NCBI RefSeq assembly: GCF_008807415.1
Contig: NZ_CP043626.1
Span: 2,046,001 to 2,110,000 of the forward strand
Reading direction: 5' to 3'
Length of the DNA: 64,000 bases
Source of the DNA: Pseudomonas denitrificans (nom. rej.)
GTDB taxonomy: Bacteria; Pseudomonadota; Gammaproteobacteria; Pseudomonadales; Pseudomonadaceae
Shown piece by piece: positions 1 to 64,000 of the stretch (position 1 is the first letter of the stretch; the number at the start of each line of letters is the position of its first letter). Under the pieces are notes generated by a model, which was given only the letters and a program-made list of their open reading frames with translations, ran no database searches and was not told the DNA's origin. The translations under genes and the position numbers were made by a program.

Positions 1-653
1 GTTGTCGAAGAAGACCTCGTTGACCTCGTGCTCGCCGTCCAGGGTGATGATCGGGCGCACGGTGATGCCGGGGACTTCATGTCGATCAGCAGGAAGCTGA
101 TGCCGCGCTGGGCCTTGGCCTGCGGGTCGGTGCGCACCAGGCAGAAAATCCAGTCGGCGTGCTGGCCCATGGTGGTCCAGGTCTTCTGGCCGTTGACGAT
201 GTAGTGCTCGCCGTCGCGCACGGCACGGGTCTTCAGGCTGGCCAGGTCGGAGCCGGAGCCCGGTTCGGAATAACCCTGGGCCCACCAGTCGGTCATGTCG
301 AGGATGCGCGGCAGGAAGTAGGCCTTCTGCGCCTCGGTGCCGAAGTTGATGATCACCGGGCCGACCATGACCGCTCCGAACGGCAGCACGCGCGGCGCGC
401 CGAAGATCGCGCACTCTTCCTCGAAGATGTACTTCTGCACCACGCTCCAGCCGGTGCCACCGTGTTCCACCGGCCAGAGGGAGGCGTGCCAGCCGCGATC
501 GTTCAGGGTGCGCATCCAGAAGACGTTGTCTTCCTTGGAGAGGCGCTTGCCGAGCTTGACCTTGGCGGCCAGCTCGGCCGGCAGCTTGTCGCGCAGGAAG
601 GCCCGCACTTCCTCGCGGAAGGCCAGCTCTTCGGGCGTGTAGTGGATATCCAT
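1..653 (-). CDS. Acyl-CoA dehydrogenase, 3' end beyond the window, one apparent frameshift
   Basis: FAD-dependent acyl-CoA dehydrogenase that would introduce the alpha-beta double bond into an acyl-CoA. The N-terminal helical domain and the middle FAD/substrate motif are visible (QGYSEPGSGSDLASLKTRA, then VNGQKTWTT). The start ATG at 653 gives MDIHYTPEELAFREEVRAFL, a normal family N-terminus. The C-terminal domain lies off the left edge. At the four-G run 70-73 the frame breaks just after LLIDMKSP; one extra G there restores LLIDMKSPGITVRPI and the motif continues to the edge. It sits downstream of the large operon but is separated from it by a hairpin terminator and has its own copy of the recurring 14-base motif upstream, so it is probably a separate transcription unit of the same regulon. 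The substrate is unknown. Confidence 0.85.
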   Translation of the reverse strand, partial: MDIHYTPEELAFREEVRAFLRDKLPAELAAKVKLGKRLSKEDNVFWMRTLNDRGWHASLWPVEHGGTGWSVVQKYIFEEECAIFGAPRVLPFGAVMVGPVIINFGTEAQKAYFLPRILDMTDWWAQGYSEPGSGSDLASLKTRAVRDGEHYIVNGQKTWTTMGQHADWIFCLVRTDPQAKAQRGISFLLIDMKSPASPCARSSPWTASTRSTRSSST

Positions 654-747
654 CGAGGTGTTCCTCAGACCTGTTGTTCTTGTGGGCCGCTTTCACGGCA
701 GGGGTTTCGCCGTCGAGTATCGGGACGTGGCGCGGGGCTGGCTGTAG

Positions 748-761
748 TTCGTTCGGACCAA
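748..761 (+). promoter_or_regulatory. Candidate operator, copy A of recurring 14-base motif
   Basis: TTCGTTCGGACCAA, about 95 bases before the acyl-CoA dehydrogenase start at 653. It aligns without gaps to five other intergenic sites at 13064, 16219, 16240 (opposite strand), 16295 and 28601, sharing the core CG-N2-YGGAC. Assignment to the MalT-like regulators encoded nearby is inference. Confidence 0.45.
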
Positions 762-798
762 TTTCGGGCGGGATTTATTTCGGGCGCCGGGAAAGCAG

Positions 799-828
799 AA
801 AGCCCGCGCGGCGGGGCCGGCGGGCTTT
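799..828 (-). terminator. Hairpin terminator after the thiolase-like gene
   Basis: A 9-base perfect inverted repeat (AAAGCCCGC at 799-807, GCGGGCTTT at 820-828) lies 25 bases after the stop of the thiolase-like gene. The outer A/T bases give a short U tract in the minus direction. It marks the end of the 13-gene operon. Confidence 0.6.
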
Positions 829-852
829 CGCTCCTACAGGTACGGCGCTAGA

Positions 853-2004
853 TCAAAGCGCCGATTCACTCCCCAGGAACGCCGTGACCTGGCTCGACAG
901 CGTCCCGCCGTTGCCATGCAGCAGCGCGATATCGGCCTTCTTCAATTGCCGCGCGCCGGCCTGGCCGCGTATCTGCGTCACTGCTTCAAGGATCAGGAAC
1001 ATCCCGTACATCCCCGGATGCACGCACGACAGCCCACCACCATTGGTGTTCACCGCCAGCTCGCCGCCGGGAGCGATACGCCCGCCCTGGACGAACCGCC
1101 CGCCCTCGCCCTTCGGGCAGAAGCCGAGGTCTTCGAGGAACAGGATGGTGTTGATGGTGAAGGCGTCGTAGAGCATCACCAGGTCGACGTCAGCGTGGCT
1201 CACGCCGGCCATCTGCATGGCGCGCGGGCCGCTTTCCGAGGCGGCGGTGACAGTCAGGTCCGGCATGCACACTACCGAACGGTGCCATTGCGCGCCGCCG
1301 GCACCGAGGAAGTAGGCCGGTTTGTTCGGCAGGTCACGGGCACGGTCCGCACGGACCAGCACGCAGGCGCCGGCGCCATCGGTCACCAGGCAGCAGTCGG
1401 CGGCGCTCAGCGGGTCGCTGACCATCCGTGCGCCCAGCACGTCGTCCATGCTCAGCGGGCCGCGGGCAAAGGCCTCCGGGTTGAGGTTGGCCCAGCCGCG
1501 CGCCGCCAGCGCCACTTCCGCCAGCTGCTCGCGGGTGGTGCCGTACTGGTGCATGTGCCGGCTGGCCGCCAGCGCATAGGAGGTGATCGGGTGGCGCGGC
1601 TTGTAGGCCGTCTCGTGCCACTGCGGCTCGCTCATCGACACCAGCTTGCCGCCGGCGGTGCGCTGGTTGGAGCCATAGCAGATCAACGCCACGTCGCACA
1701 GCCCGGCCTGCAGCGCCAGGGTGGCCTGCAGCAGGTGCCATTCGAAGCTGGAACCGCCGACGTTGGTGCCGTCAACGAACCTGGGCTTGATGCCCAGATA
1801 CTCGCATACCGACAGCGTCGGGAACGCATGGGAGCTGGTGGCGGAGAACACCGCATCGACGTCGGAGAGTTTCAGCCCGGCATCGGCGATAGCTTTCAGC
1901 GAAGCCTGGCCGAGCAGTTCCATGGCGCTGAAGCCGTGGGCTTCGCCGATTCCGGCGCTGCCGATGCCGACGATGGCGGTCTTGCCGCGAAGGGACGAAT
2001 TCAT
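853..2004 (-). CDS. Thiolase-fold lipid-transfer protein (Ltp2-like), probable retro-aldolase subunit
   Basis: A 383-residue protein of the SCP2-thiolase fold. The nucleophilic cysteine of true thiolases is missing: the equivalent region reads GTNVGGSSFEWH (about residues 79-90), with serines at 85-86. The C-terminal Cys-x-Gly motif is replaced by HGNGG. His329 (HPGMYGMF) is kept, and tyrosines occur at 279 (LMLYDAFT) and 333. This pattern fits Ltp2-type proteins, which pair with a DUF35 partner and cleave a beta-hydroxyacyl-CoA by retro-aldol reaction in steroid side-chain degradation. The DUF35 gene lies directly upstream with a 4-base ATGA overlap, as expected for a stoichiometric complex. 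It is the last gene of the operon. The aldolase role is inferred; an inactive thiolase homologue is the alternative. Confidence 0.8.
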   Translation of the reverse strand: MNSSLRGKTAIVGIGSAGIGEAHGFSAMELLGQASLKAIADAGLKLSDVDAVFSATSSHAFPTLSVCEYLGIKPRFVDGTNVGGSSFEWHLLQATLALQAGLCDVALICYGSNQRTAGGKLVSMSEPQWHETAYKPRHPITSYALAASRHMHQYGTTREQLAEVALAARGWANLNPEAFARGPLSMDDVLGARMVSDPLSAADCCLVTDGAGACVLVRADRARDLPNKPAYFLGAGGAQWHRSVVCMPDLTVTAASESGPRAMQMAGVSHADVDLVMLYDAFTINTILFLEDLGFCPKGEGGRFVQGGRIAPGGELAVNTNGGGLSCVHPGMYGMFLILEAVTQIRGQAGARQLKKADIALLHGNGGTLSSQVTAFLGSESAL

Positions 2005-2404
2005 GCCTGCACCTCTTCGATCACGTCGAACACCACGAGCGCCTGCCCGTCTTCCTCGATCACCCGCGCCTTGACGCGGCTGCCGATGGGCGCGGTTTCC
2101 CGGCCTTCGATGCGCGACATCAGGCGCACGCCTTCGTCGAGATCGATCAGCGCCACGTTGTGGCTGGCATTGCGCGAGCGGTTAACGGTGATGGCGTAGA
2201 TGCGCCCGGTGCCGGCAGCCTCGACCCATTCCAGGTCGGTCTCGCCGCTGCCGGGGACGGCCACGCGCGGGTAGAACACATGGCGACCAGTGGAAGCGCT
2301 GCGCTGGATCATGAAACGGCCCTGCTGGAGGAACCGCTGGTACTGCGCTTCCGGTCCGACGGGCGCGGCGGCTGGGGGATTCTCGGCCATGGCTGGCTCC
2401 TGGT

Positions 2405-2408
<4 letters not shown>
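2001..2408 (-). CDS. DUF35 OB-fold protein, partner of the Ltp2-like protein
   Basis: A 135-residue DUF35/OB-fold protein (core around residues 55-130, including GRIYAITVNRSRN and APIGSRVKARVI). Family members usually carry an N-terminal zinc ribbon with two Cys pairs; here the region reads GRFMIQRSASTGRHVFYPR and the whole protein contains no cysteine, so the zinc site is lost. The first ATG at 2408 overlaps the thioesterase stop by 4 bases; a second in-frame Met (MAENPP) is also possible. The gene overlaps the Ltp2-like gene by 4 bases. DUF35 proteins bind and stabilise thiolase-fold partners and help hold the acyl-CoA substrate. Confidence 0.85.
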
Positions 2409-4933
<2,525 letters not shown>

Positions 4934-4942
4934 GGCGATTCC

Positions 4943-6348
4943 TCAGCGACAGATCATGGCGGTGACGGCCTGACGCAGCGGCTCGACGTAAGGCGGGCGC
5001 ATCAGGTCCGGGCCGTCGGCCGGCTTGAACACCGCCTTGGCGTGGCTGAAGGCGCGGAAGCCGTCGCGGCCGTGGTACGAGCCCATACCCGAAGGACCTA
5101 CACCGCCGAACGGCAGGCTCTCGACGCCAACGTGCTTGATCACGTCGTTGATGGTCACCCCCCCGGAAGTGGTGCGGCGCAGTACCAGCGCCTGCTCGTC
5201 GGCGTCGACGCCGAAGTAGTACAGGCCCAGCGGACGCGGGTGGGCGTTGATGTAGTCGATCACCTCGGCGATGGTCTTGTACGGCTTGATCGGCAGCAGC
5301 GGGCCGAAGATTTCGTCCTGCATCACCTTCAGCTCGTCGCCGGGGTTGCGCAGCAGGGTCGGCGCCAGCTTGTGCCCGGTTTGCGCAGCGAAGTCCTCGC
5401 CGGCCGGGTTCAGCTCGATCAGCTCTACGCCCGCCTCGCGGGCTTCGTCCAGGTAGCCCTGCAGGCGCTGCTGGTGGCGAACGTTGATCACCGAGGTGTA
5501 GTCGGGGTTGTCGCGCAGGCTCGGGTAGATGCGCGCGATCACTTCACGGGCGCTGGCGATGAAGTCGTCCAGCGACTCCTCGGGAACGAACACGTAGTCC
5601 GGCGCCAGGCAGATCTGCCCGGCGTTGTGCAGCTTGCCGGCGATGATCTTCTGCACTGCGGCCTGGAAGTCGGCCGAGCGGGAAATGATGGTGGGCGACT
5701 TGCCGCCCAGCTCCAGGGTCACCGGCACTAGGTTCTCGGCGGCGGCGCGCATCACCTGGCGGCCGATGCTGGTGGCGCCGGTGAACAGCAGGTGGTCGAA
5801 GGGCTGGGCGCAGAACGCCTGGCCGACTTCCGGCCCGCCGGTGATCACCGCGACTTCGTCCTCGGCGAACACCGAGGCGATCATCCGGGCAATCAGTGCC
5901 GAGCTGTGCGGGGTGAATTCCGAGGGCTTGATGATCGCCCGGTTGCCGGCGGCCAGGACTCCGGCAAGGCCGGTGAAGACCATGTTCACCGGGAAGTTCC
6001 ACGGCGTGACGATGCCCACCACGCCCAGCGGCTGGTACTCCACCCAGGCTTCGCCGCGCTCGCAGTGGCGCGGCTCGGGCTGCATCCAGCCGAGCAGCTG
6101 GGCCTTGGTCTGCTTCAGGCTCATCAGTGGCGACAGCACTTCCACCACGCGGGAGAAGTCATCGCTGCGCTGGCCGAAATCGGCGCGCACCGCTTCGACG
6201 ATTGCCTGCTGGTGATCGACCAGCAGGCCGATGGCGCGGTCGATCAGCTCGATGCGCCGCTCGGCGCTCAGCGGTTCACTGGACAGGTGCGCGGCGCGCT
6301 GGCGGTCGAGCACGGCGCGGATGGCAGCGCCGGGCTGGTCTGGGTCAT
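4943..6348 (-). CDS. Coniferyl-aldehyde-dehydrogenase-like aldehyde dehydrogenase, apparent frameshift near start
   Basis: NAD(P)-dependent aldehyde dehydrogenase of the coniferyl aldehyde dehydrogenase subgroup (no N-terminal Rossmann extension; hydrophobic C-terminal tail). Motifs include VGIVTPWNFPVNM, LLFTGATSIGRQVM, VTLELGGKSP with the general-base Glu, and NAGQICLAPDYV with the catalytic Cys. The reading frame begins best at ATG 6348 (MTQTSP), but the frame slips at the GGG run 6332-6334; one added base gives MTQTSPGAAIRAVLDRQRAA and a 468-residue protein. Without a repair, a GTG at the AVLDRQ position is the nearest start in the main frame. It lies between the enoyl-CoA hydratase and the alcohol dehydrogenase and should produce the carboxylic acid for CoA ligation. 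Confidence 0.85.
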
Positions 6349-6378
6349 GGCGGGTCTGAGCCTCGTTGTTGTTGTCGT

Positions 6379-7169
6379 TCAGTCGTCGCGGCGCGACGGC
6401 CACTGGTATTGCGGGGCTTCCTTGCGCAGGAAGCGCGCGGAGGATTCCTTCACGTAGCCGGATGTGAGCGCCACGGCCTGGGCGGCAGCTTCGGCGTCGA
6501 GCTGGGTGGCCAGGTCGTTCTCGAAGCTGCGGGCCAGCAGGCGCTTGCTCATGGCGAAGGCCGGGGCGACATCTCTGCCAGCGCTCGTGCCAGTTCCTCG
6601 GCGCGTTCGATGGCGCGCTCGCCTTCATGCCGTTCCAGGGCGATGCCCAGTTGCACGGCTTCGGCGGCGCCGATCTCGCGGGCGGAATAGATGATCTCGC
6701 GGGCGCGCTGCATGCCCACCAGGCGCGGCAGCAGCCAGGAGGCGGCCAGGTCCGGCACCAGGCCGATGCGGGCGAAGGCCATGCAGAAGCGGGCACGCTC
6801 GCTGGCGATGACGAAGTCGGCGGCCAGCGCGAGGCTGAAACCGGCGCCATAGGCCACGCCGTCCACCAGCGCAACGACCGGGCGGTCGAAGTCGGCCAGG
6901 GCGGCGAGCAGGCGGTTGGTTTCCGCCATGCGCATGCGCACCGCGCCGGCTTCGGGCGTGCCGCCCATGCTGCTGACGTCGCCGCCGGAGCAGAAAGCCC
7001 CGCCAGCGCCGGATAACAGCAGCGCGCGCACTTCAGGGTTGCGGCGCAGGGCGGTGAGCGCGTCGATCAGCTCGGCGACCATCGCCGTGGTCAATGCGTT
7101 CCGGCGTTCCGGACTGGCCAGCGTCAGGCGCGCCAGTCCGTCTTCGATGGAGAGTTCGATGCTCGACAT
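6379..7169 (-). CDS. Enoyl-CoA hydratase/isomerase, apparent frameshift near C-terminus
   Basis: Crotonase-fold enoyl-CoA hydratase or isomerase. The start ATG at 7169 (MSSIELSIEDGLARLTL) is preceded by GAGGT at good spacing, which favours it over an upstream Met. Oxyanion-hole segments are SGAGGAFCSGGDVSSM and VDGVAYGAGFSLALAADF. At the position of the first catalytic Glu of hydratases the sequence is VAYGAGFSLALAA, and no clear Glu pair is seen, so an isomerase or other crotonase reaction is possible. The frame breaks at the GGGG run 6563-6566 after LARALAEMSP; one extra base joins PAFAMSKRLLARSFE and runs to a stop at 6379, giving 263 residues, a normal length. The C-terminal part matches family expectation, so the gene is probably intact in the organism. 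Confidence 0.85.
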
Positions 7170-7236
7170 GCGTACCTCGCGGCGGGCATCCCGGCGGGAA
7201 TGGCCGGCCCGCACGCAGCGGCCCGGCCCACCCGCA

Positions 7237-8385
7237 TCACAGGGTGCGGGCGATGATTTCCTTCATGATTTCGTTGGAGCCGCCGAAGATGCGGCCCACC
7301 CGGGCGTTGGCGTACATCCGCGCGATGGGGTACTCGAGCATGTAGCCGTAGCCGCCGTGCAGCTGCAGGCACTCGTCGATCACCTTGCAGTTCTGCTCGG
7401 TGCTCCACCACTTGGCGATGGCTGCGGTCTCGCCGGACAGCTCGCCCTTGAGCACCTTGACCATGCAGTCGTCGACGAAGGCGCGGGCAATGACGGCAGT
7501 GCTCTGGCACTCGGCGAGCTTGAAACGGGTGTTCTGCAGGTCCAGCAGGGTCTGGCCGAACACCTTGCGGCTGCGCACGTACTCCACCGTCTCGGCCACC
7601 GCGCGCTCCATGGTCGCCAGCGCGCCGAGGGCGATGATCATGCGTTCCTGGGGCAGCTGCTGCATCAACTGGATGAAGCCCTTGCCCTCCTCCGGGCCCA
7701 GCAGGTTGCTGGCCGGCACGCGCACGTCGTCGAAGAACAGTTCGGTGGTGTCCTGGCCCTTCTGGCCGATCTTCTCGAGGATGCGGCCACGGCGGAAGCC
7801 GGGCAGGTCCCTGGTTTCGACCACCACGATGGAGGTGCCCTTGGCGCCTTTCTCCGGGTCGGTCTTGGCCACCACCAGGATGAGGTCGGCGTGATAGCCG
7901 TTGGTGATGAAGGTCTTCGAGCCGTTGATCACGTACTCGTCGCCGTCACGCACGGCGCGAGTCTTGATCGCCTGCAGGTCGGAACCGGCGCCCGGCTCGG
8001 ACATGGCGATGGCGCCCACCATCTCGCCACGGGCCATCTTCGGCAGCCAGTCGAGCTTCTGCTCTTCGCTGGCGTAGCGCAGCAGGTAGTGCGCGACGAT
8101 GCCGCTGTGCACGTTGGTGCCCAGGCTGGAGCACATCGCCCGGCTCTGTTCCAGGGTGACGATGGCGTCGTGGGCGAAGGTGCCGCCACCGCCGCCGTAC
8201 TGTTCGGGGATGCTCGGCAGCAACATGCCGAACTCGCCGGCCTTGCGCCACATGTCGCGGTCGATGTACTGCTGCTTCCACCAGCGCTCTTCATGGGGCA
8301 CCAGTTCGTTGGCGATGAAGCGGCGGATGGAGTCCTGGAAGATCACCAGGTCGTCGGTGATCCACGGCGATTGAGTGGCGCTCAT
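7237..8385 (-). CDS. Acyl-CoA dehydrogenase
   Basis: A complete 382-residue acyl-CoA dehydrogenase. FAD and substrate motifs are MSEPGAGSDLQAIKT, VINGSKTFITNG and, near the end, QLHGGYGYMLEYPIARMY. The position of the MCAD-type catalytic Glu reads IFGGSNEI, with Gly in place of Glu; instead a Glu in QLPQERMIIA lies where isovaleryl-CoA and long-chain dehydrogenases carry the base. That points to branched or bulky acyl-CoA substrates. It lies between the SDR and the enoyl-CoA hydratase genes; a 78-base gap upstream contains a hairpin (8431-8453). Confidence 0.9.
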   Translation of the reverse strand: MSATQSPWITDDLVIFQDSIRRFIANELVPHEERWWKQQYIDRDMWRKAGEFGMLLPSIPEQYGGGGGTFAHDAIVTLEQSRAMCSSLGTNVHSGIVAHYLLRYASEEQKLDWLPKMARGEMVGAIAMSEPGAGSDLQAIKTRAVRDGDEYVINGSKTFITNGYHADLILVVAKTDPEKGAKGTSIVVVETRDLPGFRRGRILEKIGQKGQDTTELFFDDVRVPASNLLGPEEGKGFIQLMQQLPQERMIIALGALATMERAVAETVEYVRSRKVFGQTLLDLQNTRFKLAECQSTAVIARAFVDDCMVKVLKGELSGETAAIAKWWSTEQNCKVIDECLQLHGGYGYMLEYPIARMYANARVGRIFGGSNEIMKEIIARTL

Positions 8386-8430
8386 GGCGGCTCCTCGGCA
8401 AGCGATTCGGGAAACGATTCGGATAAGAAG

Positions 8431-8453
8431 GCCGGCCGCACGGGGCGGCCGGC
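8431..8453 (-). other. Intercistronic GC hairpin
   Basis: GCCGGCCGC (8431-8439) and GCGGCCGGC (8445-8453) form a 9-base perfect stem with a 5-base loop between the SDR and acyl-CoA dehydrogenase genes. There is no T tract, so it is more likely an mRNA processing or stabilising element, or a partial attenuator, than a full terminator. Confidence 0.5.
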
Positions 8454-8463
8454 AAAGGGACGG

Positions 8464-9291
8464 TCAGGGACGACCGCCGCCGACAATCAGCACCTGGCCG
8501 GAGACGTAGTTCGACTCCGGGATGCAGAACAGGTAGACACCACCGGCGGCCTCTTCCGGAGTGCCGGCGCGGCCCATGGGGATCAGCGCGGCGGCGTTCT
8601 TCGCCATCTGCTCGCTGATGCCGACCTTCAGCTCGCGGCCGCCGACGTTGATGGTGGCGCCCTCGCCCGCTGCGGCGGAGGTCAGGCGGGTTTCGATCAG
8701 GCCGAAGGCGACGCTGTTGACGCAAACCTTGTAGCGGCCCCACTCCTTGGCCAGGGCCTTGGTCAGGCCGTTGATCGCGGACTTGGCGGCCGAGTAGTTG
8801 GCCTGGCCGGGGTTGCCCATGACACCGGAGACGGAGGAGATGTTGACCACCTTGCGGAACACCTCGCGGCCTTCCTCGGCTTCCTTCTTGGCAGCTTCGC
8901 GGAAGTGCCCGGAAGCGGCACGGAGGATGCGGAACGGCGCGGAGACGTGGACTTCCATGATGTCGTCCCACTGCTGGTCGGTCATCTTCTGGATCACGTT
9001 GTCCCAGGTGTAGCCGGCGTTGTTGACGATGATGTCGAGGCCGCCGAAGGACTCCAGGGCGGTCTTCACGAAGCGCTCGCCGAAGTCCTTTTCAGTCACG
9101 CTGCCGACGCAGGCAACGGCGCGGCCGCCTTCGGCGACGATCTGCGCGACCACTTCCTCGGCCGGGGCGGCGTCGAGGTCGTTGACCACCACGGCGGCGC
9201 CGTCGCGGTGCAGCTTGAGGGCGATTTCACGACCGATGCCACGGCCGGAACCGGAAACGATGGCGACCTGGCCTGCGAGTTTGTTGTTCAT
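8464..9291 (-). CDS. SDR family 3-hydroxyacyl-CoA dehydrogenase-like
   Basis: A 275-residue short-chain dehydrogenase/reductase. The cofactor motif is VSGSGRGIGRE, followed by NNAGYTWDNV and the catalytic Ser-Tyr-Lys set in NISSVSGVMG and ANYSAAKSAI. Asp in VVVNDLD after the second strand suggests NAD preference. It is somewhat longer than FabG, with an insertion around residues 125-145 and around 200-225, as in SDRs of fatty-acyl or steroid side-chain beta-oxidation. Set directly after the two-part MaoC hydratase, it would oxidise the beta-hydroxyacyl-CoA made by that enzyme. Confidence 0.88.
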   Translation of the reverse strand: MNNKLAGQVAIVSGSGRGIGREIALKLHRDGAAVVVNDLDAAPAEEVVAQIVAEGGRAVACVGSVTEKDFGERFVKTALESFGGLDIIVNNAGYTWDNVIQKMTDQQWDDIMEVHVSAPFRILRAASGHFREAAKKEAEEGREVFRKVVNISSVSGVMGNPGQANYSAAKSAINGLTKALAKEWGRYKVCVNSVAFGLIETRLTSAAAGEGATINVGGRELKVGISEQMAKNAAALIPMGRAGTPEEAAGGVYLFCIPESNYVSGQVLIVGGGRP

Positions 9292-9306
9292 TGTTGTTCT
9301 CCTGTT

Positions 9307-9714
9307 TCAGGCGTCCAGGGCCACGACGGCTTCGCCGGACAGTTTGATTTCACCCGCCTGGTTGCGGGTGGTGATTTCCAGGCGCAGGGTGCCGGCGGCC
9401 TCGTCCTTCTCCAGCACGCGGCCAGAACAGGTGATGGCGTCGCCCAGCTGGGTGATCGCGGCAAAGCGCACCGAGTAGCTGCGCAGGCGCTCCTGCGCCA
9501 CCCAGTTGGTCAGCAGCCGGCCGAGGTAGGCCATGGACAGCATCCCGTGGGCGAACACGTCGGGCATGCCGGCCTTCTTCGCGAAGTCGATGTCGACGTG
9601 GATCGGGTTGTGGTCCCCCGAGGCGCCGCAGTAGAGCGCCAGGGTGGTGCGGTTCACCGGGTCGGTGGTGAAGCTCGGCAGTTCGTCGCCGACGGCGATT
9701 GCATTCAGGTTCAC
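9307..9714 (-). CDS. MaoC-like (R)-specific enoyl-CoA hydratase, catalytic half
   Basis: A 135-residue hot-dog protein with the complete hydratase-2 signature ASGDHNPIHVDIDFA (catalytic Asp and His) followed by VFAHGMLSMAYLG. The start is GTG at 9714, chosen because AAGGAG lies 7 bases upstream and the protein (VNLNAIAVGDELPSF) begins as the family does; no ATG lies in a comparable position. It is paired with the N-terminal-type half encoded 10 bases upstream, so the two probably assemble into one double-hot-dog hydratase, as ChsH1/ChsH2-type and other split MaoC enzymes do. It would hydrate the enoyl-CoA to the (R)-3-hydroxyacyl-CoA. Confidence 0.88.
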   Translation of the reverse strand: MNLNAIAVGDELPSFTTDPVNRTTLALYCGASGDHNPIHVDIDFAKKAGMPDVFAHGMLSMAYLGRLLTNWVAQERLRSYSVRFAAITQLGDAITCSGRVLEKDEAAGTLRLEITTRNQAGEIKLSGEAVVALDA

Positions 9715-9724
9715 GCTCGGCTCC

Positions 9725-10168
9725 TTATCCGTTGCGTACGACGAGGCTGTTGCGCAGTTCCGCCACCAGCTCGCCGGCGGCGTTGCTGACGCGGGTTTCA
9801 CGCACCACGAATTCCAGGGCGCCGCCCTTCTTGTCGTAGATGTCGACGATCTTCGTCTCGAAGGACAGGCGCTCACCGGCGAAGGCCATGCGGTGGTAGG
9901 TGAAGCCCTGCTCGGCATGCAGGATGCGGCCGAGGTCGATGTTCAGGCGCTTGAGCACCGAACCCGAGCCGCCGGCTTCCATGTCCAGGCAGAAGAGGAA
10001 GGTCGGCGGCACCGGCAGGCCGGGGTAGCCGGCGTCGCGGGCGGCGGTCTCGTCGCTGTAGCGCGCGTCCGCCTGGCCGGTGGCCTTGGCGAAGAAGCGC
10101 AGGCGCCCCGCCTCGACCAGTTGCGTGTGGCTGGAGACCACCGCGCCGATATGGCTCTTGTCGATCAT
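9725..10168 (-). CDS. MaoC N-terminal-domain protein, non-catalytic hydratase half
   Basis: A 147-residue protein matching the MaoC_dehydrat_N/FAS1-dehydratase half: SHIGAVVSSHTQLVEAGRLRFFAKATG near the N-terminus and YPGLPVPPTFLFCLD in the middle. It lacks the Asp-His hydratase motif that its neighbour has. In two-domain enzymes this half binds the long acyl chain while the other half carries catalysis. Gaps of 16 and 10 bases to the thiolase and catalytic half indicate one operon and likely equimolar synthesis. Confidence 0.85.
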   Translation of the reverse strand: MIDKSHIGAVVSSHTQLVEAGRLRFFAKATGQADARYSDETAARDAGYPGLPVPPTFLFCLDMEAGGSGSVLKRLNIDLGRILHAEQGFTYHRMAFAGERLSFETKIVDIYDKKGGALEFVVRETRVSNAAGELVAELRNSLVVRNG

Positions 10169-10184
10169 GCTCGCGGCTCCCCGG

Positions 10185-11368
10185 TCACTGGCGCTGGAAC
10201 AGGGTGACGACGCAGGCGCCGCCCAGGCCCAGGTTGTGCTGCAGGGCGAAGCGCGCGCCGTCTACCTGGGTGGCGTCGGCAGTGCCGCGCAGCTGGCGGG
10301 TCAGCTCGAAGCACTGGGCCAGGCCCGTGGCGCCCAGCGGGTGGCCCTTGGAGAGCAGGCCGCCGGAGGGGTTGGTGACGATGCGGCCGCCGTAGGTGTT
10401 GTCGCCGTCGAGGATGAATTTCTCGGCGGTGCCCTCGGGGTCAGCATCAGGCCTTCGTAGGTGATCAGTTCGTTGGCGGTGAAGCAGTCGTGCAGCTCGA
10501 CCACCTGGATGTCCTGCGGGCCGACACCGGCCTTCTCGTACACGATGTTGGCGGCGTTGCGGGTCATGTCGTAGCCGACGACCTTGCGCATGTCGCCTTC
10601 GTCGAAGGTACTGTTGCGGTCGGTGGTCATGGCCTGGGCAGCGATCACCACGTCGGTGCGCAGGCCGTGCTTCTTCGCGAAGGCCTCGGTGCAGACGATG
10701 GCGGCGGCCGCGCCGCAGGTCGGCGGGCAGCACTGCAGGCGGGTCAGCGGGTCGAAGATCATCGGCGAGGCCATCACTTCGTCGACGCTGACCACGTTGC
10801 GGAACACCGCCAGCGGGTTGCGTGCGGCGTGCTGGCTGGCCTTGACGCGGATGCGGGCGAAGACTTCGCGGCTGATGCCGTATTCCTTCATGTAGGCGCG
10901 CCCGGCGCCGCCGAAGAACTGCGCGGCGCGCGGCGCGGCCTCGTCGAAGCCCTGCACCTGGGTCATGGTCTTGGCGAAGCGGTCCATCGGGCCGGTACGG
11001 TCGGTGTAGGCGCCCTTCAGCGCGCCGGGGACCATCTGCTCGAAGCCCAGGGCGATGGCGCATTCCACGGCGCCGCTTTCCACGGCCTGGCGCGCCAGGA
11101 ACAGCGCGGTGGAGCCAGTGGCGCAGTTGTTGTTGACGTTGACCACCGGGATGCCGGTCAGGCCGACGCCATAGACCGCGGCCTGGCCGCAGGTGGAGTC
11201 GCCGTAGACGTAGCCCACGTAGGCCTGCTGCACCAGCGCATAGTCGATACCGGCGTCGGCCAGTGCGGCCTTGGCCGCATTCGCGCCCATGATGTGGTAC
11301 TCGTCGCTCTGGCCCGGCTTGGTGAAGGGGATCATGCCGACCCCGGCCACCACTACTTTATTGCTCAT
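10185..11368 (-). CDS. SCP-x-type thiolase (acetyl/propionyl-CoA acyltransferase), apparent frameshift
   Basis: Lipid-transfer-type thiolase that cleaves a 3-ketoacyl-CoA. The nucleophilic Cys is present in [17 protein letters not shown] (about residue 85), the catalytic His in [10 protein letters not shown], and the second Cys in [12 protein letters not shown]. The start ATG at 11368 has AAGGAG upstream. The frame breaks at the GGGG run 10437-10440: upstream frame ends ...YEGLMLTP, downstream frame resumes [17 protein letters not shown]; one base restores 394 residues, a usual length. Unlike the Ltp2-like protein at the end of the operon, this one has all thiolase residues, so the two are functionally distinct. 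An alpha-methyl substrate would give propionyl-CoA. Confidence 0.87.
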
Positions 11369-11403
11369 GTGTTTCTCCTTGGGGATGGGCGTGTCGCGCG
11401 CCG

Positions 11404-12960
11404 TCAGTTGACGGCGCGGTTCTGGTCTTTCCAGTAGGGAGCGCGCAGGTCGCGCTTGAGCACCTTGCCGGCCGCCGAGAGCGGCAGCGCGGCAACGAAC
11501 TCGACGGATTTCGGGCACTTGTAGCCGGCGATGTGCTGGGCGCAGTGGGCGCGGATGTCGTCGGAGCAGACATCGCTGCCGGCGTGCAGCACCACCACGG
11601 CGTGCACCGCCTCGCCCCAGCGCTCGTGGGGAATGCCGATCACCGCGCAGCTCTGCACGGACGGGTGGCGGGCCACCACGTTCTCGACCTCGGCGGAGTA
11701 CACGTTCTCGCCGCCGGTGACGATCATGTCCTTGAGGCGGTCGACGATGAACAGGAAGCCGCGCTCGTCCATGTAGGCGCCGTCGCCGGTATGCAGCCAG
11801 CCGTTGCGCAGGGTCTTGGCGGTCTCTTCCGGGCGGTTCCAGTAGCCGAGCATGACGTTGGGGCCGCAGACGATGATCTCGCCCACCACGCCACGGGGGA
11901 CTTCGTTGCCCTCCTCGTCGACGATCTTCACCAGGCCGCCGAAGCCGCCGCGCCCGGCGCTGCGCACCAGGCCGCTGGCGATGCCCTCGGCCTGGTGGGT
12001 CCAGTCCGGGCTCACCGAGATCACCGGCGAGGTTTCGGTCATGCCGTAGGCCTGCATGAAGGCGATGCCGGGAAACTTCGCCAGGGCCTGCTCCAGCACC
12101 GGCAGGGAAATCGGCGAGGCGCCGTAGGCCATGCGCTTGAGGCAGGACAGGTCGTGGCGCTCGAAGTCCGGGTGGTTGATCACCGCCTGCAGCATGGTCG
12201 GCACCAGCAGCATCTCGTTGATGCGCTCGCGCTCGATGGTCTGCAGCACTTCCAGCGGATCGAACATCGGGATGAACACGTTGACGTAGCCACCGATCAC
12301 CTGGCTCAGACAGCGCGCCATGGCCGCGGTGTGGAACATCGGCGCGGCGTGCAGGGTGCGCGAGTCATCCTCGGCGGGGAACTCGGCCATCCGCGCCACA
12401 GCAGAGGACCAGAGATTCAGGTGCGACTGCATCACGCCCTTGGGCAGGCCGGTGGTGCCGCCGGTGTACATGATCGAGGCGAGGTCGTTGCCGCCGCGCA
12501 GGGCGTCTTCGATGGGCTCGTGGCTGGCGATCAGGCCCTCGAAGGAATGCATGCCTTCGGGCGCGGCGCCGTCACCGACATGGATCAGCACCGGGGCGCT
12601 CCTGGCGCCGGCGCGGATGCCTTCGGCCAGGTGCAGGAAGTGGTCGTCGATCAGCAGGATTTCGGTCTGGCAGTCGTCCAGCGAGTAGACGATCTCCGGC
12701 ACGCTCCAGCGGATGTTCACCGGGTTGAGCACGCCGCCGCCCCACCAGGTGGCCAGCATGTATTCCAGGTAGCGGTCCGAGTTCAGGGCCAGCATGCCGA
12801 CCCGGTCGCCGTTGCGCATGCCCAGCGATTGCAGGGCCGCGGCCAGGCGCGAGACGCGCTCGCCCTGCTCGCGGAAGGTCCGCGTGCGGCCGCGGAAGAT
12901 GGTCGCGACGTGGTCCGGGTCCTGCTGCAGCATGCGTTGCAGGCCTTGGGTCAGGTACAT
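11404..12960 (-). CDS. AMP-dependent acyl-CoA ligase
   Basis: A 518-residue ANL-superfamily enzyme activating a carboxylic acid to its CoA thioester. Motifs in order: SIMYTGGTTGLPKGVMQSH (P-loop), QAYGMTETSP, the hinge segment LHTGDGAYMDERGF...VDRLKDMIVTGGENVYSAEVE, and the C-terminal AAGKVLKRDLR with the adenylation Lys. The length fits medium- or long-chain and steroid-acid ligases (FadD3/FadK-like). It is the first gene of the operon; the 309-base upstream gap contains motif copy B and a REP-like palindrome. The product feeds the dehydrogenases, hydratase, SDR and thiolase encoded downstream. Confidence 0.9.
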   Translation of the reverse strand: MYLTQGLQRMLQQDPDHVATIFRGRTRTFREQGERVSRLAAALQSLGMRNGDRVGMLALNSDRYLEYMLATWWGGGVLNPVNIRWSVPEIVYSLDDCQTEILLIDDHFLHLAEGIRAGARSAPVLIHVGDGAAPEGMHSFEGLIASHEPIEDALRGGNDLASIMYTGGTTGLPKGVMQSHLNLWSSAVARMAEFPAEDDSRTLHAAPMFHTAAMARCLSQVIGGYVNVFIPMFDPLEVLQTIERERINEMLLVPTMLQAVINHPDFERHDLSCLKRMAYGASPISLPVLEQALAKFPGIAFMQAYGMTETSPVISVSPDWTHQAEGIASGLVRSAGRGGFGGLVKIVDEEGNEVPRGVVGEIIVCGPNVMLGYWNRPEETAKTLRNGWLHTGDGAYMDERGFLFIVDRLKDMIVTGGENVYSAEVENVVARHPSVQSCAVIGIPHERWGEAVHAVVVLHAGSDVCSDDIRAHCAQHIAGYKCPKSVEFVAALPLSAAGKVLKRDLRAPYWKDQNRAVN

Positions 12961-13063
12961 GGCAGGTCTCCAATCGATGTTGTTCTTGTGAGTTCGATAC
13001 TAGGGAGGGGCGTTGGGCGCGGCGTCGGTCGAAGGGATGAAGCTGCGGTGGTTTGGCGGGTGG

Positions 13064-13077
13064 TTCGAATGGACTAG
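13064..13077 (+). promoter_or_regulatory. Candidate operator, copy B of recurring motif
   Basis: TTCGAATGGACTAG, 104 bases before the ligase start at 12960. It is identical to copy C in its first eleven bases. It is the only copy in the region upstream of the 13-gene operon. Confidence 0.5.
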
Positions 13078-13112
13078 AGCGTTCCGCGCTGTCCGGGTGG
13101 CATGGCGCTGGG

Positions 13113-13160
13113 TGTAGGAGCGCGCCATGCGCGCGATCGCGGGCATGGCCCGCTCCTACA
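13113..13160. repeat. REP-like palindrome, Pseudomonas type
   Basis: A 48-base element beginning TGTAGGAGCGCGCCATGC and ending GGCCCGCTCCTACA, forming an imperfect hairpin. A copy differing at one base lies at 19312-19359 and related pieces at 60958-61147. Confidence 0.75.
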
Positions 13161-13213
13161 GGGGAATACCGAACCGGAGCCACGCAATGAAAAAGACCGT
13201 AGGGCGCAGCGCA

Positions 13214-13251
13214 CAAAAAAAGGGCCGGGCGCCCGAAGCCGCCCGGCCCTT
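13214..13251 (-). terminator. Rho-independent terminator of the GMC oxidoreductase gene
   Basis: An 11-base stem (AGGGCCGGGCG at 13221-13231 with the complementary arm at 13240-13250) is followed, in the minus direction, by seven T residues. It lies about 20 bases after the GMC stop codon and separates that unit from the ligase operon. Confidence 0.85.
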
Positions 13252-13269
13252 CCCCCGTACAACTCGGTA

Positions 13270-14957
13270 TCAACTGGTCTGCAGTTCCCCCAGCGAGGCC
13301 GCGCGGCCCGGCTGGGCGTCATTGCGCTCGGCCAGCAGCAGATCGGCGCACTTCTCGCCGACCATGATGGTCGGCGCATTGGTGTTGCCGCCTACCTGCA
13401 GCGGGATCACCGAGGCGTCCGCCACGCGCAGGCCCTGGACGCCGCGCACGCGCAGCTGCGGATCGACCACCGACTGCTCGTCGCCGCCCATCCGGCAACT
13501 GCCCACCGGGTGGTAAACGTTGTCGCAGTGCTCGCGGATCATCTGTTTCACCGCTTCGTCGTCGCTCCCGTCGAACTTCAGGTGCCCATGGAACAGCGGC
13601 TTGCCGCCGAAGCGCGTGAGCACCGGCTGTTCGAGGATCTGATGCACCAGCTTCACGCCCTTGAGCATGGTCGCCATGTCGCGCTCGTCCTGCAGCAGGT
13701 TCAGCTCGATCAGCGGGTCGTCGCGCATGTCGGCGCTGTGCAGGCGAATCTGCCCGCGGCTGTGCGGGCGCAGCACGCAGACGTGCACCGAGTAGCCGCT
13801 GCCGTAGTGGAAGGTGCGCCCGTGGTTGTCGCCCGAGGACATCACGAAGTGCAGCTGGATGTCCGGGTCGGCCAGCGCCGGATCGGTCTTGAGGAAGGCC
13901 CGGCCTCGGTGAAGGTGCGGGTGAACAGGCCGCCGCGCTCGCGCTTGTACTTGCGCCATTGCCCCAGGTAGCTCAGCGCGCCACGCACGGTCACACCGAA
14001 CAGGTCGGTGCTGAAGATGCGCTTGTGCAGGATCAGGTCCGGGTGTTCCTGCAGGTTCTGCCCGACCTCGGGCGCGTCGTGCAGCGGCGCGATGCCCAGC
14101 TGCCGCAGGTGCGCGGCCGGGCCGATGCCGGAAACCATCAGCAGTTGCGGCGAGACCAGGCTGCCGGCGCAGACGATCACTTCCCGCGAGGCATGCAGCG
14201 CCACTTCCTGGCCGTCACGTTCCACCAGCACGCCGGTGGCACGCTTGCCCTGGAACAGGATGCGCAGCGCGCGGCTGCCGGTCAGCACCTGCAGATTCGA
14301 GCGCCCGCCATTGTGCGTCTCATCGCCGGCATTGCCACGGTGCAGATAGGCCCGCGCGGCGTTCCAGCGCTCGCCGTTGAACTGGGTGACCTGGAAGTAA
14401 CCCACGCCCTCCTGCTGCGGCCCGTTGAAGTCGTGGTTGTAGGCGTGGCCGGCGCTGGCCGCCGCCTCGATGAAGTGGCGCGCCCAGGAGCACGGCGAAC
14501 GCGGGTCGGTGACGTGCAGCGGGCCGCTGCCGCCGTGCAGTGCGTCGTCCTTGCCGGCAGCGCGCTCGTTGTTCTCGGCGCGTTTGAAGTACGGCAGCAC
14601 CTCTTTCCAGCTCCAGCCTTCACAGCCGGCAGCGGCCCAGCCGTCGTAATCCGAAGGCGTACCGCGCAGGTAGAGCATGCCGTTGATTGAGGAGCTGCCG
14701 CCCAGCCCGCGACCGCGCGGCAGGTAGCTGGCGCGACCCGCCAGGCTCGGCTGCGCGGTGCTTTCGTAGGCGTAGTTGTAGTCGCCCTTGCGCGGAATGG
14801 TCAGCACCAGGCCCACCGGCACGGTGACCTTGCCGTGGTGGTCGTGGCCGCCGGTTTCCAGCAGCGCCACCTTGCAGCCGGCATCGGCCAGCCGCCCGGC
14901 CACTGCGCAACCGGCCGAGCCGGCGCCTACCACTATGTACTCGTACAAGCGTTCCAT
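13270..14957 (-). CDS. GMC-family FAD alcohol oxidase/dehydrogenase, apparent frameshift
   Basis: Choline-dehydrogenase-like GMC oxidoreductase oxidising an alcohol with FAD. Seen: FAD motif YIVVGAGSAGCAVAGRLA at the N-terminus, GMC signature 1 (GRGLGGSSSINGMLYLRG), GMC signature 2 (GSLVSPQLLMVSGIGP), the active-site His in VYHPVGSCRMG, and GGNTNAPTIMVGEKCADLL at the C-terminus. The frame breaks at the CCC run 13899-13901 after LFTRTFTEAG; one extra base continues AFLKTDPALADPDIQLHF to the stop, giving 562 residues, normal for the family. It is co-directional with, and 48 bases from, the racemase gene. With the zinc alcohol dehydrogenase of the next operon it gives two routes from alcohol to aldehyde. 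Confidence 0.87.
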
Positions 14958-15005
14958 CGGTTCACCTTTCTTGTTGTTGTGCTGTTGGCCCCGTCGCTGC
15001 GGGGT

Positions 15006-16136
15006 TCAGATGACGCCGGCCTGCTGCAGGTCGGCGATGCGTTCGTCACTCAGTCCCCAGTCGCGCAGCACCGCTTCGCTCTGCGGTTCGCCCGCAGCCT
15101 GCGTCGGCGTCGCGGCGGGTGTACGGCTGAAGCGCGGCGCCGGCGCAGGCTGGAGTACGCCGTCGAGTTCGAGGTAGGTGCCGCGTTCGCGGTTGTGCGG
15201 GTGCTGCGCGGCCTCGGCCCAGTCCAGCACCGGGGCGAAGCAGGCGTCGCTGCCTTCGAGCAGCTCGCACCACTGGGCACGGCTGCGCTGCAGGAACAGC
15301 GCGGTGAGCTTGGCCTTGAGCTGCGGCCACTGGCGCGGGTCCATCTGCTGCTGGAACTGCGGGTCGTCGATGCCGCAGCGCTGCAGCAGCTCGGCGTAGA
15401 ACTGCGGTTCGATGGCGCCCAGGGCGATGAAGCGGCCGTCGGCGCAGGCGTAGGTGTCGTAGAAGTGCGCGCCGCCGTCGAGCAGGTTGGCGCCGCGCTC
15501 GTCGCTCAGGCGGCCGCCCGCGCGGAAGCCGTACATCATCGCCGAGAGCAGCGCGGTGCCGTCGGTCATGGCCGCATCGACGACCTGTCCCTTGCCGGAA
15601 CGCTGCGCCTCCAGCAGCGCGCAGAGCACACCGAAGCCCAGCAACATGCCGCCGCCACCGAAGTCGCCGATGTAGTTGTGCGGCACCACCGGCTTCTCGC
15701 CGGGTCGGCCGATGGCGTGCAGCGCGCCGGCCAGGGCGATGTAGTTGATGTCGTGGCCGGCTGCCTGGGCCAGCGGGCCGCTCTGGCCCCAGCCGGTCAT
15801 GCGGCCGAACACCAGCTTCGGGTTGCGCTGCAGGCATTGCTCCGGCCCCAGGCCCAGGCGTTCCATCACACCGGGGCGGAAGCCTTCGATCAGCGCGTCG
15901 GCGCCTTCCACCAGTTGCAGCAGGGTTTCCACCCCTTCGCTCTGGCGCAGGTCCAGGGCGACGGCGCGGCGGCCACGGCCGAGCACGTCGAAGCGCGCCC
16001 GCTCGCCCAGCGCCTGGCCGTGGCGTTGCACGCGGATCACTTCGGCGCCCATGTCAGCCAGCAGCATGGCGCAGAACGGCGCCGGCCCCAGGCCGACCAT
16101 CTCGATTACCTTCAATCCCGTCAGCGGGCCCGCCAT
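15006..16136 (-). CDS. Alpha-methylacyl-CoA racemase (family III CoA-transferase fold)
   Basis: A 376-residue CaiB/BaiF-fold protein. The segment [10 protein letters not shown]...[15 protein letters not shown] and the following [10 protein letters not shown] match alpha-methylacyl-CoA racemases (AMACR, mycobacterial MCR) rather than CoA-transferases: His128 and Asp158 correspond to the acid/base pair His126 and Asp156 of the mycobacterial enzyme. It would interconvert (R)- and (S)-2-methylacyl-CoA, the step needed before beta-oxidation of isoprenoid or sterol side chains. It is first in a two-gene unit with the GMC oxidase and is divergent from the MalT-like regulator. This gene is the best clue to the type of substrate. 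Confidence 0.88.
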
Positions 16137-16218
16137 CGCATCGCTCCTGTCTGGCTGTGCAAGCGCCGGGATATCCGGCAGCTCCCCAGCCTAGCGACGG
16201 GCCAGCGGGCAACAATGG

Positions 16219-16308
16219 ATCGAACGGACGAATCACGGACTAGTCCGCTCGGGCCGAATTTCGGGGCTCTGGCGTGCCTCAAACTGTCGAGTAGTTCGAA
16301 TGGACGAC
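16219..16308. promoter_or_regulatory. Cluster of three motif copies between racemase and regulator genes
   Basis: Three copies of the recurring motif lie in the 273-base divergent gap: ATCGAACGGACGAA (16219-16232), CTAGTCCGCTCGGG read on the minus strand as CCCGAGCGGACTAG (16240-16253), and TTCGAATGGACGAC (16295-16308). The middle one includes the palindrome GGACTAGTCC (16237-16246). The arrangement suggests control of both the racemase-GMC unit and the regulator gene itself. Confidence 0.5.
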
Positions 16309-16409
16309 TGCGATCCCGCCGCCGGCCGTGGCAAGATGCCGCGACATAGAAAAACAATTGAGCCGGCGGCGAGCCCAGCGCAGCCACACGACCGGCCAGC
16401 GGAGTTGCC

Positions 16410-19118
16410 ATGTCTGCCCAGTTTTCCGCCGCCTCTGCCACCGGGACCGCGCCCCTGCGCATCCTGTCGAGCAAGTTCGCCACGCCGTCCGTCTCCGCCA
16501 GCCATCTGCCCCGCCAGCACCTGCTGGAGCAGATGGAGCAGTCCAGCGCGCGGCTGATCCTGATCCGCGCCGCCGCCGGCTTCGGCAAGACGACCCTCCT
16601 GCAGCAGTACCGCGAGCGCTGCCTGGCCCAGGAGCGCCAGGTGCTCTGGCTCAACCTGGATGCCGCGGACAACGACCTGCAACGCTTCGTTGCCCACCTC
16701 GCCAACGGCCTGCGCCAACTCGACGCCACGCCGACCGGCGAGCCGCAGGGCCTGTCCCAGCAGATGCAGACGCTGCTGGAAGAACTCTCCGACCGCACTC
16801 GCCCCTTCGCCCTGCTGCTGGACGAATTCGAGGCGATCCACAACCCGGCGGTGCTCAACTTCGTCCAGCAGCTGATCGACACCCTGCCGCCCTGCGGCGT
16901 ACTGGTGCTGGCCTCCCGCTCGACACCGGACATCGGCCTGGGGCGCATCCGTGCCCGTGGCCAGCTGCTGGAGTTCAACCCCGGCGCGCTGCGCTTCTCC
17001 CTCGACGAGGCGACGCGCTTCATCCGCGACAAGCGCGAACTGCCGCTGCGTGACGCCGAGATCGCCACCCTCTACCGCTGTACCGAGGGCTGGATCACCG
17101 CCATCTACCTCGCCAGCCTGTCGCTGCAGGGGCGCAACGACCACGCAGCCTTCGTCTCCAGCTTCTCCGGCAGCAACCTGGAGCTGGCCGAGTACCTGAC
17201 CGAGGACATCCTCGCGCGGCAGAGCGAGGCCTGCCGGCAGTTCCTCCTGCTCACCAGCGTGCTTGACCAGCTCTGCGTGCCGCTGTGCAACGCCGTCACC
17301 GGCGGGCAGGACGGCCAGGAAATGCTCGCCTACCTGGAACGCGCCAATCTGTTCCTCTTCCCCCTGGACAGCGAACACCAGTGGTTCCGCTACCACAGCC
17401 TGTTCGCCAGCTACCTGCGCGACGCCCTGCAGCGCTCCTACCCCGGCCATGCCGCACGGCTGCACCAGCTGGCGGCGCAGTGGTACCTGGCCGAGCAGCG
17501 CCCGGTGCCGGCCATCGACCACCTGCTGCAGGCCGGCGCCCGCGACGAGGCCGCGCTGCACCTGACCCGGCATGTCGGCGAATTCATGGACGTGGGCCGT
17601 TCGCGCCTGCTGCTGCGCTGGCTGGACCAGATTCCGCCGCAGACCCTGCAGCGCTATCCCAACCTCTGCCTGGGCTATTCCTGGACCCTCGCCCTGCACC
17701 GCCGCTACACCGACGCGTTGGCCAGCATCGCGCTGATCCGTGGCGCCACTGAAGATGGCGAGCAACCGCTGGCGCTGGAAGCAGAAACCATCCGCTGCCT
17801 GCTGTTCGCCCTCACCGACCAGGTGGAAGCCTGCTGCGAAGCGGGCCTGGCGCATATCCAGCGCATCCCCGATGAAGAGCAGTTCCAGTACGGCGTGATC
17901 GCCAACTGCCTGGGCTACAGCCTGGTCTCCACAGGACGCTACGAAGAGGCGCGGCGCCTGCTGTCGCGGGCGATCCTGCGCTGTTCGCAGAGCCGCACCC
18001 AGTCCATGGGCAGCGTCGCCAGCTGTCTGGAGGGCGCGCTGGACATGATCCAGGGGCGCCTGGGCAATGCCGTGGCGCGTCTGCAGGCGGCCTTCCCGAC
18101 GCAAACCACGGGCGGTGCTGAGAAGATTCTCGCCGGGCGGCCGTCGCTGGAGATCACGCTGTCCATCGCACTCTACGAAACCGACGCGCTGGACGAGGTG
18201 GAGCAGCTGCTGGGCGAAGTGCTGCCCCACGCCAAGGAAAGCAGCCCGCCGGATTCACTGATTTCCTGCCATGTCCTGCTGGCCCGCGTCGCCCTGCTCA
18301 AGGGCGATCGCGACGCCTGGCTGCGCCTGCTGGCGGACCTGGAACAGATCGGCCAGCAGTCCGGCTCGGCACGGGTGATCTGCTCGGCCTGGCTGGAGCG
18401 TGCACGCGCGGCCACCCTGGAGAATCGACTGGAATCGGCCCGCCAATCCCTGCGCTATGCCGAGCTGCATGGTGACTGGGAGCGGCCGGGCATCCTGCTG
18501 CATGGCAACGACGTGGACACCCCGAGCATCGCCCGCTTCCGCCTGCGCATCGCCCAGGGCGACTGCGAGGACACCGAGCGCGAGCTGCGCGAAGCCATGG
18601 CCGAGGCCAACACCCGCCAGCACCATCGCCGCGAACTCAAGCTGCGCCTGCTGCATGCCCTCGCGCTCAGTGCCCTGGAGCGAACCGAGGAGTCCTTCGA
18701 GGCACTCAGCGAGGCGCTGCGCTTCGCCAGCCATGAAGGCTTCATGCGCACCTTCCTCGACGAGGGCCCGCGCCTGGGTGGCCTGCTGCAACGCTGGGCG
18801 GTTCCGCATCAGGCGCAGTCGCGAGCGCTGGGCATCGAGCCGCGCTTCCTCACCACCCTGCTGCAGCGCTTCGTCGGCCATGGCGAGACGCCGAGCAACG
18901 GCCAGGTACCCGGCGCTGCCGGCGAAGGCCTGACCACCCGCGAGATCCAGGTGATCCGCCTGCTGGCAGCCGGGCACCGGAACAAGGTGATCGCCGAGAA
19001 GATGTTCCTCTCCGAGTTCACCGTGAAGTCGCACCTGCGCAACATCAACGCCAAGCTCGGCGCCCAGGGGCGCACCGAGGCCGTGGCGATTGCGCGGGCG
19101 CGGGGATTGCTGGATTGA
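16410..19118 (+). CDS. MalT-like LuxR-family transcriptional regulator (LAL type), 902 aa
   Basis: Large ATP-binding LuxR regulator. The N-terminal NTPase domain has Walker A AAAGFGKTT (residues 54-62) and LLLDEFEAIHN as the Walker B-like strand. A long helical, TPR-like sensor region follows (about 350-820). The C-terminal LuxR/GerE helix-turn-helix is clear: GLTTREIQVIRLLAAGHRNK then SEFTVKSHLRNINAKL. Proteins of this layout bind an inducer and ATP, oligomerise and activate transcription. It is divergent from the racemase gene, with three candidate operator copies in the gap. It probably controls the minus-strand catabolic operons. Confidence 0.9.
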   Translation: MSAQFSAASATGTAPLRILSSKFATPSVSASHLPRQHLLEQMEQSSARLILIRAAAGFGKTTLLQQYRERCLAQERQVLWLNLDAADNDLQRFVAHLANGLRQLDATPTGEPQGLSQQMQTLLEELSDRTRPFALLLDEFEAIHNPAVLNFVQQLIDTLPPCGVLVLASRSTPDIGLGRIRARGQLLEFNPGALRFSLDEATRFIRDKRELPLRDAEIATLYRCTEGWITAIYLASLSLQGRNDHAAFVSSFSGSNLELAEYLTEDILARQSEACRQFLLLTSVLDQLCVPLCNAVTGGQDGQEMLAYLERANLFLFPLDSEHQWFRYHSLFASYLRDALQRSYPGHAARLHQLAAQWYLAEQRPVPAIDHLLQAGARDEAALHLTRHVGEFMDVGRSRLLLRWLDQIPPQTLQRYPNLCLGYSWTLALHRRYTDALASIALIRGATEDGEQPLALEAETIRCLLFALTDQVEACCEAGLAHIQRIPDEEQFQYGVIANCLGYSLVSTGRYEEARRLLSRAILRCSQSRTQSMGSVASCLEGALDMIQGRLGNAVARLQAAFPTQTTGGAEKILAGRPSLEITLSIALYETDALDEVEQLLGEVLPHAKESSPPDSLISCHVLLARVALLKGDRDAWLRLLADLEQIGQQSGSARVICSAWLERARAATLENRLESARQSLRYAELHGDWERPGILLHGNDVDTPSIARFRLRIAQGDCEDTERELREAMAEANTRQHHRRELKLRLLHALALSALERTEESFEALSEALRFASHEGFMRTFLDEGPRLGGLLQRWAVPHQAQSRALGIEPRFLTTLLQRFVGHGETPSNGQVPGAAGEGLTTREIQVIRLLAAGHRNKVIAEKMFLSEFTVKSHLRNINAKLGAQGRTEAVAIARARGLLD

Positions 19119-19171
19119 ACATGCATGGCGCACTGCCAGGGTTCTGTCCAAAAACTTCTTCGCTCGGATGA

Positions 19172-19288
19172 CCCCTCACCCTAACCCTCTCCCAAGGGGA
19201 GAGGGGACCGTTCGGCACAGGGTGAAACCCAAGTGTCAGCCGGCACGATCTGCTCCCTCTCCCTCAGGGAGAGGGCTGGGGTGAGGGG
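19172..19288. repeat. Long inverted repeat of CCCTCACCC/GGGTGAGGG type
   Basis: The two 22-base arms are complementary except at two positions, and each contains CCCTCTCCC or GGGAGAGGG that also pairs locally. It follows the stop of the MalT-like regulator and may end its transcript. Confidence 0.6.
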
Positions 19289-19311
19289 GAAGCGCAAGCG
19301 CGGAGCTGACC

Positions 19312-19359
19312 TGTAGGAGCGCGCCATGCGCGCGATCGCAGGCATGGCCCGCTCCTACA
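19312..19359. repeat. REP-like palindrome, second copy
   Basis: Identical to the element at 13113-13160 except for one base (GCAGGCATGG instead of GCGGGCATGG). Confidence 0.75.
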
Positions 19360-19536
19360 GGTTTGCTTCACGGCGGCTCGATGCTCTGGGGCGAGACAGG
19401 GGGATTCGCGGACAAGGTCCGCTCCTGCAGGGGCTGCGTGGTGCTCTTGTAGGAGCGGATCTTATCCGCGAAATTCAACGCGGATGAATCCGTGGTCGAA
19501 GGTAAACGATGCAGCGTGGCGCGTCGGCAGGAGCCG

Positions 19537-20388
19537 TCAGTCGCCAGCGCTGGCCAGCAACCGCCGGGCGCGGCCCAGCACCGGCGCATCGACCATCTGC
19601 CCGTCGACCTGGAAGGCCGCCGCGCCGCTCTGCGCGGCAGCCACCACCCGCTGCGCCCAATCCAGCTCGTCCGCGCTCGGGGCCAGCGCCGCATGGGCGA
19701 CACCGACCTGCTTCGGATGAATACAGAGCGCGCCGAGCAGACCGAGGTCGCGGCCATGGCGGATGGTCGCGGCGAAGCCTTCGGCGTCGTCGAACGCGGG
19801 GAACACGGTGTCCAGCGGCGGTTGCAGGTCGTTCACCCGTGAATGCAGCAGCAGGCTCAGGCGCACCTGGTCATAGACCACCGCGGCAGCCTGGGTGCCA
19901 CTGCTCATGCCGATATCCAGCGCCAGATCGAGGCCACCGAAGGTCAGGCGTTCCACACCCTCGCAGGCAGCGATTTCGCCCAGTGCGAGCAGGCCACGGG
20001 CGCTCTCGATCAGTGGCCACACCGGTTTGCCGCAGGACGCGGCGATACGCACCTGCATGGCGCGCTCGGCCTTGGGCAGCAGGATGCCGATGACGCCCGG
20101 CAGGCGCCGGCAGAGTTCAAGATCGGCGGCCTGTTCCGGATCGCCAGCGGCATTCACCCGCACCCGCACGCGGGCCTCCGGATTGGCGCCGAGGAAGGCT
20201 TCCAGATTGTCGCGGGCCTGGGCCTTGAGCGAGGCCTCGACAGCATCCTCGAAGTCGACGATCACCGCGTCGGCGCCGCTGGCCAGGGCCTTGGCGAAAC
20301 GCTCCGGGCGGCTGCCGGGAACGAACAGCGCGGTTCGCACGATGGAATCCGCCGGGCTTTGCTGAATCATTGGGTTCTCCTGGGTCAT
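19537..20388 (-). CDS. ccl: (S)-citramalyl-CoA lyase (HpcH/HpaI-CitE family)
   Basis: CitE-like lyase cleaving citramalyl-CoA to acetyl-CoA and pyruvate, the last step of itaconate degradation. Family motifs: LFVPGSRPERFAKAL, AVIVDFEDAV (metal-binding acidic residues), WPLIESARGLLAL, FGGLDLALDIG and ALCIHPKQV. The first ATG (20388) overlaps the stop of the CoA-transferase gene by 4 bases; MIQQSP six codons later is an alternative start. The function is assigned from sequence together with the neighbours, which follow the known itaconate cluster of P. aeruginosa (ict, ich, ccl). It is the last gene of that operon. Confidence 0.87.
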   Translation of the reverse strand: MTQENPMIQQSPADSIVRTALFVPGSRPERFAKALASGADAVIVDFEDAVEASLKAQARDNLEAFLGANPEARVRVRVNAAGDPEQAADLELCRRLPGVIGILLPKAERAMQVRIAASCGKPVWPLIESARGLLALGEIAACEGVERLTFGGLDLALDIGMSSGTQAAAVVYDQVRLSLLLHSRVNDLQPPLDTVFPAFDDAEGFAATIRHGRDLGLLGALCIHPKQVGVAHAALAPSADELDWAQRVVAAAQSGAAAFQVDGQMVDAPVLGRARRLLASAGD

Positions 20389-21574
20389 ACCGCGCCCTGC
20401 TCGTGCAGGCGCTGGATATCACCGGGGGTATAACCCAGTTCCTGCAGCAGGTCATCCGTCTGCTGACCTAATGCCGGCACGGCGTCCATGCGCGGGGCGT
20501 AGGCATTGCTGTTCACCGGCGGCAAAAGCGCCGGCAGGCGGCCGGCCGGGCTGTCGATCTCACGCCAGCGGTCGCGGGCGGCGAGTTGCGGGTGTTGCCA
20601 CAGGCCACGCATGTCGTTGACGTGGGCGTTGGCGATCTGCGCCTGTTCCAGGCGTTCGACCACCTGTTCGGCGCCAAGGCTGGCAAAGGCTTCGACGATC
20701 AGTCCACGCAGGGCATCGCGGTTGGCCACCCGCAGGCTGGTCGCGGTGAAACGCGGATCGACCGCCAGCTCCGGACGCTGCAGGACCACTTCGCAGAACA
20801 GCTTCCACTCGCGCTCGTTCTGTACGCCGAGCATGACGCTGCCGCCGTCGCCGGTGGGGAACGGCCCGTAGGGATAGATGGTGGCGTGGGCAGCGCCGGC
20901 GCGCGGCGGCTGCGACTGGCCTTCGAAGGCGTAGTACATGGGGAAGCCCATCCACTCGGCCATGCCTTCGAGCATCGACACCTCGACGCGGCTGCCCTCT
21001 CCCGTGCGGCCACGCAGCAGCAGCGCGGAGAGGATGCCGCTGTAGGCGTACATGCCGGCGGAAATGTCGGCAATCGAGCAGCCGGCCTTGGCCATCTCGT
21101 CGGCGCCGGGCCCGCCGGTCACCGAGAGGAAGCCGCTCTCGCTCTGGATCAGCAGGTCATAGGCCTTCTTCTGCTCGTAGGGGCCGCCTTCGCCGTAGCC
21201 GGAAATGTCACAGACGATCAGGCGCGGAAGCGTTCGTGCAGCGCGTCGAACGACAGCCCCAGGCGCGCGGCGGCGCCCGGCGCGAGGTTCTGCACCAGCA
21301 CGTCGGCGGTTTCCAGCAGTTGCTCCAGCACGGCCTGGGCCGGTTCCTGCTTGAGGTCCAGGGACAGGCTTTCCTTGGAGCGGTTGGTCCAGACGAAATG
21401 CGAGGCCAGGCCGCGCACGCGCTCGTCATAGCCGCGGGCGAAGTCGCCGACGCCGGGGCGCTCGACCTTGATCACGCGGGCGCCGAGGTCGGCCAGCTGA
21501 CGGGTGCAGAACGGCGCGGCGATGGCGTGTTCCAGGCTGACGACGGTGATGCCGTCGAGGGGACGCGAACTCAT
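20385..21574 (-). CDS. ict: Itaconate CoA-transferase (family III), apparent frameshift
   Basis: CaiB-type CoA-transferase, expected to move CoA from succinyl-CoA to itaconate. N-terminal motif LDGITVVSLEHAIAAPFCTRQL and VIKVERPGVGDFARGYD; the catalytic Asp is expected in the AYDLLIQSESGFLSVTGGPG segment. The frame breaks at the GG pair 21226-21227 after FDALHERF; one extra base reads PRLIVCDISGYGEGGPYEQ and continues to the stop, giving 396 residues, typical for the family. ATG 21574 is chosen as start because GGAG lies 6 bases upstream; a TTG two codons earlier is possible. It overlaps ccl by 4 bases. Confidence 0.87.
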
Positions 21575-21652
21575 GGGCAACTCCAGACGCCGGCTGGCTG
21601 GCCGACGCGCTTGCTTCGGAAGAATCGAGCGGACTGGCCGCCCGCAGCAGAC

Positions 21653-23002
21653 TCAGTGGAAGACGTCGAGGCTCGGCAACTGGTGCAAAGCCCAGCTGGC
21701 CTGCACCAGGCGATCCGCTTCGGCCTGGCTGCGCTGGCCGGCGAAGGCCAGCAGGCGGCGGAACTTGTCCTCCAGCTCGGCGCGGCTCAGGCCGTTGCTC
21801 GGGTCGCCCTTGGGCTCGTCGATGGCACCGTGCAGCTGGCGGCCGTCGGTGGTGAGCACGTCGACGCGACCCAACCAGCGCCGCGGGTAGGCGCCGTCCA
21901 CTTCAGGGTCGAGCTGCATGCTGACCTTCTCGCGGAAGGCCGAGACCTGGGCATCGCTCAGGGAGAATTCCTCGAACTCCACCAGACCGGCCTTGCCGTG
22001 CACGGCGATCAGGCCCAGCACGGTGCCCATGGAGAATTTCGCCTGGTGCACCGTCTGCGGCACGACTACGCGGCCGAGCACGTCGATCGCCCCCTGGTGC
22101 ACGCGGGTGGTGACCTTGGCGATGTCGCCATGGCTGAGCCCTTCACGCTGCATCAGGCCCAGCAGCGCATCGGCGGCGGGATGGGTGTGGCGGCAGGAGG
22201 CGTGGAACTTGTAGGAGGTCTCGCAGAGCGCCCAGCGGGTACCCAGGCCGTCCACCAGACGGCTCGGGTCGGCGTCGCTGGACATGCCGGCAGCCATGCC
22301 CTGCTCGCCTTCGAGGATGTTCTGGGCGCCGGTCAGGCCATCGGCCGTCAGGTAGGCGGCGAGCAGGCCGTCAGCGGCGGCTTTCGCAGTGTGCAGCTGC
22401 TTGGAGTCGGCGGCGTCGCGAAGGAACTCCCAGAGCCCGGCGGCCTGCGTGCCGGCGCTGCCCAGGCAGTTGACGAACTGCCGGCTGTCCAGGCCCAGCA
22501 ACTTGCCCACGGCCACTGCGGCGGCCAGGGTGCCGACCGTGGCGGTGGTGTGGAAGATGCGGTAGTGCGAGCGACCGAGGAACTCGCCGATGCGGATGCC
22601 CGCCTCATAGCCGGCAACGCTGGCGAGGATCAGTTCGCGGCCGGACTTGCCCAGCTCCTGCGCGGCTGCCAGGGCCGCCGGGAAGACCACGGTGGCCGGG
22701 TGCAGCACGGAGCTGTTGTGCAGGTCGTCCTGCTCCACCAGGTGCGAGCTGGCACCGTTGACCAGCGCGGCGAAGTACGCGGAGGTCGAGGTGCCGTCCA
22801 CCAGCACGCGGCTTTTACCGCTGGCCGGGCCCATGCGCTGCGCGTAGCGCTGGAACAGCGGGATCGGGTGGCGGTTCTGGCTGGCCAGGGCCGAGCCGAG
22901 CCAGTCGAGGAACAGCTCCTCGGTGTACTCGACCACGGACGTGGGCAGGTCTTCGTAGCGCAGGCCGGCAAGGAACTCGGCAAGGGCGTGGGTATTGTTC
23001 AT
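21653..23002 (-). CDS. MmgE/PrpD family protein of the itaconate cluster
   Basis: A 449-residue MmgE/PrpD-fold protein (2-methylcitrate dehydratase-like). Typical elements are DWLGSALASQNRHPIPLF, NGASSHLVEQDDLHNSSVLHP and KFHASCRHTHPAADALL. Members include dehydratases and cis-aconitate decarboxylases. A homologue sits at the same place in the P. aeruginosa itaconate cluster, where it accompanies but is not one of the three core enzymes. It may bring a side substrate (a hydroxylated or lactonised itaconate relative) into the route; the exact reaction is not known from sequence. Confidence 0.85.
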   Translation of the reverse strand: MNNTHALAEFLAGLRYEDLPTSVVEYTEELFLDWLGSALASQNRHPIPLFQRYAQRMGPASGKSRVLVDGTSTSAYFAALVNGASSHLVEQDDLHNSSVLHPATVVFPAALAAAQELGKSGRELILASVAGYEAGIRIGEFLGRSHYRIFHTTATVGTLAAAVAVGKLLGLDSRQFVNCLGSAGTQAAGLWEFLRDAADSKQLHTAKAAADGLLAAYLTADGLTGAQNILEGEQGMAAGMSSDADPSRLVDGLGTRWALCETSYKFHASCRHTHPAADALLGLMQREGLSHGDIAKVTTRVHQGAIDVLGRVVVPQTVHQAKFSMGTVLGLIAVHGKAGLVEFEEFSLSDAQVSAFREKVSMQLDPEVDGAYPRRWLGRVDVLTTDGRQLHGAIDEPKGDPSNGLSRAELEDKFRRLLAFAGQRSQAEADRLVQASWALHQLPSLDVFH

Positions 23003-23020
23003 TGTTCTTCTCGTCCCGGC

Positions 23021-24181
23021 TTAGAAGGAGCGCGGCAGTTCGAGCAGGTGCTCGGCCACGTAGGACAGGATCAGGTTGGTGGAGATCGGCGCCACCTGGT
23101 ACAGGCGGGTCTCGCGGAATTTGCGCTCGACGTCGTACTCGTTGGCGAAGCCGAAGCCGCCGTGGGTCTGCAGGCAGGCGTTGGCCGCTTCCCAGCTGGC
23201 CTTGGCAGCCAGGTACTTGGCCATGTTGGCGGCGGCGCCGGCGTTCTTGCCGCTGTCGTACTCCTGGCAGGCGCGCCAGCGCATCAGGTCGGCAGCCTCG
23301 ATCTCGATATGCGCCTCGGCGATGGGGAACTGCACGCCCTGGTTCTGCCCGATCGGGCGGCCGAACACCACGCGGTCACGGGCGTACTGGGCGGACTTCT
23401 CGGTGAACCAGCGGCCGTCGCCGATGCACTCGGCGGCGATCAGCGTGCGTTCGGCATTGAGGCCGTCGAGGATGTACTTGAAGCCCTTGCCTTCCTCGCC
23501 GATCAGGCTGCTGGCCGGCAGCTCCAGGTTGTCGAAGAACAGCTCGTTGGTCTCGTGGTTGACCATGTTGGCAATCGGCTGCACGGTCAGGCCGTTGCCG
23601 ATGGCTTCGCGCAGGTCGACGAGGAAGATCGACATGCCTTCGGACTTCTTCTTCACCTCGGCCAGCGGCGTGGTGCGGGCCAGCAGGATCATCAGGTCGG
23701 AATGCTGGATGCGCGAGATCCACACCTTCTGGCCGTTGATCACGTACTTGTCGCCCTGGCGCACGGCGGTGGTCTTGATCTTGGTGGTGTCGGTGCCGGT
23801 GGTGGGCTCGGTGACGCCCATGGACTGCAGGCGCAGTTCGCCGCTGGCGAGCTTGGGCAGGTAGTAGGCCTTCTGCTCGGCGCTGCCGTTACGCAGCAGG
23901 GTGAACATGTTGTACATCTGCCCGTGGATGGTGCCGGAGTTGCCGCCGCAGTGGTTCACCTCCTCGAGGATCACCGAGGCTTCGGCCAGGCCCAGGCCCG
24001 AACCGCCGTATTCTTCCGGGATCATCGCCGAGAGCCAGCCGGCTTCGGTCATGGCGCGGACGAAGTCCTCGGGGAAGCCTTTCTCTTCGTCGATCTTGCG
24101 CCAGTACTCGGCGGGGAACTCCGCGCACAGGGCGCGCACGCCGTCACGGATGGCCTGGAGTTCTTCGGGGGTGGACGTCAT
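23021..24181 (-). CDS. Acyl-CoA dehydrogenase of the itaconate cluster
   Basis: A 386-residue acyl-CoA dehydrogenase. Motifs: MGVTEPTTGTDTTKIKT (FAD/substrate loop, with Thr-rich variation), VINGQKVWISRIQHSDL, and LQTHGGFGFANEYDVERK near the C-terminus. The MCAD-type Glu position is APIST, so no Glu is there; a Glu in DGLNAERTLIA is a candidate base. It lies 18 bases upstream of the MmgE/PrpD gene and 47 bases after ich. The order matches the equivalent P. aeruginosa cluster. A C5 dicarboxyl-CoA such as methylsuccinyl-CoA is a plausible but unproven substrate. Confidence 0.87.
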   Translation of the reverse strand: MTSTPEELQAIRDGVRALCAEFPAEYWRKIDEEKGFPEDFVRAMTEAGWLSAMIPEEYGGSGLGLAEASVILEEVNHCGGNSGTIHGQMYNMFTLLRNGSAEQKAYYLPKLASGELRLQSMGVTEPTTGTDTTKIKTTAVRQGDKYVINGQKVWISRIQHSDLMILLARTTPLAEVKKKSEGMSIFLVDLREAIGNGLTVQPIANMVNHETNELFFDNLELPASSLIGEEGKGFKYILDGLNAERTLIAAECIGDGRWFTEKSAQYARDRVVFGRPIGQNQGVQFPIAEAHIEIEAADLMRWRACQEYDSGKNAGAAANMAKYLAAKASWEAANACLQTHGGFGFANEYDVERKFRETRLYQVAPISTNLILSYVAEHLLELPRSF

Positions 24182-24228
24182 CGAAACACCTCATGTCTTT
24201 CTTGTTGGAGGCACCGGAAGCGGTGCGG

Positions 24229-25056
24229 TCAGTCGAATTCCACTTCGCCGCGCTGGGCGATACCGGCGCCGTTGCCGGCCCAGACTTCGGCCTTGCCAGG
24301 GCCGCTCAGGCGGCCGCCGACGTCGAACGGTTCGGGGCTGATCAGCGGGCGCAGGCCACGGTAGGCATAGCGGCGCAGACGTGCCTGGGGGTTGGCGCGG
24401 CAGAACGCGCGCAGGTTCAGGGTGCCGATCAGCGGGCCGTGCACCACCAGGCCGGGGTAGCCCTCGGCCTCGGTGACGTAGGGCCAGTCGTAATGGATGC
24501 GGTGGCCGTTGAAGGTCAGCGCGGAGTAGCGGAACAGCAGGATCGGCGTCGGCTCTACTGCTTCACTCCAGTCCCCGGCGGGCAGTGCATCGCCGCTTGT
24601 GAGCTTGGGCGGAGTGGGCTCGCGGTAGACGATGTCCTGCTCCTCGCTGAACGCCAGGCGGCCGTCCTGGGTGAACTCGTGGCGCAGGGTGACGAACAGC
24701 AGCGAGCCGGTGCGGCCGTGCTTTTCCTCGACATTCAGGATGGTGGTGGTGCGTTTCGCCACGCCGCCGACACGCAGCGGCTCGTGGAACTCCAGGCGGC
24801 CACCGGCCCACATGCGGTTGCGCCCATCGGCCGGAGGCAGGAAGCCGCCCCGCGCCGGATGGCCGTCGGCGCCCAGGCCCGGCTCGGTCACTTCATCCTG
24901 GAAGAACATCCAGTGCCACAGCGGCGGCAGTGCCTCGCCGGCAGCCGGGGCGTCTTCGGCCAGGGTCACGGCCAGACGGCGGACCAGCAGCGTACTCAGT
25001 TCTTCCTCGCGCTCCTGGGAGCGGCCGATCCAGTCGGCGTAGGGTGAATCGCTCAT
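24229..25056 (-). CDS. ich: Itaconyl-CoA hydratase (MaoC/FAS1-dehydratase double hot-dog)
   Basis: A 275-residue protein with two hot-dog halves, like mesaconyl-C4-CoA hydratase: an N-terminal half including LPPLWHWMFFQDEV and GGFLPPADGRNRMWAGG, and a C-terminal half with LLFRYSALTFNGHRIHYDWP (Asn-His substrate loop) and YPGLVVHGPLIGTL. It would hydrate itaconyl-CoA to citramalyl-CoA. The start is ATG 25056 (MSDSPYADWIG), preceded by AGAGG; an upstream Met (MKMWIRR) would read through the promoter. It is the first gene of the operon, divergent from the LysR regulator. Confidence 0.88.
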   Translation of the reverse strand: MSDSPYADWIGRSQEREEELSTLLVRRLAVTLAEDAPAAGEALPPLWHWMFFQDEVTEPGLGADGHPARGGFLPPADGRNRMWAGGRLEFHEPLRVGGVAKRTTTILNVEEKHGRTGSLLFVTLRHEFTQDGRLAFSEEQDIVYREPTPPKLTSGDALPAGDWSEAVEPTPILLFRYSALTFNGHRIHYDWPYVTEAEGYPGLVVHGPLIGTLNLRAFCRANPQARLRRYAYRGLRPLISPEPFDVGGRLSGPGKAEVWAGNGAGIAQRGEVEFD

Positions 25057-25134
25057 TGCGGACCTCTTGGCAGGTTTGATGAACGGAGCATGCAACAGGG
25101 CTTGCGTTCGTCGAATCCACATTTTCATAATCCA

Positions 25135-25155
25135 GCGTTAGGCAATGCCTAACGC
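25135..25155. promoter_or_regulatory. Palindromic LysR operator between ich and its regulator
   Basis: A perfect 9-base inverted repeat, GCGTTAGGC and GCCTAACGC, separated by AAT. It contains the T-N11-A pattern of LysR boxes. It lies in the 155-base gap between the divergent ich and LysR genes and is the obvious site for autoregulation and operon control. Confidence 0.75.
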
Positions 25156-25211
25156 CATTTCTACACTTCAAGCCTAGCGCCGCTGTTGGTCGCTTCGCGG
25201 AGAACCGCCCC

Positions 25212-26126
25212 ATGCATTTCGACCTCGCCGACCTGCGGCTTTTCGCGCACATCGCCGAAGCCCCCAGCCTGACCCAGGGCGCCCGCCGCGCCCATCTCTC
25301 GGCGGCCGCCGCCAGCGCACGGATCAAGGCGCTGGAAGGCCAACTCGACTGCCGTCTGCTCTACCGCGACAACCGTGGTGTCGAGCTGACCCCGGCGGGC
25401 CAGCGCCTGCTGCAGCACGCGCGCCTGATCCTGCGCCAGGTGGACCACCTGAAAAGCGACTTCAGCGGCCAGGCCGGCGACCAGGTCGGGCACATCCGCA
25501 TCTTCGCCAACACCACGGCGGTCACCGAATTCCTCCCCGAACTGCTGGCGGACTTCCTCGCCGAGCGCCCCGGCGTCAGCGTCGACCTGCAGGAGCGGCT
25601 GAACCGCGACATCGTCCGCGCCATCCTCGACGGCTCGGCGGACTTAGGCATAGTCGCCGGCCCGGTGCGCGCCGAAGGCCTGCAGATCGTCCACTTCAGC
25701 ACCGACCGGCTGGTCCTCGCGGTAGCGCCCGACCATCCGCTTTGTGCCCTGCCCCGCCTGACCCTCGCCGACACCCTGGACTACCCGCACATCGCCCTGC
25801 ATGAAGGCAGCACCCTGCAGAGCTTCCTGCGCGAACGGGTCGAGCGCATGGGCGGCGACCTCAACCTGCGTATCCAGGTGGCCAGCTTCGAAGCCATCTG
25901 CCGGATGGTCGAGGCCGGGGTCGGCATCGGCGTGATTCCGGAGACCGCCGCCATCCGCCACAGCCGCACCATGAATCTGCGAATTCTGCCGCTGGACGAG
26001 CCCTGGGTGGTACGCGAACGCAGCGTGCTGCTGCGCGACCGCGAGGCCCTGCCGGCTTGTGCCCGCGCGCTGGTGGACCTGCTGCGCGGCATGCAGGAGG
26101 CCGGCTCAACCGAGCAGCCCCAGTGA
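25212..26126 (+). CDS. LysR-type regulator of the itaconate cluster
   Basis: A 304-residue LysR regulator. The N-terminal winged HTH covers about residues 1-62 (DLADLRLFAHIAEAPSLTQG, then SARIKALEGQLDCRLLYR). The effector domain begins at about 92 (GHIRIFANTTAVTEFLPE). It is divergent from ich with a palindromic box between, the same arrangement as the RipR/ItcR-type regulator of P. aeruginosa. It should activate the operon in response to itaconate or its CoA ester. Its 3' end overlaps the convergent MalT-like gene by 21 bases. Confidence 0.9.
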   Translation: MHFDLADLRLFAHIAEAPSLTQGARRAHLSAAAASARIKALEGQLDCRLLYRDNRGVELTPAGQRLLQHARLILRQVDHLKSDFSGQAGDQVGHIRIFANTTAVTEFLPELLADFLAERPGVSVDLQERLNRDIVRAILDGSADLGIVAGPVRAEGLQIVHFSTDRLVLAVAPDHPLCALPRLTLADTLDYPHIALHEGSTLQSFLRERVERMGGDLNLRIQVASFEAICRMVEAGVGIGVIPETAAIRHSRTMNLRILPLDEPWVVRERSVLLRDREALPACARALVDLLRGMQEAGSTEQPQ

Positions 26127-28523
26127 CTTGGCGCGGACGATGGCCTGGGTGCGCCGGCGCACGCCGAGCTTGACGTTGATCTTCTTGGCGTGGGTTTTCA
26201 CGGTGTTGAGCGAGATGAACAGGCTGTTGCCGATCTCCTGGTTCGACAGGCCCTCGGCGAGCAGACGCAGCACGGCCACTTCCCGCGCGGTGAGGCCGTG
26301 GGCGCTGTCCTCGGCCTCGCCGCTGGACGTCGGCAACAGGCTGGGCAGGCGCTCCGGGGCGATCTCGATCCGCAGGCTGTTCAAGGCATGTTCGGCCTCG
26401 CCCGCCAATGCTTGATAGCCAAGGGCCTGGCACTCTTCACGCAACTGCAGCAGACGGGCCCGCGCGGCGTCGATCCGGCCACAGCCGGCTTCCGCCAGCG
26501 CCAGCAGGTAACGCACGCGCTGCGGCAGTGACGGCGTATGCAGCGGTGCGACCCGCTCCGGGCGCTGTTCCAGCTCCCCGTCCAGCACCGTCGCCTCGTG
26601 GTGCAGGCGCAGCCATTGGCCCTGACGCGCCAGCAGGCGCAACTTGAGGCTTTCCAGCGACAGCCGGTAGCAATCGGGCTGCACATTCCAGCAGTGCATG
26701 CGGCGTTCGGCTTCCTCGCAGTAGCGTTGCGCGGACGCTGCGTCGCCGCTGCGCGAGGCCGCTTCGCCAAGGCCCAGCAGGCCGTGGAGGATGTAAGGGT
26801 CGGCGCAGGAACGCGCCAGGCCCAGCCCGCCTTCCAGCGCGGCCGCAGCAGCCATGGCATCGCCCTGCAGCAACCGCAGTTCGCCATCGAGGAAGGCCAG
26901 ACGCCCGCGCAGCAGCTCATGCCCCTCGCCGCTGGCCGGCAGCCGCTCGCGGCAAGCGTCCAGCAGGCTGCGGGCCTGTTCGCGCTCGCCGGCCAGCAGG
27001 CAAAGGCGCACGCGGTCGAAGTCGATCAGCACTTCGCTGGCCAGGCAGCCCTGGCGTCGCGCCAGCTCCAGCGCAGCCTGGAGGATACGTCGGGCCTGCG
27101 GCAGCGAGCCGGTGGCCATGTCCAGCCGCGCCAGGGTGGTCAGGCACAACAGGGTCGACCGCCAGTCGCGCGCCTCCAGGTCTTCGAGTGCCGCATTGCA
27201 GTGGTCGCGGGCCTGTTCGAGGCGGCCGTGCATGCCATCCAGCGCACCGCGCAGCGCCAGCCAGTTGGCCAGCAGGCGGCGGTTGCGCGGCGCCTGGGGC
27301 TGCGGCAGGAAGTTGCCCAGGCGCTCGATGCACTGGTGCGCTTCGTCCAGGCGCCAGCTGAACAGCAGCGCACGGGCGCTCAGGCTGATCAGCCGGGGGG
27401 TGCTTTCCAGCAGGGTCGCCGGCAGCCGCTCGCGCCACTCCAGCAGCAGGCCGAGGTGACGGCCGCTGAACAGCCAGTCCATGTCCAGGCGGTCCATGTA
27501 GCCGGCGGCGACTTCCGGCTGCCCGGCTTCCAGCGCCATCTCGATGGCTTCGTCCAGCCAGCCGGCCTGGCCCAGCACGCCACAGGCACGCAGGCGCAGG
27601 CGGGTCAGCGCCGGGCCCTGGAGATGGCACTGCAATGCCTTGGCCACCAGCGGCGGCAGGCGGAAGCAGCTGGCCTCGGCATCCAGGGCGAGGAAGAAGC
27701 CCTGCCCCTGTTGCAGGCGGTCGAAGAGCACGCCGCCCTGCTCTTCCCACAGGCTCGCGCAGATTTCCCGGTTGAAGCGCGGCAGGTAGGCAAGACCGCA
27801 GAGCATCGCGCCGGTCTCGGCATCGAGCCGGCCTAGCAGCTCCTGGGACAGGTAGGTACGCAGCCAGGAAGCCACCTCCCCCGGCGCGTGCACACCGTCG
27901 CGCGCGCTGAGCACCAGCCGCGCGCCAGCGCACCAGCCCTGGGTTGCGGCCCACAGGCGCTCGCGGCAGTCGGCGTCGTAGCCCTGCGCCAGCGCCAGCA
28001 GGTCGCATTCATCACGGCTGAACGCGAGACGCGCGGCGCCCAGCTCACAGAGGCGTTCATCCAGCAGCAGGCGCGAAAGGTTCCAGGCCGGGCGCTGGCG
28101 GCTGCTCACCAGCAGATACAGCGGTGCTTCTGCGAGACCGAGCAGGCGCTGTAGCCAGGCGTCGAGCTCGGGGTCGGCGGCTTGAGGGTAGTCGTCCAGC
28201 ACCAGCCACAGGGGTTGCCGGCGCGATTGCAGGGCCAGTTGCACGCTGGCCGGGTCACTGTCGATCAGGCCCAGCTGACGGGCGATCTGGGCGCAGCAAG
28301 CGCTCAGCGCCAGGGGCTGCCCGGCGAAGTCGAGCCAGACGCGGGCACAGCTCGACGGCAGGCGCTCCAGCACGGCGCGCGCCAGTGCGCTCTTGCCATA
28401 GCCAGCCGGGGCGCACAGCAGGTTCAGGCGTCGGGGCGACTCCAGCAGGGCGTGCAGCAGTGGCTCGCGGGGCAATTGCAGGGCGACCGGCGTGGCGGTG
28501 GCAATGGCGGGGAAACTGGACAT
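26106..28523 (-). CDS. Second MalT-like LuxR-family regulator, 805 aa
   Basis: Same architecture as the 902-residue regulator but clearly divergent: Walker A APAGYGKS (residues 38-45), WLVLDDYPQA as Walker B-like strand, a long helical sensor region, and a C-terminal LuxR HTH (GLTAREVAVLRLLAEGLSNQ, then SLNTVKTHAKKINVKL). The start ATG at 28523 gives MSSFPAIATATPVALQLPRE. The upstream gap contains motif copy E. It ends convergent with the itaconate LysR gene, overlapping by 21 bases. It may control the DUF1302/DUF1329 genes or share targets with the first regulator. Confidence 0.9.
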   Translation of the reverse strand: MSSFPAIATATPVALQLPREPLLHALLESPRRLNLLCAPAGYGKSALARAVLERLPSSCARVWLDFAGQPLALSACCAQIARQLGLIDSDPASVQLALQSRRQPLWLVLDDYPQAADPELDAWLQRLLGLAEAPLYLLVSSRQRPAWNLSRLLLDERLCELGAARLAFSRDECDLLALAQGYDADCRERLWAATQGWCAGARLVLSARDGVHAPGEVASWLRTYLSQELLGRLDAETGAMLCGLAYLPRFNREICASLWEEQGGVLFDRLQQGQGFFLALDAEASCFRLPPLVAKALQCHLQGPALTRLRLRACGVLGQAGWLDEAIEMALEAGQPEVAAGYMDRLDMDWLFSGRHLGLLLEWRERLPATLLESTPRLISLSARALLFSWRLDEAHQCIERLGNFLPQPQAPRNRRLLANWLALRGALDGMHGRLEQARDHCNAALEDLEARDWRSTLLCLTTLARLDMATGSLPQARRILQAALELARRQGCLASEVLIDFDRVRLCLLAGEREQARSLLDACRERLPASGEGHELLRGRLAFLDGELRLLQGDAMAAAAALEGGLGLARSCADPYILHGLLGLGEAASRSGDAASAQRYCEEAERRMHCWNVQPDCYRLSLESLKLRLLARQGQWLRLHHEATVLDGELEQRPERVAPLHTPSLPQRVRYLLALAEAGCGRIDAARARLLQLREECQALGYQALAGEAEHALNSLRIEIAPERLPSLLPTSSGEAEDSAHGLTAREVAVLRLLAEGLSNQEIGNSLFISLNTVKTHAKKINVKLGVRRRTQAIVRAKSLGLLG

Positions 28524-28600
28524 GGCGACACCCGTTATCGTTGTAGTTCGTGCTGCGTCGGGGTGTCAGAAGATCATTGCGGGGCGAGGCGGGACAATCG

Positions 28601-28629
28601 GTCGTTCGGACTAGCCGCAGGACTAGCCC
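28601..28629. promoter_or_regulatory. Candidate operator, copy E with a second half-site
   Basis: GTCGTTCGGACTAG at 28601-28614 is followed five bases later by a second GGACTAG half (28619-28626 as AGGACTAG). It is about 78 bases before the start of the 805-residue regulator gene, suggesting auto- or cross-regulation. Confidence 0.45.
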
Positions 28630-28632
28630 TGA

Positions 28633-28664
28633 CCCGGCGCCGCCACGAGAGTCGCGGCGCCGGG
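28633..28664 (-). terminator. GC-rich hairpin after the DUF1329 gene
   Basis: An 11-base perfect inverted repeat (CCCGGCGCCGC at 28633-28643, GCGGCGCCGGG at 28654-28664) 20 bases after the DUF1329 stop. No T run follows, so termination strength is uncertain. Confidence 0.5.
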
Positions 28665-28683
28665 CTGTTTCAGGCAGCGCGGA

Positions 28684-30048
28684 TCAGCGGATACCGGCGT
28701 TGCGCAGGGCCGCGGGGGTGAAGTCGCTCATGCTCGGCTGCGCGCTGTAGTCGATGCCACGCCGCGCTTCGTTGATCATCGCCATGGCCAGGTAGCGCCC
28801 GGCGATCAGGTCGTTCAGTGCGTTCACCGCGTACAGTGCCGTGCCTTGCTGGTAGTCGTTCACCGCGAAGCCTTCGCCAACGCGCCACAGCTGGCCGCGA
28901 CCGTCGTAGGCCTCGGACTCCACGGCCTGCCAGGTGTCCTCGTCGAAGTAGAAACGACGCGTGGCGTAGATGTGCCGCTGGTTCGGCTTCAGGGTCGCGA
29001 CTACTTCCCACACCCGGTGCAGTTCATAGCGGGTCAGGTCGGGGTTGACGTGGCCGGCCTGGAGTATGTCGGTGTACTTGAGCTTGGGCGACCACAGCCG
29101 GTAGTTGTTGTAGGGGATGTACATCTCCTTCTTGCCCACCAGTTTCCAGTCGTAGCGGTCCGGCGCGCCGTTGTACATGTCCGAGTCATCGGAGGTACGC
29201 ATGCCGTCGGCGGCGGTGCCGGGGCCGTCATAGGCCACCTGGGGAGCACGGCGGACGCGCCGCTGACCGGCGTTGTAGACCCAGGCCAGGCGGGGTTCCT
29301 TGACCTGGTCGATGGTCTCGTGGACCAGCAGCACATTGCCAGCCAGGCGTGCCGGCGCGGTGACGCGCTGCTTGTAGAAGAACAGGACGTTCTCGGTCTG
29401 TTTCGGATCCGCGTCCTTGAGGAGCTGCGGGTAGCTCAGGTCTTCCTCGAACTCGACCGCCGTGAACGAGCCGTTGGTTTGCGGTGTTGCCTGGGCGCTG
29501 AGGCGCCGCTGATTGGGGCCGCGATAACGGGTCAGGTGGTTCCAGACGACTTCCACGCCGTTCTTTGGAATCGGGAAGGCATAGTTGCGTCCCTGGAAGT
29601 TGGCCAGGCCATTGCCGCCGTCCACTTCTTCGGTATGCAGCGCACTGACCTTGGCGGCTTCATAGACCGTCTGCGGGCTGGCCGCCGTGCGGCGGGTGGT
29701 GTAAACCGGAATGCGGTAGGTGTCGGGATAGCGCTTGAACATGGCCACCTGGCCGTTGCTCAGCTTGTCCTTGTATTGCTGGGCCGTGGCGGCGGTGATC
29801 ACGAACAGGGGCTTGTCGTCCGGGAAGGGATCGCCGAGGAAACCGTTCTCCACCTTGGCAGCGCCCGGCTTCAGACCGCCATCCCAGGCCGGGATACTGC
29901 CGTCGGCATTACCGGCCTTCTCGCCACCCAGCGGCGTCAGGCTGGCACCCAGCTTGGCGGCTTCGTCAGCCGACACTGCGGCGTGTACCGAACTTGCCAG
30001 AAGGCTCAGACCGAGGATGGTGCCCTTCATCAAACTCATCATTTGCAT
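28684..30048 (-). CDS. DUF1329 periplasmic/outer-membrane protein
   Basis: A 454-residue secreted DUF1329 protein (LolB/LppX-like fold family). A signal peptide is visible (MKGTILGLSLLASSVHAAVS). Family features include GGEKAGNADGSIPAWDGG near the N-terminus and LVGKKEMYIPYNNYR, with HVNPDLTRYELHRVW and RRFYFDEDTWQAV in the C-terminal half. The ATG at 30048 has GGAG 6 bases upstream. DUF1329 genes travel with DUF1302 genes, here 29 bases upstream. In several pseudomonads such pairs are needed for handling hydrophobic substrates or their CoA-derived products at the envelope; the precise function is not settled. Confidence 0.88.
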   Translation of the reverse strand: MQMMSLMKGTILGLSLLASSVHAAVSADEAAKLGASLTPLGGEKAGNADGSIPAWDGGLKPGAAKVENGFLGDPFPDDKPLFVITAATAQQYKDKLSNGQVAMFKRYPDTYRIPVYTTRRTAASPQTVYEAAKVSALHTEEVDGGNGLANFQGRNYAFPIPKNGVEVVWNHLTRYRGPNQRRLSAQATPQTNGSFTAVEFEEDLSYPQLLKDADPKQTENVLFFYKQRVTAPARLAGNVLLVHETIDQVKEPRLAWVYNAGQRRVRRAPQVAYDGPGTAADGMRTSDDSDMYNGAPDRYDWKLVGKKEMYIPYNNYRLWSPKLKYTDILQAGHVNPDLTRYELHRVWEVVATLKPNQRHIYATRRFYFDEDTWQAVESEAYDGRGQLWRVGEGFAVNDYQQGTALYAVNALNDLIAGRYLAMAMINEARRGIDYSAQPSMSDFTPAALRNAGIR

Positions 30049-30077
30049 GCTGCTCTCCAGTTCTTGCGGGCGAAGGG

Positions 30078-31934
30078 TCAGAAGTTCACGCCGACGCTGA
30101 CGGACATGTAGTCGCGGTCAGTCAGGGTGTTGTAATCGCCGCCGAAATAGTTGGTGTAACTCAGGCTCGCCGTGTAGGTGTTCTGGTAGTCGGCATCCAG
30201 GCCCAGGCTGATCGCCTTGGCGCCTTCCTCGAAGCTCGGCCCGGTGCCGTTGATGTCCTGTGACCAGGCCATGTTCGGCTTGAAGTTGATGCCGGCGATG
30301 ACGTTCGGGTAATCGAGCACGCCACGCACGCGGTAGCCCCACGAACTGCTGGTGTAGAAGCCCTTGTTGTTGCACTCCTGCTGCGGGTTGCTGGCGCTCT
30401 TGGTGCCGGCAGCAGTGCCCACGCACACCGACTGGTCGAGCAGTTCGCCGGCGCCGAAGGTCGGGCTGCGGCCGAAGCGCAGATCGCCGACCGAGCTGCC
30501 GATGCCACTGATGTGGTCGTAGCCCACCTCGCCCACCAGGGTCAGGCGTTCGGCGCCCAGCACCTGGTCGAAGAACTGCGTGGCGGTGACCTGTACCTGG
30601 GTGAACGGCAGGCGCTTGTAGCCTTCGATGGCTGCGCCCGGCGCATTCACCGCCTGGCCGTCGACGAATACCGGCGACACCGCGGTGGCCACGCCGTTGA
30701 CCAGCCCCACCTGGTTGACCGCCGCGAGGTTCAGGTCGGCGGTATTGATCTGCATCGGCATGTTCGGCCGGTAGCTGACCTCGCCGTTGAGCGCCACGCC
30801 GCCGAGGTTGGTCTGGAAGCTCAGGCCATACAGGCGGATGTCTTCGGGGTAGTCGACGAAGTAGCTCGCACCACGCACGCGGCTGGCGGTGGTCAGCGCG
30901 TTGGAGGCGCCGGCGTAGGTGGTGCGGGTGAAGCTCAGGAAGGGGTTGCGGCTGTGATAGTTCATCACGTACGCACCCACCTCGGTGTCATTGAAGTCCG
31001 GCAGGAACCAGCGCATGGCCAGGCCGAACTGCCCGGAGTCGCCCGGCTCGTGGTCGTCGGTGCGCGGGATGTAGGCGTTGGCGCGGTTGCCGGCGACATC
31101 CAGGATGGTGCCGGCGTTGGCGCGCGGGTCGTTGGGCGCGAAGTCCGGGCCGGCGATCACCAGGCGGTCGTCGCAGCCCTTGGCCACGGCGTCCACGGAG
31201 AAGAAGGTGCCGCAGTTCTCGGTGATCGTCTTGTCCCACTTGATCTGGTAGAAGGCCTCGGCGGTGACGTTCTCGGAGAGGCCCTGGGAGAAGTACAGCA
31301 GCTGGATCGGCACCAGCGCTTCCTTCACCTCGGCGCCGGGGCGGCGCAGCGCCGAGACGTCCACCGGGTTGATGGAGTTGATCGAGTTGGGAATGAAGGT
31401 GCTCTCGCCCCAGCTCACCACCTGCTTGCCGAAGCGCACGTTGCCCGGCCGGTCGCCCAGCTGGTAGTTGTGGTAGACGAAGGCGTCGAGGAGTTCGCCG
31501 CCCGAGGCCTGGGCCGACTGGTCGCGGCCATGGTCGTCGATGTTGTAGTAGCGCAGGTCCTCGTCCTTGAGCTTGAAGTCGTACCAGTACTTGCCGCGCA
31601 GGAAAGCACCGGAGTCGCCGTACTTGAGTTCGAGGTCGTGGGTGCCCTTGAAGATCTTCGAGAATACGTCGCCCTTGCTGAAATTCAGCCGGCCATCGTC
31701 GGCGGTGCGTGAGGCGGCCTTGCCCTTGGCGCCGACCACGTTGTAGTTGGAGACGAAATTCGGGTCGGGATTGTTCAGCGCCCAACTCATGCCCAGGGAC
31801 AGCGACGAGTCGAACTGGCCTTCGATTTCCCCGATATTGAAGTTCACGGCGTGTGCGCAGGGTGCGCTCGCCAGGGCGATGGCCAGCGCCAGCGCCTGCG
31901 GTCGAAAGTGTCCGCGCATTGTTATTGTTGGCAT
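30078..31934 (-). CDS. DUF1302 outer-membrane beta-barrel protein
   Basis: A 618-residue DUF1302 protein with a signal peptide (ALALAIALASAPCAHA, mature start near VNFNIGEIEGQF) and alternating beta-strands ending in an aromatic residue (YMSVSVGVNF), as in outer-membrane barrels. FGKQVVSWGESTFIPNSINS is a typical family segment. The start at 31934 has GGAG at good spacing. It forms an operon with the DUF1329 gene. The likely role is passage of a bulky hydrophobic substrate across the outer membrane for the nearby acyl-CoA pathway. Confidence 0.9.
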   Translation of the reverse strand: MPTITMRGHFRPQALALAIALASAPCAHAVNFNIGEIEGQFDSSLSLGMSWALNNPDPNFVSNYNVVGAKGKAASRTADDGRLNFSKGDVFSKIFKGTHDLELKYGDSGAFLRGKYWYDFKLKDEDLRYYNIDDHGRDQSAQASGGELLDAFVYHNYQLGDRPGNVRFGKQVVSWGESTFIPNSINSINPVDVSALRRPGAEVKEALVPIQLLYFSQGLSENVTAEAFYQIKWDKTITENCGTFFSVDAVAKGCDDRLVIAGPDFAPNDPRANAGTILDVAGNRANAYIPRTDDHEPGDSGQFGLAMRWFLPDFNDTEVGAYVMNYHSRNPFLSFTRTTYAGASNALTTASRVRGASYFVDYPEDIRLYGLSFQTNLGGVALNGEVSYRPNMPMQINTADLNLAAVNQVGLVNGVATAVSPVFVDGQAVNAPGAAIEGYKRLPFTQVQVTATQFFDQVLGAERLTLVGEVGYDHISGIGSSVGDLRFGRSPTFGAGELLDQSVCVGTAAGTKSASNPQQECNNKGFYTSSSWGYRVRGVLDYPNVIAGINFKPNMAWSQDINGTGPSFEEGAKAISLGLDADYQNTYTASLSYTNYFGGDYNTLTDRDYMSVSVGVNF

Positions 31935-32276
31935 GCGGTACTCCAGGTGGTCCAGGTGTTGGAGTGCGCATGCTGGCAGTGCGCAAGGCCCGCCAAAACC
32001 GCCCGATCAGGTGATTTTCATCCTCACCCGTGCAGGTGATCCCGGCTTTTTTCCGCGCTACCCGGCAGCGTTCCCGCGAGCCTTTCCCCTGGGGCGGGCC
32101 GACCCCGCGATACCCCCCGTAACACCCCTGGACATCGCCCGCTCACGACCATCCGGCGAACCACCCCAACGGGTGATTTGCACCCCACCCCTTGCCGCGT
32201 TCAATGGCGCCCTGTGCCCGGCCACCTGCGCCAGGGCCTGCAAACCACAACAACAAGCATCACGGAGAACCGTGCT
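31935..32276. promoter_or_regulatory. Divergent promoter region with a repeated GGTGATTT element
   Basis: 342 bases between the DUF1302 and sulfatase genes. It holds two similar 22-23-base elements in the same orientation: 32008-32030 (CAGGTGATTTTCATCCTCAC...) and 32169-32190 (ACGGGTGATTTGCACCCCAC...), plus a shorter GCAGGTGATCCC at 32032-32043. Spacing between the two main copies is about 161 bases. They are candidate binding sites for a regulator of both genes. Confidence 0.5.
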
Positions 32277-33869
32277 ATGACCCGCAAACGCAGCTGGCTG
32301 CCGCGGCTCGCCCTGGCCGTCGGCCTGCTGGCAGGAGCCGGCGCCCAGGCGGCCGACAAACCGAACATCCTGGTGATCTTCGGCGACGACATCGGCCAGA
32401 CCAACATCAGTGCCTATTCCCAGGGCGTGGTCGGCTACCGCACGCCGAACATCGACCGTATCGCCAAGGAAGGCATGCTGTTCACCGACTACTACGCGGA
32501 GAACAGCTGCACCGCCGGGCGCTCGACCTTCATCACCGGCCAGGCCTCACTGCGCACCGGGCTGACCAAGGTCGGCGTGCCGGGCTCGCCGGTCGGCCTG
32601 CAGGACCGTGACATCACCCTGGCCCAGGCGCTCAAGGGCCAGGGCTACGCCACCGGCCAGTTCGGCAAGAACCACCTGGGCGACCGCGACGAATACCTGC
32701 CGACAAAGCATGGTTTCGACGAGTTCTTCGGCAATCTCTACCACCTCAACGCCGAGGAAGAGCCCGAGCGTCCGTACTGGCCCAAGGACCCGAGCAACCC
32801 CTTCGTCCAGCACTTCTCCCCGCGCGGGGTGATCCACTCCTACGCTGACGGCAAGATCGAGGACACCGGCGCGCTGACCAAGAAGCGCATGGAGACCATC
32901 GACGACGAGACCACCCAGGCGGCAATCAACTTCATCGACAAGCAGGCCAAGGCCGACAAGCCGTTCTTCGTCTGGATGAACACCACGCGCATGCACCTCT
33001 ATACCCACGTGCGCGATTCGATGAAGGGCCAGAGCGGCATGCCCGGCAACGAGTACGCCGACGGCATGCTCGAGCACGACGGCGACGTCGGCAAACTGCT
33101 CAAGACCCTGGATGACCTGAAGCTCACCGAAAACACCATCGTCATCTACACCACCGACAACGGGCCGAACCGCTTCACCTGGCCGGACGCCGCCACCTCG
33201 CCGTTCCGCAACGAGAAGAACTCCAACTACGAGGGCGCCTTCCGCGTGCCGGCGATGGTCCGCTGGCCGGGGCACATCGAGGCGGGACAGGTCTCCAACG
33301 GGATGTTCTCCGGGCTGGACTGGTTCCCCACCCTGCTCTCCGCAGTCGGCGTGCCCGACGCCAAGGACAAACTGCTCAAGGGCTGGGCGCCGGTTGCCGG
33401 CGGCACCAGCTACAAGGTCCACCTGGACGGCTTCGACCAGCTCGCCTTCCTGACCGGCAAGAGCCCGAAGAGCGCGCGCAGCGAGTTCTATTACTTCAAC
33501 GACGACGGCCAACTGGTGGCCATGCGCTTCGGCGACTGGAAGGCGGTGTTCTGCGAACAGCGCAAGCCTGGTGGCTTCGAGGTGTGGAGCGAGCCCTTCG
33601 TCTGCCTGCGGATTCCCAAGCTGTTCAACCTGCGCATGGACCCGTACGAGACCGCCGACATCGTCTCCGACCAGTACAGCGACTGGCTGGTGAAGAACGC
33701 CTACCTGCTGGGCATCGCCACCATGAAATCCGCGCAGTTCCTGCAGACCTTCGTCGACTGGCCGCCGAGCCAGCGCCCGGCCAGCTTCACCATCGACCAG
33801 GTGCAGCAGGCCGTGTACCAGAAGATCGCCGAGAAGGCCAGGCAGCAACAGGCCGCCGCCAAGCCCTGA
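32277..33869 (+). CDS. Secreted type I sulfatase
   Basis: A 530-residue alkaline-phosphatase-superfamily sulfatase. A signal peptide (LALAVGLLAGAGAQA) precedes PNILVIFGDDIG, whose Asp37-Asp38 bind calcium. The active-site motif is ENSCTAGRSTF, with Cys78 as the residue converted to formylglycine (C-x-A-x-R). The Asp-Asn pair in IYTTDNGPNR completes the metal site. ATG 32277 is preferred over an upstream Met because it starts a proper signal peptide. It hydrolyses a sulfate ester in the periplasm. It is divergent from the DUF1302 gene and upstream of the MoxR/Bat operon. The physiological sulfate ester is unknown. Confidence 0.9.
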   Translation: MTRKRSWLPRLALAVGLLAGAGAQAADKPNILVIFGDDIGQTNISAYSQGVVGYRTPNIDRIAKEGMLFTDYYAENSCTAGRSTFITGQASLRTGLTKVGVPGSPVGLQDRDITLAQALKGQGYATGQFGKNHLGDRDEYLPTKHGFDEFFGNLYHLNAEEEPERPYWPKDPSNPFVQHFSPRGVIHSYADGKIEDTGALTKKRMETIDDETTQAAINFIDKQAKADKPFFVWMNTTRMHLYTHVRDSMKGQSGMPGNEYADGMLEHDGDVGKLLKTLDDLKLTENTIVIYTTDNGPNRFTWPDAATSPFRNEKNSNYEGAFRVPAMVRWPGHIEAGQVSNGMFSGLDWFPTLLSAVGVPDAKDKLLKGWAPVAGGTSYKVHLDGFDQLAFLTGKSPKSARSEFYYFNDDGQLVAMRFGDWKAVFCEQRKPGGFEVWSEPFVCLRIPKLFNLRMDPYETADIVSDQYSDWLVKNAYLLGIATMKSAQFLQTFVDWPPSQRPASFTIDQVQQAVYQKIAEKARQQQAAAKP

Positions 33870-33874
33870 GCCAC

Positions 33875-33906
33875 CACCACACCCCTCCGTTACGAGGGGT
33901 GTGGTG
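33875..33906 (+). terminator. Strong hairpin after the sulfatase gene
   Basis: A 13-base perfect stem (33875-33887 with 33894-33906) and 6-base loop starting 6 bases after the sulfatase stop. It has no T tract. It may partly insulate the sulfatase transcript from the following MoxR operon. Confidence 0.65.
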
Positions 33907-33955
33907 CTTCACGGCGCACTGTACAACCCCAGGCGTGACCGCACGGAGCCCCCTC

Positions 33956-34930
33956 TTGGACATTCGCACTCCGCTCCTGGACCTGGAGCGCAACCTCTGC
34001 CGCGTCGTGCTGGGCCAGGAAACGGTGATCCGACAACTGCTCATCGCCCTGCTCGCCGACGGCCACCTGCTGCTGGAAAGCCTCCCGGGACTGGCCAAGA
34101 CCCGCACGGTCAAGGCCCTGGCGCAACACCTGCACGGCAGGATGAGCCGCATCCAGTTCACCCCCGACCTGCTGCCCTCGGATATCACCGGCGCGGAAAC
34201 CCTCCACGCCCACGGCGGGCATGCCGAAATCCAGTTCCAGCCGGGCCCGCTGTTCGGCAACCTGATCCTCGCCGACGAAATCAACCGCGCGCCGGCCAAG
34301 GTCCAGGCGGCGCTGCTCGAAGCCATGGAAGAACGCCAGATCACCTGCGCCGGCCGCAGCTACCCGCTGCCCGAGCTGTACCTGGTGCTCGCTACGCAGA
34401 ACCCCATCGAACAGGAAGGCACCTACCCGCTGCCCGAAGCACAGCTGGACCGCTTCCTGATGAAACTCAAGCTCGACTACCCGGCGCCCGAGCACGAGGA
34501 AACCATGCTGCGCCTGCTGCGTGCCGAAGGTTGCGGCGGTGCTCGTGCCCGCGAAGCCGTGGAGCCGCTGGACGCGGAGATTCTATTGGCGGCACGGGAG
34601 CAGGTCGCCGCCATCGAAGTGGCGCCGAGCATCGACCGTTACCTGGTGGACCTGATGCGCGCCAGTCGCCGCCCCGCCGATTACGACGCGCAACTGGCGC
34701 GCTGGATCGAGGTTGGCTGCAGCTCGCGCGGCGCCATCAGCCTGGACCGCGCCGGACGCGCCCACGCCTGGCTGGAAGGCCGCGACCACGTCCTGCCCGA
34801 CGATATCCACGCGGTGCTGCTGCCCGTCCTGCGCCATCGCCTGTTGCTCAGCTACGAGGCGGTGGCCGAGGGCATCGATACCGACGCCGTGCTCTGCCGG
34901 CTGCGCGACCATGTCGCCATTCCCGCCTGA
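33956..34930 (+). CDS. MoxR-family AAA+ ATPase
   Basis: A 324-residue MoxR ATPase, a chaperone-like AAA+ protein acting on VWA proteins and metal-enzyme maturation. Walker A is LPGLAKT (Lys48), Walker B LILADEINRAP, with sensor segment LATQNPIEQEGTYPLPEAQ. There is no ATG in a suitable place; TTG at 33956 is chosen because it follows GGAG by 9 bases and starts the protein MDIRTPLLDLERNL where the family normally begins. An upstream GTG (VTARSPL) is less well placed. Its end overlaps the DUF58 gene by 20 bases, opening a six-gene operon. Confidence 0.87.
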   Translation: MDIRTPLLDLERNLCRVVLGQETVIRQLLIALLADGHLLLESLPGLAKTRTVKALAQHLHGRMSRIQFTPDLLPSDITGAETLHAHGGHAEIQFQPGPLFGNLILADEINRAPAKVQAALLEAMEERQITCAGRSYPLPELYLVLATQNPIEQEGTYPLPEAQLDRFLMKLKLDYPAPEHEETMLRLLRAEGCGGARAREAVEPLDAEILLAAREQVAAIEVAPSIDRYLVDLMRASRRPADYDAQLARWIEVGCSSRGAISLDRAGRAHAWLEGRDHVLPDDIHAVLLPVLRHRLLLSYEAVAEGIDTDAVLCRLRDHVAIPA

Positions 34931-35861
34931 GCGCCGCGCCGACGGCCGGGCCTACGCCGACCTCGGCCGCCTGCTGGCACTGGAAATGCCCGCGCGGCGC
35001 CTGGGTGCACGCATTACCCGCCTTGCCGCCGCCAGCCTGATCGGCCAGCACGCTTCGACCCTGCGCGGGCGCGGGCTGGACTTCCAGGAGTTGCGCCATT
35101 ACCGACCCGGCGACGACCTGCGGCGTCTCGACAGCCGCGCCAGCCTGCGCCACGGCACGCCGCTGGTACGCAGCTTCAGCGAGGAGCGCGAGCGCCCCGC
35201 GCTGATCTGGGTCGACCAGCGCATGGACATGTTCTTCGGCTCGCGGCGCTACCTGAAATCCACCCTGGCCGTGGAACTGGGCGCGCTGCTGGCCTGGAGC
35301 GCGCTGCACGGCGGCGACCGGGTCGGCGGGCTGGTGTTCGGTGACCGCCATGAAGAGCGCCTGCGCCCCACCCGCAACCCGGCCGGCATTCGCGCCTTCT
35401 GCGCGGCGATGCTGCGGCACAACCATGCACTGTCTGCCGATAGCGCCCCGGCGAACGGCGCGCGGCTGAACCCGTTGCTGGAAACGCTGCTCAGTGGCCC
35501 GGAGCGTGGCGGGCAGCTGTATCTGATCAGCGACTTCTCGGGCTGCGATGAGCACACCCGTGACCTGCTGCAGCAACTGCGTCGGCGCCACCGGATTCTC
35601 GCTTTGCAGGTACAGGACCCGCTCGCCCTTCAGCTGCACGGCGACACGCCGCTGAGCCTAAGCGATGGCATTGACTGGCTGGACCTCGACCTGCGCCGCA
35701 GGACTGTGCGCCATCCCATGCAGGACTACCTCCGCGGTCGCCTGGACAGCGTGGCGGAACACCTGCGCCTGGCCCAGGTGCCGCTGCTGCGCCTGAGCAC
35801 CGCCGAAGCGCCGCTGGACCAGTTGCGCCGCGAACTGCTGCGCCCCGGAGTCCTGGCATGA
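34911..35861 (+). CDS. DUF58 protein
   Basis: A 316-residue DUF58 protein, the usual partner of MoxR. The hallmark segment LDFQELRHYRPGDDLRRLD is present, followed by SFSEERERPALIWVDQRMDM, where a VWA-like fold starts. ATG 34911 lies inside the end of the MoxR gene, giving MSPFPPERRADGRAY; the overlap of 20 bases suggests translational coupling. No transmembrane segment is seen, so it is probably cytoplasmic. The gene end overlaps the DUF4381 start by 4 bases. Confidence 0.88.
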   Translation: MSPFPPERRADGRAYADLGRLLALEMPARRLGARITRLAAASLIGQHASTLRGRGLDFQELRHYRPGDDLRRLDSRASLRHGTPLVRSFSEERERPALIWVDQRMDMFFGSRRYLKSTLAVELGALLAWSALHGGDRVGGLVFGDRHEERLRPTRNPAGIRAFCAAMLRHNHALSADSAPANGARLNPLLETLLSGPERGGQLYLISDFSGCDEHTRDLLQQLRRRHRILALQVQDPLALQLHGDTPLSLSDGIDWLDLDLRRRTVRHPMQDYLRGRLDSVAEHLRLAQVPLLRLSTAEAPLDQLRRELLRPGVLA

Positions 35862-36352
35862 GCAGCGTGGCCCCGGACCTGCGGCAATTGCAGGAGTTGC
35901 CGCTGCCGCCGCTGCCTTCCTACTGGCCGCCGGCCTGGGGTTGGTGGGTGCTGCTGATGGTCCTGATCGTCGTGGCGGCATTGCTCGGCCTGCGGCGTTA
36001 CCGACGTTGGCGCGGCCAGCAGTACCGGCGTGAAGCCCTGGCACAACTCGATCTCCTGGCGCTGCAAGCTGCGGAACAGCGGCGCGAGCTGGCCTCGCTG
36101 CTCAAGCGCTGCGCGCTGTCGATCCTCGAACTGCGCAATCGCCACGCGGAAATCACCACGCTGAACGGCCCGGCCTGGCAGGCCTTCCTGCAACGGCACT
36201 GCCCGTGGCCGCTGGCTTCCGATCTCGCGGAACGCCTGGCGCAGCTCGCCTACGCCCCTTCTGCGCAACTGCAGCGCTGGCCGCAAGCGGACTGGGACGC
36301 CCTCTTCGCCCAGGTGCGCCTCTGGCTGGAGGCTCACCGTGTGGCAGCTTGA
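35858..36352 (+). CDS. DUF4381 membrane protein
   Basis: A 164-residue protein with one transmembrane helix near residues 27-47 (WGWWVLLMVLIVVAALLGL) and a cytoplasmic domain with YRREALAQLDLLAL and TLNGPAWQAFLQRH, matching DUF4381. Such proteins occur only in MoxR/VWA operons and probably anchor the complex at the inner membrane. The start overlaps the DUF58 stop by 4 bases; the end overlaps the next gene by 14 bases. Confidence 0.85.
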   Translation: MSSVAPDLRQLQELPLPPLPSYWPPAWGWWVLLMVLIVVAALLGLRRYRRWRGQQYRREALAQLDLLALQAAEQRRELASLLKRCALSILELRNRHAEITTLNGPAWQAFLQRHCPWPLASDLAERLAQLAYAPSAQLQRWPQADWDALFAQVRLWLEAHRVAA

Positions 36353-37313
36353 TTACCCCTGGGTGCTGGCCCTGTGGCCGCTGGGTCTGCTGGCGATCTG
36401 GCTGCTGCCCGAGCAGCGCGTGGCGCGCACAGCATTGCGCGTGCCGTTCTTCTGCGAACTGCGCCGCGTGCATCACGCACCCTTGGGCAAGGCTGCCGCA
36501 CGCTGGCAGGGCTGGCTGAACCAGTTCAACTGGTGCCTGTTGCTGCTCGCCCTCGCCCGCCCCGCCTTTTATGAACCGCCGCAGATGCTGGTCGAGCCGG
36601 CGCGCGACCTGGTGCTGGCCATCGACCTGTCGCAATCCATGGCCACCCGCGACTATCGCGACCCCCAGGGCCGCCAGCTGGACCGGCTCACGGCAGTGAA
36701 ACAGGTGCTGCACGACTTCATTGCCCGGCGCAGCGGCGACCGTCTCGCCCTGGTGGTGTTCGGCAGCGGCGCCTACGTGCAGGCCCCGCTGACTCTCGAT
36801 CACAAGACCCTGTTGCGCCTGCTGGACGACAGCGCCATCGGCATGGCCGGACCGAATACCGCTATCGGCGATGCCATCGGCCTGAGCCTGCGCGTGCTGG
36901 CCGGGCCGGCGCTGCGTGCACAGCAGATCGTGCTGCTCACCGACGGCAGCGACAACGCCAGTGCCGTTCCTCCGGAGCGCGCGGTGGAACTGGCGGTGCA
37001 GCGCGGCGTAGTGCTACAGGCCATCGCCATCGGCGACAGTCGCGGGCAGGGTGCGGAGAAAGTCGACAGCGAGCGCCTGCAAGTCCTGGCCGAGACCACT
37101 GGCGGACGCTTCTTCCGTGCCGAAGACAGCCGGGCGCTGGCCGACGTCTACGCCGAACTGGACCGCAGCGCTCCGCACCCACAGCCACGGCTGGGCCCCC
37201 GCCCGCGCCATGAAGGCTTCTACTGGCCGCTGGGCCTGGCCCTGCTGCTGACCTGCTGCGGCCATCTGCTGGCCGCCGGCGCCGTGCGCCTGCCCAGCCT
37301 GCGGAGAGCCTGA
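36339..37313 (+). CDS. VWA-domain membrane protein, BatA type
   Basis: A 324-residue protein with an N-terminal hydrophobic segment (PWVLALWPLGLLAIWLLP), a VWA domain with intact metal site (LAIDLSQSMATRDY, DxSxS at about 95-99; LLTDGSDNASA later), and a C-terminal membrane helix (GLALLLTCCGHLLAAGA). It starts with GTG at 36339, inside the DUF4381 gene; no ATG is nearer. It corresponds to BatA of aerotolerance-type operons and should present its VWA domain to protein ligands at the membrane. Confidence 0.88.
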   Translation: MWQLDYPWVLALWPLGLLAIWLLPEQRVARTALRVPFFCELRRVHHAPLGKAAARWQGWLNQFNWCLLLLALARPAFYEPPQMLVEPARDLVLAIDLSQSMATRDYRDPQGRQLDRLTAVKQVLHDFIARRSGDRLALVVFGSGAYVQAPLTLDHKTLLRLLDDSAIGMAGPNTAIGDAIGLSLRVLAGPALRAQQIVLLTDGSDNASAVPPERAVELAVQRGVVLQAIAIGDSRGQGAEKVDSERLQVLAETTGGRFFRAEDSRALADVYAELDRSAPHPQPRLGPRPRHEGFYWPLGLALLLTCCGHLLAAGAVRLPSLRRA

Positions 37314-38804
37314 ATGCCATTCCATCGACCGCTCTGGCTGCTGCTGATCGTCGTGGCGCTCCTGCTGCTGCAGCTCTGGCGCCGTCGTCAGGACCTCGGT
37401 CGACGGTTGGCAGAACGCATCGCACCGCACCTGCTGCAACATCTGTTGCTCGATCAGCCGGGCGCAGGCCGGCTCGCCCCGGCGCACCTGCTGACGCTGT
37501 TCCTCTGCCTCGGCGCAGTGGCAGTTGCCGGCCCCATCTGGCCGGGGCACACAGCTGACCTGGCCGATGATCGCGGCCTGCTGATCCTCGCCGTCGAACT
37601 GTCGTCCAGCATGGATGCACCGGACCTGCGCCCCACCCGCCTCGAAGCCGCCAAGCGCAAGCTGCGCGATCTGCTCAGGGATCGCCAGGGCGAGCCCACC
37701 GCGCTGATCGCCTATGCCGGCAGCGCACACCTGGTGTTGCCGCCCACCGACGACCCCGGCCTGCTGGAAAGCTACGTCCAGGCGCTGTCCACCTCCCTGA
37801 TCGAAACACCCGGCAGCGACCTCCGTGGCGTCCAGCGGCTGGCCGCGAACCTTTCGGAGGAAGCCGGCACGCCCGCCAGCCTGGTGCTGTTCGCCGACAA
37901 TGCGGACCCGCGCGAACTCAACGACCTGCAACGCCACGCCAGCGATGCGCTGCAATGGCTGCTGGTGGATTGCAGCGCGGCGCCCTCAGGCCGCTCCGTC
38001 TCCCTGACCGAACTGGCCAGCGCCCTGGATGCCGGCCTGCGCGCACTGAGCCCGGACGACAGCGACGTGCGCTGGATCGGCCAGCAAGCCGTGCGACACT
38101 TCCAGGCCCGCCAGGAAGCTGCGCAAGGTTCGCGGGAGGTCGGCTACTGGCTGTGCTGGGCGCTGCTCCCGGTGGTGCTGCTCAGCCTGCGCCGTGGCTG
38201 TAGGGTCCACTGGCTGGGGGCTGCGCTGCTGGCCCTGGGTGCTGCCCTGCCAAGCCCGCCCGCCATGGCCGCCAGTTGGCTGGACGCCTTCGCCAGTCCG
38301 GACCAGCAAGGCCGCTGGGCCCTCCAGCATGGACGCCCGGCACTGGCCGCCGAGCGCTTCGACGATCCCTACTGGAAGGCACTGGCAACCTATCAGGCAG
38401 CGGACTACGCCGGCGCCCTCGCGCTGTTCTCCCGTCTCGACACGGCCGAGGCGCAGTTCTACGCAGGCAATTGCCAAGCCCGACAATACCGCCTCACCGA
38501 GGCCATCAAAGCCTATCGCCGGGCCCTGGCCTTGAAGGCCGACTTCCCCGAAGCCCGCGCCAACCTTGCGCTGGTGGAAGCGCTGGAAAAGGACCGCGAA
38601 GACGCCGCGCAAAACGCACCCAAGCAACGCGGCGACGATGAAGTCATCGACGACTCGGCGGACAAGGGCCGCAGCATTGCCCAGGCCTCGGGCCAACGAC
38701 CGGCCGACGAGCACTGGCTGGACAGCCTGCAGACCTCTCCCGCCGCCTTCCTGCGCAACAAGTTCCGCGCGCAGGGCAGCCACATCGGGGAGGACAGGCC
38801 TTGA
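37314..38804 (+). CDS. VWA-TPR membrane protein, BatB/BatC type fusion
   Basis: A 496-residue protein combining a BatB-like VWA domain (about 85-280) with a C-terminal TPR-like region (about 345-425, including LDTAEAQFYAGNCQARQ and YRRALALKADFPEARANLA). In the metal site the first residue is Glu instead of Asp (LAVELSSSMDAP), and the later TDG motif is replaced by FADNADPRE, so metal binding is doubtful. Hydrophobic segments occur at the N-terminus (LLLIVVALLLLQLW) and around 280-320. It follows the BatA-type gene directly with no gap and overlaps the BatD-type gene by 4 bases. Confidence 0.87.
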   Translation: MPFHRPLWLLLIVVALLLLQLWRRRQDLGRRLAERIAPHLLQHLLLDQPGAGRLAPAHLLTLFLCLGAVAVAGPIWPGHTADLADDRGLLILAVELSSSMDAPDLRPTRLEAAKRKLRDLLRDRQGEPTALIAYAGSAHLVLPPTDDPGLLESYVQALSTSLIETPGSDLRGVQRLAANLSEEAGTPASLVLFADNADPRELNDLQRHASDALQWLLVDCSAAPSGRSVSLTELASALDAGLRALSPDDSDVRWIGQQAVRHFQARQEAAQGSREVGYWLCWALLPVVLLSLRRGCRVHWLGAALLALGAALPSPPAMAASWLDAFASPDQQGRWALQHGRPALAAERFDDPYWKALATYQAADYAGALALFSRLDTAEAQFYAGNCQARQYRLTEAIKAYRRALALKADFPEARANLALVEALEKDREDAAQNAPKQRGDDEVIDDSADKGRSIAQASGQRPADEHWLDSLQTSPAAFLRNKFRAQGSHIGEDRP

Positions 38805-40035
38805 AGCGGGTCCTGCAGTTGCTGCTGATGCTGCTCGCCACTGCCGCGTATGCAGACGGACCACAATTGCGCGTCGAAGCCCAGCTCATCCCCGATTCCA
38901 AGGTAAGTCTCGGCGCGACGCTGGCGCTGCAACTGGACGTACTGACGGACACCTGGTTCACCGCCGCGCCGCAGCTCCCTGCCCTCCATCTGCCAGGCAC
39001 CCGCGTGGCCGAGCCAGCCGGCTCCCCCGTGCACCTGACGGTGGAGCGTGACGGGCAGACCTTCTTTGGCCTGCGTTACCAGTACCGGATCACGCCCCGT
39101 CAGGCGCAGCGTTTCGAGATTCCCGCGCTCCAGGTCAGCGCACAGGTCGGGCAAGCCACGGCCACGCTTCACGCCAACAGCCGGCCGTTGAGCTTCGGGG
39201 TATCGCCCGCACCGGACGACGGCGCCCGCCTGGTCGCCGACTCGGTGCAACTGCAGCAGGTTCTGCGACCGCCCGTGGCTGCATTTCAGGTGGGCGACAG
39301 CCTGGAGCGCCGCGTCGAGCTGCGGGTACGGGCGCGCCAATGGAGCTTTTGCCTCCCGCCGAATTCGCCGCCGTGGAAGGCACCCGCCAGTACCCGAACC
39401 CCGTCCGACTGCAGGAGCTCGACGACGGGCGCGGCCACAGCGATGGCGCGCTGCGTGTCGACAGCGTCGCCTATCAGTTCGAGCGCGCGGGACGCATCGA
39501 GTTGCCGCCGCAGGAACTGCGCTGGCGGCAAGCCAGCAACGGCGAACTGCACGTGGAGCACCTGCCGGGCCTGACGTTGGAAGTGGCCGCACCACCGCCT
39601 TCGGTGAACCACAGGGCGTGGCGCGATCGATTGGGGCTGTGGATCGAGCGTCACGCGCTGGTGGGCCTGCTGCTGGTCGGCAGTCTGGCGCTGGGCTGGC
39701 ACTGGCTGGCCGTGCCCGCCGCGGCGTTCCTGCAATCGCTGCAGCGACTCGTCAGCCGGCTGCGCCAACGCTACCAGCACTCGGAACATCGGGCCTGGCG
39801 TCGGCTGCACCGGCAACTGCAGCAGCGGCCTGCGCGGCTGGATGGTCTCTACCTCTGGCTGCAGAGGCAGCAGGTGCGCTCGACCGAGCTGCAACGAACC
39901 CTGCGCCTGCTGTACGGCAGTACACCCGATGCCGAACGGGGCCTGCGCGTGCTGCGTGGACTGCTGCCAAAACTGCGCCGTCAGCGTGGCGAGCGGAAAC
40001 CCCGTCCGCCCGCGTTGCGCAAGCTCAACCCCTAG
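38801..40035 (+). CDS. BatD-type membrane-anchored protein, apparent frameshift
   Basis: BatD-like protein with signal peptide (VLQLLLMLLATAAYA), beta-rich periplasmic domains (LDVLTDTWFTAAPQLP, TFFGLRYQYRITPRQA) and a membrane helix near the C-terminus (VGLLLVGSLALGWHW). The frame breaks at the GGG run 39330-39332: upstream frame ends ERRVELRVR, and one extra G reads GAPMELLPPAEFAAVEGTRQ, continuing to the stop at 40035 for 411 residues. It closes the MoxR operon and is convergent with the LysR gene, overlapping its end by 4 bases. Confidence 0.83.
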
Positions 40036-40931
40036 CCTTCCGCGGCCAGCAACTCTACCGCCACATCGCGGAACTGCCGCACCACGCGGCTCTCGTTATC
40101 CGGGTTGTAGACCAGGGCGAGTGCCACGGTGCGCTCCTGGTGCGGGGTTTCCAGCTCGAGGAAGCACACCGGCGCCGATGAGTTGCGCGCATGCAGCGCC
40201 GGCACCAGCGCCACCCCCAGACCGCACGCCACCAGGCTGATGGCCGCCTGTACCTGGGTGGTGGAATGCACCAGTTGCGGCACGAACCCCGCCGCCTGGC
40301 AAAGCTGCAGCAGCACGTAGTGCAGGCCTTCGGTGTGCGGGTAATCGATCAGCGGCTGGTCGGCGACTTCCGCCAGGTGCACGCGGCTACGCCCACTCTG
40401 GGCCAGCGGGCTGTCCTGCGGGACCACCAGCATCATCGGCTCCCACACCAGCGGGATCAGCTTCAGCGCCGTCGGCTGGGGCAGTGGGAAACGCACCAGA
40501 CCGACATCGGCGCCGCCATTCTCCACCAGTTCCAGCACGCCGCTGGAAGGCAGCTCGCGCAGCTCCAGGGCAATGCCCGGATAGCGCCGGCGGAACTCCG
40601 GAATCAGCTGTGGGATCAGCGAAAGCGTCGCCGAGCCGACCGAACCCAGCGTCAATTGCCCGCGTTCCCCGGCGCCGGCCTCAAGCGCGTAGCGCCGCGC
40701 CTGCTGCAAGTGCAGCAACGCCTTGCGCAGCTCCGGCAGGACCGCCTCGCCGGCTTCGGTGAGGGCCACCTGGCGCGTGGTGCGCTCGAACAGCGGCAGG
40801 CCGATCTCCTCCTCCAGCTTGCGGATCGACACCGACAGCGGCGGCTGGGACATGTGCAGGCGCTCGGCGGCCTCGCGGAAGTTCAGGGTCTCGGCCAGGG
40901 CGAGGAACTGGTGAATCTGGCGCAGCTCCAT
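40032..40931 (-). CDS. LysR-type regulator of the MaoC/ACAD/transporter operon
   Basis: A 299-residue LysR regulator. The HTH lies in residues 1-60 (MELRQIHQFLALAETLNFRE, then LSVSIRKLEEEIGLPLFERT). The effector domain starts near 90. It is divergent from the MaoC-like gene across a 110-base gap holding two inverted repeats. BenM/CatM-like features such as recognition of aromatic effectors cannot be judged from sequence. It most likely controls the operon at 41042-46358. Confidence 0.9.
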   Translation of the reverse strand: MELRQIHQFLALAETLNFREAAERLHMSQPPLSVSIRKLEEEIGLPLFERTTRQVALTEAGEAVLPELRKALLHLQQARRYALEAGAGERGQLTLGSVGSATLSLIPQLIPEFRRRYPGIALELRELPSSGVLELVENGGADVGLVRFPLPQPTALKLIPLVWEPMMLVVPQDSPLAQSGRSRVHLAEVADQPLIDYPHTEGLHYVLLQLCQAAGFVPQLVHSTTQVQAAISLVACGLGVALVPALHARNSSAPVCFLELETPHQERTVALALVYNPDNESRVVRQFRDVAVELLAAEG

Positions 40932-40933
40932 AC

Positions 40934-40975
40934 TGATACTCCATATGTATCAATCGTTCTCCAAATAATATTGGA
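40934..40975. promoter_or_regulatory. Two inverted repeats in a LysR divergent promoter
   Basis: TGATAC (40934-40939) pairs with GTATCA (40947-40952), and TCCAA (40960-40964) with TTGGA (40971-40975). The region is AT-rich compared with its surroundings. These are candidate recognition and activation sites for the divergent LysR protein. Confidence 0.6.
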
Positions 40976-41041
40976 TGAGTACGAGCCCTGCCCATAGCCT
41001 GACCCCACTCGACGACAACAATCCCAACAGGAGAGTGGTGC

Positions 41042-41515
41042 ATGGCGCACAACGAAATCGCCCTCGGGCAAGGCTACTACTGGCAGCAGATCGAAGCCGG
41101 CCAGCGTTTCCGCACCTTCCGCCGGACCGTCACCGAGACCGACCTGATCGGCTTCGTCGGCGTCACCGGGCAGACCGAAGTCATCTTCATCGACAGCACC
41201 TTCAACGGCGCCATCCAGGGCCGCCCGGTGCCGGCGGCGCTGAGCTACAGCCTGATCGAAGGCATCCTCATGCAGACCATGCTGCAAGGCACCGGCCTGG
41301 CCCTGCTGGAACTGCACAAGAGCGTGAAAGGCCCGGTGGTCGTAGGTGACACCCTGGAAGCCGTGGTGGAGATCGAGGACGTCCGCCCGACCTCGAAGAA
41401 CAACCGCGCCGTGGTCACCTCCCGCGTCTTCGTGCTCAACCAGCGCGAGGAAACGGTGATGGAGTACCAGGTCAAGCGCCTGCTCGCCGGCCGCCCCGAG
41501 CGGAGTGAAGGCTGA
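41042..41515 (+). CDS. MaoC/hot-dog domain protein lacking the hydratase Asp-His
   Basis: A 157-residue hot-dog protein resembling MaoC N-terminal or FAS1-dehydratase-like domains. In the region of the hydratase signature (GDxNPxH) it reads VTETDLIGFVGVTGQTEVIF, so the catalytic Asp and His are not there. RPVPAALSYSLIEGIL follows, and the C-terminal strand region is normal. It may be an acyl-CoA-binding partner or a thioesterase-like enzyme. It is the first gene of the operon, overlapping the next gene by one base (TGATG). Confidence 0.8.
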   Translation: MAHNEIALGQGYYWQQIEAGQRFRTFRRTVTETDLIGFVGVTGQTEVIFIDSTFNGAIQGRPVPAALSYSLIEGILMQTMLQGTGLALLELHKSVKGPVVVGDTLEAVVEIEDVRPTSKNNRAVVTSRVFVLNQREETVMEYQVKRLLAGRPERSEG

Positions 41516-42660
41516 TGCTCGAAGCCCTCGACTTCCACGCGCTGCCGGCGCGGCACGAGGCCTTGCGCGACGAGCTGCGCAGCTTCCTCGCCGAGCGCCT
41601 GCACGATTACCCCACCGACCTGCGGGCACGCAGCTGGCAAGGTTTCGACGCCGACTTCAGCCGTGCCCTGGCCGAGCGCGGCTGGGTCGGGCTGACCCTG
41701 CCGCGCGAGTATGGCGGCGCCGGCCTCGACCCGCTGGCGCGCTTCGTGGTGGTGGAAGAACTGCTCTGCGCCGGCGCGCCGGTAGCCGCGCATTGGATCG
41801 CCGACCGCCAGAGCGGCCCGCTGCTGCTGCGCTTTGGCAGCGAACAGCAGAAGCGCCAGCACCTGCCGGCGATCTGCCGTGGCGAGCAGTTCTTCTGCAT
41901 CGGCATGAGCGAACCGAACTCCGGCTCGGACCTGGCCAGCGTGCGCACCCGCGCCGAAGCCAATGCCGACGGCTGGCTGCTCAACGGGCAGAAGATCTGG
42001 ACCACCTACGCCCAGCACAGCCACTACATGATCGCCCTGGTGCGCACCTCCGGCAGCGCCCAGGACCGCCATCGCGGGCTGTCGCAGGTGCTGGTCGATC
42101 TGTCGCTGCCGGGCGTGAGCATCCGCCCGATCCGCGACCTGACCGGCGCCGAGCACTTCTGCGAAGTGTTCTTCGACAACGTGCAGCTGCCCGCCGGAGC
42201 GCTGGTCGGCGAGGAAGGCGACGGCTGGAAGCAGGTGACCGCCGAGCTGGCCTTCGAGCGCAGCGGGCCGGAGCGCATCTACTCCAGCATTGCCCTGCTC
42301 GATGCCTGGCTGGACTGGCTGCGCACCGACCCGCAGGCGGGCCAGGAGCGTCTATTGGGCCAACTGCTGGGCGAGCTGATGGTGCTGCGTGCGCTGTCGG
42401 TCAGCCTCGCCGCGCAACTGGCCGACGGCCGCAGCCCGGTAGTGGAAGCCGCGCTGGTGAAGGACCTGGGCACCAGCTTCGAACAATCCATCCCGACCCT
42501 GCTCGGCGACCTGCTGGGCGCGGTGCAGGGCGCCGCCGTCCCGCACCTGCTGCAACGCACCCTGGCCTACCTGGAACGCATGGCCCCGGTGTTCTCCCTG
42601 CGCGGCGGCACCCGCGAAATCCTCCGCGGCGTGATCGCCCGCGGCCTCGGCTTGCGATAG
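41515..42660 (+). CDS. Acyl-CoA dehydrogenase, catalytic subunit of a pair
   Basis: A 381-residue acyl-CoA dehydrogenase with IGMSEPNSGSDLASVRTRAE, LNGQKIWTTYAQHSHYM and a C-terminal FSLRGGTREILRGVIARGLG. The segment AFERSGPERIYSSIA carries Glu residues at the helix position used as base by this FadE29/ChsE-like group. It is followed 8 bases later by a shorter dehydrogenase, a pairing typical of alpha2beta2 heterotetramers that act on sterol or branched side chains. The start overlaps the previous stop (TGATG). Confidence 0.9.
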   Translation: MLEALDFHALPARHEALRDELRSFLAERLHDYPTDLRARSWQGFDADFSRALAERGWVGLTLPREYGGAGLDPLARFVVVEELLCAGAPVAAHWIADRQSGPLLLRFGSEQQKRQHLPAICRGEQFFCIGMSEPNSGSDLASVRTRAEANADGWLLNGQKIWTTYAQHSHYMIALVRTSGSAQDRHRGLSQVLVDLSLPGVSIRPIRDLTGAEHFCEVFFDNVQLPAGALVGEEGDGWKQVTAELAFERSGPERIYSSIALLDAWLDWLRTDPQAGQERLLGQLLGELMVLRALSVSLAAQLADGRSPVVEAALVKDLGTSFEQSIPTLLGDLLGAVQGAAVPHLLQRTLAYLERMAPVFSLRGGTREILRGVIARGLGLR

Positions 42661-42668
42661 GAATCCCC

Positions 42669-43667
42669 ATGAGCCTCGACAACCTCATTCTCGACGCCTT
42701 CGGCCAGTGGCTCGAAGGCGAAGTCAGCGCCGAGCGCGTGCGCCGCATCGACCTGGGCGAATCTGCCGACGGGCTGTGGCGCTCGCTGGCCGAACACGGC
42801 TTCGCCGACCTGCTGCTGCCCGAGGAACTCGGCGGCGCGGCGGCCAGTGCCGAAACCGCCTGCCACCTGCTGTTCGCCGCTGGCGGCGCGGCCCTGCCGC
42901 TGCCGTTGGCCAGCACCTGGTGGGCGCGCCTGGCGCTGGCCGAAGCTGGCCTCGCGCTGCCCGAAGGGCCCATCGCCCTGGCCAATGGCGAACGCGCTGG
43001 TCAGGGCCTGCGCTGCCATGCGGTGCCGTTTGCCGCGCAATCCCACTGGGTATTGGCGACGCTGCCGGAAGACGCCTGGCTAATGCCGGTGGATGGCGCA
43101 CAACGGCGGGCGGATGGCGTTCACGCCAGCAGCACCGAGGAACTGCATTGGCCGAGCCTGCCGGAGAACGCCCAGCGCCTGCCGCCAAATCGTGACTGGC
43201 GCGCCCTCGGCGCGGCCTTCAGCGCAGCGCTGATCGCCGGCGCCGCCGAGCGGGTACTGCAACTGACCCTGGACTACGCCACCACCCGCCAGCAGTTCGG
43301 CAAGCCGGTCGGCGGCTTCCAGGCCATCCAGCAACAGATCAGCGTGCTCGCCGAGGAAGTCTTCGCCGCGCGCATGGCGGCGCAACTGGCGCTGCGTGGG
43401 TCGACATGGCCGCAAGGCATCCCCGCCGCCGTGGCCAAGGCGCGCTGCAGCAGCGCGGCGGTGCGCATCTGCACCATCGCCCATGCCGTCTTCGGCGCCA
43501 TCGGCGTCACCGAGGAATGCGACCTGCAGCTCTACACCCGCCGCCTGTATGCCTGGCGTGCGGACTTCGGCAGCGAGGCGCACTGGCAGCCGCTGATCGG
43601 CCACGCAGCCCTGCGGGAGAGCGGCGACAGCCTGGCCTTCCTGCGTCGCCACCTGCCCGCAGCCTGA
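42669..43667 (+). CDS. Acyl-CoA dehydrogenase-like, short non-catalytic subunit
   Basis: A 332-residue acyl-CoA dehydrogenase homologue, about 50 residues shorter than its partner. The FAD-binding middle domain is reduced: no SEPxxGSD motif can be found, while the C-terminal helical domain is recognisable (YATTRQQFGKPVGGFQAIQQ, VFGAIGVTEECDLQLYTRR). It therefore fits the second subunit of a heteromeric enzyme, contributing part of the flavin site. ATG 42669 is used; a long overlapping frame starting earlier is an artefact. Operon position right after the catalytic subunit supports the pairing. Confidence 0.85.
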   Translation: MSLDNLILDAFGQWLEGEVSAERVRRIDLGESADGLWRSLAEHGFADLLLPEELGGAAASAETACHLLFAAGGAALPLPLASTWWARLALAEAGLALPEGPIALANGERAGQGLRCHAVPFAAQSHWVLATLPEDAWLMPVDGAQRRADGVHASSTEELHWPSLPENAQRLPPNRDWRALGAAFSAALIAGAAERVLQLTLDYATTRQQFGKPVGGFQAIQQQISVLAEEVFAARMAAQLALRGSTWPQGIPAAVAKARCSSAAVRICTIAHAVFGAIGVTEECDLQLYTRRLYAWRADFGSEAHWQPLIGHAALRESGDSLAFLRRHLPAA

Positions 43668-43682
43668 GCCGTACCCCTCATA

Positions 43683-43712
43683 ACCGTGCTTCTCAAAACC
43701 GTGCTTCTCAAA
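43683..43712 (+). repeat. Two tandem 15-base repeats before the transporter gene
   Basis: ACCGTGCTTCTCAAA occurs twice in direct succession, followed by the Shine-Dalgarno sequence GGAG of the transporter gene. Significance unknown; replication slippage could produce it. Confidence 0.7.
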
Positions 43713-43734
43713 ACAATGACAATGGAGAACACCG

Positions 43735-45057
43735 ATGGCCCACCTTCTCAGCCAACCGCATCGCGCCGCTTCAACGAGCGCGGCTGCCAGCGCCCGGCCC
43801 ATCGCCTGGCGCACCATCATCGCCGGCAGCGTCGGCAACACCGTGGAATGGTTCGACTGGACGGTCTACACCGCCTTCGCGCTCTACTTCAGCCACCAGT
43901 TCTTCCCCTCGGACAATGAGACCACCGCCCTGCTCGCCTCCTTCGCGGTGTTCGCCATCGGCTTCGCCATGCGCCCGCTGGGCGGCTGGCTGATCGGCAT
44001 CTTCAATGACCGCGCCGGGCGCAAGGCGGCGCTCAACCTGACCATCCTGATGATGGCGCTGCCCTCGCTGCTGATCAGCCTGATGCCGACCTATTCCACC
44101 ATCGGCATCGCCGCGCCCGTGCTGATGGTAGTGGCGCGCATGGTCCAGGGGCTCTCGGTAGGCGGCGAGTACGGCGCCGCCGCGACCTTCCTAGCCGAAT
44201 CGGCGCCGGCCAGCCAGCGTGGCCTGTACTCGGGTTTCTTCTTCGCCAGCATCGCCCTCGGGCTGCTGTTCGCCTCGGGCCTGGCCTGGGTGCTGAGCCA
44301 GTGGCTGAGCCGTGAACAGCTGATCGACTTCGGCTGGCGCATTCCGTTCTTCATCGGCGGCCTGGGCAGCCTCGCCGGCTTCTGGATTCGCCATGGTGTC
44401 GACGAGACCGCGGCCTTCCGCAGGAGCCAGGAGCAGCGCCGCGGCCAGCGCATCGAGCAGCCGCTGCGCACCCTCTGGCGCGAGCATCCGGAAGCCGTGA
44501 AACGCCTGGTCGGCATCAGCCTGCTGGGGGCCTTCGCCTTCTACCTGTTCGTCAGCTACCTGCCGGTCCACGCCATCCGCACCCTCGGCGTGGAGCCGGG
44601 CACTGCCTATGCCGCCAGCAGCCTGGCGCTGGTGGTGTTCATGATTTCCCAGCCGCTGTTCGGCTGGCTGTCCGACCGCATCGGCCGCCGCCCGCAGCTG
44701 ATCGTCTTCGCCCTGGGCTACGCCGTCCTGCTCTATCCGGTGGTGCGTTCCATGGAGGCCTCGTTCACCTCGATCCTCGCCGTCGAACTGTTCGGCCTGC
44801 TGCTCTACGGGCTGTATTCGGCCATCGCCCCGGCGATCAAGTCGGAGCTGTTCAGCACCGATATCCGCGCCCTGGGCATCGGCCTGCCGTACAACCTGGT
44901 GGTGGCGATCTTCGGCGGCACCACGCCCTACCTGATGACCTGGTTGCAGAGCCGTGGCCACGAACAGTGGTTCCTGGTCTACGTCTCGGTCATGGCGGTG
45001 ATCACCCTGGTGGCCTTCGTGCGCATGCCCGAAACCCGCGGCAAAGACCTGCACTGA
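43735..45057 (+). CDS. MHS-family MFS transporter (metabolite:H+ symporter)
   Basis: A 440-residue, 12-helix MFS protein. IIAGSVGNTVEWFDWTVYTA is the typical N-terminal motif of the metabolite:H+ symporter group (KgtP, ShiA, ProP relatives), and GGWLIGIFNDRAGRKAALN is the loop 2-3 motif. ARMVQGLSVGGEYGAAATFL is the conserved fourth helix. GGAG lies 7 bases before ATG 43735. It probably imports the organic acid consumed by the operon. Confidence 0.9.
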   Translation: MAHLLSQPHRAASTSAAASARPIAWRTIIAGSVGNTVEWFDWTVYTAFALYFSHQFFPSDNETTALLASFAVFAIGFAMRPLGGWLIGIFNDRAGRKAALNLTILMMALPSLLISLMPTYSTIGIAAPVLMVVARMVQGLSVGGEYGAAATFLAESAPASQRGLYSGFFFASIALGLLFASGLAWVLSQWLSREQLIDFGWRIPFFIGGLGSLAGFWIRHGVDETAAFRRSQEQRRGQRIEQPLRTLWREHPEAVKRLVGISLLGAFAFYLFVSYLPVHAIRTLGVEPGTAYAASSLALVVFMISQPLFGWLSDRIGRRPQLIVFALGYAVLLYPVVRSMEASFTSILAVELFGLLLYGLYSAIAPAIKSELFSTDIRALGIGLPYNLVVAIFGGTTPYLMTWLQSRGHEQWFLVYVSVMAVITLVAFVRMPETRGKDLH

Positions 45058-45083
45058 AGCCCCGCAGCGAACTGGAGAGAAGC

Positions 45084-46358
45084 ATGAGCAACACTCAACA
45101 GCACGGCCCGCTCTCGGGCCTGCGCGTCCTCGACCTCTCGCGGGTCCTTGCCGGGCCCTGGGCCACGCAGATACTCGGTGACCTGGGGGCGGACGTGATC
45201 AAGGTCGAGCGCCCCACCCGGCGCGACGACACCCGCACCTGGGGCCCGCCCTTCCTGGAAGACAGCAGCCCCACCTGGGACGCCGCCTACTACTTCTGCG
45301 CCAACCGCAACAAGCGCGCCATCGCCGTGGACTTCGGCCACCCCGACGGCGCGGCGCTGCTGCGCCGGCTGGCCACCTCGGCAGACATACTGGTGGAGAA
45401 CTACAAGGTCGGCACCCTGGCGCGCTACGGCCTGGATTACGTCGCGCTCAAGGCACTGAACCCGAAGCTGATCTACTGCTCGGTCACCGGCTTCGGCCAG
45501 ACAGGCCCCTATGCCGGGCGCGGCGGCTACGACTTCCTGGTGCAGGGCATGAGCGGGCTGATGAGCATCACCGGGCGCCGCGACGACGAACCCGGCGCCG
45601 GGCCGCTGAAGGTCGGCCTGCCGGTGAGCGACCTGTTCTGTGGCCTGTACGCGACCATCTCGATCCTCGCTGCGCTGAACCATCGCCACGCCAGCGGCGA
45701 AGGCCAGCACATCGATTGCGCGCTGCTCGACAGCCAGCTGTCGCTGATGGCCAACCAGGCGATGAACCATCTGGTCAGCGGGCAGGTGCCGCAGCGCCTG
45801 GGCAACGCCCACCCCAACGTGGTGCCGTATCGCGACTTCGCCTGCAACGACGACTACATCCTCGTCGCCTGCGGCTCCGACGGGCAGTTCCAGGCGCTGT
45901 GCCGCCTCCTCGGCCGTGACGACCTTGGCGACGACCCACGCTTCACCCGCAACCCTGGCCGCAGCCAGCACCGCCGCGAACTGGAAGTGGAACTGGCAAA
46001 AAGCATCTCCGGCTGGCATGCCGCCGACCTGCTGGCCGCCATGGAAAAGGCCGGCGTGCCCGGCGGCCCGATCAACAACCTGCAGCAGGCCCTCGCCGAT
46101 CCGCAGGTACAGGCCCGCGGCCTGTTGCAGACCCTGACCCGGCAGGACGGCACCGAAGTCACCCTGCTCGGCTACCCGGCACGCTTCTCCGCCTCGCCGC
46201 CCACCTACCGCCTGGCGCCGCCGATGTTCGCCCAGGACACCGCGCAGGTACTGGCCGAGCAACTGGGGCTGGCCACCGAGCAACTGGCGGAACTGGCCAG
46301 CAAGGGCGCGATCGCCCTAGCCCAACCACTGGCCGAGCCCGTCTCGCAGGTGGGCTGA
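45084..46358 (+). CDS. Family III CoA-transferase (CaiB/BaiF)
   Basis: A 424-residue CoA-transferase. LSGLRVLDLSRVLAGPWATQ at the N-terminus and VTGFGQTGPYAGRGGYDFLV with the expected catalytic Asp of the YD motif, then GMSGLMSITG. It differs from the racemase at 15006 by lacking the GHDINY motif. The start ATG 45084 follows GGAGAG. Last gene of the operon; it would activate the imported acid by CoA transfer. The donor and acceptor are unknown; succinyl-CoA is common as donor. Confidence 0.88.
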   Translation: MSNTQQHGPLSGLRVLDLSRVLAGPWATQILGDLGADVIKVERPTRRDDTRTWGPPFLEDSSPTWDAAYYFCANRNKRAIAVDFGHPDGAALLRRLATSADILVENYKVGTLARYGLDYVALKALNPKLIYCSVTGFGQTGPYAGRGGYDFLVQGMSGLMSITGRRDDEPGAGPLKVGLPVSDLFCGLYATISILAALNHRHASGEGQHIDCALLDSQLSLMANQAMNHLVSGQVPQRLGNAHPNVVPYRDFACNDDYILVACGSDGQFQALCRLLGRDDLGDDPRFTRNPGRSQHRRELEVELAKSISGWHAADLLAAMEKAGVPGGPINNLQQALADPQVQARGLLQTLTRQDGTEVTLLGYPARFSASPPTYRLAPPMFAQDTAQVLAEQLGLATEQLAELASKGAIALAQPLAEPVSQVG

Positions 46359-46454
46359 GCCGCCGGCTTTGCATTCCCTCGCCTCGATCAATATGATGCA
46401 TATATGTTTTGTAATGTTTCATAGCGAATTGCGTCAGAGAGAGGCGAGAGAATC

Positions 46455-46664
46455 ATGGGCATCATCAACCTGGATGACGACCTGCACGACCAGTTGCGCC
46501 GCGCCAGCTCCGTGGCCTGCCGGTCGATCAACGCCCAGGCGGCGTTCTGGATCAAGATCGGCATGCTCTGCGAGCTGGAACCGACCCTGAGCTTCAACGA
46601 GATCATTACCCGCGAACTGCAGGAAGCCGGGGTCAAATACTCCGCCGCGGGAGGCGCCAAGTGA
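46455..46664 (+). CDS. ParD-like antitoxin-type protein
   Basis: A 69-residue protein of the ParD-like family (short N-terminal strand GIINLDDDLHDQLRRASSVA with ribbon-helix-helix character). The RSINAQAAFWIKIG segment fits the second helix. No toxin gene is adjacent; instead it overlaps the methionine aminopeptidase gene by 4 bases, an association found in several proteobacteria. The upstream gap is AT-rich (ATATGATGCATATATG at about 46390-46405), likely its promoter and autoregulatory site. Confidence 0.82.
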   Translation: MGIINLDDDLHDQLRRASSVACRSINAQAAFWIKIGMLCELEPTLSFNEIITRELQEAGVKYSAAGGAK

Positions 46665-47431
46665 CCAAGACTCCCGCGGAACTGGCACTGATGGCCGAAT
46701 CCGGCCGGTTGCTGGCGAAGGTCTTCGGCTTCGTCGACACGCTGGCGCTGGAAGGCATGACGACCCTGGAAGTGAACGACCGGGTCGAGCGCTACATCGT
46801 CGATGAGCTGCACGCGCGGCCGGCCAGCAAGGGCCAGTACGGCTTTGCCTACGTGCTCAACTCCTCGCGCAACCAGGTGGTCTGCCATGGCGTGCCGTCC
46901 GAGGCGGACCGCCTGCAGGACGGCGACATCGTCAACTTCGACATCACCCTGGAGAAAAACGGCTTCATCGCCGATTCGAGCAAGACCTACCTGATCGGCA
47001 ATGTCTCCCCCGCTGCCCGGCGGCTGGTGGAGATCACCTACGAGGCGATGTGGAAAGGCATCCGCGCGGTGAAGCCCGGCGCGCGCCTGGGCGACGTCGG
47101 CCACGCCATCGAGCGGCACGCCCGGCAGCACGGCTACACCGTGGTCGAGGACTACTGCGGCCACGGCATCGGCCGCGAGATGCACGAGCCGCCGCAGGTA
47201 CTGCACTTCGGCCGCCCGCGCACCGGGCAGGTGTTGCGCGAAGGCATGACCTTCACCATCGAGCCCATGCTCAACCAGGGCCATTCCGGGGTGAAAACCC
47301 TGGCGGACGAATGGACCGTGGTCACCCTAGACGGCAAGCTCTCCGCGCAGTTCGAACACACCGTGGCGGTGACCGCCACGGGCTTCGAAGTCCTCACGCT
47401 GCGCCCCGAGGAGCGCAACGCCGGCTACTGA
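46661..47431 (+). CDS. map: Type I methionine aminopeptidase
   Basis: A 256-residue methionine aminopeptidase that removes N-terminal Met from nascent proteins. All five metal ligands are present: Asp94 (NFDITLE), Asp105 (FIADSSKTY), His168 (CGHGIGREMHEPP), Glu201 (TIEPML) and Glu232 (FEHTVAVT); His76 (VCHGVPS) is the substrate-binding His. It is probably a second copy beside the housekeeping map gene, which in pseudomonads lies near rpsB; that gene is not in this window. It overlaps the ParD-like gene by 4 bases. Confidence 0.9.
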   Translation: MTKTPAELALMAESGRLLAKVFGFVDTLALEGMTTLEVNDRVERYIVDELHARPASKGQYGFAYVLNSSRNQVVCHGVPSEADRLQDGDIVNFDITLEKNGFIADSSKTYLIGNVSPAARRLVEITYEAMWKGIRAVKPGARLGDVGHAIERHARQHGYTVVEDYCGHGIGREMHEPPQVLHFGRPRTGQVLREGMTFTIEPMLNQGHSGVKTLADEWTVVTLDGKLSAQFEHTVAVTATGFEVLTLRPEERNAGY

Positions 47432-47439
47432 TGCGCCGC

Positions 47440-48271
47440 TCAGCCGTCGGTGGAGCGGCTGAGCGCTTCCCAGTGGCTGATCTCCTCCTGCAGGGCTGAA
47501 AGCTTCTGCCGCACCAGCCCCAGCGCGTCGCTCCCCAGCAGCAGATGCCGTGGCGGCAGTGGCGCTTCGATCGCCGCCAGCATCGCTTGCGCGGCTTTCT
47601 GCGGGTCGCCCAGCTGCTTGCCGCTCTTTTCCTGCCGCGCCTGGCGCACCGGTCGAACAGCGCGTCGTAGTCGGCGATGGAGCGCGGGCTGCGCACCATG
47701 GAGCGCCCGGCCCAATCGGTGCGGAAGGAACCCGGCGCCACGGCGGTCACCGCGATGCCGAAACCCTCGACTTCCTTGCCCAGCGCGTCGCTGATCCCCT
47801 CCAGGGCGAACTTGCTGCCGCAGTAGTAAGCGATGCCCGGCATCGTGATGTAGCCGCCCATCGAGGTGATGTTGAGGATGTGGCCGCGCCGGCGCTGGCG
47901 CATGTAGGGCAGCACGGCCTGGAGCATCGCCACGGCGCCGAAGACGTTCACCTCGAACTGCCGGCGCATCGCCTCCAGTGGCGACTCCTCGAGAATGCCT
48001 TCGTGACCGTAGCCGGCGCTGTTCACCAGCACGTCCAGCGGGCCGACGCTGGCTTCGACTTCCTCGACCACGCCGGGATGGCGTCGAAGTCGGTCACGTC
48101 GAGCAGGCGGCCGAAGGCCTGGCCGGGCGCCAGTGCTTCCAGTTCGGCGCGGGCCTGCTCGGTGCGTACCGTACCCACCACGCGATGTCCGGCGGCGAGC
48201 GCCGCGTGGGCCAGGGCCAGGCCGAAGCCGCTATTGGCGCCGGTGATCAGCAGGGTCTTGGGAGATGACAT
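47440..48271 (-). CDS. SDR oxidoreductase, two apparent frameshifts
   Basis: Classical short-chain dehydrogenase of about 277 residues once repaired. The cofactor motif is LLITGANSGFGLALA, then LVNSAGYGHEG, the catalytic Ser in LNITSMGGYITMPG and Tyr-Lys in YYCGSKFALEG. Frame breaks occur at the GGG run 48075-48077 (DFDAIP joined to GVVEEVEASVG) and at the GG pair 47651-47652 (DYDALFD joined to PVRQARQEKSG); adding one base at each gives a normal protein. The start ATG 48271 follows GGAG. It is divergent from an AraC regulator, a common regulator-target pairing. Confidence 0.83.
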
Positions 48272-48363
48272 GGGGTGACTCCATTGCAGGGGGAATGAGT
48301 GCACAATACGCAGCCTCACCTCCCTTTCAGAGACCTCAAGCTCTGTCTTTATTGCCTGATTCT

Positions 48364-49329
48364 ATGAATGCCGATATCGACACTCCCAGCAGTGAGCAGG
48401 CGCGCATGGTCGCCCTGATCGCCGCATTGGCTCCGCAGGAGGGCTACAACCTCACCGCACTGCCAAGCGTGCGCCTGCTCCGCTCGAACCGACCGCTGGC
48501 GCGCACTCCGGTGCTCTACGATCCCGGCATCGTGATCGTCTGCCAGGGCTGCAAGCGCGGCTATTTCGGCGATGAAACCTACGTCTACGACGCACAGCAC
48601 TACCTGGCCGTCGCAGTGCCGGTGCCCTTCACCATGGAAACCTACGCCACACCAGAGCGTCCGCTGCTGGCCATCTACCTGCACCTGGACTTCCAGCTCG
48701 CCGCCGAGCTGATGCTGCAGATCGACCAGCACAGCCTCCAGCTGGGCCAGCCACCCGCAGAAACCGCCCCGCGCAGCCTGTTCTCCAGCCCGATGGACCC
48801 GGCACTGACACAGTCCGTGCTGCGCTTCCTCGAAGCGCTGGGCGATCCGCTGGAGGCCGCCATCCTCGCGCCGGCCCTGCTGCGCGAGCTGTACTTCCGC
48901 GTGCTGACCGGCGCACAGGGCAATGCCATGCGCGCGGCGCTGGCCATGCGTGGTCGCTTCGGCAACATTGCGAGGGCCCTGCAGCGCATCCATACGGACT
49001 ACGCACAACCCCTCGACCTGCCGCAGTTGGCCAGCGAGGCCGGCATGAGCGTTCCGTCATTCCACAGCCATTTCAAGGTCATTACCCGCACCTCCCCCAT
49101 GCAGTACCTCAAGTGCACGCGGCTGCACCAGGCGCGGCTGCTGATCGTACGCCAGGGCATGACGGCTCAGGCGGCGAGCCTGGCCGTCGGCTACGCCAGC
49201 GCCTCGCAGTTCAACCGCGAGTTCAAGCGCCTGTTCGGCCGTACGCCCCTGGCGGAGGCGCAGCGCATGCGGGAGAACTTCGCGATTCCGCCGGCGCAGG
49301 AAGGTTCGGCTTTTGTCTCGTCCCACTGA
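48364..49329 (+). CDS. AraC-family regulator, AraC_N type
   Basis: A 321-residue AraC regulator. The N-terminal domain has the AraC_N signature (PVLYDPGIVIVCQGCKRGYF). The two-HTH DNA-binding domain covers about 210-305 (LPQLASEAGMSVPSFHSHFK, then AASLAVGYASASQFNREFKR). It is divergent from the SDR gene and probably activates it. ATG 48364 has no strong Shine-Dalgarno sequence; the Met of MVALIAAL fifteen codons later is an alternative start. Confidence 0.87.
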   Translation: MNADIDTPSSEQARMVALIAALAPQEGYNLTALPSVRLLRSNRPLARTPVLYDPGIVIVCQGCKRGYFGDETYVYDAQHYLAVAVPVPFTMETYATPERPLLAIYLHLDFQLAAELMLQIDQHSLQLGQPPAETAPRSLFSSPMDPALTQSVLRFLEALGDPLEAAILAPALLRELYFRVLTGAQGNAMRAALAMRGRFGNIARALQRIHTDYAQPLDLPQLASEAGMSVPSFHSHFKVITRTSPMQYLKCTRLHQARLLIVRQGMTAQAASLAVGYASASQFNREFKRLFGRTPLAEAQRMRENFAIPPAQEGSAFVSSH

Positions 49330-49513
49330 CCATCCACCGCCTTTCAGGCGATTGCTTCATCTGCCGATAATTCGAGCATTAATTGCTTGATAATTCACTT
49401 TCCAGCACTCTAACGCCGATTATCCGCCAGAAGATTCACTTAAAATGCAAGCTCCACCAGGAGCTCCGCATGAAACCGCTCGACACCTCCACTCGCACCG
49501 AAGGCAGCCCGTC

Positions 49514-50260
49514 ATGACCTGCGCCCTCTCTCTCGAAGCGCTGGCCTACGACCATCAGGATGGCGAAGAAATCCTGCCCCACTGCCATCCCCAGGCGCAG
49601 CTGATCCACTCGATCTCCGGCGTGATGCTGGTCGGCGCGGCGCAGAAGAACTGGGTGGTACCGGCCGGCCATGCGCTGTGGGTGCCGCCGGGCAACGAGC
49701 ACCAGATCCGCATGTTCGGCAACGTGCGCATGCGCACCCTGTTCATGCCCGCTTCCACCTGGCCCTGGGGCGGCCAGCAGTGCCAGCTGATCGCGGTAAC
49801 GCCACTGCTGCGGGAACTGCTCGTGGCCGCCAGTGCCGTACCGGCTGACGCCGGCAACGAGCACCGCCGCCGTTGCCTGCATGAACTGCTGCTGGTGGAG
49901 ATGGACGCGGCGCAGACGGTCGGCATCCACCTCGCCATGCCGCAGGACCCGCGCCTGCTGCGGCTGTGCAACGCGGTGATTGGCGCACCGGCGGACGAAA
50001 CCGGCATGGAAGACTGGGCGCAGCAACTGAACATGAGCAGCCGCACCCTCGCCCGGCTGTTCCAGCGCGAGCTGGGAATGAATTTCGGCGACTGGCGCAC
50101 CCGCGTGCGCATGGTCCTCAGCCTGCAACGCCTGATCGCCGGCGCGTCGGTGCTGGAAGTGGCGCTGGAGCACGGCTACCAGAGCCCGAGTGCGTTCTCG
50201 CAGACCTTCAAGCGGGTTCTCGGTCGGTTGCCCAGCCAGTATCGGGCGGAGCGGCTTTGA
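49514..50260 (+). CDS. AraC-family regulator, cupin type
   Basis: A 248-residue AraC regulator with an N-terminal cupin sensor (LPHCHPQAQLIHSISGVMLV) and a C-terminal AraC HTH domain (MEDWAQQLNMSSRTLARLFQ, then VLEVALEHGYQSPSAFSQTF). The start ATG 49514 follows AAGG-CAG at proper distance; a longer frame upstream lacks family similarity. No neighbouring structural gene is an obvious target: the next gene downstream is convergent. The upstream 184-base gap is AT-rich. Confidence 0.87.
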   Translation: MTCALSLEALAYDHQDGEEILPHCHPQAQLIHSISGVMLVGAAQKNWVVPAGHALWVPPGNEHQIRMFGNVRMRTLFMPASTWPWGGQQCQLIAVTPLLRELLVAASAVPADAGNEHRRRCLHELLLVEMDAAQTVGIHLAMPQDPRLLRLCNAVIGAPADETGMEDWAQQLNMSSRTLARLFQRELGMNFGDWRTRVRMVLSLQRLIAGASVLEVALEHGYQSPSAFSQTFKRVLGRLPSQYRAERL

Positions 50261-50331
50261 GCCTTAGCGTCCTATTTTTTCAACCCCGCCAAACTCCCGA
50301 TTAGAACTCGGTTAGCCGCTGACTCGGCGGA

Positions 50332-50607
50332 TCAGCTCTTCCTGAATCCGGGCAATCCGTTGGCGGCACGCCACTCCTTCACTGTGCGTGTAATTCCCTC
50401 TGCTGAGTCATCAGCCCCCGGCTCGGGGTAGTAAATCAAGTCGGAGCCAGCAGGGTGTTGGCTCACCTTTCGAAAGTGCAATAACAGCACATCAGCCATC
50501 TCATCAGATTCTGATGCATCCTCTTCAAAGAGGTCTTCTAGAAGTTGGATAAACTCAGCTTCCGTGTAGTCCGAGAAGCTTTCCTTCAGAATGTCGTACT
50601 TAGCCAT
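50332..50607 (-). CDS. Colicin/pyocin DNase immunity protein
   Basis: A 91-residue immunity protein of the colicin E2/E7/E8/E9 - S-pyocin group. The family signature is clear: HPAGSDLIYYPEPGADDSAE, and the end reads VKEWRAANGLPGFRKS. The acidic helix FIQLLEDLFEEDASESDE is the specificity region. It would bind the HNH DNase domain of the protein encoded 3 bases upstream and block it in the producing cell. Confidence 0.93.
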   Translation of the reverse strand: MAKYDILKESFSDYTEAEFIQLLEDLFEEDASESDEMADVLLLHFRKVSQHPAGSDLIYYPEPGADDSAEGITRTVKEWRAANGLPGFRKS

Positions 50608-50610
50608 GTG

Positions 50611-52224
50611 CTACTTGCTCTTTCTGTGCAGGGTGATGTGATTCCTTGGCGTGTTGACGCGGAGATTGTCTACGTCATAAACCTCGCCACCATCCGTAAC
50701 TCTGTCCACGTGGTGCAACTCAAATGATTGCCTCCCGCCCACCATGTCAACTTCACGTACACGTGGGGCTTTGCCTTTCTGCATACGCTGAAGGTTCTTC
50801 CGGGTGGATTTAGCGACCAGCTCTGAGTCTTTCGCTACGGCCTTCCAAAGCGCCCTCCTGAACGAGTTAAAACTATTAAAGCTTTTCCCACGCAACTCAT
50901 TAGCAACACTCGCTGGAATCGGCGCTCCGAGCCCTTCAGCTGCCCCTAGCAACCAGATTCCAGACACATATTCCCCAGCACCTCTCACTGTCCCCGGCTC
51001 ATGCCGGGCATTCATCACGATGTAGAGCGGAGCAATCCCGGAGCCTGCGGGGAACACGAGAATGAAGTCTCGATACTCAGGCGGGTAGATCGGGTTGACG
51101 ATGAGGGTATCGGCCTGTTCCACAGGCGGATAGATCGTGATCTGCGGCGCCTGGGGTGCAGCTTCCAAGGCTGGAATGCCCAGCGTGTCGGCAGGATTGG
51201 CAGCAGGCGTCCAGATCAGCCCAATCCCATCTCCCAAGTCGGCAACCATCTGGCTACCAGTCGGTTTGAACTGAACAACGGGGATCATTTCCCAATCGCT
51301 GCGTAGCTGCGTGTTGAAGCCGTAGCCTTTCAGCTTGCCGTCTGGTTGCTGCTCTACACGAATGCGTACACGGGTTCGCCCCTGTCTCATTGTGCGAAGT
51401 TGCTCTTCCGTGTAGAGGGCGCTGTCCCCCAGGCTGGACGGCCAGAGCATCGCAACAACGCCAAGGAGAGCGCCCCCGACAACGCCTCCCGTGAGGATGC
51501 CACCACCGACTGCACGGCCACCAACTCCTGCCGCAACCCGACCACAACTGGCCACTGCTCCGCCAGCGGAAACGACGTCGCAAAGACCGCCACAGGACTC
51601 TTGCGGCCCCGCCGGAGCAAGCCCGCGTAACACCAGGGATCCGAAACCTGTAGGGAGGTTTCCGCTGATCTTCCTGAGCGGCACCTTACCGTGGTCGTCC
51701 GCCTCACGGCCCCCGAGCAGTACGAGGTTCCCGTAGTCGCTCGCGTTGTCGACAGGAAACGCACCCGACGAGGTGCTGTAGTCGATCACCGAATCGGGCA
51801 GCTTGCTGCACTTGGCGAACACACACGCCGTACGCGGGAAAATTTGAGGATCAACAAACTTTGCTGTGCCAGCAGACGATGCAGGTGCCACGGAGTGTGC
51901 CGGCGAGCTCGTAGCCCCACCGCTAGCCGTCGTCGCGCCGCCCCGGCGCGATTGATAGGTTGCCGAATACAACGATGGGATAAAGCGCGCCCTGCACGCG
52001 CAACTGCTGAGGCTATCTAATGTACCGGCAACGATTCTGCCGTGACTTTTGATATAGGAAATCCCGCCAATGATCTGGTAGACCTTGCCGTCCTTGCCGC
52101 AGCTGACTCGGTCACCCTCCCGCGCATGTGCAATGCCGAACATCATGACGCGGGAGTCAGCTTCCAGCACCTGCCCCCCACACGTCGTCCTATCGCCCAA
52201 CCGAATGAAGTGCCCAACCGCCAT
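50611..52224 (-). CDS. PAAR - pyocin S - HNH DNase effector
   Basis: A 537-residue modular toxin. Residues 1-90 form a PAAR domain (GHFIRLGDRTTCGGQVLEAD, SCACRARF), the tip of a type VI secretion spike. A Gly/Ala-rich linker with possible membrane segment (about 200-245) follows, then a pyocin-S type domain (about 255-440, including RVRIRVEQQPDGKLKGYGF and PIYPPEYRDFILVFPAGSG). The C-terminal colicin-type HNH nuclease has FELHHVDRVTDGGEVYD with His504-His505 and NHITLHR with His529 and His533, matching the metal and catalytic His of colicin E9. With the immunity gene 3 bases downstream, it is a complete toxin-immunity unit. No VgrG or adaptor gene is in the window. Confidence 0.92.
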   Translation of the reverse strand: MAVGHFIRLGDRTTCGGQVLEADSRVMMFGIAHAREGDRVSCGKDGKVYQIIGGISYIKSHGRIVAGTLDSLSSCACRARFIPSLYSATYQSRRGGATTASGGATSSPAHSVAPASSAGTAKFVDPQIFPRTACVFAKCSKLPDSVIDYSTSSGAFPVDNASDYGNLVLLGGREADDHGKVPLRKISGNLPTGFGSLVLRGLAPAGPQESCGGLCDVVSAGGAVASCGRVAAGVGGRAVGGGILTGGVVGGALLGVVAMLWPSSLGDSALYTEEQLRTMRQGRTRVRIRVEQQPDGKLKGYGFNTQLRSDWEMIPVVQFKPTGSQMVADLGDGIGLIWTPAANPADTLGIPALEAAPQAPQITIYPPVEQADTLIVNPIYPPEYRDFILVFPAGSGIAPLYIVMNARHEPGTVRGAGEYVSGIWLLGAAEGLGAPIPASVANELRGKSFNSFNSFRRALWKAVAKDSELVAKSTRKNLQRMQKGKAPRVREVDMVGGRQSFELHHVDRVTDGGEVYDVDNLRVNTPRNHITLHRKSK

Positions 52225-52400
52225 GTTCGTTCCCTGAGTGAAGGAATGGAGAAGCGAACATAGGCAGTTTGTTATTGGATCGAATGCAGGACTGGTCCTG
52301 AACTCCTGTCGGCCCTCACTTGCTCGATCTGTAGGAGCAAGGCGCGCATGAACTCCCCAACCTCCTTGCCCGGTTCGTTATGCGTCGACCTGAGCCCCTT

Positions 52401-52437
52401 CCTGGCGACCTGGGCACTTTAGCCCTGAGTCGCCAGG
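52401..52437 (-). terminator. Long hairpin between secreted-protein and effector genes
   Basis: CCTGGCGAC (52401-52409) pairs with GTCGCCAGG (52429-52437), with an inner GGGC/GCCC pairing. It lies 14 bases after the stop of the small secreted protein gene and probably ends its transcript. Confidence 0.6.
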
Positions 52438-52451
52438 ATCACGCACCCGAA

Positions 52452-52856
52452 TTACTCGATACCGAAGCGGATGCTGTAGTCCACCTTGGTCCCGCGGCGG
52501 GCGGTGGCGCGCATCTGGTAGACCTGCACGCTGTAGGTGCCAGAGGCCGGCAGCGCGCCGCTCCAGTCCTGGCCCACGGCGCCGCTGCCCAGAGCGGTGG
52601 ATTCACCCGGCTCGTTGCCCGGTGCGTAGAGGTGGAAGTTGGCGTTGTTGCTGCCGCTGACAGCGACTTTCATGTGCTGCCCGGCCTTGGCCGACAGGGT
52701 GTAGACGACCGTGTCATAGCCCTTGAAGCTGCCTTTGACGGTGGTGCTGCTCGCGCCCTTGGTGAAGTGCACCGGGACCGTGGTGACGGTATCGGCGGCC
52801 AGCGCGAGTGCCGGCGTGGCACTGAGCAGGCAGAACAGCAGCAGGGAGGTTTTCAT
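52452..52856 (-). CDS. Small secreted PPC-like beta-sandwich protein
   Basis: A 134-residue exported protein: signal peptide MKTSLLLFCLLSATPALALA, then a single domain with repeated beta-strands (SFKGYDTVVYTLSAKAGQHM, ANFHLYAPGNE, PASGTYSVQVYQM) resembling bacterial pre-peptidase C-terminal (PPC) domains. ATG 52856 is chosen because AGGAT lies 8 bases upstream; an ATG three codons earlier is too close to it. Similar stand-alone proteins have been described as lysozyme-inhibitor-like, but no specific function can be assigned here. Confidence 0.8.
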   Translation of the reverse strand: MKTSLLLFCLLSATPALALAADTVTTVPVHFTKGASSTTVKGSFKGYDTVVYTLSAKAGQHMKVAVSGSNNANFHLYAPGNEPGESTALGSGAVGQDWSGALPASGTYSVQVYQMRATARRGTKVDYSIRFGIE

Positions 52857-52886
52857 GGTGATCATCCTGTGGTCAGGGGTTGGAAA

Positions 52887-54443
52887 TCATGAGGCCGCCA
52901 GCCAGGTCTGGCCGGCGAGGTAAGCGAGGAATTCGTTGAGCGGCATCGCCTTGCCGAACAGCCAGCCCTGGCCGTACTGCACGCCGCGCTGACGCAGGTA
53001 CTGCAGTTGCTCGTCGGTCTCGACGCCTTCGGCCACCATCCGCAGCGCCAGCTGGCGAGCCATGGCGATGGTGTGGTCGGTCACCGGGCAAGGCGCGCCG
53101 TCCGACAGCGACTGGACGAAAGAGCGGTCGATCTTCAGCAGGTCCAGTGGCAGGCGCCGCAGGTACTGCAGGCTGGAGTAACCGGTGCCGAAGTCGTCCA
53201 GGGCGATCGGGTGGCCCGCCTCGCGGCTTTGCGCCAGTGTCCGGTGCGCGGCGTCGATACTCAACAGGCAGCTTTCGGTCACTTCCAGCCAGATGTCGCC
53301 GGGATCGATGCCCGCCTGCTGCCGTGCTTCGACCAGGTGCGGCAGGAAGTTCCCGCTTGCCACGTCGAGTGCCGAGAGGTTGATCGAGACATGCTGCAAC
53401 TGCCCCGAAGCGAGGCTGGCGCCCAGGTCGCGGCAGACCGTCGAGATCACCTGCGCGGTGATCGACTCGACCAGGCCACTGGATTCGGCCAGGGGCAGGA
53501 AGCTCTCAGGCAGGGTCACCGAGCCGTCCTTGCGACGCCAGCGCACGAGCGCTTCGGCGCCGATGCAGCGGCCATCGCGCAGGTCGAGGATGGGCTGGTA
53601 GAAGGCAGTGAACTCATTGTTCGCCACGGCCCGTGTCAACACTGCCAGTGGCGACAGATAGGCACGCACGCGACGTGCAACCACCCAGCACCACAGGCCG
53701 GAAAGCAGCAGGGCCAGCGGCGTGAGCATGAGCAGCTCCCACCACAGGTCGCGGACCAGGGCCTCGCGACTGACCGCAGCCACCGTCTGCCAGTTGCCAT
53801 GGTTGACCCGCGTATAGAGGTAACCACCCCGCAGCGCAGAGTGCGGCTCGCTATGGATGCGCGTGAGGACCTGGGCAAAGCCGGCGGCCGGCGTGCCCAG
53901 CCAGTGCCCTGCCGGTGTGCCCAGGGCCAGGCTGACGCCGGGCGCGAGGGAGGTTTCGAGGAAGTGCTCGGGGTCGATCAGCAGGTTGAACGCCGCATCG
54001 CGCAAGGCCAGCATGGGTTTGGCTGGCGCCATGAACGGCTGCACGTTGATCGACACGCCCATGCCTTCGCGAGTGCGGAAGTCTTCCGGCCAACGCTCTG
54101 CCGGACGACCGACCAGGCCCCAGGAACTGCAGACGAACACCTCTTCCTCGACGTAGCCGACCGCCTTCACCGCCAGCGTGTCGATGGCCAGCAGACGCAT
54201 CTGTTCGATGCCCTCCGCCGAGCAGGGTGGCAGCGGTGAGCGGTTCAGTTCGCGAAGCGTCGCCGCGGCCTGGGCGAAGGTATTGTCCGCCCGTTGCGAG
54301 GCGAGCCGGGCCAGCGTTTCCAGGCGTTCCGCGGTGTGTTGCACGACCAGATGCCAGGCCAGGTAGCCGGTGCCGGTCAGTACCAGAGCGACACCCAGCA
54401 GGCTGGCGAGGGTGCCGGTCCTGACGATGCGAGCGCGACTCAT
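52887..54443 (-). CDS. CSS-EAL cyclic-di-GMP phosphodiesterase
   Basis: A 518-residue membrane enzyme with a periplasmic CSS sensor between two transmembrane helices (about 10-32 and 236-257). The CSS motif is at 105-107 (FVCSSWGL), with a partner Cys at 74, the pair whose disulfide state controls related E. coli phosphodiesterases. The EAL domain (about 270-512) has GAEALVRW (EAL at 297-299), LEVTESCL, ALDDFGTGYSS, KIDRSFV and VAEGVET, so all catalytic residues are present. It should lower cyclic-di-GMP in response to periplasmic redox state. It lies between the small secreted protein and the autotransporter. Confidence 0.92.
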   Translation of the reverse strand: MSRARIVRTGTLASLLGVALVLTGTGYLAWHLVVQHTAERLETLARLASQRADNTFAQAAATLRELNRSPLPPCSAEGIEQMRLLAIDTLAVKAVGYVEEEVFVCSSWGLVGRPAERWPEDFRTREGMGVSINVQPFMAPAKPMLALRDAAFNLLIDPEHFLETSLAPGVSLALGTPAGHWLGTPAAGFAQVLTRIHSEPHSALRGGYLYTRVNHGNWQTVAAVSREALVRDLWWELLMLTPLALLLSGLWCWVVARRVRAYLSPLAVLTRAVANNEFTAFYQPILDLRDGRCIGAEALVRWRRKDGSVTLPESFLPLAESSGLVESITAQVISTVCRDLGASLASGQLQHVSINLSALDVASGNFLPHLVEARQQAGIDPGDIWLEVTESCLLSIDAAHRTLAQSREAGHPIALDDFGTGYSSLQYLRRLPLDLLKIDRSFVQSLSDGAPCPVTDHTIAMARQLALRMVAEGVETDEQLQYLRQRGVQYGQGWLFGKAMPLNEFLAYLAGQTWLAAS

Positions 54444-54491
54444 GATGGGTCTCCAGAGGGCGCACGGCGTGCGCCCGAGCGGGATGGTCGA

Positions 54492-57416
54492 CTACCAGAG
54501 GTAGCGGTAGCCGAGGGTCAGCGACAGCGGTTGCTCGATTTCGTGGCCATTGGCGTAGTGGGCTTCGAGCATCAGCTTCTGGTGGGCGCTGACCAGCAGC
54601 GAACCGCCGACGCCCAGTTCGGCGCGCGAACCCGGCAGCTGGTTGTCCAGTGCGTGGCCGTTGACCTTGACCGTGCTGTCGCCGGCCAGTTCGTCGATCC
54701 ACGAGGCACTGAGGTAGCCCTGCACCTGTGCGCCGGAGTCCAGTTGCCAGTTGCGCCCGGCGCGCCCGCCGGCCCGAGCCTGGACGGAGTCCACGGCGTC
54801 GCCATCCACTTCCAGTTCGTCGCTGCTGGTGTACTGCGGCCCTTGCAGGTGGGCGCCAGAAAGCTGTACCTGCGGCTCGACGAACCAGCCCTGGCCCAGT
54901 TGCACGGTACGACCCAGCTCAACGCTGGCGCCGTAGGCGTCGGAGTCGTAGTGGCCGCGGACCTGGCCACCGGTGTTGGTCGGCACCTTCACTTCGCCGC
55001 GCAGGTGGTCGTACTTGAGTACCGAGTCCAGGTACCAGCCGTCTTCGCGCACGTAGGTGGCGTAGAGGCCGACGCTGCGGCTGTCGAGGTCGCCGGAGCT
55101 GTGCTCGCCGAAGTCCTGGTCGGCATGGCCAGCCCCGAGCATGCCGCCGACGTAGAGGGTGCCGTCAGCCTGTTCGAAGGCGCGGTCGGCGCCGATCTCG
55201 GCCCCGCTCAGGCTCTGCTCGAAAGCACGGCTGTCGCCGCTATCGACGTTCAGCTTGCCGCCCATGGCGCGGGCCCACAGGCCGCCCTGGTCGTGCCCCT
55301 GGCGCAGTTCGCCGAGGCGGCGAGTCAGGGTGCCCAGTTCGCTCTGCCAGAGGTTGGCGGCGGCGCTCTGCATGCCCAATGCGGCGTTGGCGCCCTTGGA
55401 CAGGCGCTGGGCCTGACTGGCCGGGTGCGATGCCGGGGTCAGTGTGCTCATTGCAATGGACGGGGTTCCCGTGGCGACGGCGGGTTGATTCGCCAGTGTC
55501 AGCGCCGTCATCGGCAGCGTATCGACCTTGGGCTGGGGCACCAGCTGAGGGCGCATCGAGGGGTTCAGCGCCGTCATGGGAATGCTCGAGCCATTGGGCT
55601 GCGGCACGAGTTGCGGGCGCAGCGACGGATTCAACGAAGTCATGGGCACGCTGCTGCCGTTGGGCTGGGGCACCTTCTGCGGTGGTATCGAGGGGTTGAG
55701 CGCCGTCATCGGGATGCTGCTGCCATTGGGCTGCGGGACCAACTGCGGGCGCAGCGACGGAGTGAGCGCAGTCATCGGCGCCACCTGCCCGGTCTGCACC
55801 AGGTACCAGTCGTTGCCTTGCTGCTGAAGTCCGTAGCGGAACGCCCCGGCGTCCACATGACCGCCGAGCAGGCTGAACTGCCCGGTGCCGCCACCGGTGC
55901 CGACCAGTTTCAGCGGGGCGCCCTGGGCGTCCCGGCCGCTGTCGGCCACCAGTATCTCGTGGCTGCCCTGGGCCTGGCCCAGCACCTGCAGCAGGTCACC
56001 CCGGGAGGTGGAAAGATCGGTTTTCATCTGGAAGCGGCCATTGCCGCTGAGGTCGCCATTCACCGTCAGCACCTGGTAGCCGGGGCCGCTGAAGAACACC
56101 GCGGAATCGCGCAGCTTGAGATTTCCCAGGGAGGCGTTACCGGCAAACTCCCAGGTGCTGGTGCCCAGGTCCATGTCCAGCCGGCCACGGGACGGAGCCA
56201 GCAACTGAGTGTTGCCATGCAGGGTGCTGCCGTTCGCGAGCAGGTCGAACTGGCCGTTGTCCTCGACGCTGGCAAGGGTCGGGGTTTCGACTGTCGAGCT
56301 GTCCAGAGCGGCGTTCAGCACGCTGCCCGGACGAACCAGGAAAGCACTACCGGCGACGACATGCAGCTGCGCGCCCCGGGCATCAACATGGCCCTGGCTG
56401 CCGCTGGCGGTTTCGATCAGGTCCTGCTGGCCGGTGAGCGCCGAGTCGGTCAGTTCCAGCTGGCCGATACCCTGCCCTCCGGAGAACAGCACGGTGCTGC
56501 CATCGACATTGGCGGCCTGGCTGTCCCACAGGCCGATGCGGCTGTCGCCGCTGATTTCCAGCGCGGAAGACTGGGCGCCTGCGCTCAGCAACTGGGTATT
56601 TTGCAGCTCGATCTGGCTGGACCGGCCGGCCAAGGCGGCGGTGGACTGGCGCCCCTGGGTGAACACCGAGCCGTCGCTCATGGCGATGGCCGAGCCGTCC
56701 CGGGCGCTCAGCGCAGCAGCATAGTCTCCCTGCGTATTCACCGTACTGCCCTGGCCCAGCAGCACCTGGCTGCCGTTGTTCGCGGAAACGCCGTAGCTGG
56801 AACTGCCCTCGGTGAGAATCCGCGTGTCGACCAGCTCCAGCGGGCCGCTGGCGCTCAGGCCGACGCCTGCGCTCTCGGCCTTATGCGTGTGGATCTGCGA
56901 GTGGCTGACCAGACCGGGAAGCGCGTCACTTTCCACGAGGATGCCGGTGCTACTGGTCTCGAAGGTTTCGATGCGCGAATGCTCCACCTGCAGGGCCGAG
57001 GCCCCCGACACCTGTATGCCGTAGCTGAGGATGCCGCGCGTCACCAGGCTCGAATCGCTCAGCCGCAGGGAGCTGCTGTCGACGCGGATGGCCGGGCTAC
57101 GGCCACCCAGCGTCTGCGCATCGAGCGCCGTCGCGTCCAGAACCGCGCCGCCGAGAGCTTGCAGCGCGCCGCCGCTGCCGGCGTTGCGCAGCAGCACATC
57201 ACGCAGGGAAAAGTCAGTGCCCTGCACGTTGACGGCTGGGCCGTTGCCGGGGATATCGACGCGCGACTGCACCAGCGCGTGGGGTAGTGCGCTGGTGGCG
57301 GTGAAAACCTGCGGGGAGTTGAAGTCCACAGCCGGCGCCGGAGAGGCGATGAGCATGGCAATGAACAGTGCCAGCGGTGTGTGGGAAAGGTTGGGACTGC
57401 GTGTGAGGGGTTCCAT
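54492..57416 (-). CDS. Pertactin-like autotransporter
   Basis: A 974-residue type V secreted protein. A signal peptide (PLALFIAMLIASPAPAVD) is followed by a passenger of about 500 residues with short repeated strands (NNGSQVLLGQGSTVNTQGDY, RDGSAIAMSDGSVFTQG), typical of a right-handed beta-helix. Four 22-residue PQPNGSS repeats (548-635) form a linker. The C-terminal beta-barrel (about 690-974) starts near GLWARAMGGKLNVDSGDS and ends in SLTLGYRYLW with a terminal aromatic residue. Adhesin or surface role is likely; no protease triad is seen. It is divergent from the response-regulator fusion gene, which may control it. Confidence 0.9.
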   Translation of the reverse strand: MEPLTRSPNLSHTPLALFIAMLIASPAPAVDFNSPQVFTATSALPHALVQSRVDIPGNGPAVNVQGTDFSLRDVLLRNAGSGGALQALGGAVLDATALDAQTLGGRSPAIRVDSSSLRLSDSSLVTRGILSYGIQVSGASALQVEHSRIETFETSSTGILVESDALPGLVSHSQIHTHKAESAGVGLSASGPLELVDTRILTEGSSSYGVSANNGSQVLLGQGSTVNTQGDYAAALSARDGSAIAMSDGSVFTQGRQSTAALAGRSSQIELQNTQLLSAGAQSSALEISGDSRIGLWDSQAANVDGSTVLFSGGQGIGQLELTDSALTGQQDLIETASGSQGHVDARGAQLHVVAGSAFLVRPGSVLNAALDSSTVETPTLASVEDNGQFDLLANGSTLHGNTQLLAPSRGRLDMDLGTSTWEFAGNASLGNLKLRDSAVFFSGPGYQVLTVNGDLSGNGRFQMKTDLSTSRGDLLQVLGQAQGSHEILVADSGRDAQGAPLKLVGTGGGTGQFSLLGGHVDAGAFRYGLQQQGNDWYLVQTGQVAPMTALTPSLRPQLVPQPNGSSIPMTALNPSIPPQKVPQPNGSSVPMTSLNPSLRPQLVPQPNGSSIPMTALNPSMRPQLVPQPKVDTLPMTALTLANQPAVATGTPSIAMSTLTPASHPASQAQRLSKGANAALGMQSAAANLWQSELGTLTRRLGELRQGHDQGGLWARAMGGKLNVDSGDSRAFEQSLSGAEIGADRAFEQADGTLYVGGMLGAGHADQDFGEHSSGDLDSRSVGLYATYVREDGWYLDSVLKYDHLRGEVKVPTNTGGQVRGHYDSDAYGASVELGRTVQLGQGWFVEPQVQLSGAHLQGPQYTSSDELEVDGDAVDSVQARAGGRAGRNWQLDSGAQVQGYLSASWIDELAGDSTVKVNGHALDNQLPGSRAELGVGGSLLVSAHQKLMLEAHYANGHEIEQPLSLTLGYRYLW
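55512..55775 (-). repeat. Four tandem 66-base repeats within the autotransporter gene
   Basis: Four 66-base units encode 22 residues each, of the form MTALNPSxRPQLVPQPNGSS + IP or VP. The last unit diverges (PQPKVDTLP). They lie between passenger and barrel. Repeat number may vary between strains. Confidence 0.85.
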
Positions 57417-57565
57417 GGCGAGTCACCTTGAGGGGAAGCGGTTGAGGCCATTCTTGGCGTGCCCGCTCAAAGTGAGGATGCGAAAACCAGTCACGATTTG
57501 TAGGAAAATGATTACACGAGTGCGATCACAATGCCCTAGAGTGAAGGGCAACCCAGGGGGAACAG

Positions 57566-59302
57566 ATGGCGCGGATACTGATCGCGGACGAACACCCGAT
57601 GACCCGCTACGCGGTGCGCATGCTGCTGCAGGCGGAGCGCCACACGGTGGTCGGCGAGGCTTGCAATGGCCTCGAGGCGCTGAGCCTGACCACCCGCCTC
57701 GCGCCGGACCTGCTGATCATCGACATCGACCTGTCGCAGCTCACTGGCCTTGACGTCATCTCACGCCTGCGCAGCCGAGGCCTAACGCTGCCGATCCTGG
57801 GCTACAGCACGCAGGATTCGGAGCACTACGTCGGCCGTTTCCTGCAGGTCGGCGCCTCGGGCTTCGTCAGCAAGCACCAGGACATCGACCGGCTCAAGGA
57901 AGCACTGGCGGTGGTCCTGCGCGGGCACAGCTATTTCCCAGCCGAAATGCTCGGCAGCGTGCACCGCGCCAGCCTGCACGAGAATGACGCCGAGCGCGTC
58001 GCTTCGCTGTCCAACCGAGAACTCAGCGTGCTCAGCCTGCTCGCCAGCGGCTACAGCAACCAGGAAATCGCCCACGAGCTGACCATCAGCGAAAAGTCCG
58101 TCAGCACCTATCGCGCACGCATGCGCAGCAAGCTCAATCTGTCCAGCATGCTCGAGCTGATCGACTTCGCCCGGCGCAACCATCTCGCGGCACCGGCAAG
58201 CCATACCCATGACACGGGCGCCGACGGTGGTGAGGCCCCCCTGTGGCGCTCCATGGTGGAAAGCCTGCCGGCAGCCTTCTATGTCCGCGATACCGAGGCG
58301 CGCCTGGTGTACGCCAACCCGGCGCACCTGGAGCTGTACCAGGCGGAACTGGACGACGTGCTCGGCACCCGCACCACCGAGGTGGACTGGTATCAACCGA
58401 CCGATGCCCGCAACATGCTGCGCTTCCTGCAGCGCGCACTCGCCGAGGAGCAGCCCTTCAGCAAGGACATCGAACTCTCGGTCCACGGCGAACGCCGCGT
58501 GCTCCACCACTGGGGCACACCTTACCGCGACGGCGACGGCAACCTGCTCGGGATGATCTGCTGCAGCACCGACATCACCGAACGCTACGACCAACTCAAC
58601 GAACTGCGCAGCCGTGCCGAAGCCAGCGAACTGGCACACCAGCAGCTGACCGACCTGTTCACCAGCGCGACGACCCATCTCAACGAACGTATCGAGGCGC
58701 TTGCCGGCTCCCTTGCGCAGCCCAACGCCACGGATCTCGACCAGGCCCTGGCGATACTCGAGGAACTGAAGGTCCACGGCGCCTCGCTCAAGCGGGCGCT
58801 CATCGCCCAGGACGACGTTCCCTTGATGCCGACGCGGCTGGACGAGCTCGCCTCCGAAGTCCTCGACGTCCTGCACGCACCGGCCGACCAGAAACAGCTG
58901 CCGCTGAAACTGGAGGCCGACAGTCGCTCGCGCAAAGCCCTGCTGGTCGACGCCAAGTCCCTGCGCGAGGCCCTGCGCCATCTGGGGTTGTACGTGATCG
59001 ACCTGACCGACGACGGCAGGGTCCAGCTGCGCATCGCCGCCAGCCCGAAGCAGCAGCAAATGGGTGTGCGCATCACCCTCGAAGGCCTTCCGGGCAGCAA
59101 GCGCCGTGAACTGCGCGCCTATTCCCTTTCCGAACTGACCCGCGACTACCCTGCGCGCAACCCGGCCCGCAACAGCCTGAGCCTGAATATCGCCCAGCAC
59201 CTGATCAACAGCCTCGGCGGCGAACTGCAGGTTTCCCATCTGCCCGGCCAAGGCTGCTGCGCCACCGTGCACCTGCTGCTGCAACAGGCCAGCGCACGCT
59301 GA
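57566..59302 (+). CDS. Receiver - LuxR HTH - PAS - pseudo-histidine kinase fusion
   Basis: A 578-residue protein with an unusual domain order. Receiver domain 1-120: acidic pair ADEHP (8-9), phosphoacceptor Asp53 (IIDIDLS), Lys103 (SGFVSKH). LuxR/GerE HTH about 145-210 (LSNRELSVLSLLASGYSNQE, then SEKSVSTYRARMRSKLNL). PAS about 225-350 (MVESLPAAFYVRDTEARLVY). The C-terminal 220 residues look like a histidine kinase, but the H-box (HExxxP-type) is missing, the N-box reads LREALRHLGLYVIDL without Asn, and the G box reads NSLSLNIAQHLINSLGG, so ATP binding and kinase activity are doubtful. It is divergent from the autotransporter gene with a 149-base gap. Confidence 0.88.
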   Translation: MARILIADEHPMTRYAVRMLLQAERHTVVGEACNGLEALSLTTRLAPDLLIIDIDLSQLTGLDVISRLRSRGLTLPILGYSTQDSEHYVGRFLQVGASGFVSKHQDIDRLKEALAVVLRGHSYFPAEMLGSVHRASLHENDAERVASLSNRELSVLSLLASGYSNQEIAHELTISEKSVSTYRARMRSKLNLSSMLELIDFARRNHLAAPASHTHDTGADGGEAPLWRSMVESLPAAFYVRDTEARLVYANPAHLELYQAELDDVLGTRTTEVDWYQPTDARNMLRFLQRALAEEQPFSKDIELSVHGERRVLHHWGTPYRDGDGNLLGMICCSTDITERYDQLNELRSRAEASELAHQQLTDLFTSATTHLNERIEALAGSLAQPNATDLDQALAILEELKVHGASLKRALIAQDDVPLMPTRLDELASEVLDVLHAPADQKQLPLKLEADSRSRKALLVDAKSLREALRHLGLYVIDLTDDGRVQLRIAASPKQQQMGVRITLEGLPGSKRRELRAYSLSELTRDYPARNPARNSLSLNIAQHLINSLGGELQVSHLPGQGCCATVHLLLQQASAR

Positions 59303-59500
59303 GCGCCACAGCGGCGCCGCTCATACGATCGTACAAAGCCCTCCGCAGCGCTTCTTACCTTGGGTGAATTGTCCGCCCGGGCCTCCCCCTGCACCCTCTC
59401 CCTCCCCCTTGCCGGCCTCTGAAAAGGGCTCCTGCCGCCCGTTGCCGGCTCCAGAAAGCTGCCTGCCCGGCCACTTATAAATTCAACAAAGGTTGTACCC

Positions 59501-60862
59501 ATGAGCGTGTTTGATGTCATTGAACATTCCCCGGTATCGAAATTTCACCGGAAATTGCTGCTGGCCTGCTGCGGAGGCCCCTTCCTCGATGGCTACATCC
59601 TCAGCCTGATCGGCATCGCGCTGATCGGCTTCGGCCAGGACATCGCCGCCACCTCGGTGGAAACCGGCCTGATCGGTGCGGCCTCGCTGCTGGGCATCTT
59701 CTTCGGCGCGACGGTGTTCGGTGCCATCACCGACCGCATCGGCCGGGAAACCATGTACGCGCTGGATCTCACCGTGCTGGTGATCGCCTGCGGCCTCTCG
59801 GCCTTCGTCACCGAAGCCTGGCAACTGATCGTGCTGCGCTTCGTCATCGGCCTCGCAGTCGGCGCGGACTACCCCATCGCCACCTCGCTGCTCACGGAGT
59901 TCACCCCGTCCAAGCGCCGTGGCTTCATGATCGGCGTGTCCGGACTGGCCTGGTCCTGCGGCGCCATGACCGCCTTCATCGTCGGCTACCTGATGGTCTC
60001 CTGGACCGGCGACCACTCGCTGTGGCGCTGGATGCTGTTCAGCGGCGCGGTGGTGGGCATCATCGTCGTGCTGATCCGCCGCGGCATCCCGGAATCGCCA
60101 CGCTGGCTGGCCAGCAAGGGGCGCATCGAGGAAGCGCAGAAAGTCATCAAGCTGGTCTACGACAAGGACGTGGTGATCACTCCCGCCGACGTCGCCGAAC
60201 TGAACGACGGTGGCCGTCATCGTTCGTGGAAAAGCGACCTGAAGATGATTTCCTCGGGCGGCTACCTCAAGCGCACCATCATGTGCGGCATGCTCTACTT
60301 CGCGCAGATCACCCCGCAATACGTGCTCTACACCTTCGGCAGCATGATCCTGCTGACCGCCGGCATCAAAGGCGAGAACTCCTCGACCCTGGGCGAGCTG
60401 ATGATCGCCATCCTCTTCGCCATCGGCGTGATCCCGGCGCTGAAGCTGGTGGAAACCTGGGGCCGCCGCCCCATGGTGGTGGTGCCCTTCGCACTGATGG
60501 CGTTGCCGCTGCTGGCCCTGGGCCTGTGGGCGGACGCCCCGGCCTGGTTCATCGTCGGTGCCTTCGCCTTCTACGCCTTCGTCTCCGGCGGCCCAAGCAT
60601 CCTGGAGTGGATCTACCCCAACGAGCTGTTCCCCACTTCCGTACGCGCCACCGCTGTCGGCGTGGCGGTCGGTTTCAGCCGCATCGGCGCGGCGACCGGC
60701 ACCTACCTGATGCCCATCGGCATCGAGTCCATCGGTCTGCAGGCAACCCTGCTGATCGGTGCGGGCATTACGCTGCTGGCGTTCTTCATCTGCCTGGCGT
60801 GGGCGCCGGAAACCAAAGGCCGCTCGCTGCAACAATCGGCATCGCTGAGCCTGGCGACCTGA
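59501..60862 (+). CDS. MFS transporter, sugar/aromatic-acid porter type
   Basis: A 453-residue, 12-helix MFS protein. Motifs: GGPFLDGYILSLIGIALIGF (helix 1), FGAITDRIGRETMYALDL (loop 2-3), LRFVIGLAVGADYPIATSLL (helix 4), and IPESPRWLASKGRIEEAQKV in the central loop, characteristic of sugar-porter-type carriers. EWIYPNELFPTSVRATAVG and ETKGRSL complete the pattern. The substrate is not defined by neighbours; it stands alone between the fusion regulator and a terminator at 60884. Confidence 0.9.
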   Translation: MSVFDVIEHSPVSKFHRKLLLACCGGPFLDGYILSLIGIALIGFGQDIAATSVETGLIGAASLLGIFFGATVFGAITDRIGRETMYALDLTVLVIACGLSAFVTEAWQLIVLRFVIGLAVGADYPIATSLLTEFTPSKRRGFMIGVSGLAWSCGAMTAFIVGYLMVSWTGDHSLWRWMLFSGAVVGIIVVLIRRGIPESPRWLASKGRIEEAQKVIKLVYDKDVVITPADVAELNDGGRHRSWKSDLKMISSGGYLKRTIMCGMLYFAQITPQYVLYTFGSMILLTAGIKGENSSTLGELMIAILFAIGVIPALKLVETWGRRPMVVVPFALMALPLLALGLWADAPAWFIVGAFAFYAFVSGGPSILEWIYPNELFPTSVRATAVGVAVGFSRIGAATGTYLMPIGIESIGLQATLLIGAGITLLAFFICLAWAPETKGRSLQQSASLSLAT

Positions 60863-60883
60863 TCCGCTCCTGCGTTTGACCCG

Positions 60884-60914
60884 AAGCCCATCGGCGCTGC
60901 CGATGGGCTTTTTT
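60884..60914 (+). terminator. Rho-independent terminator of the MFS gene
   Basis: A 12-base stem (AAGCCCATCGGC at 60884-60895 with its complement at 60899-60910), 3-base loop, and a run of T residues to 60914. Confidence 0.93.
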
Positions 60915-60957
60915 GTGCCCGGCGATCCGGCCGGGCACGGAGTTCACTGTAGGGAAA

Positions 60958-61147
60958 CGCGGACTTCGTCCGCGGTTCGCGGGCGTGGCCCGCTCCTACA
61001 AGGGAGTCACGGTGCTAGCCGGTGTAGGAGCGAGCCATGCTCGCGATCCGTAAGCAGGACTTACGGTACCGATGCACGACGGGACGCGCGGACTTCGTCC
61101 GCGGGTCGCAGGCGTGGCCCGCTCCTACAAGGGAGTCACGGTGCTAG
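60958..61147. repeat. Duplicated 61-base REP-like unit
   Basis: CGCGGACTTCGTCCGCGG... through GGAGTCACGGTGCTAG occurs at 60958-61018 and again at 61087-61147 with few differences. Each contains CGGACTTCGTCCG, a tight hairpin, and GTGGCCCGCTCCTACA. Confidence 0.85.
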
Positions 61148-61164
61148 TCGTTGTAGGTGCGCAC

Positions 61165-61190
61165 AAAAAAGGCCGCCCGAGGGCGGCCTG
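61165..61190 (-). terminator. Rho-independent terminator of the binding-protein gene
   Basis: In the minus direction a 9-base stem (AGGCCGCCC with GGGCGGCCT) is followed by six T residues. It lies about 30 bases after the stop of the binding-protein gene. Confidence 0.9.
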
Positions 61191-61221
61191 AAAGTGCGGC
61201 GACGCCGCACACTGTGAAGCT

Positions 61222-62262
61222 TTACTGCTTGGCGGCCCAGGCGTTGAAGCGCTGCTCCAGCTGCTCGCCATGGTCGGCCCAGAAGGCCGCATTCATCGCC
61301 ACCTGACCGGCCAGGTTGGCCTCGTCGGTAGGCATGTTGGTGCGGCGGGCGGCGTCCACCAGCGGGACCGCGGCGCGGTTCACCGGGCCATAGGCGATCT
61401 GCTGCGCGTAGTTCTTCTGCTGTTCGGTCTGCAGCACGTACTGGATGAAGCGCAGGCCTTCCTCGGTATTCTTCGCGCCCTTGGGAATGGCGAAGGCGTC
61501 CATGTCATAGATGCCGCCGTTCCATACCACGCGCAGCTGGCTTTCGTCCTGCACGGCAGCGATGCGGCCGTTGTAGGCGGAGCTCATCACCACGTCGCCG
61601 GAAGCCAGGTATTGCGGCGGCTGTGCGCCGGCTTCCCACCACTGGATGCTCGGTTTGATCTGGTCGAGCTTCCTGAAGGCGCGGTCCTGGCCTTCCTTCG
61701 TCCCGAGCACGGCGTAGACATCCTTCGGCGCCACGCCGTCGGCCATCAGGGCGAACTCCAGCGTGTACATCGCGCCCTTGCGCAGGCCGCGCTTGCCAGG
61801 GAATTTCTGCGTGTCCCAGAAATCCGCCCAGCCGGTGGGCGCGCTTTTGAGCTTGTCGGCGTTGTAGGCTAGCACCGTGGACCAGACGAAGAAGCCCACG
61901 CCGCAAGGCTGTACCGCGCCATCCAGCAGCTCCGGGGCGAGCTTGGCGATACCCGGCTGCTCGCCGATTTCCTGCAGCAGGCCCTCGTCGCAGGCCCGCG
62001 CCAGTTCCGGCATTTCCATCTCCACCACATCCCAGGAGACGCTGCCGGTATCGACCTGCACCTTGACCTTGGCCATTTCGCCGTTGAACTCGTCGGCGAT
62101 CAGGCGGCTGCCGCTCTGCTGCATGTAGGGCTGGTAGAAGGCCTTGACCTGGGCAGCCTTGTTGGCGCCGCCGTGGGAGACCACGGTGAGGTCGGCGAAG
62201 GCAGGGAAAGTCGCCGCGCAACCCAGGGCGCAGGCGATGGAGGAACTCAGGATCTTGTTCAT
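61222..62262 (-). CDS. ABC transporter periplasmic binding protein, polyamine/iron-type (SBP_bac_8)
   Basis: A 346-residue exported binding protein related to PotD/PotF-type family 1 proteins. The signal peptide is MNKILSSSIACALGCAATFPAFA, and the mature protein starts DLTVVSHGGANKAAQVKAFY. Typical segments are SWDVVEMEMPELARACDEGL, LAYNADKLKSAPTGWADFWD and GDVVMSSAYNGRIAAV. The start ATG 62262 follows GGAG by about 10 bases; the longer frame upstream has no signal peptide. No permease or ATPase genes follow (the stop is followed by a terminator), so it is an orphan here or works with a distant ABC system. It is divergent from the PucR-type regulator. Confidence 0.9.
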   Translation of the reverse strand: MNKILSSSIACALGCAATFPAFADLTVVSHGGANKAAQVKAFYQPYMQQSGSRLIADEFNGEMAKVKVQVDTGSVSWDVVEMEMPELARACDEGLLQEIGEQPGIAKLAPELLDGAVQPCGVGFFVWSTVLAYNADKLKSAPTGWADFWDTQKFPGKRGLRKGAMYTLEFALMADGVAPKDVYAVLGTKEGQDRAFRKLDQIKPSIQWWEAGAQPPQYLASGDVVMSSAYNGRIAAVQDESQLRVVWNGGIYDMDAFAIPKGAKNTEEGLRFIQYVLQTEQQKNYAQQIAYGPVNRAAVPLVDAARRTNMPTDEANLAGQVAMNAAFWADHGEQLEQRFNAWAAKQ

Positions 62263-62525
62263 TGTTATGGTCTCCGGTGAGTAGACGGCCCGCCTCGCGG
62301 CAGGCGGCGCCATCCGGGGCCTCCAAGGGCTCGCATGGCGCACTGCCAGCTAGTCTTGGGGCCGCCGCCAGGCTCCACAATCAGACGGAACTACAATTCG
62401 GAAGGCCCCGCTCGTATCCCGGTACGAAGCCCGCAAGGCTCGCTCAAGCCAGGCGCGACAGGGCCTCGCGCTTGGTGGCATGCTTGCCGGCCCGATCGAT
62501 CGTCACTCCTGCCCGCGGACCCGCC

Positions 62526-64000
62526 ATGCCATTCCATATCCAGGACATCCTCGACAACGCTTCCCTGCGCACCCGCCTGCTCGGCGGCAGCGAAGGCGTC
62601 GGCCGGCGCCTGCGCTGGGCGCATGTGTGCGAGCTGGCGGACCCAACCGAGTGGCTGGGCGAAGGGGACCTGCTGATGACCACCGGCATCGGCATTCCCG
62701 CCCAGGCCCAGGCGCAACGGGATTACCTGCAACGCCTGGCCGCGGCACGCATCTCGGGCCTGATGATCGGTGAGAACATGCAGGCCCCGGCGGATATCCA
62801 GGCCCTGCAGGACGAAGCCTGCCAGCTGGGTTTCCCACTGCTGATGACTGATTACGCGGTGCCCTTCTCCGCCGTGACCCGCGCCATCGTCGACGCCAGC
62901 AAGCAGGAAGAACACGAGCGCCGCAGCGCCGTGACGCGCATCTATGAAAGCGCCCGCATCGGCCTGCGCGGTCTCGGCCTCGCCGGGCTTTTGCGCCGGT
63001 TGTGCAGCGACGTGCGCGCGCAGCTGTTCCTGTTCGACTCGGCGACGCTGCAACCCTGGCAGGAAGGCCTGCCGCCGCTGCCGGCCAGCTGGCGGGCAAC
63101 CCTCGCCCAGCGCCGCTCGGTGCCGGACACCGTGACCCGCTGCAGCAATGGCGAGCAGGAAGCGCTGGTGATGCCGCTGCCGTCGCTGACCACCTGCGAA
63201 ATCCTCGCCACCGGCGGCGAGCTGCTCGACTACGGCCTGCTGCATCACATCGTGGCGGTACTGGGGATCGAGCTGGAGCGCGCCCAGGTCGAGCACGAAC
63301 GCATGCTGCGGCTGGGTTCGGAACTGCTGGACGATCTGCTGCAGCAGCGCCTCACCGAGCGCGCCGCGCAGGAACGGCTGGCGCAGCTGAATTGCCCGGT
63401 GGATGCCGCCTGCCTGGTGCTGGCGCGCGCCGCCGGCGAGCTGCCGCAACACTGGCAGCAGCGACTTCAGCGACTGGGAATGGGCCTGCTGGTGCGACAC
63501 CAGGGCAACGAACTGATCCTGCTGCTGAGCGATCCGGCGCAGGCCGCAACGCTGCAGGCCGAGCTGGACTGCACCCTGGGTCACAGCAATCCGTTGGGCC
63601 ATGCATTGCGGGCGGTGGAAGCCCTGCGCGAGGCGCGCCTCGCGCTGGCCCATGCCAACCACCAGCGCCCGCTGGTGGCCTATGCCGATGCCCAGGGCGA
63701 GCAGTCCTGGCTGCCGGCGAGCCTGGAGGAAGCACGGCGTGTGCATCGCCGGGTACTCGGTGCGCTGGCGGATTACGATGCGCAACAGGGTGGCCAGTTG
63801 CAGCACACCCTGCGCGTCTTCCTCGAGCAGAACCGTTCCTGGCAGAAGGCCGCACAACGGCTCAACGTGCACAAGCAGACGCTGGTCTACCGCATCCGCC
63901 GCATCGAGGAAATCACCGAGCGTTCGCTGGACTGCACCGAGGACGTGGCCGTCCTCTGGATCGCGCTGCGCTCGGCGCAGATTGCCGGCATGGACGCCGG
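62526..64000 (+). CDS. PucR/CdaR-type transcriptional regulator, 3' end beyond the window
   Basis: At least 491 residues of a PucR-family regulator. The N-terminal PucR domain (about 1-125) starts MPFHIQDILDNASLRTRLLG and includes EWLGEGDLLMTTGIGIP. A GGDEF-like CdaR middle region follows (about 280-400). The C-terminal HTH_30 is present: FLEQNRSWQKAAQRLNVHKQ then LVYRIRRIEEI. Only the last residues are missing at the right edge. No strong Shine-Dalgarno sequence precedes ATG 62526, but this start matches the family. It is divergent from the polyamine-type binding-protein gene and probably regulates it. Confidence 0.9.
   Translation, partial: MPFHIQDILDNASLRTRLLGGSEGVGRRLRWAHVCELADPTEWLGEGDLLMTTGIGIPAQAQAQRDYLQRLAAARISGLMIGENMQAPADIQALQDEACQLGFPLLMTDYAVPFSAVTRAIVDASKQEEHERRSAVTRIYESARIGLRGLGLAGLLRRLCSDVRAQLFLFDSATLQPWQEGLPPLPASWRATLAQRRSVPDTVTRCSNGEQEALVMPLPSLTTCEILATGGELLDYGLLHHIVAVLGIELERAQVEHERMLRLGSELLDDLLQQRLTERAAQERLAQLNCPVDAACLVLARAAGELPQHWQQRLQRLGMGLLVRHQGNELILLLSDPAQAATLQAELDCTLGHSNPLGHALRAVEALREARLALAHANHQRPLVAYADAQGEQSWLPASLEEARRVHRRVLGALADYDAQQGGQLQHTLRVFLEQNRSWQKAAQRLNVHKQTLVYRIRRIEEITERSLDCTEDVAVLWIALRSAQIAGMDA

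Follow-up and report, generated by a model that had tools for sequence, protein, structure and literature searches.

A 16-bp inverted repeat, TAGTYC-N4-GRACKA, precedes five promoters of a catabolic gene cluster in Pseudomonas denitrificans (nom. rej.), where it is conserved between genomes and lies at a constant distance from -10-like boxes. It is probably read by the 902-aa LuxR-type regulator LAL1 through its GerE-type helix-turn-helix, which would activate transcription as a class II activator and start a cascade through the 805-aa MalT-like regulator LAL2. The window analysed here is the whole stretch of 64,000 nucleotides; conservation was determined in five genomes, the genome of the window (G000, 6.88 Mb) and four relatives (G010, G024, G022 and G015).

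Definition and conservation of the TAGTYC dyad

A sequence-only reading had proposed six 14-base sites (748, 13064, 16219, 16240 on the minus strand, 16295 and 28601) as the mark of a regulon. All six were found at these coordinates and on these strands, outside the gene calls, and at 77-156 bp from the start codons, roughly the 80-170 estimated before. The borders were slightly off, the element being a 16-bp dyad and not a 14-mer, and the consensus fitted five of the six sites, site 748 having a C at the K position. The list of sites also had to be revised, as a seventh site at 13025 had been overlooked and 16240 is doubtful. The candidate operators, with their invariant columns in the five genomes, are:

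745..760: TAGTTCGTTCGGACCA dyad (site 748), proximal operator of the stand-alone acyl-CoA dehydrogenase gene (minus strand, start near 654); 16/16 invariant
13025..13040: TCGGTCGAAGGGATGA dyad (new site), proximal operator of the ligase operon; 16/16 invariant, matrix score 15.4
13061..13076: TGGTTCGAATGGACTA dyad (site 13064), distal operator of the ligase operon; 12/16 invariant
16216..16231: TGGATCGAACGGACGA dyad (site 16219), proximal operator of the racemase-GMC unit; 13/16 invariant
16240..16253, minus strand: CCCGAGCGGACTAG (site 16240), doubtful accessory site; 4/16 dyad columns invariant
16292..16307: TAGTTCGAATGGACGA dyad (site 16295), proximal operator of the 902-aa regulator's own gene; 15/16 invariant
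28598..28613: TCGGTCGTTCGGACTA dyad (site 28601), operator of the 805-aa regulator gene; 16/16 invariant

The dyads are islands of conservation in diverged gaps. Across the five genomes 88 of the 96 columns of six dyads are invariant, versus 249 of the 519 other columns of the same gaps, and the dyads at 745, 13025 and 28598 lie within invariant runs of 31, 22 and 23 nt, respectively. Conservation in the orthologous gaps, expected if the sites were real, held for five of the six original sites (12-16 of 16 columns) and not for 16240, which has a full copy only in the closest relative, G010, among the four relatives; a perfect palindrome, GGACTAGTCC, lies with it at 16237-16246. The same element precedes the corresponding genes of G004, in which a close copy of the dyad lies upstream of a gene 73.7% identical to the dehydrogenase. 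An additional half-site, GGACTAG, is present at 28620-28626, near the dyad of the 805-aa regulator gene.

Since the regular expression, the matrix and the dyad pattern were all built from the sites themselves, their enrichment is partly circular and conservation across the four relatives is the better test. The original consensus, used as a regular expression, matched 5 times in the window, where 1.3 matches were expected and 1 of 100 shuffles reached 5; genome-wide it had 146, with 574 for the backward control, which is no enrichment, and it was rejected as a genome-wide definition. A tighter core, TCGWWYGGACBA, had 12 matches in the genome (control 1), 5 of them in the gaps of the cluster. 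The other 7 were not accepted as regulon members: 6 lie in coding-like frames, and the match at 1958717, with no good frame, lies within a tandem TCGATCGGACGA repeat. A weaker match at 2855170, before a permease-like gene, resembles another palindrome and was also rejected. The tight core occurs 4-10 times in genomes without LAL1 (G006, G016, G018, G019, G020 and G023) and 6-12 times in the five cluster-bearing genomes. A matrix of the six original sites gave 5 window matches of at least 16 and 0 in 20 simulations, a result on simulated background that is circular because the matrix was made from the same sites; it carries weight only where it is applied to the relatives. In the matrix scan that gives 15.4 at 13025, two more positions of the window exceed 14: 43849, which lies in a gene, and 52276, outside the gene calls.

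Allowing at most one mismatch to the ideal dyad, the genome has 5 copies (3 in the window), those at 13061..13076 and 16292..16307 among them, and each of the four relatives has 3 near-ideal copies in the cluster. Counted in eleven genomes, near-ideal dyads fail as a marker of LAL1 on their own: genomes with LAL1 and without a TeiR-like protein (see below) had 5, 5, 6 and 8 (3 in the cluster each), the genome with both had 17, those with only the TeiR-like protein 9, 11 and 14, and those with neither 2, 3 and 3.

Promoter geometry

At each of the five promoters 22-24 nt lie between the end of the proximal dyad and a -10-like box, the boxes having been chosen by eye:

716..721, minus strand: GATACT, dehydrogenase gene; 23 nt past the dyad, invariant in five genomes
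12997..13002, minus strand: TAGTAT, ligase operon; 22 nt past the proximal dyad
16188..16193, minus strand: TAGGCT, racemase unit; 22 nt past the dyad, G022 differs
16332..16337, plus strand: CAAGAT, 902-aa regulator gene; 24 nt past the dyad
28570-28575: GATCTT, 805-aa regulator gene; 22 nt, the weakest -10 of the set

The sequences CTCCCTAGTATCGA, at the -10 of the ligase operon, and CGTGGCAAGATG, at that of the 902-aa regulator gene, are invariant in the five genomes, and a GTGGCAGAATG-like block is found upstream of several paralogous regulator genes. The position of the dyads before the boxes may be that of a class II activator, for which a dyad centred near -42, next to the -35, is expected. 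Conservation and constant promoter geometry together give good support to the original idea of a shared operator linking the scattered units.

For the related GerE protein ComA, an inverted repeat is described in the available text of PMC4797271 as working badly when it occupies the class II position, which counts against the proposed class II operator.

Two regulators and a second dyad

The window encodes two MalT-like regulators:

16410..19118, plus strand: LAL1, 902-aa LuxR-type regulator with ATPase, MalT-like TPR and GerE helix-turn-helix
26106..28523, minus strand: LAL2, 805-aa MalT-like regulator

Judging from its domains (PF00196 63.3, PF17874 95.1 and PF13401 36.0 bits, all above cutoff), LAL1 is a large ATP-binding LuxR (LAL) regulator. 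Its last 62 aa are 97-100% identical across the five genomes, the remainder 72-97%. LAL2 matched PF00196 (62.5 bits, above cutoff); PF17874 scored 36.9, below the cutoff of 45, and no ATPase family matched at E <= 1e-5. Both proteins, LAL1 with 347.9 and LAL2 with 158 bits, fall below the MalT equivalog cutoff of 537 (NF003420).

A different dyad, of the ACCCG type (roughly TNACCCGNNCGGGTNA), precedes DUF1302 in all 16 clusters scanned, with or without LAL1, and was found by eye in a 17th (G006). In the window it is present as:

31995..32042: two dyads, TCACCTGATCGGGCGG and TCACCTGCACGGGTGA, before DUF1302/DUF1329; conserved in five genomes
32159-32179: third dyad, before DUF1302/DUF1329

At the DUF1302 promoter 23 nt separate this dyad from the -10-like CAGCAT. 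Outside these places the pattern had 7 further matches in the stretches scanned.

Which regulator reads which dyad

It is highly improbable that the six original sites are chance matches, or are conserved for another reason such as RNA structure, with no common regulator. The chance density of the original regular expression in the genome and the poor conservation of 16240 would fit such an explanation, but it is contradicted by invariant dyads amid diverged gaps, by the uniform distance from these dyads to conserved -10-like boxes and by the same element at the corresponding genes of G004. As to the reader, the earlier proposal of one or both MalT-like proteins could be narrowed to the 902-aa protein, the 805-aa protein going with the other dyad. 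The TAGTYC matrix reached a score of at least 14 in 7 of 8 LAL1-bearing clusters (12.3 in the eighth, G014:C47) and in 0 of 8 LAL2-only clusters, this status being judged per cluster (L116, one of the eight, is from G000, which has LAL1 elsewhere; for L021 and L022 the clusters alone were scanned). On account of this distribution we take LAL1 as the likely reader, and the ACCCG-type dyad is assigned to LAL2 because it accompanies LAL2 clusters with or without LAL1. Two cases fit less well: in G004:C12 the 16 bases upstream of the LAL1 gene match poorly, and G021, with a LAL1-like protein (47% identity), showed no clear dyad in loci of 5.4-5.6 kb.

Binding of the TAGTYC dyads by LAL2, or by both LAL proteins, is quite unlikely. 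LAL2 has an invariant dyad before its own gene and a highly conserved helix-turn-helix, its conservation across genomes equalling that of LAL1 and so not discriminating between the two candidates; however, the TAGTYC dyad is missing from the LAL2-only clusters (0 of 8 at a score of at least 14), which carry the ACCCG type before DUF1302, and a CACCTG-type block lies in the gap upstream of six LAL2-like genes. It is also unlikely that the reader is some other regulator with a GerE domain, encoded elsewhere in the genome and TeiR-like (a label resting on gene context and size) or NarL-type. Near-identical dyads, TAGTCC-N4-GGACGA, are used by the apparent steroid regulons of G018, G020, G022 and G023, where they adjoin genes for GerE regulators of about 380 aa; these share with LAL1 the HLR of the presumed recognition helix, which is HAK or HTK in LAL2. 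Yet such proteins had no match (E <= 1e-25) in G000, G010, G024 and G015, four of the five site-bearing genomes, and the sites occur only within the LAL1-containing cluster. The LysR protein (25212-26126), which goes with another operon and has a conserved palindrome of its own in the gap before 24229-25128, was rejected as reader.

In the LAL1 model, a dimer of the GerE-type activator would bind TAGTYC-N4-GRACKA some 42 bp upstream of the transcription start, next to a poor -35, and help RNA polymerase there. An inducer of the pathway would switch LAL1 on, and the genes that it activates would be those of the racemase-GMC unit, the ligase operon, the stand-alone acyl-CoA dehydrogenase, LAL2 and, as positive feedback, LAL1 itself. 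In the next step LAL2 would control DUF1302/DUF1329 by way of the ACCCG-type dyad. With two predicted operators, one per regulator, and the promoter geometry, the regulon and the order from LAL1 to LAL2 become directly testable, and the operators offer a handle on the substrate of this conserved cluster.

Comparison with known systems

The TeiR/TesR-type LuxR regulators of steroid degradation resemble LAL1 in their GerE domain, and the dyad of their apparent regulons is nearly the one proposed for LAL1; unlike LAL1, the TeiR-like proteins showed no MalT-like ATPase or TPR. We tentatively suggest, as a possibility short of an expectation, that the LAL1-TAGTYC and LAL2-ACCCG cascade governs a catabolic module of many Pseudomonas and that these differently built steroid regulators have an operator and a promoter geometry in common with LAL1. 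If so, the module may handle steroid or isoprenoid side chains, and cross-talk would be real in genomes with both kinds of regulator, such as G022.

MalT of Escherichia coli has the domain order of LAL1 (ATPase, TPR, C-terminal GerE). The MalT boxes are asymmetric repeats, in contrast to the dyad in the window.

Among the papers listed in literature searches, in a coverage with few subscription journals, none reported a TAGTYC operator, and those listed for the motif letters did not deal with Pseudomonas regulation. The only LAL-type activator of a Pseudomonas catabolic pathway for which the available text of the literature examined describes an operator is AlkS of Pseudomonas putida GPo1. This LuxR/MalT activator of an alkane operon has, in the available text of PMC8784404 and PMC3664771, an inverted-repeat operator before PalkB and before its own PalkS2, with positive feedback. 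The dyads at 745, 13025, 13061, 16216 and 16292 likewise precede putative target promoters and the promoter of LAL1, which is predicted to bind them. The likeness is one of layout; the AlkS repeat is given as 20 bp in the part of the review available, and the present dyad is 16 bp. The AlkS circuit is also under Crc control, with a target consensus AAnAAnAA and a 27% false discovery rate (PMC3003667, available text), and by motif only both of the following leaders carry a candidate Crc target near the translation start:

674..681, minus strand: AAGAACAA, dehydrogenase leader; fits AAnAAnAA, invariant in five genomes
12980..12987, minus strand: AAGAACAA, ligase leader; fits AAnAAnAA, invariant in five genomes

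The window differs from the AlkS system in its gene set (CoA ligase, racemase, thiolases and GMC oxidoreductase) and in having two LAL proteins with two types of dyad; by analogy, the predicted two-step cascade from LAL1 to LAL2 resembles AlkS.

Conservation of an inverted repeat in the window

Six intergenic 14-mers (positions 748, 13064, 16219, 16240, 16295 and 28601) had been proposed as the operator of one or both MalT-like regulators. All six were found at these positions, outside gene calls, with measured distances to the start codons of 77-156 bp. The consensus written for them fits 5 of the 6 sites, site 748 having a C at the K position. Used as a regular expression, it gave 5 matches in the window (1.3 expected; at least 5 in 1 of 100 shuffles). 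In the whole P. denitrificans genome (G000, 6.88 Mb) it gave 146 matches, below the 574 of the backward control, and by itself the expression defines nothing. Alignment of the sites with those of relatives resulted in a 16-bp inverted repeat, TAGTYC-N4-GRACKA; the 14-mer is the core of this dyad plus one flank, and the motif borders were corrected.

Four relatives from within the genus (G010, G024, G022 and G015) also carry the cluster.

Dyads of the window and columns invariant in the five genomes
745, before the dehydrogenase gene: 16 of 16
13025, before the ligase operon: 16 of 16
13061, before the ligase operon: 12 of 16
16216, before the racemase-GMC unit: 13 of 16
16292, before the LAL1 gene: 15 of 16
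28598, before the LAL2 gene: 16 of 16
dyad at site 16240: 4 of 16

Site 16240 is therefore doubtful, and the dyad at 13025 was added to the list. In a comparison of 150-250 nt from each of four gaps, which left out site 16240 and the 30 nt next to each start, all five genomes agreed at 88 of 96 dyad columns but at 249 of 519 columns outside the dyads (Fisher p ~3e-17, the columns not being independent). With a matrix built solely from the six G000 sites, the top matches in the same gaps of the relatives held ranks 1-4 in G024, G015 and G010a, ranks 1-5 in G022 and rank 2 in G010b. A close copy of the dyad also lies upstream of the dehydrogenase gene of a further genome, G004 (product 73.7% identical).

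Near-ideal dyads (TAGTYC-N4-GRACTA, at most 1 mismatch) numbered 5 in G000 (backward control 56), 3 of them in the window at 745, 13061 and 16292; the cluster held 3 of 5 in G010, 3 of 6 in G024, 3 of 17 in G022 and 3 of 8 in G015, counts that describe more than they test, the patterns being derived from the sites themselves.

Promoter layout

At five promoters a -10-like box, picked by eye with conservation as a guide, lies 22-24 nt downstream of the proximal dyad end.

-10-like boxes and their distance from the dyad
dehydrogenase: GATACT, 23 nt, within an invariant run
ligase: TAGTAT, 22 nt, within an invariant run
racemase: TAGGCT, 22 nt
LAL1: CAAGAT, 24 nt, within an invariant run
LAL2: GATCTT (weak), 22 nt

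This would place the dyad centre near -42, and LuxR-type class II activators bind near -42. The same layout was found in one G004 and one G014 cluster (TAGTTCGAAGTGACTA or TGGTCCGAAGTGATTA, 23 nt, GATAAT). However, for ComA, also a GerE protein, excerpts of PMC4797271 describe poor activation from an inverted repeat in class II position, which counts against a simple class II picture.

Probable assignment of the dyads to regulators

Regulator genes
16410-19118 (+), LAL1, 902 aa: ATPase, MalT-like TPR and GerE families detected
26106-28523 (-), LAL2, 805 aa: GerE family, TPR match sub-threshold

The MalT cutoff was reached by neither. LAL2-like genes adjoining DUF1329 and DUF1302 were found also without LAL1, and 16 such clusters were compared (8 with LAL1, 8 without). 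A second type of dyad, roughly TNACCCGNNCGGGTNA, is present shortly upstream of DUF1302 in all 16, and was recognised by eye in G006; a loose pattern for it gave 7 extra matches elsewhere in the scanned stretches. The DUF1302 gap of the window contains it three times, again 23 nt ahead of a -10-like box. Of the 8 LAL1-bearing clusters (3 of them with LAL1 relatives at 53-61% identity), 7 carry the TAGTYC dyad at a matrix score of at least 14 (G014:C47 peaks at 12.3); none of the 8 without LAL1 does. A whole-genome search for LAL1 covered the genomes of six of the latter (all but L021 and L022): for five it gave no match at E <= 1e-150, and the sixth, L116, is in G000 itself. The matrix is imperfectly specific in the window, scoring 16.3 inside a gene at 43849 and 15.5 at 52276.

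By this distribution, the TAGTYC dyads are best assigned as the predicted operator of LAL1, with the second type paired with LAL2. Across the five genomes LAL1 is 97-100% identical over its last 62 residues and 72-97% over the remainder, but LAL2 has the same pattern, so this does not discriminate between readers. The sequence-only reading of an operator with a local regulon is right in kind, the comparison narrowing its reader from one or both proteins to LAL1.

A serious rival to LAL1 is a GerE protein of another build. TAGTCC-N4-GGACGA runs occur in G018, G020, G023 and G022 (near-ideal dyads were counted in six LAL1-less genomes and G022). In five stretches of G020, G018 and G022 (L129-L133), many such dyads lie near GerE regulators of 376 and 389 aa, in an apparent steroid regulon with KshA_C, FAD dehydrogenase, BphC-like dioxygenase and DUF1302 genes; we call these regulators TeiR-like from context and size. 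A -10-like hexamer lies 22 nt downstream at at least 4 of 18 site orientations, and together with the dyads this spacing means that such a protein can probably use nearly the same operator. Near-ideal dyads per genome fit this use, being higher with a TeiR-like protein (9, 11, 14 and 17; n=4) than without (2, 3, 3, 5, 5, 6 and 8; n=7). The presumed recognition helix has HLR in LAL1 and TeiR-like proteins and HAK or HTK in LAL2, which is a lead only. However, a search of G000, G010, G024 and G015 gave no match to the TeiR-like protein at E <= 1e-25, and it cannot explain the dyads there; LAL1 is the more likely reader of these, and another GerE protein a less likely one.

Other features of the region

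A sulfatase gene (PF00884, 32178-33869), divergent from DUF1302 across the second-type dyads, may share their control and could hint at sulfated substrates. At 853-2851 a thiolase-like gene lies next to genes for a thioesterase and a ChsH2-type OB-fold protein, and the ligase (11404-12960) matches a steroid-24-oyl-CoA synthetase model below the cutoff; a pathway degrading the side chain of a steroid or isoprenoid acid would fit. The lyase, CoA-transferase, MmgE/PrpD, acyl-CoA dehydrogenase, dehydratase-like and LysR genes at 19537-26126 resemble the itaconate-degradation set of P. aeruginosa; the gap 25128-25212 has its own conserved palindrome, GCGTTAGG..CCTAACGC, which differs from the TAGTYC motif. 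The GMC oxidoreductase (13270-14957) and a CaiB-type gene (20385-21580) are frame-split in the window and open in the four relatives, by either sequencing error or decay. Also present are an inverted repeat, REP-like by eye (13114-13159, GTAGGAGCG...CGCTCCTAC), a gene for an S-type pyocin-like protein carrying a DNase domain and a PAAR motif (50611-52224), an autotransporter gene with a pertactin-like part (54492-57416) and, at G000:C1:1958717, a short tandem array TCGATCGGACGATCGGACGATCGG that shows no good coding frame.

Proposed circuit and comparison with AlkS

In the proposed circuit an inducer would activate LAL1, whose dimers on the dyads would aid polymerase at its own promoter, giving positive feedback, and likewise at the promoters of the racemase-GMC unit, the ligase operon, the dehydrogenase gene and LAL2; LAL2 would next act on DUF1302/DUF1329. 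A match to the Crc target AAnAAnAA (consensus from excerpts of PMC3003667), AAGAACAA, is present in the leaders of both the ligase and the dehydrogenase, which makes catabolite repression plausible. No report of the TAGTYC operator was found in the open-access literature searched. The closest described system is that of AlkS, a LuxR/MalT activator: according to passages of PMC8784404 and PMC3664771, PalkB and PalkS2 are each preceded by an inverted-repeat operator, and the system shows positive feedback and is subject to control by Crc.
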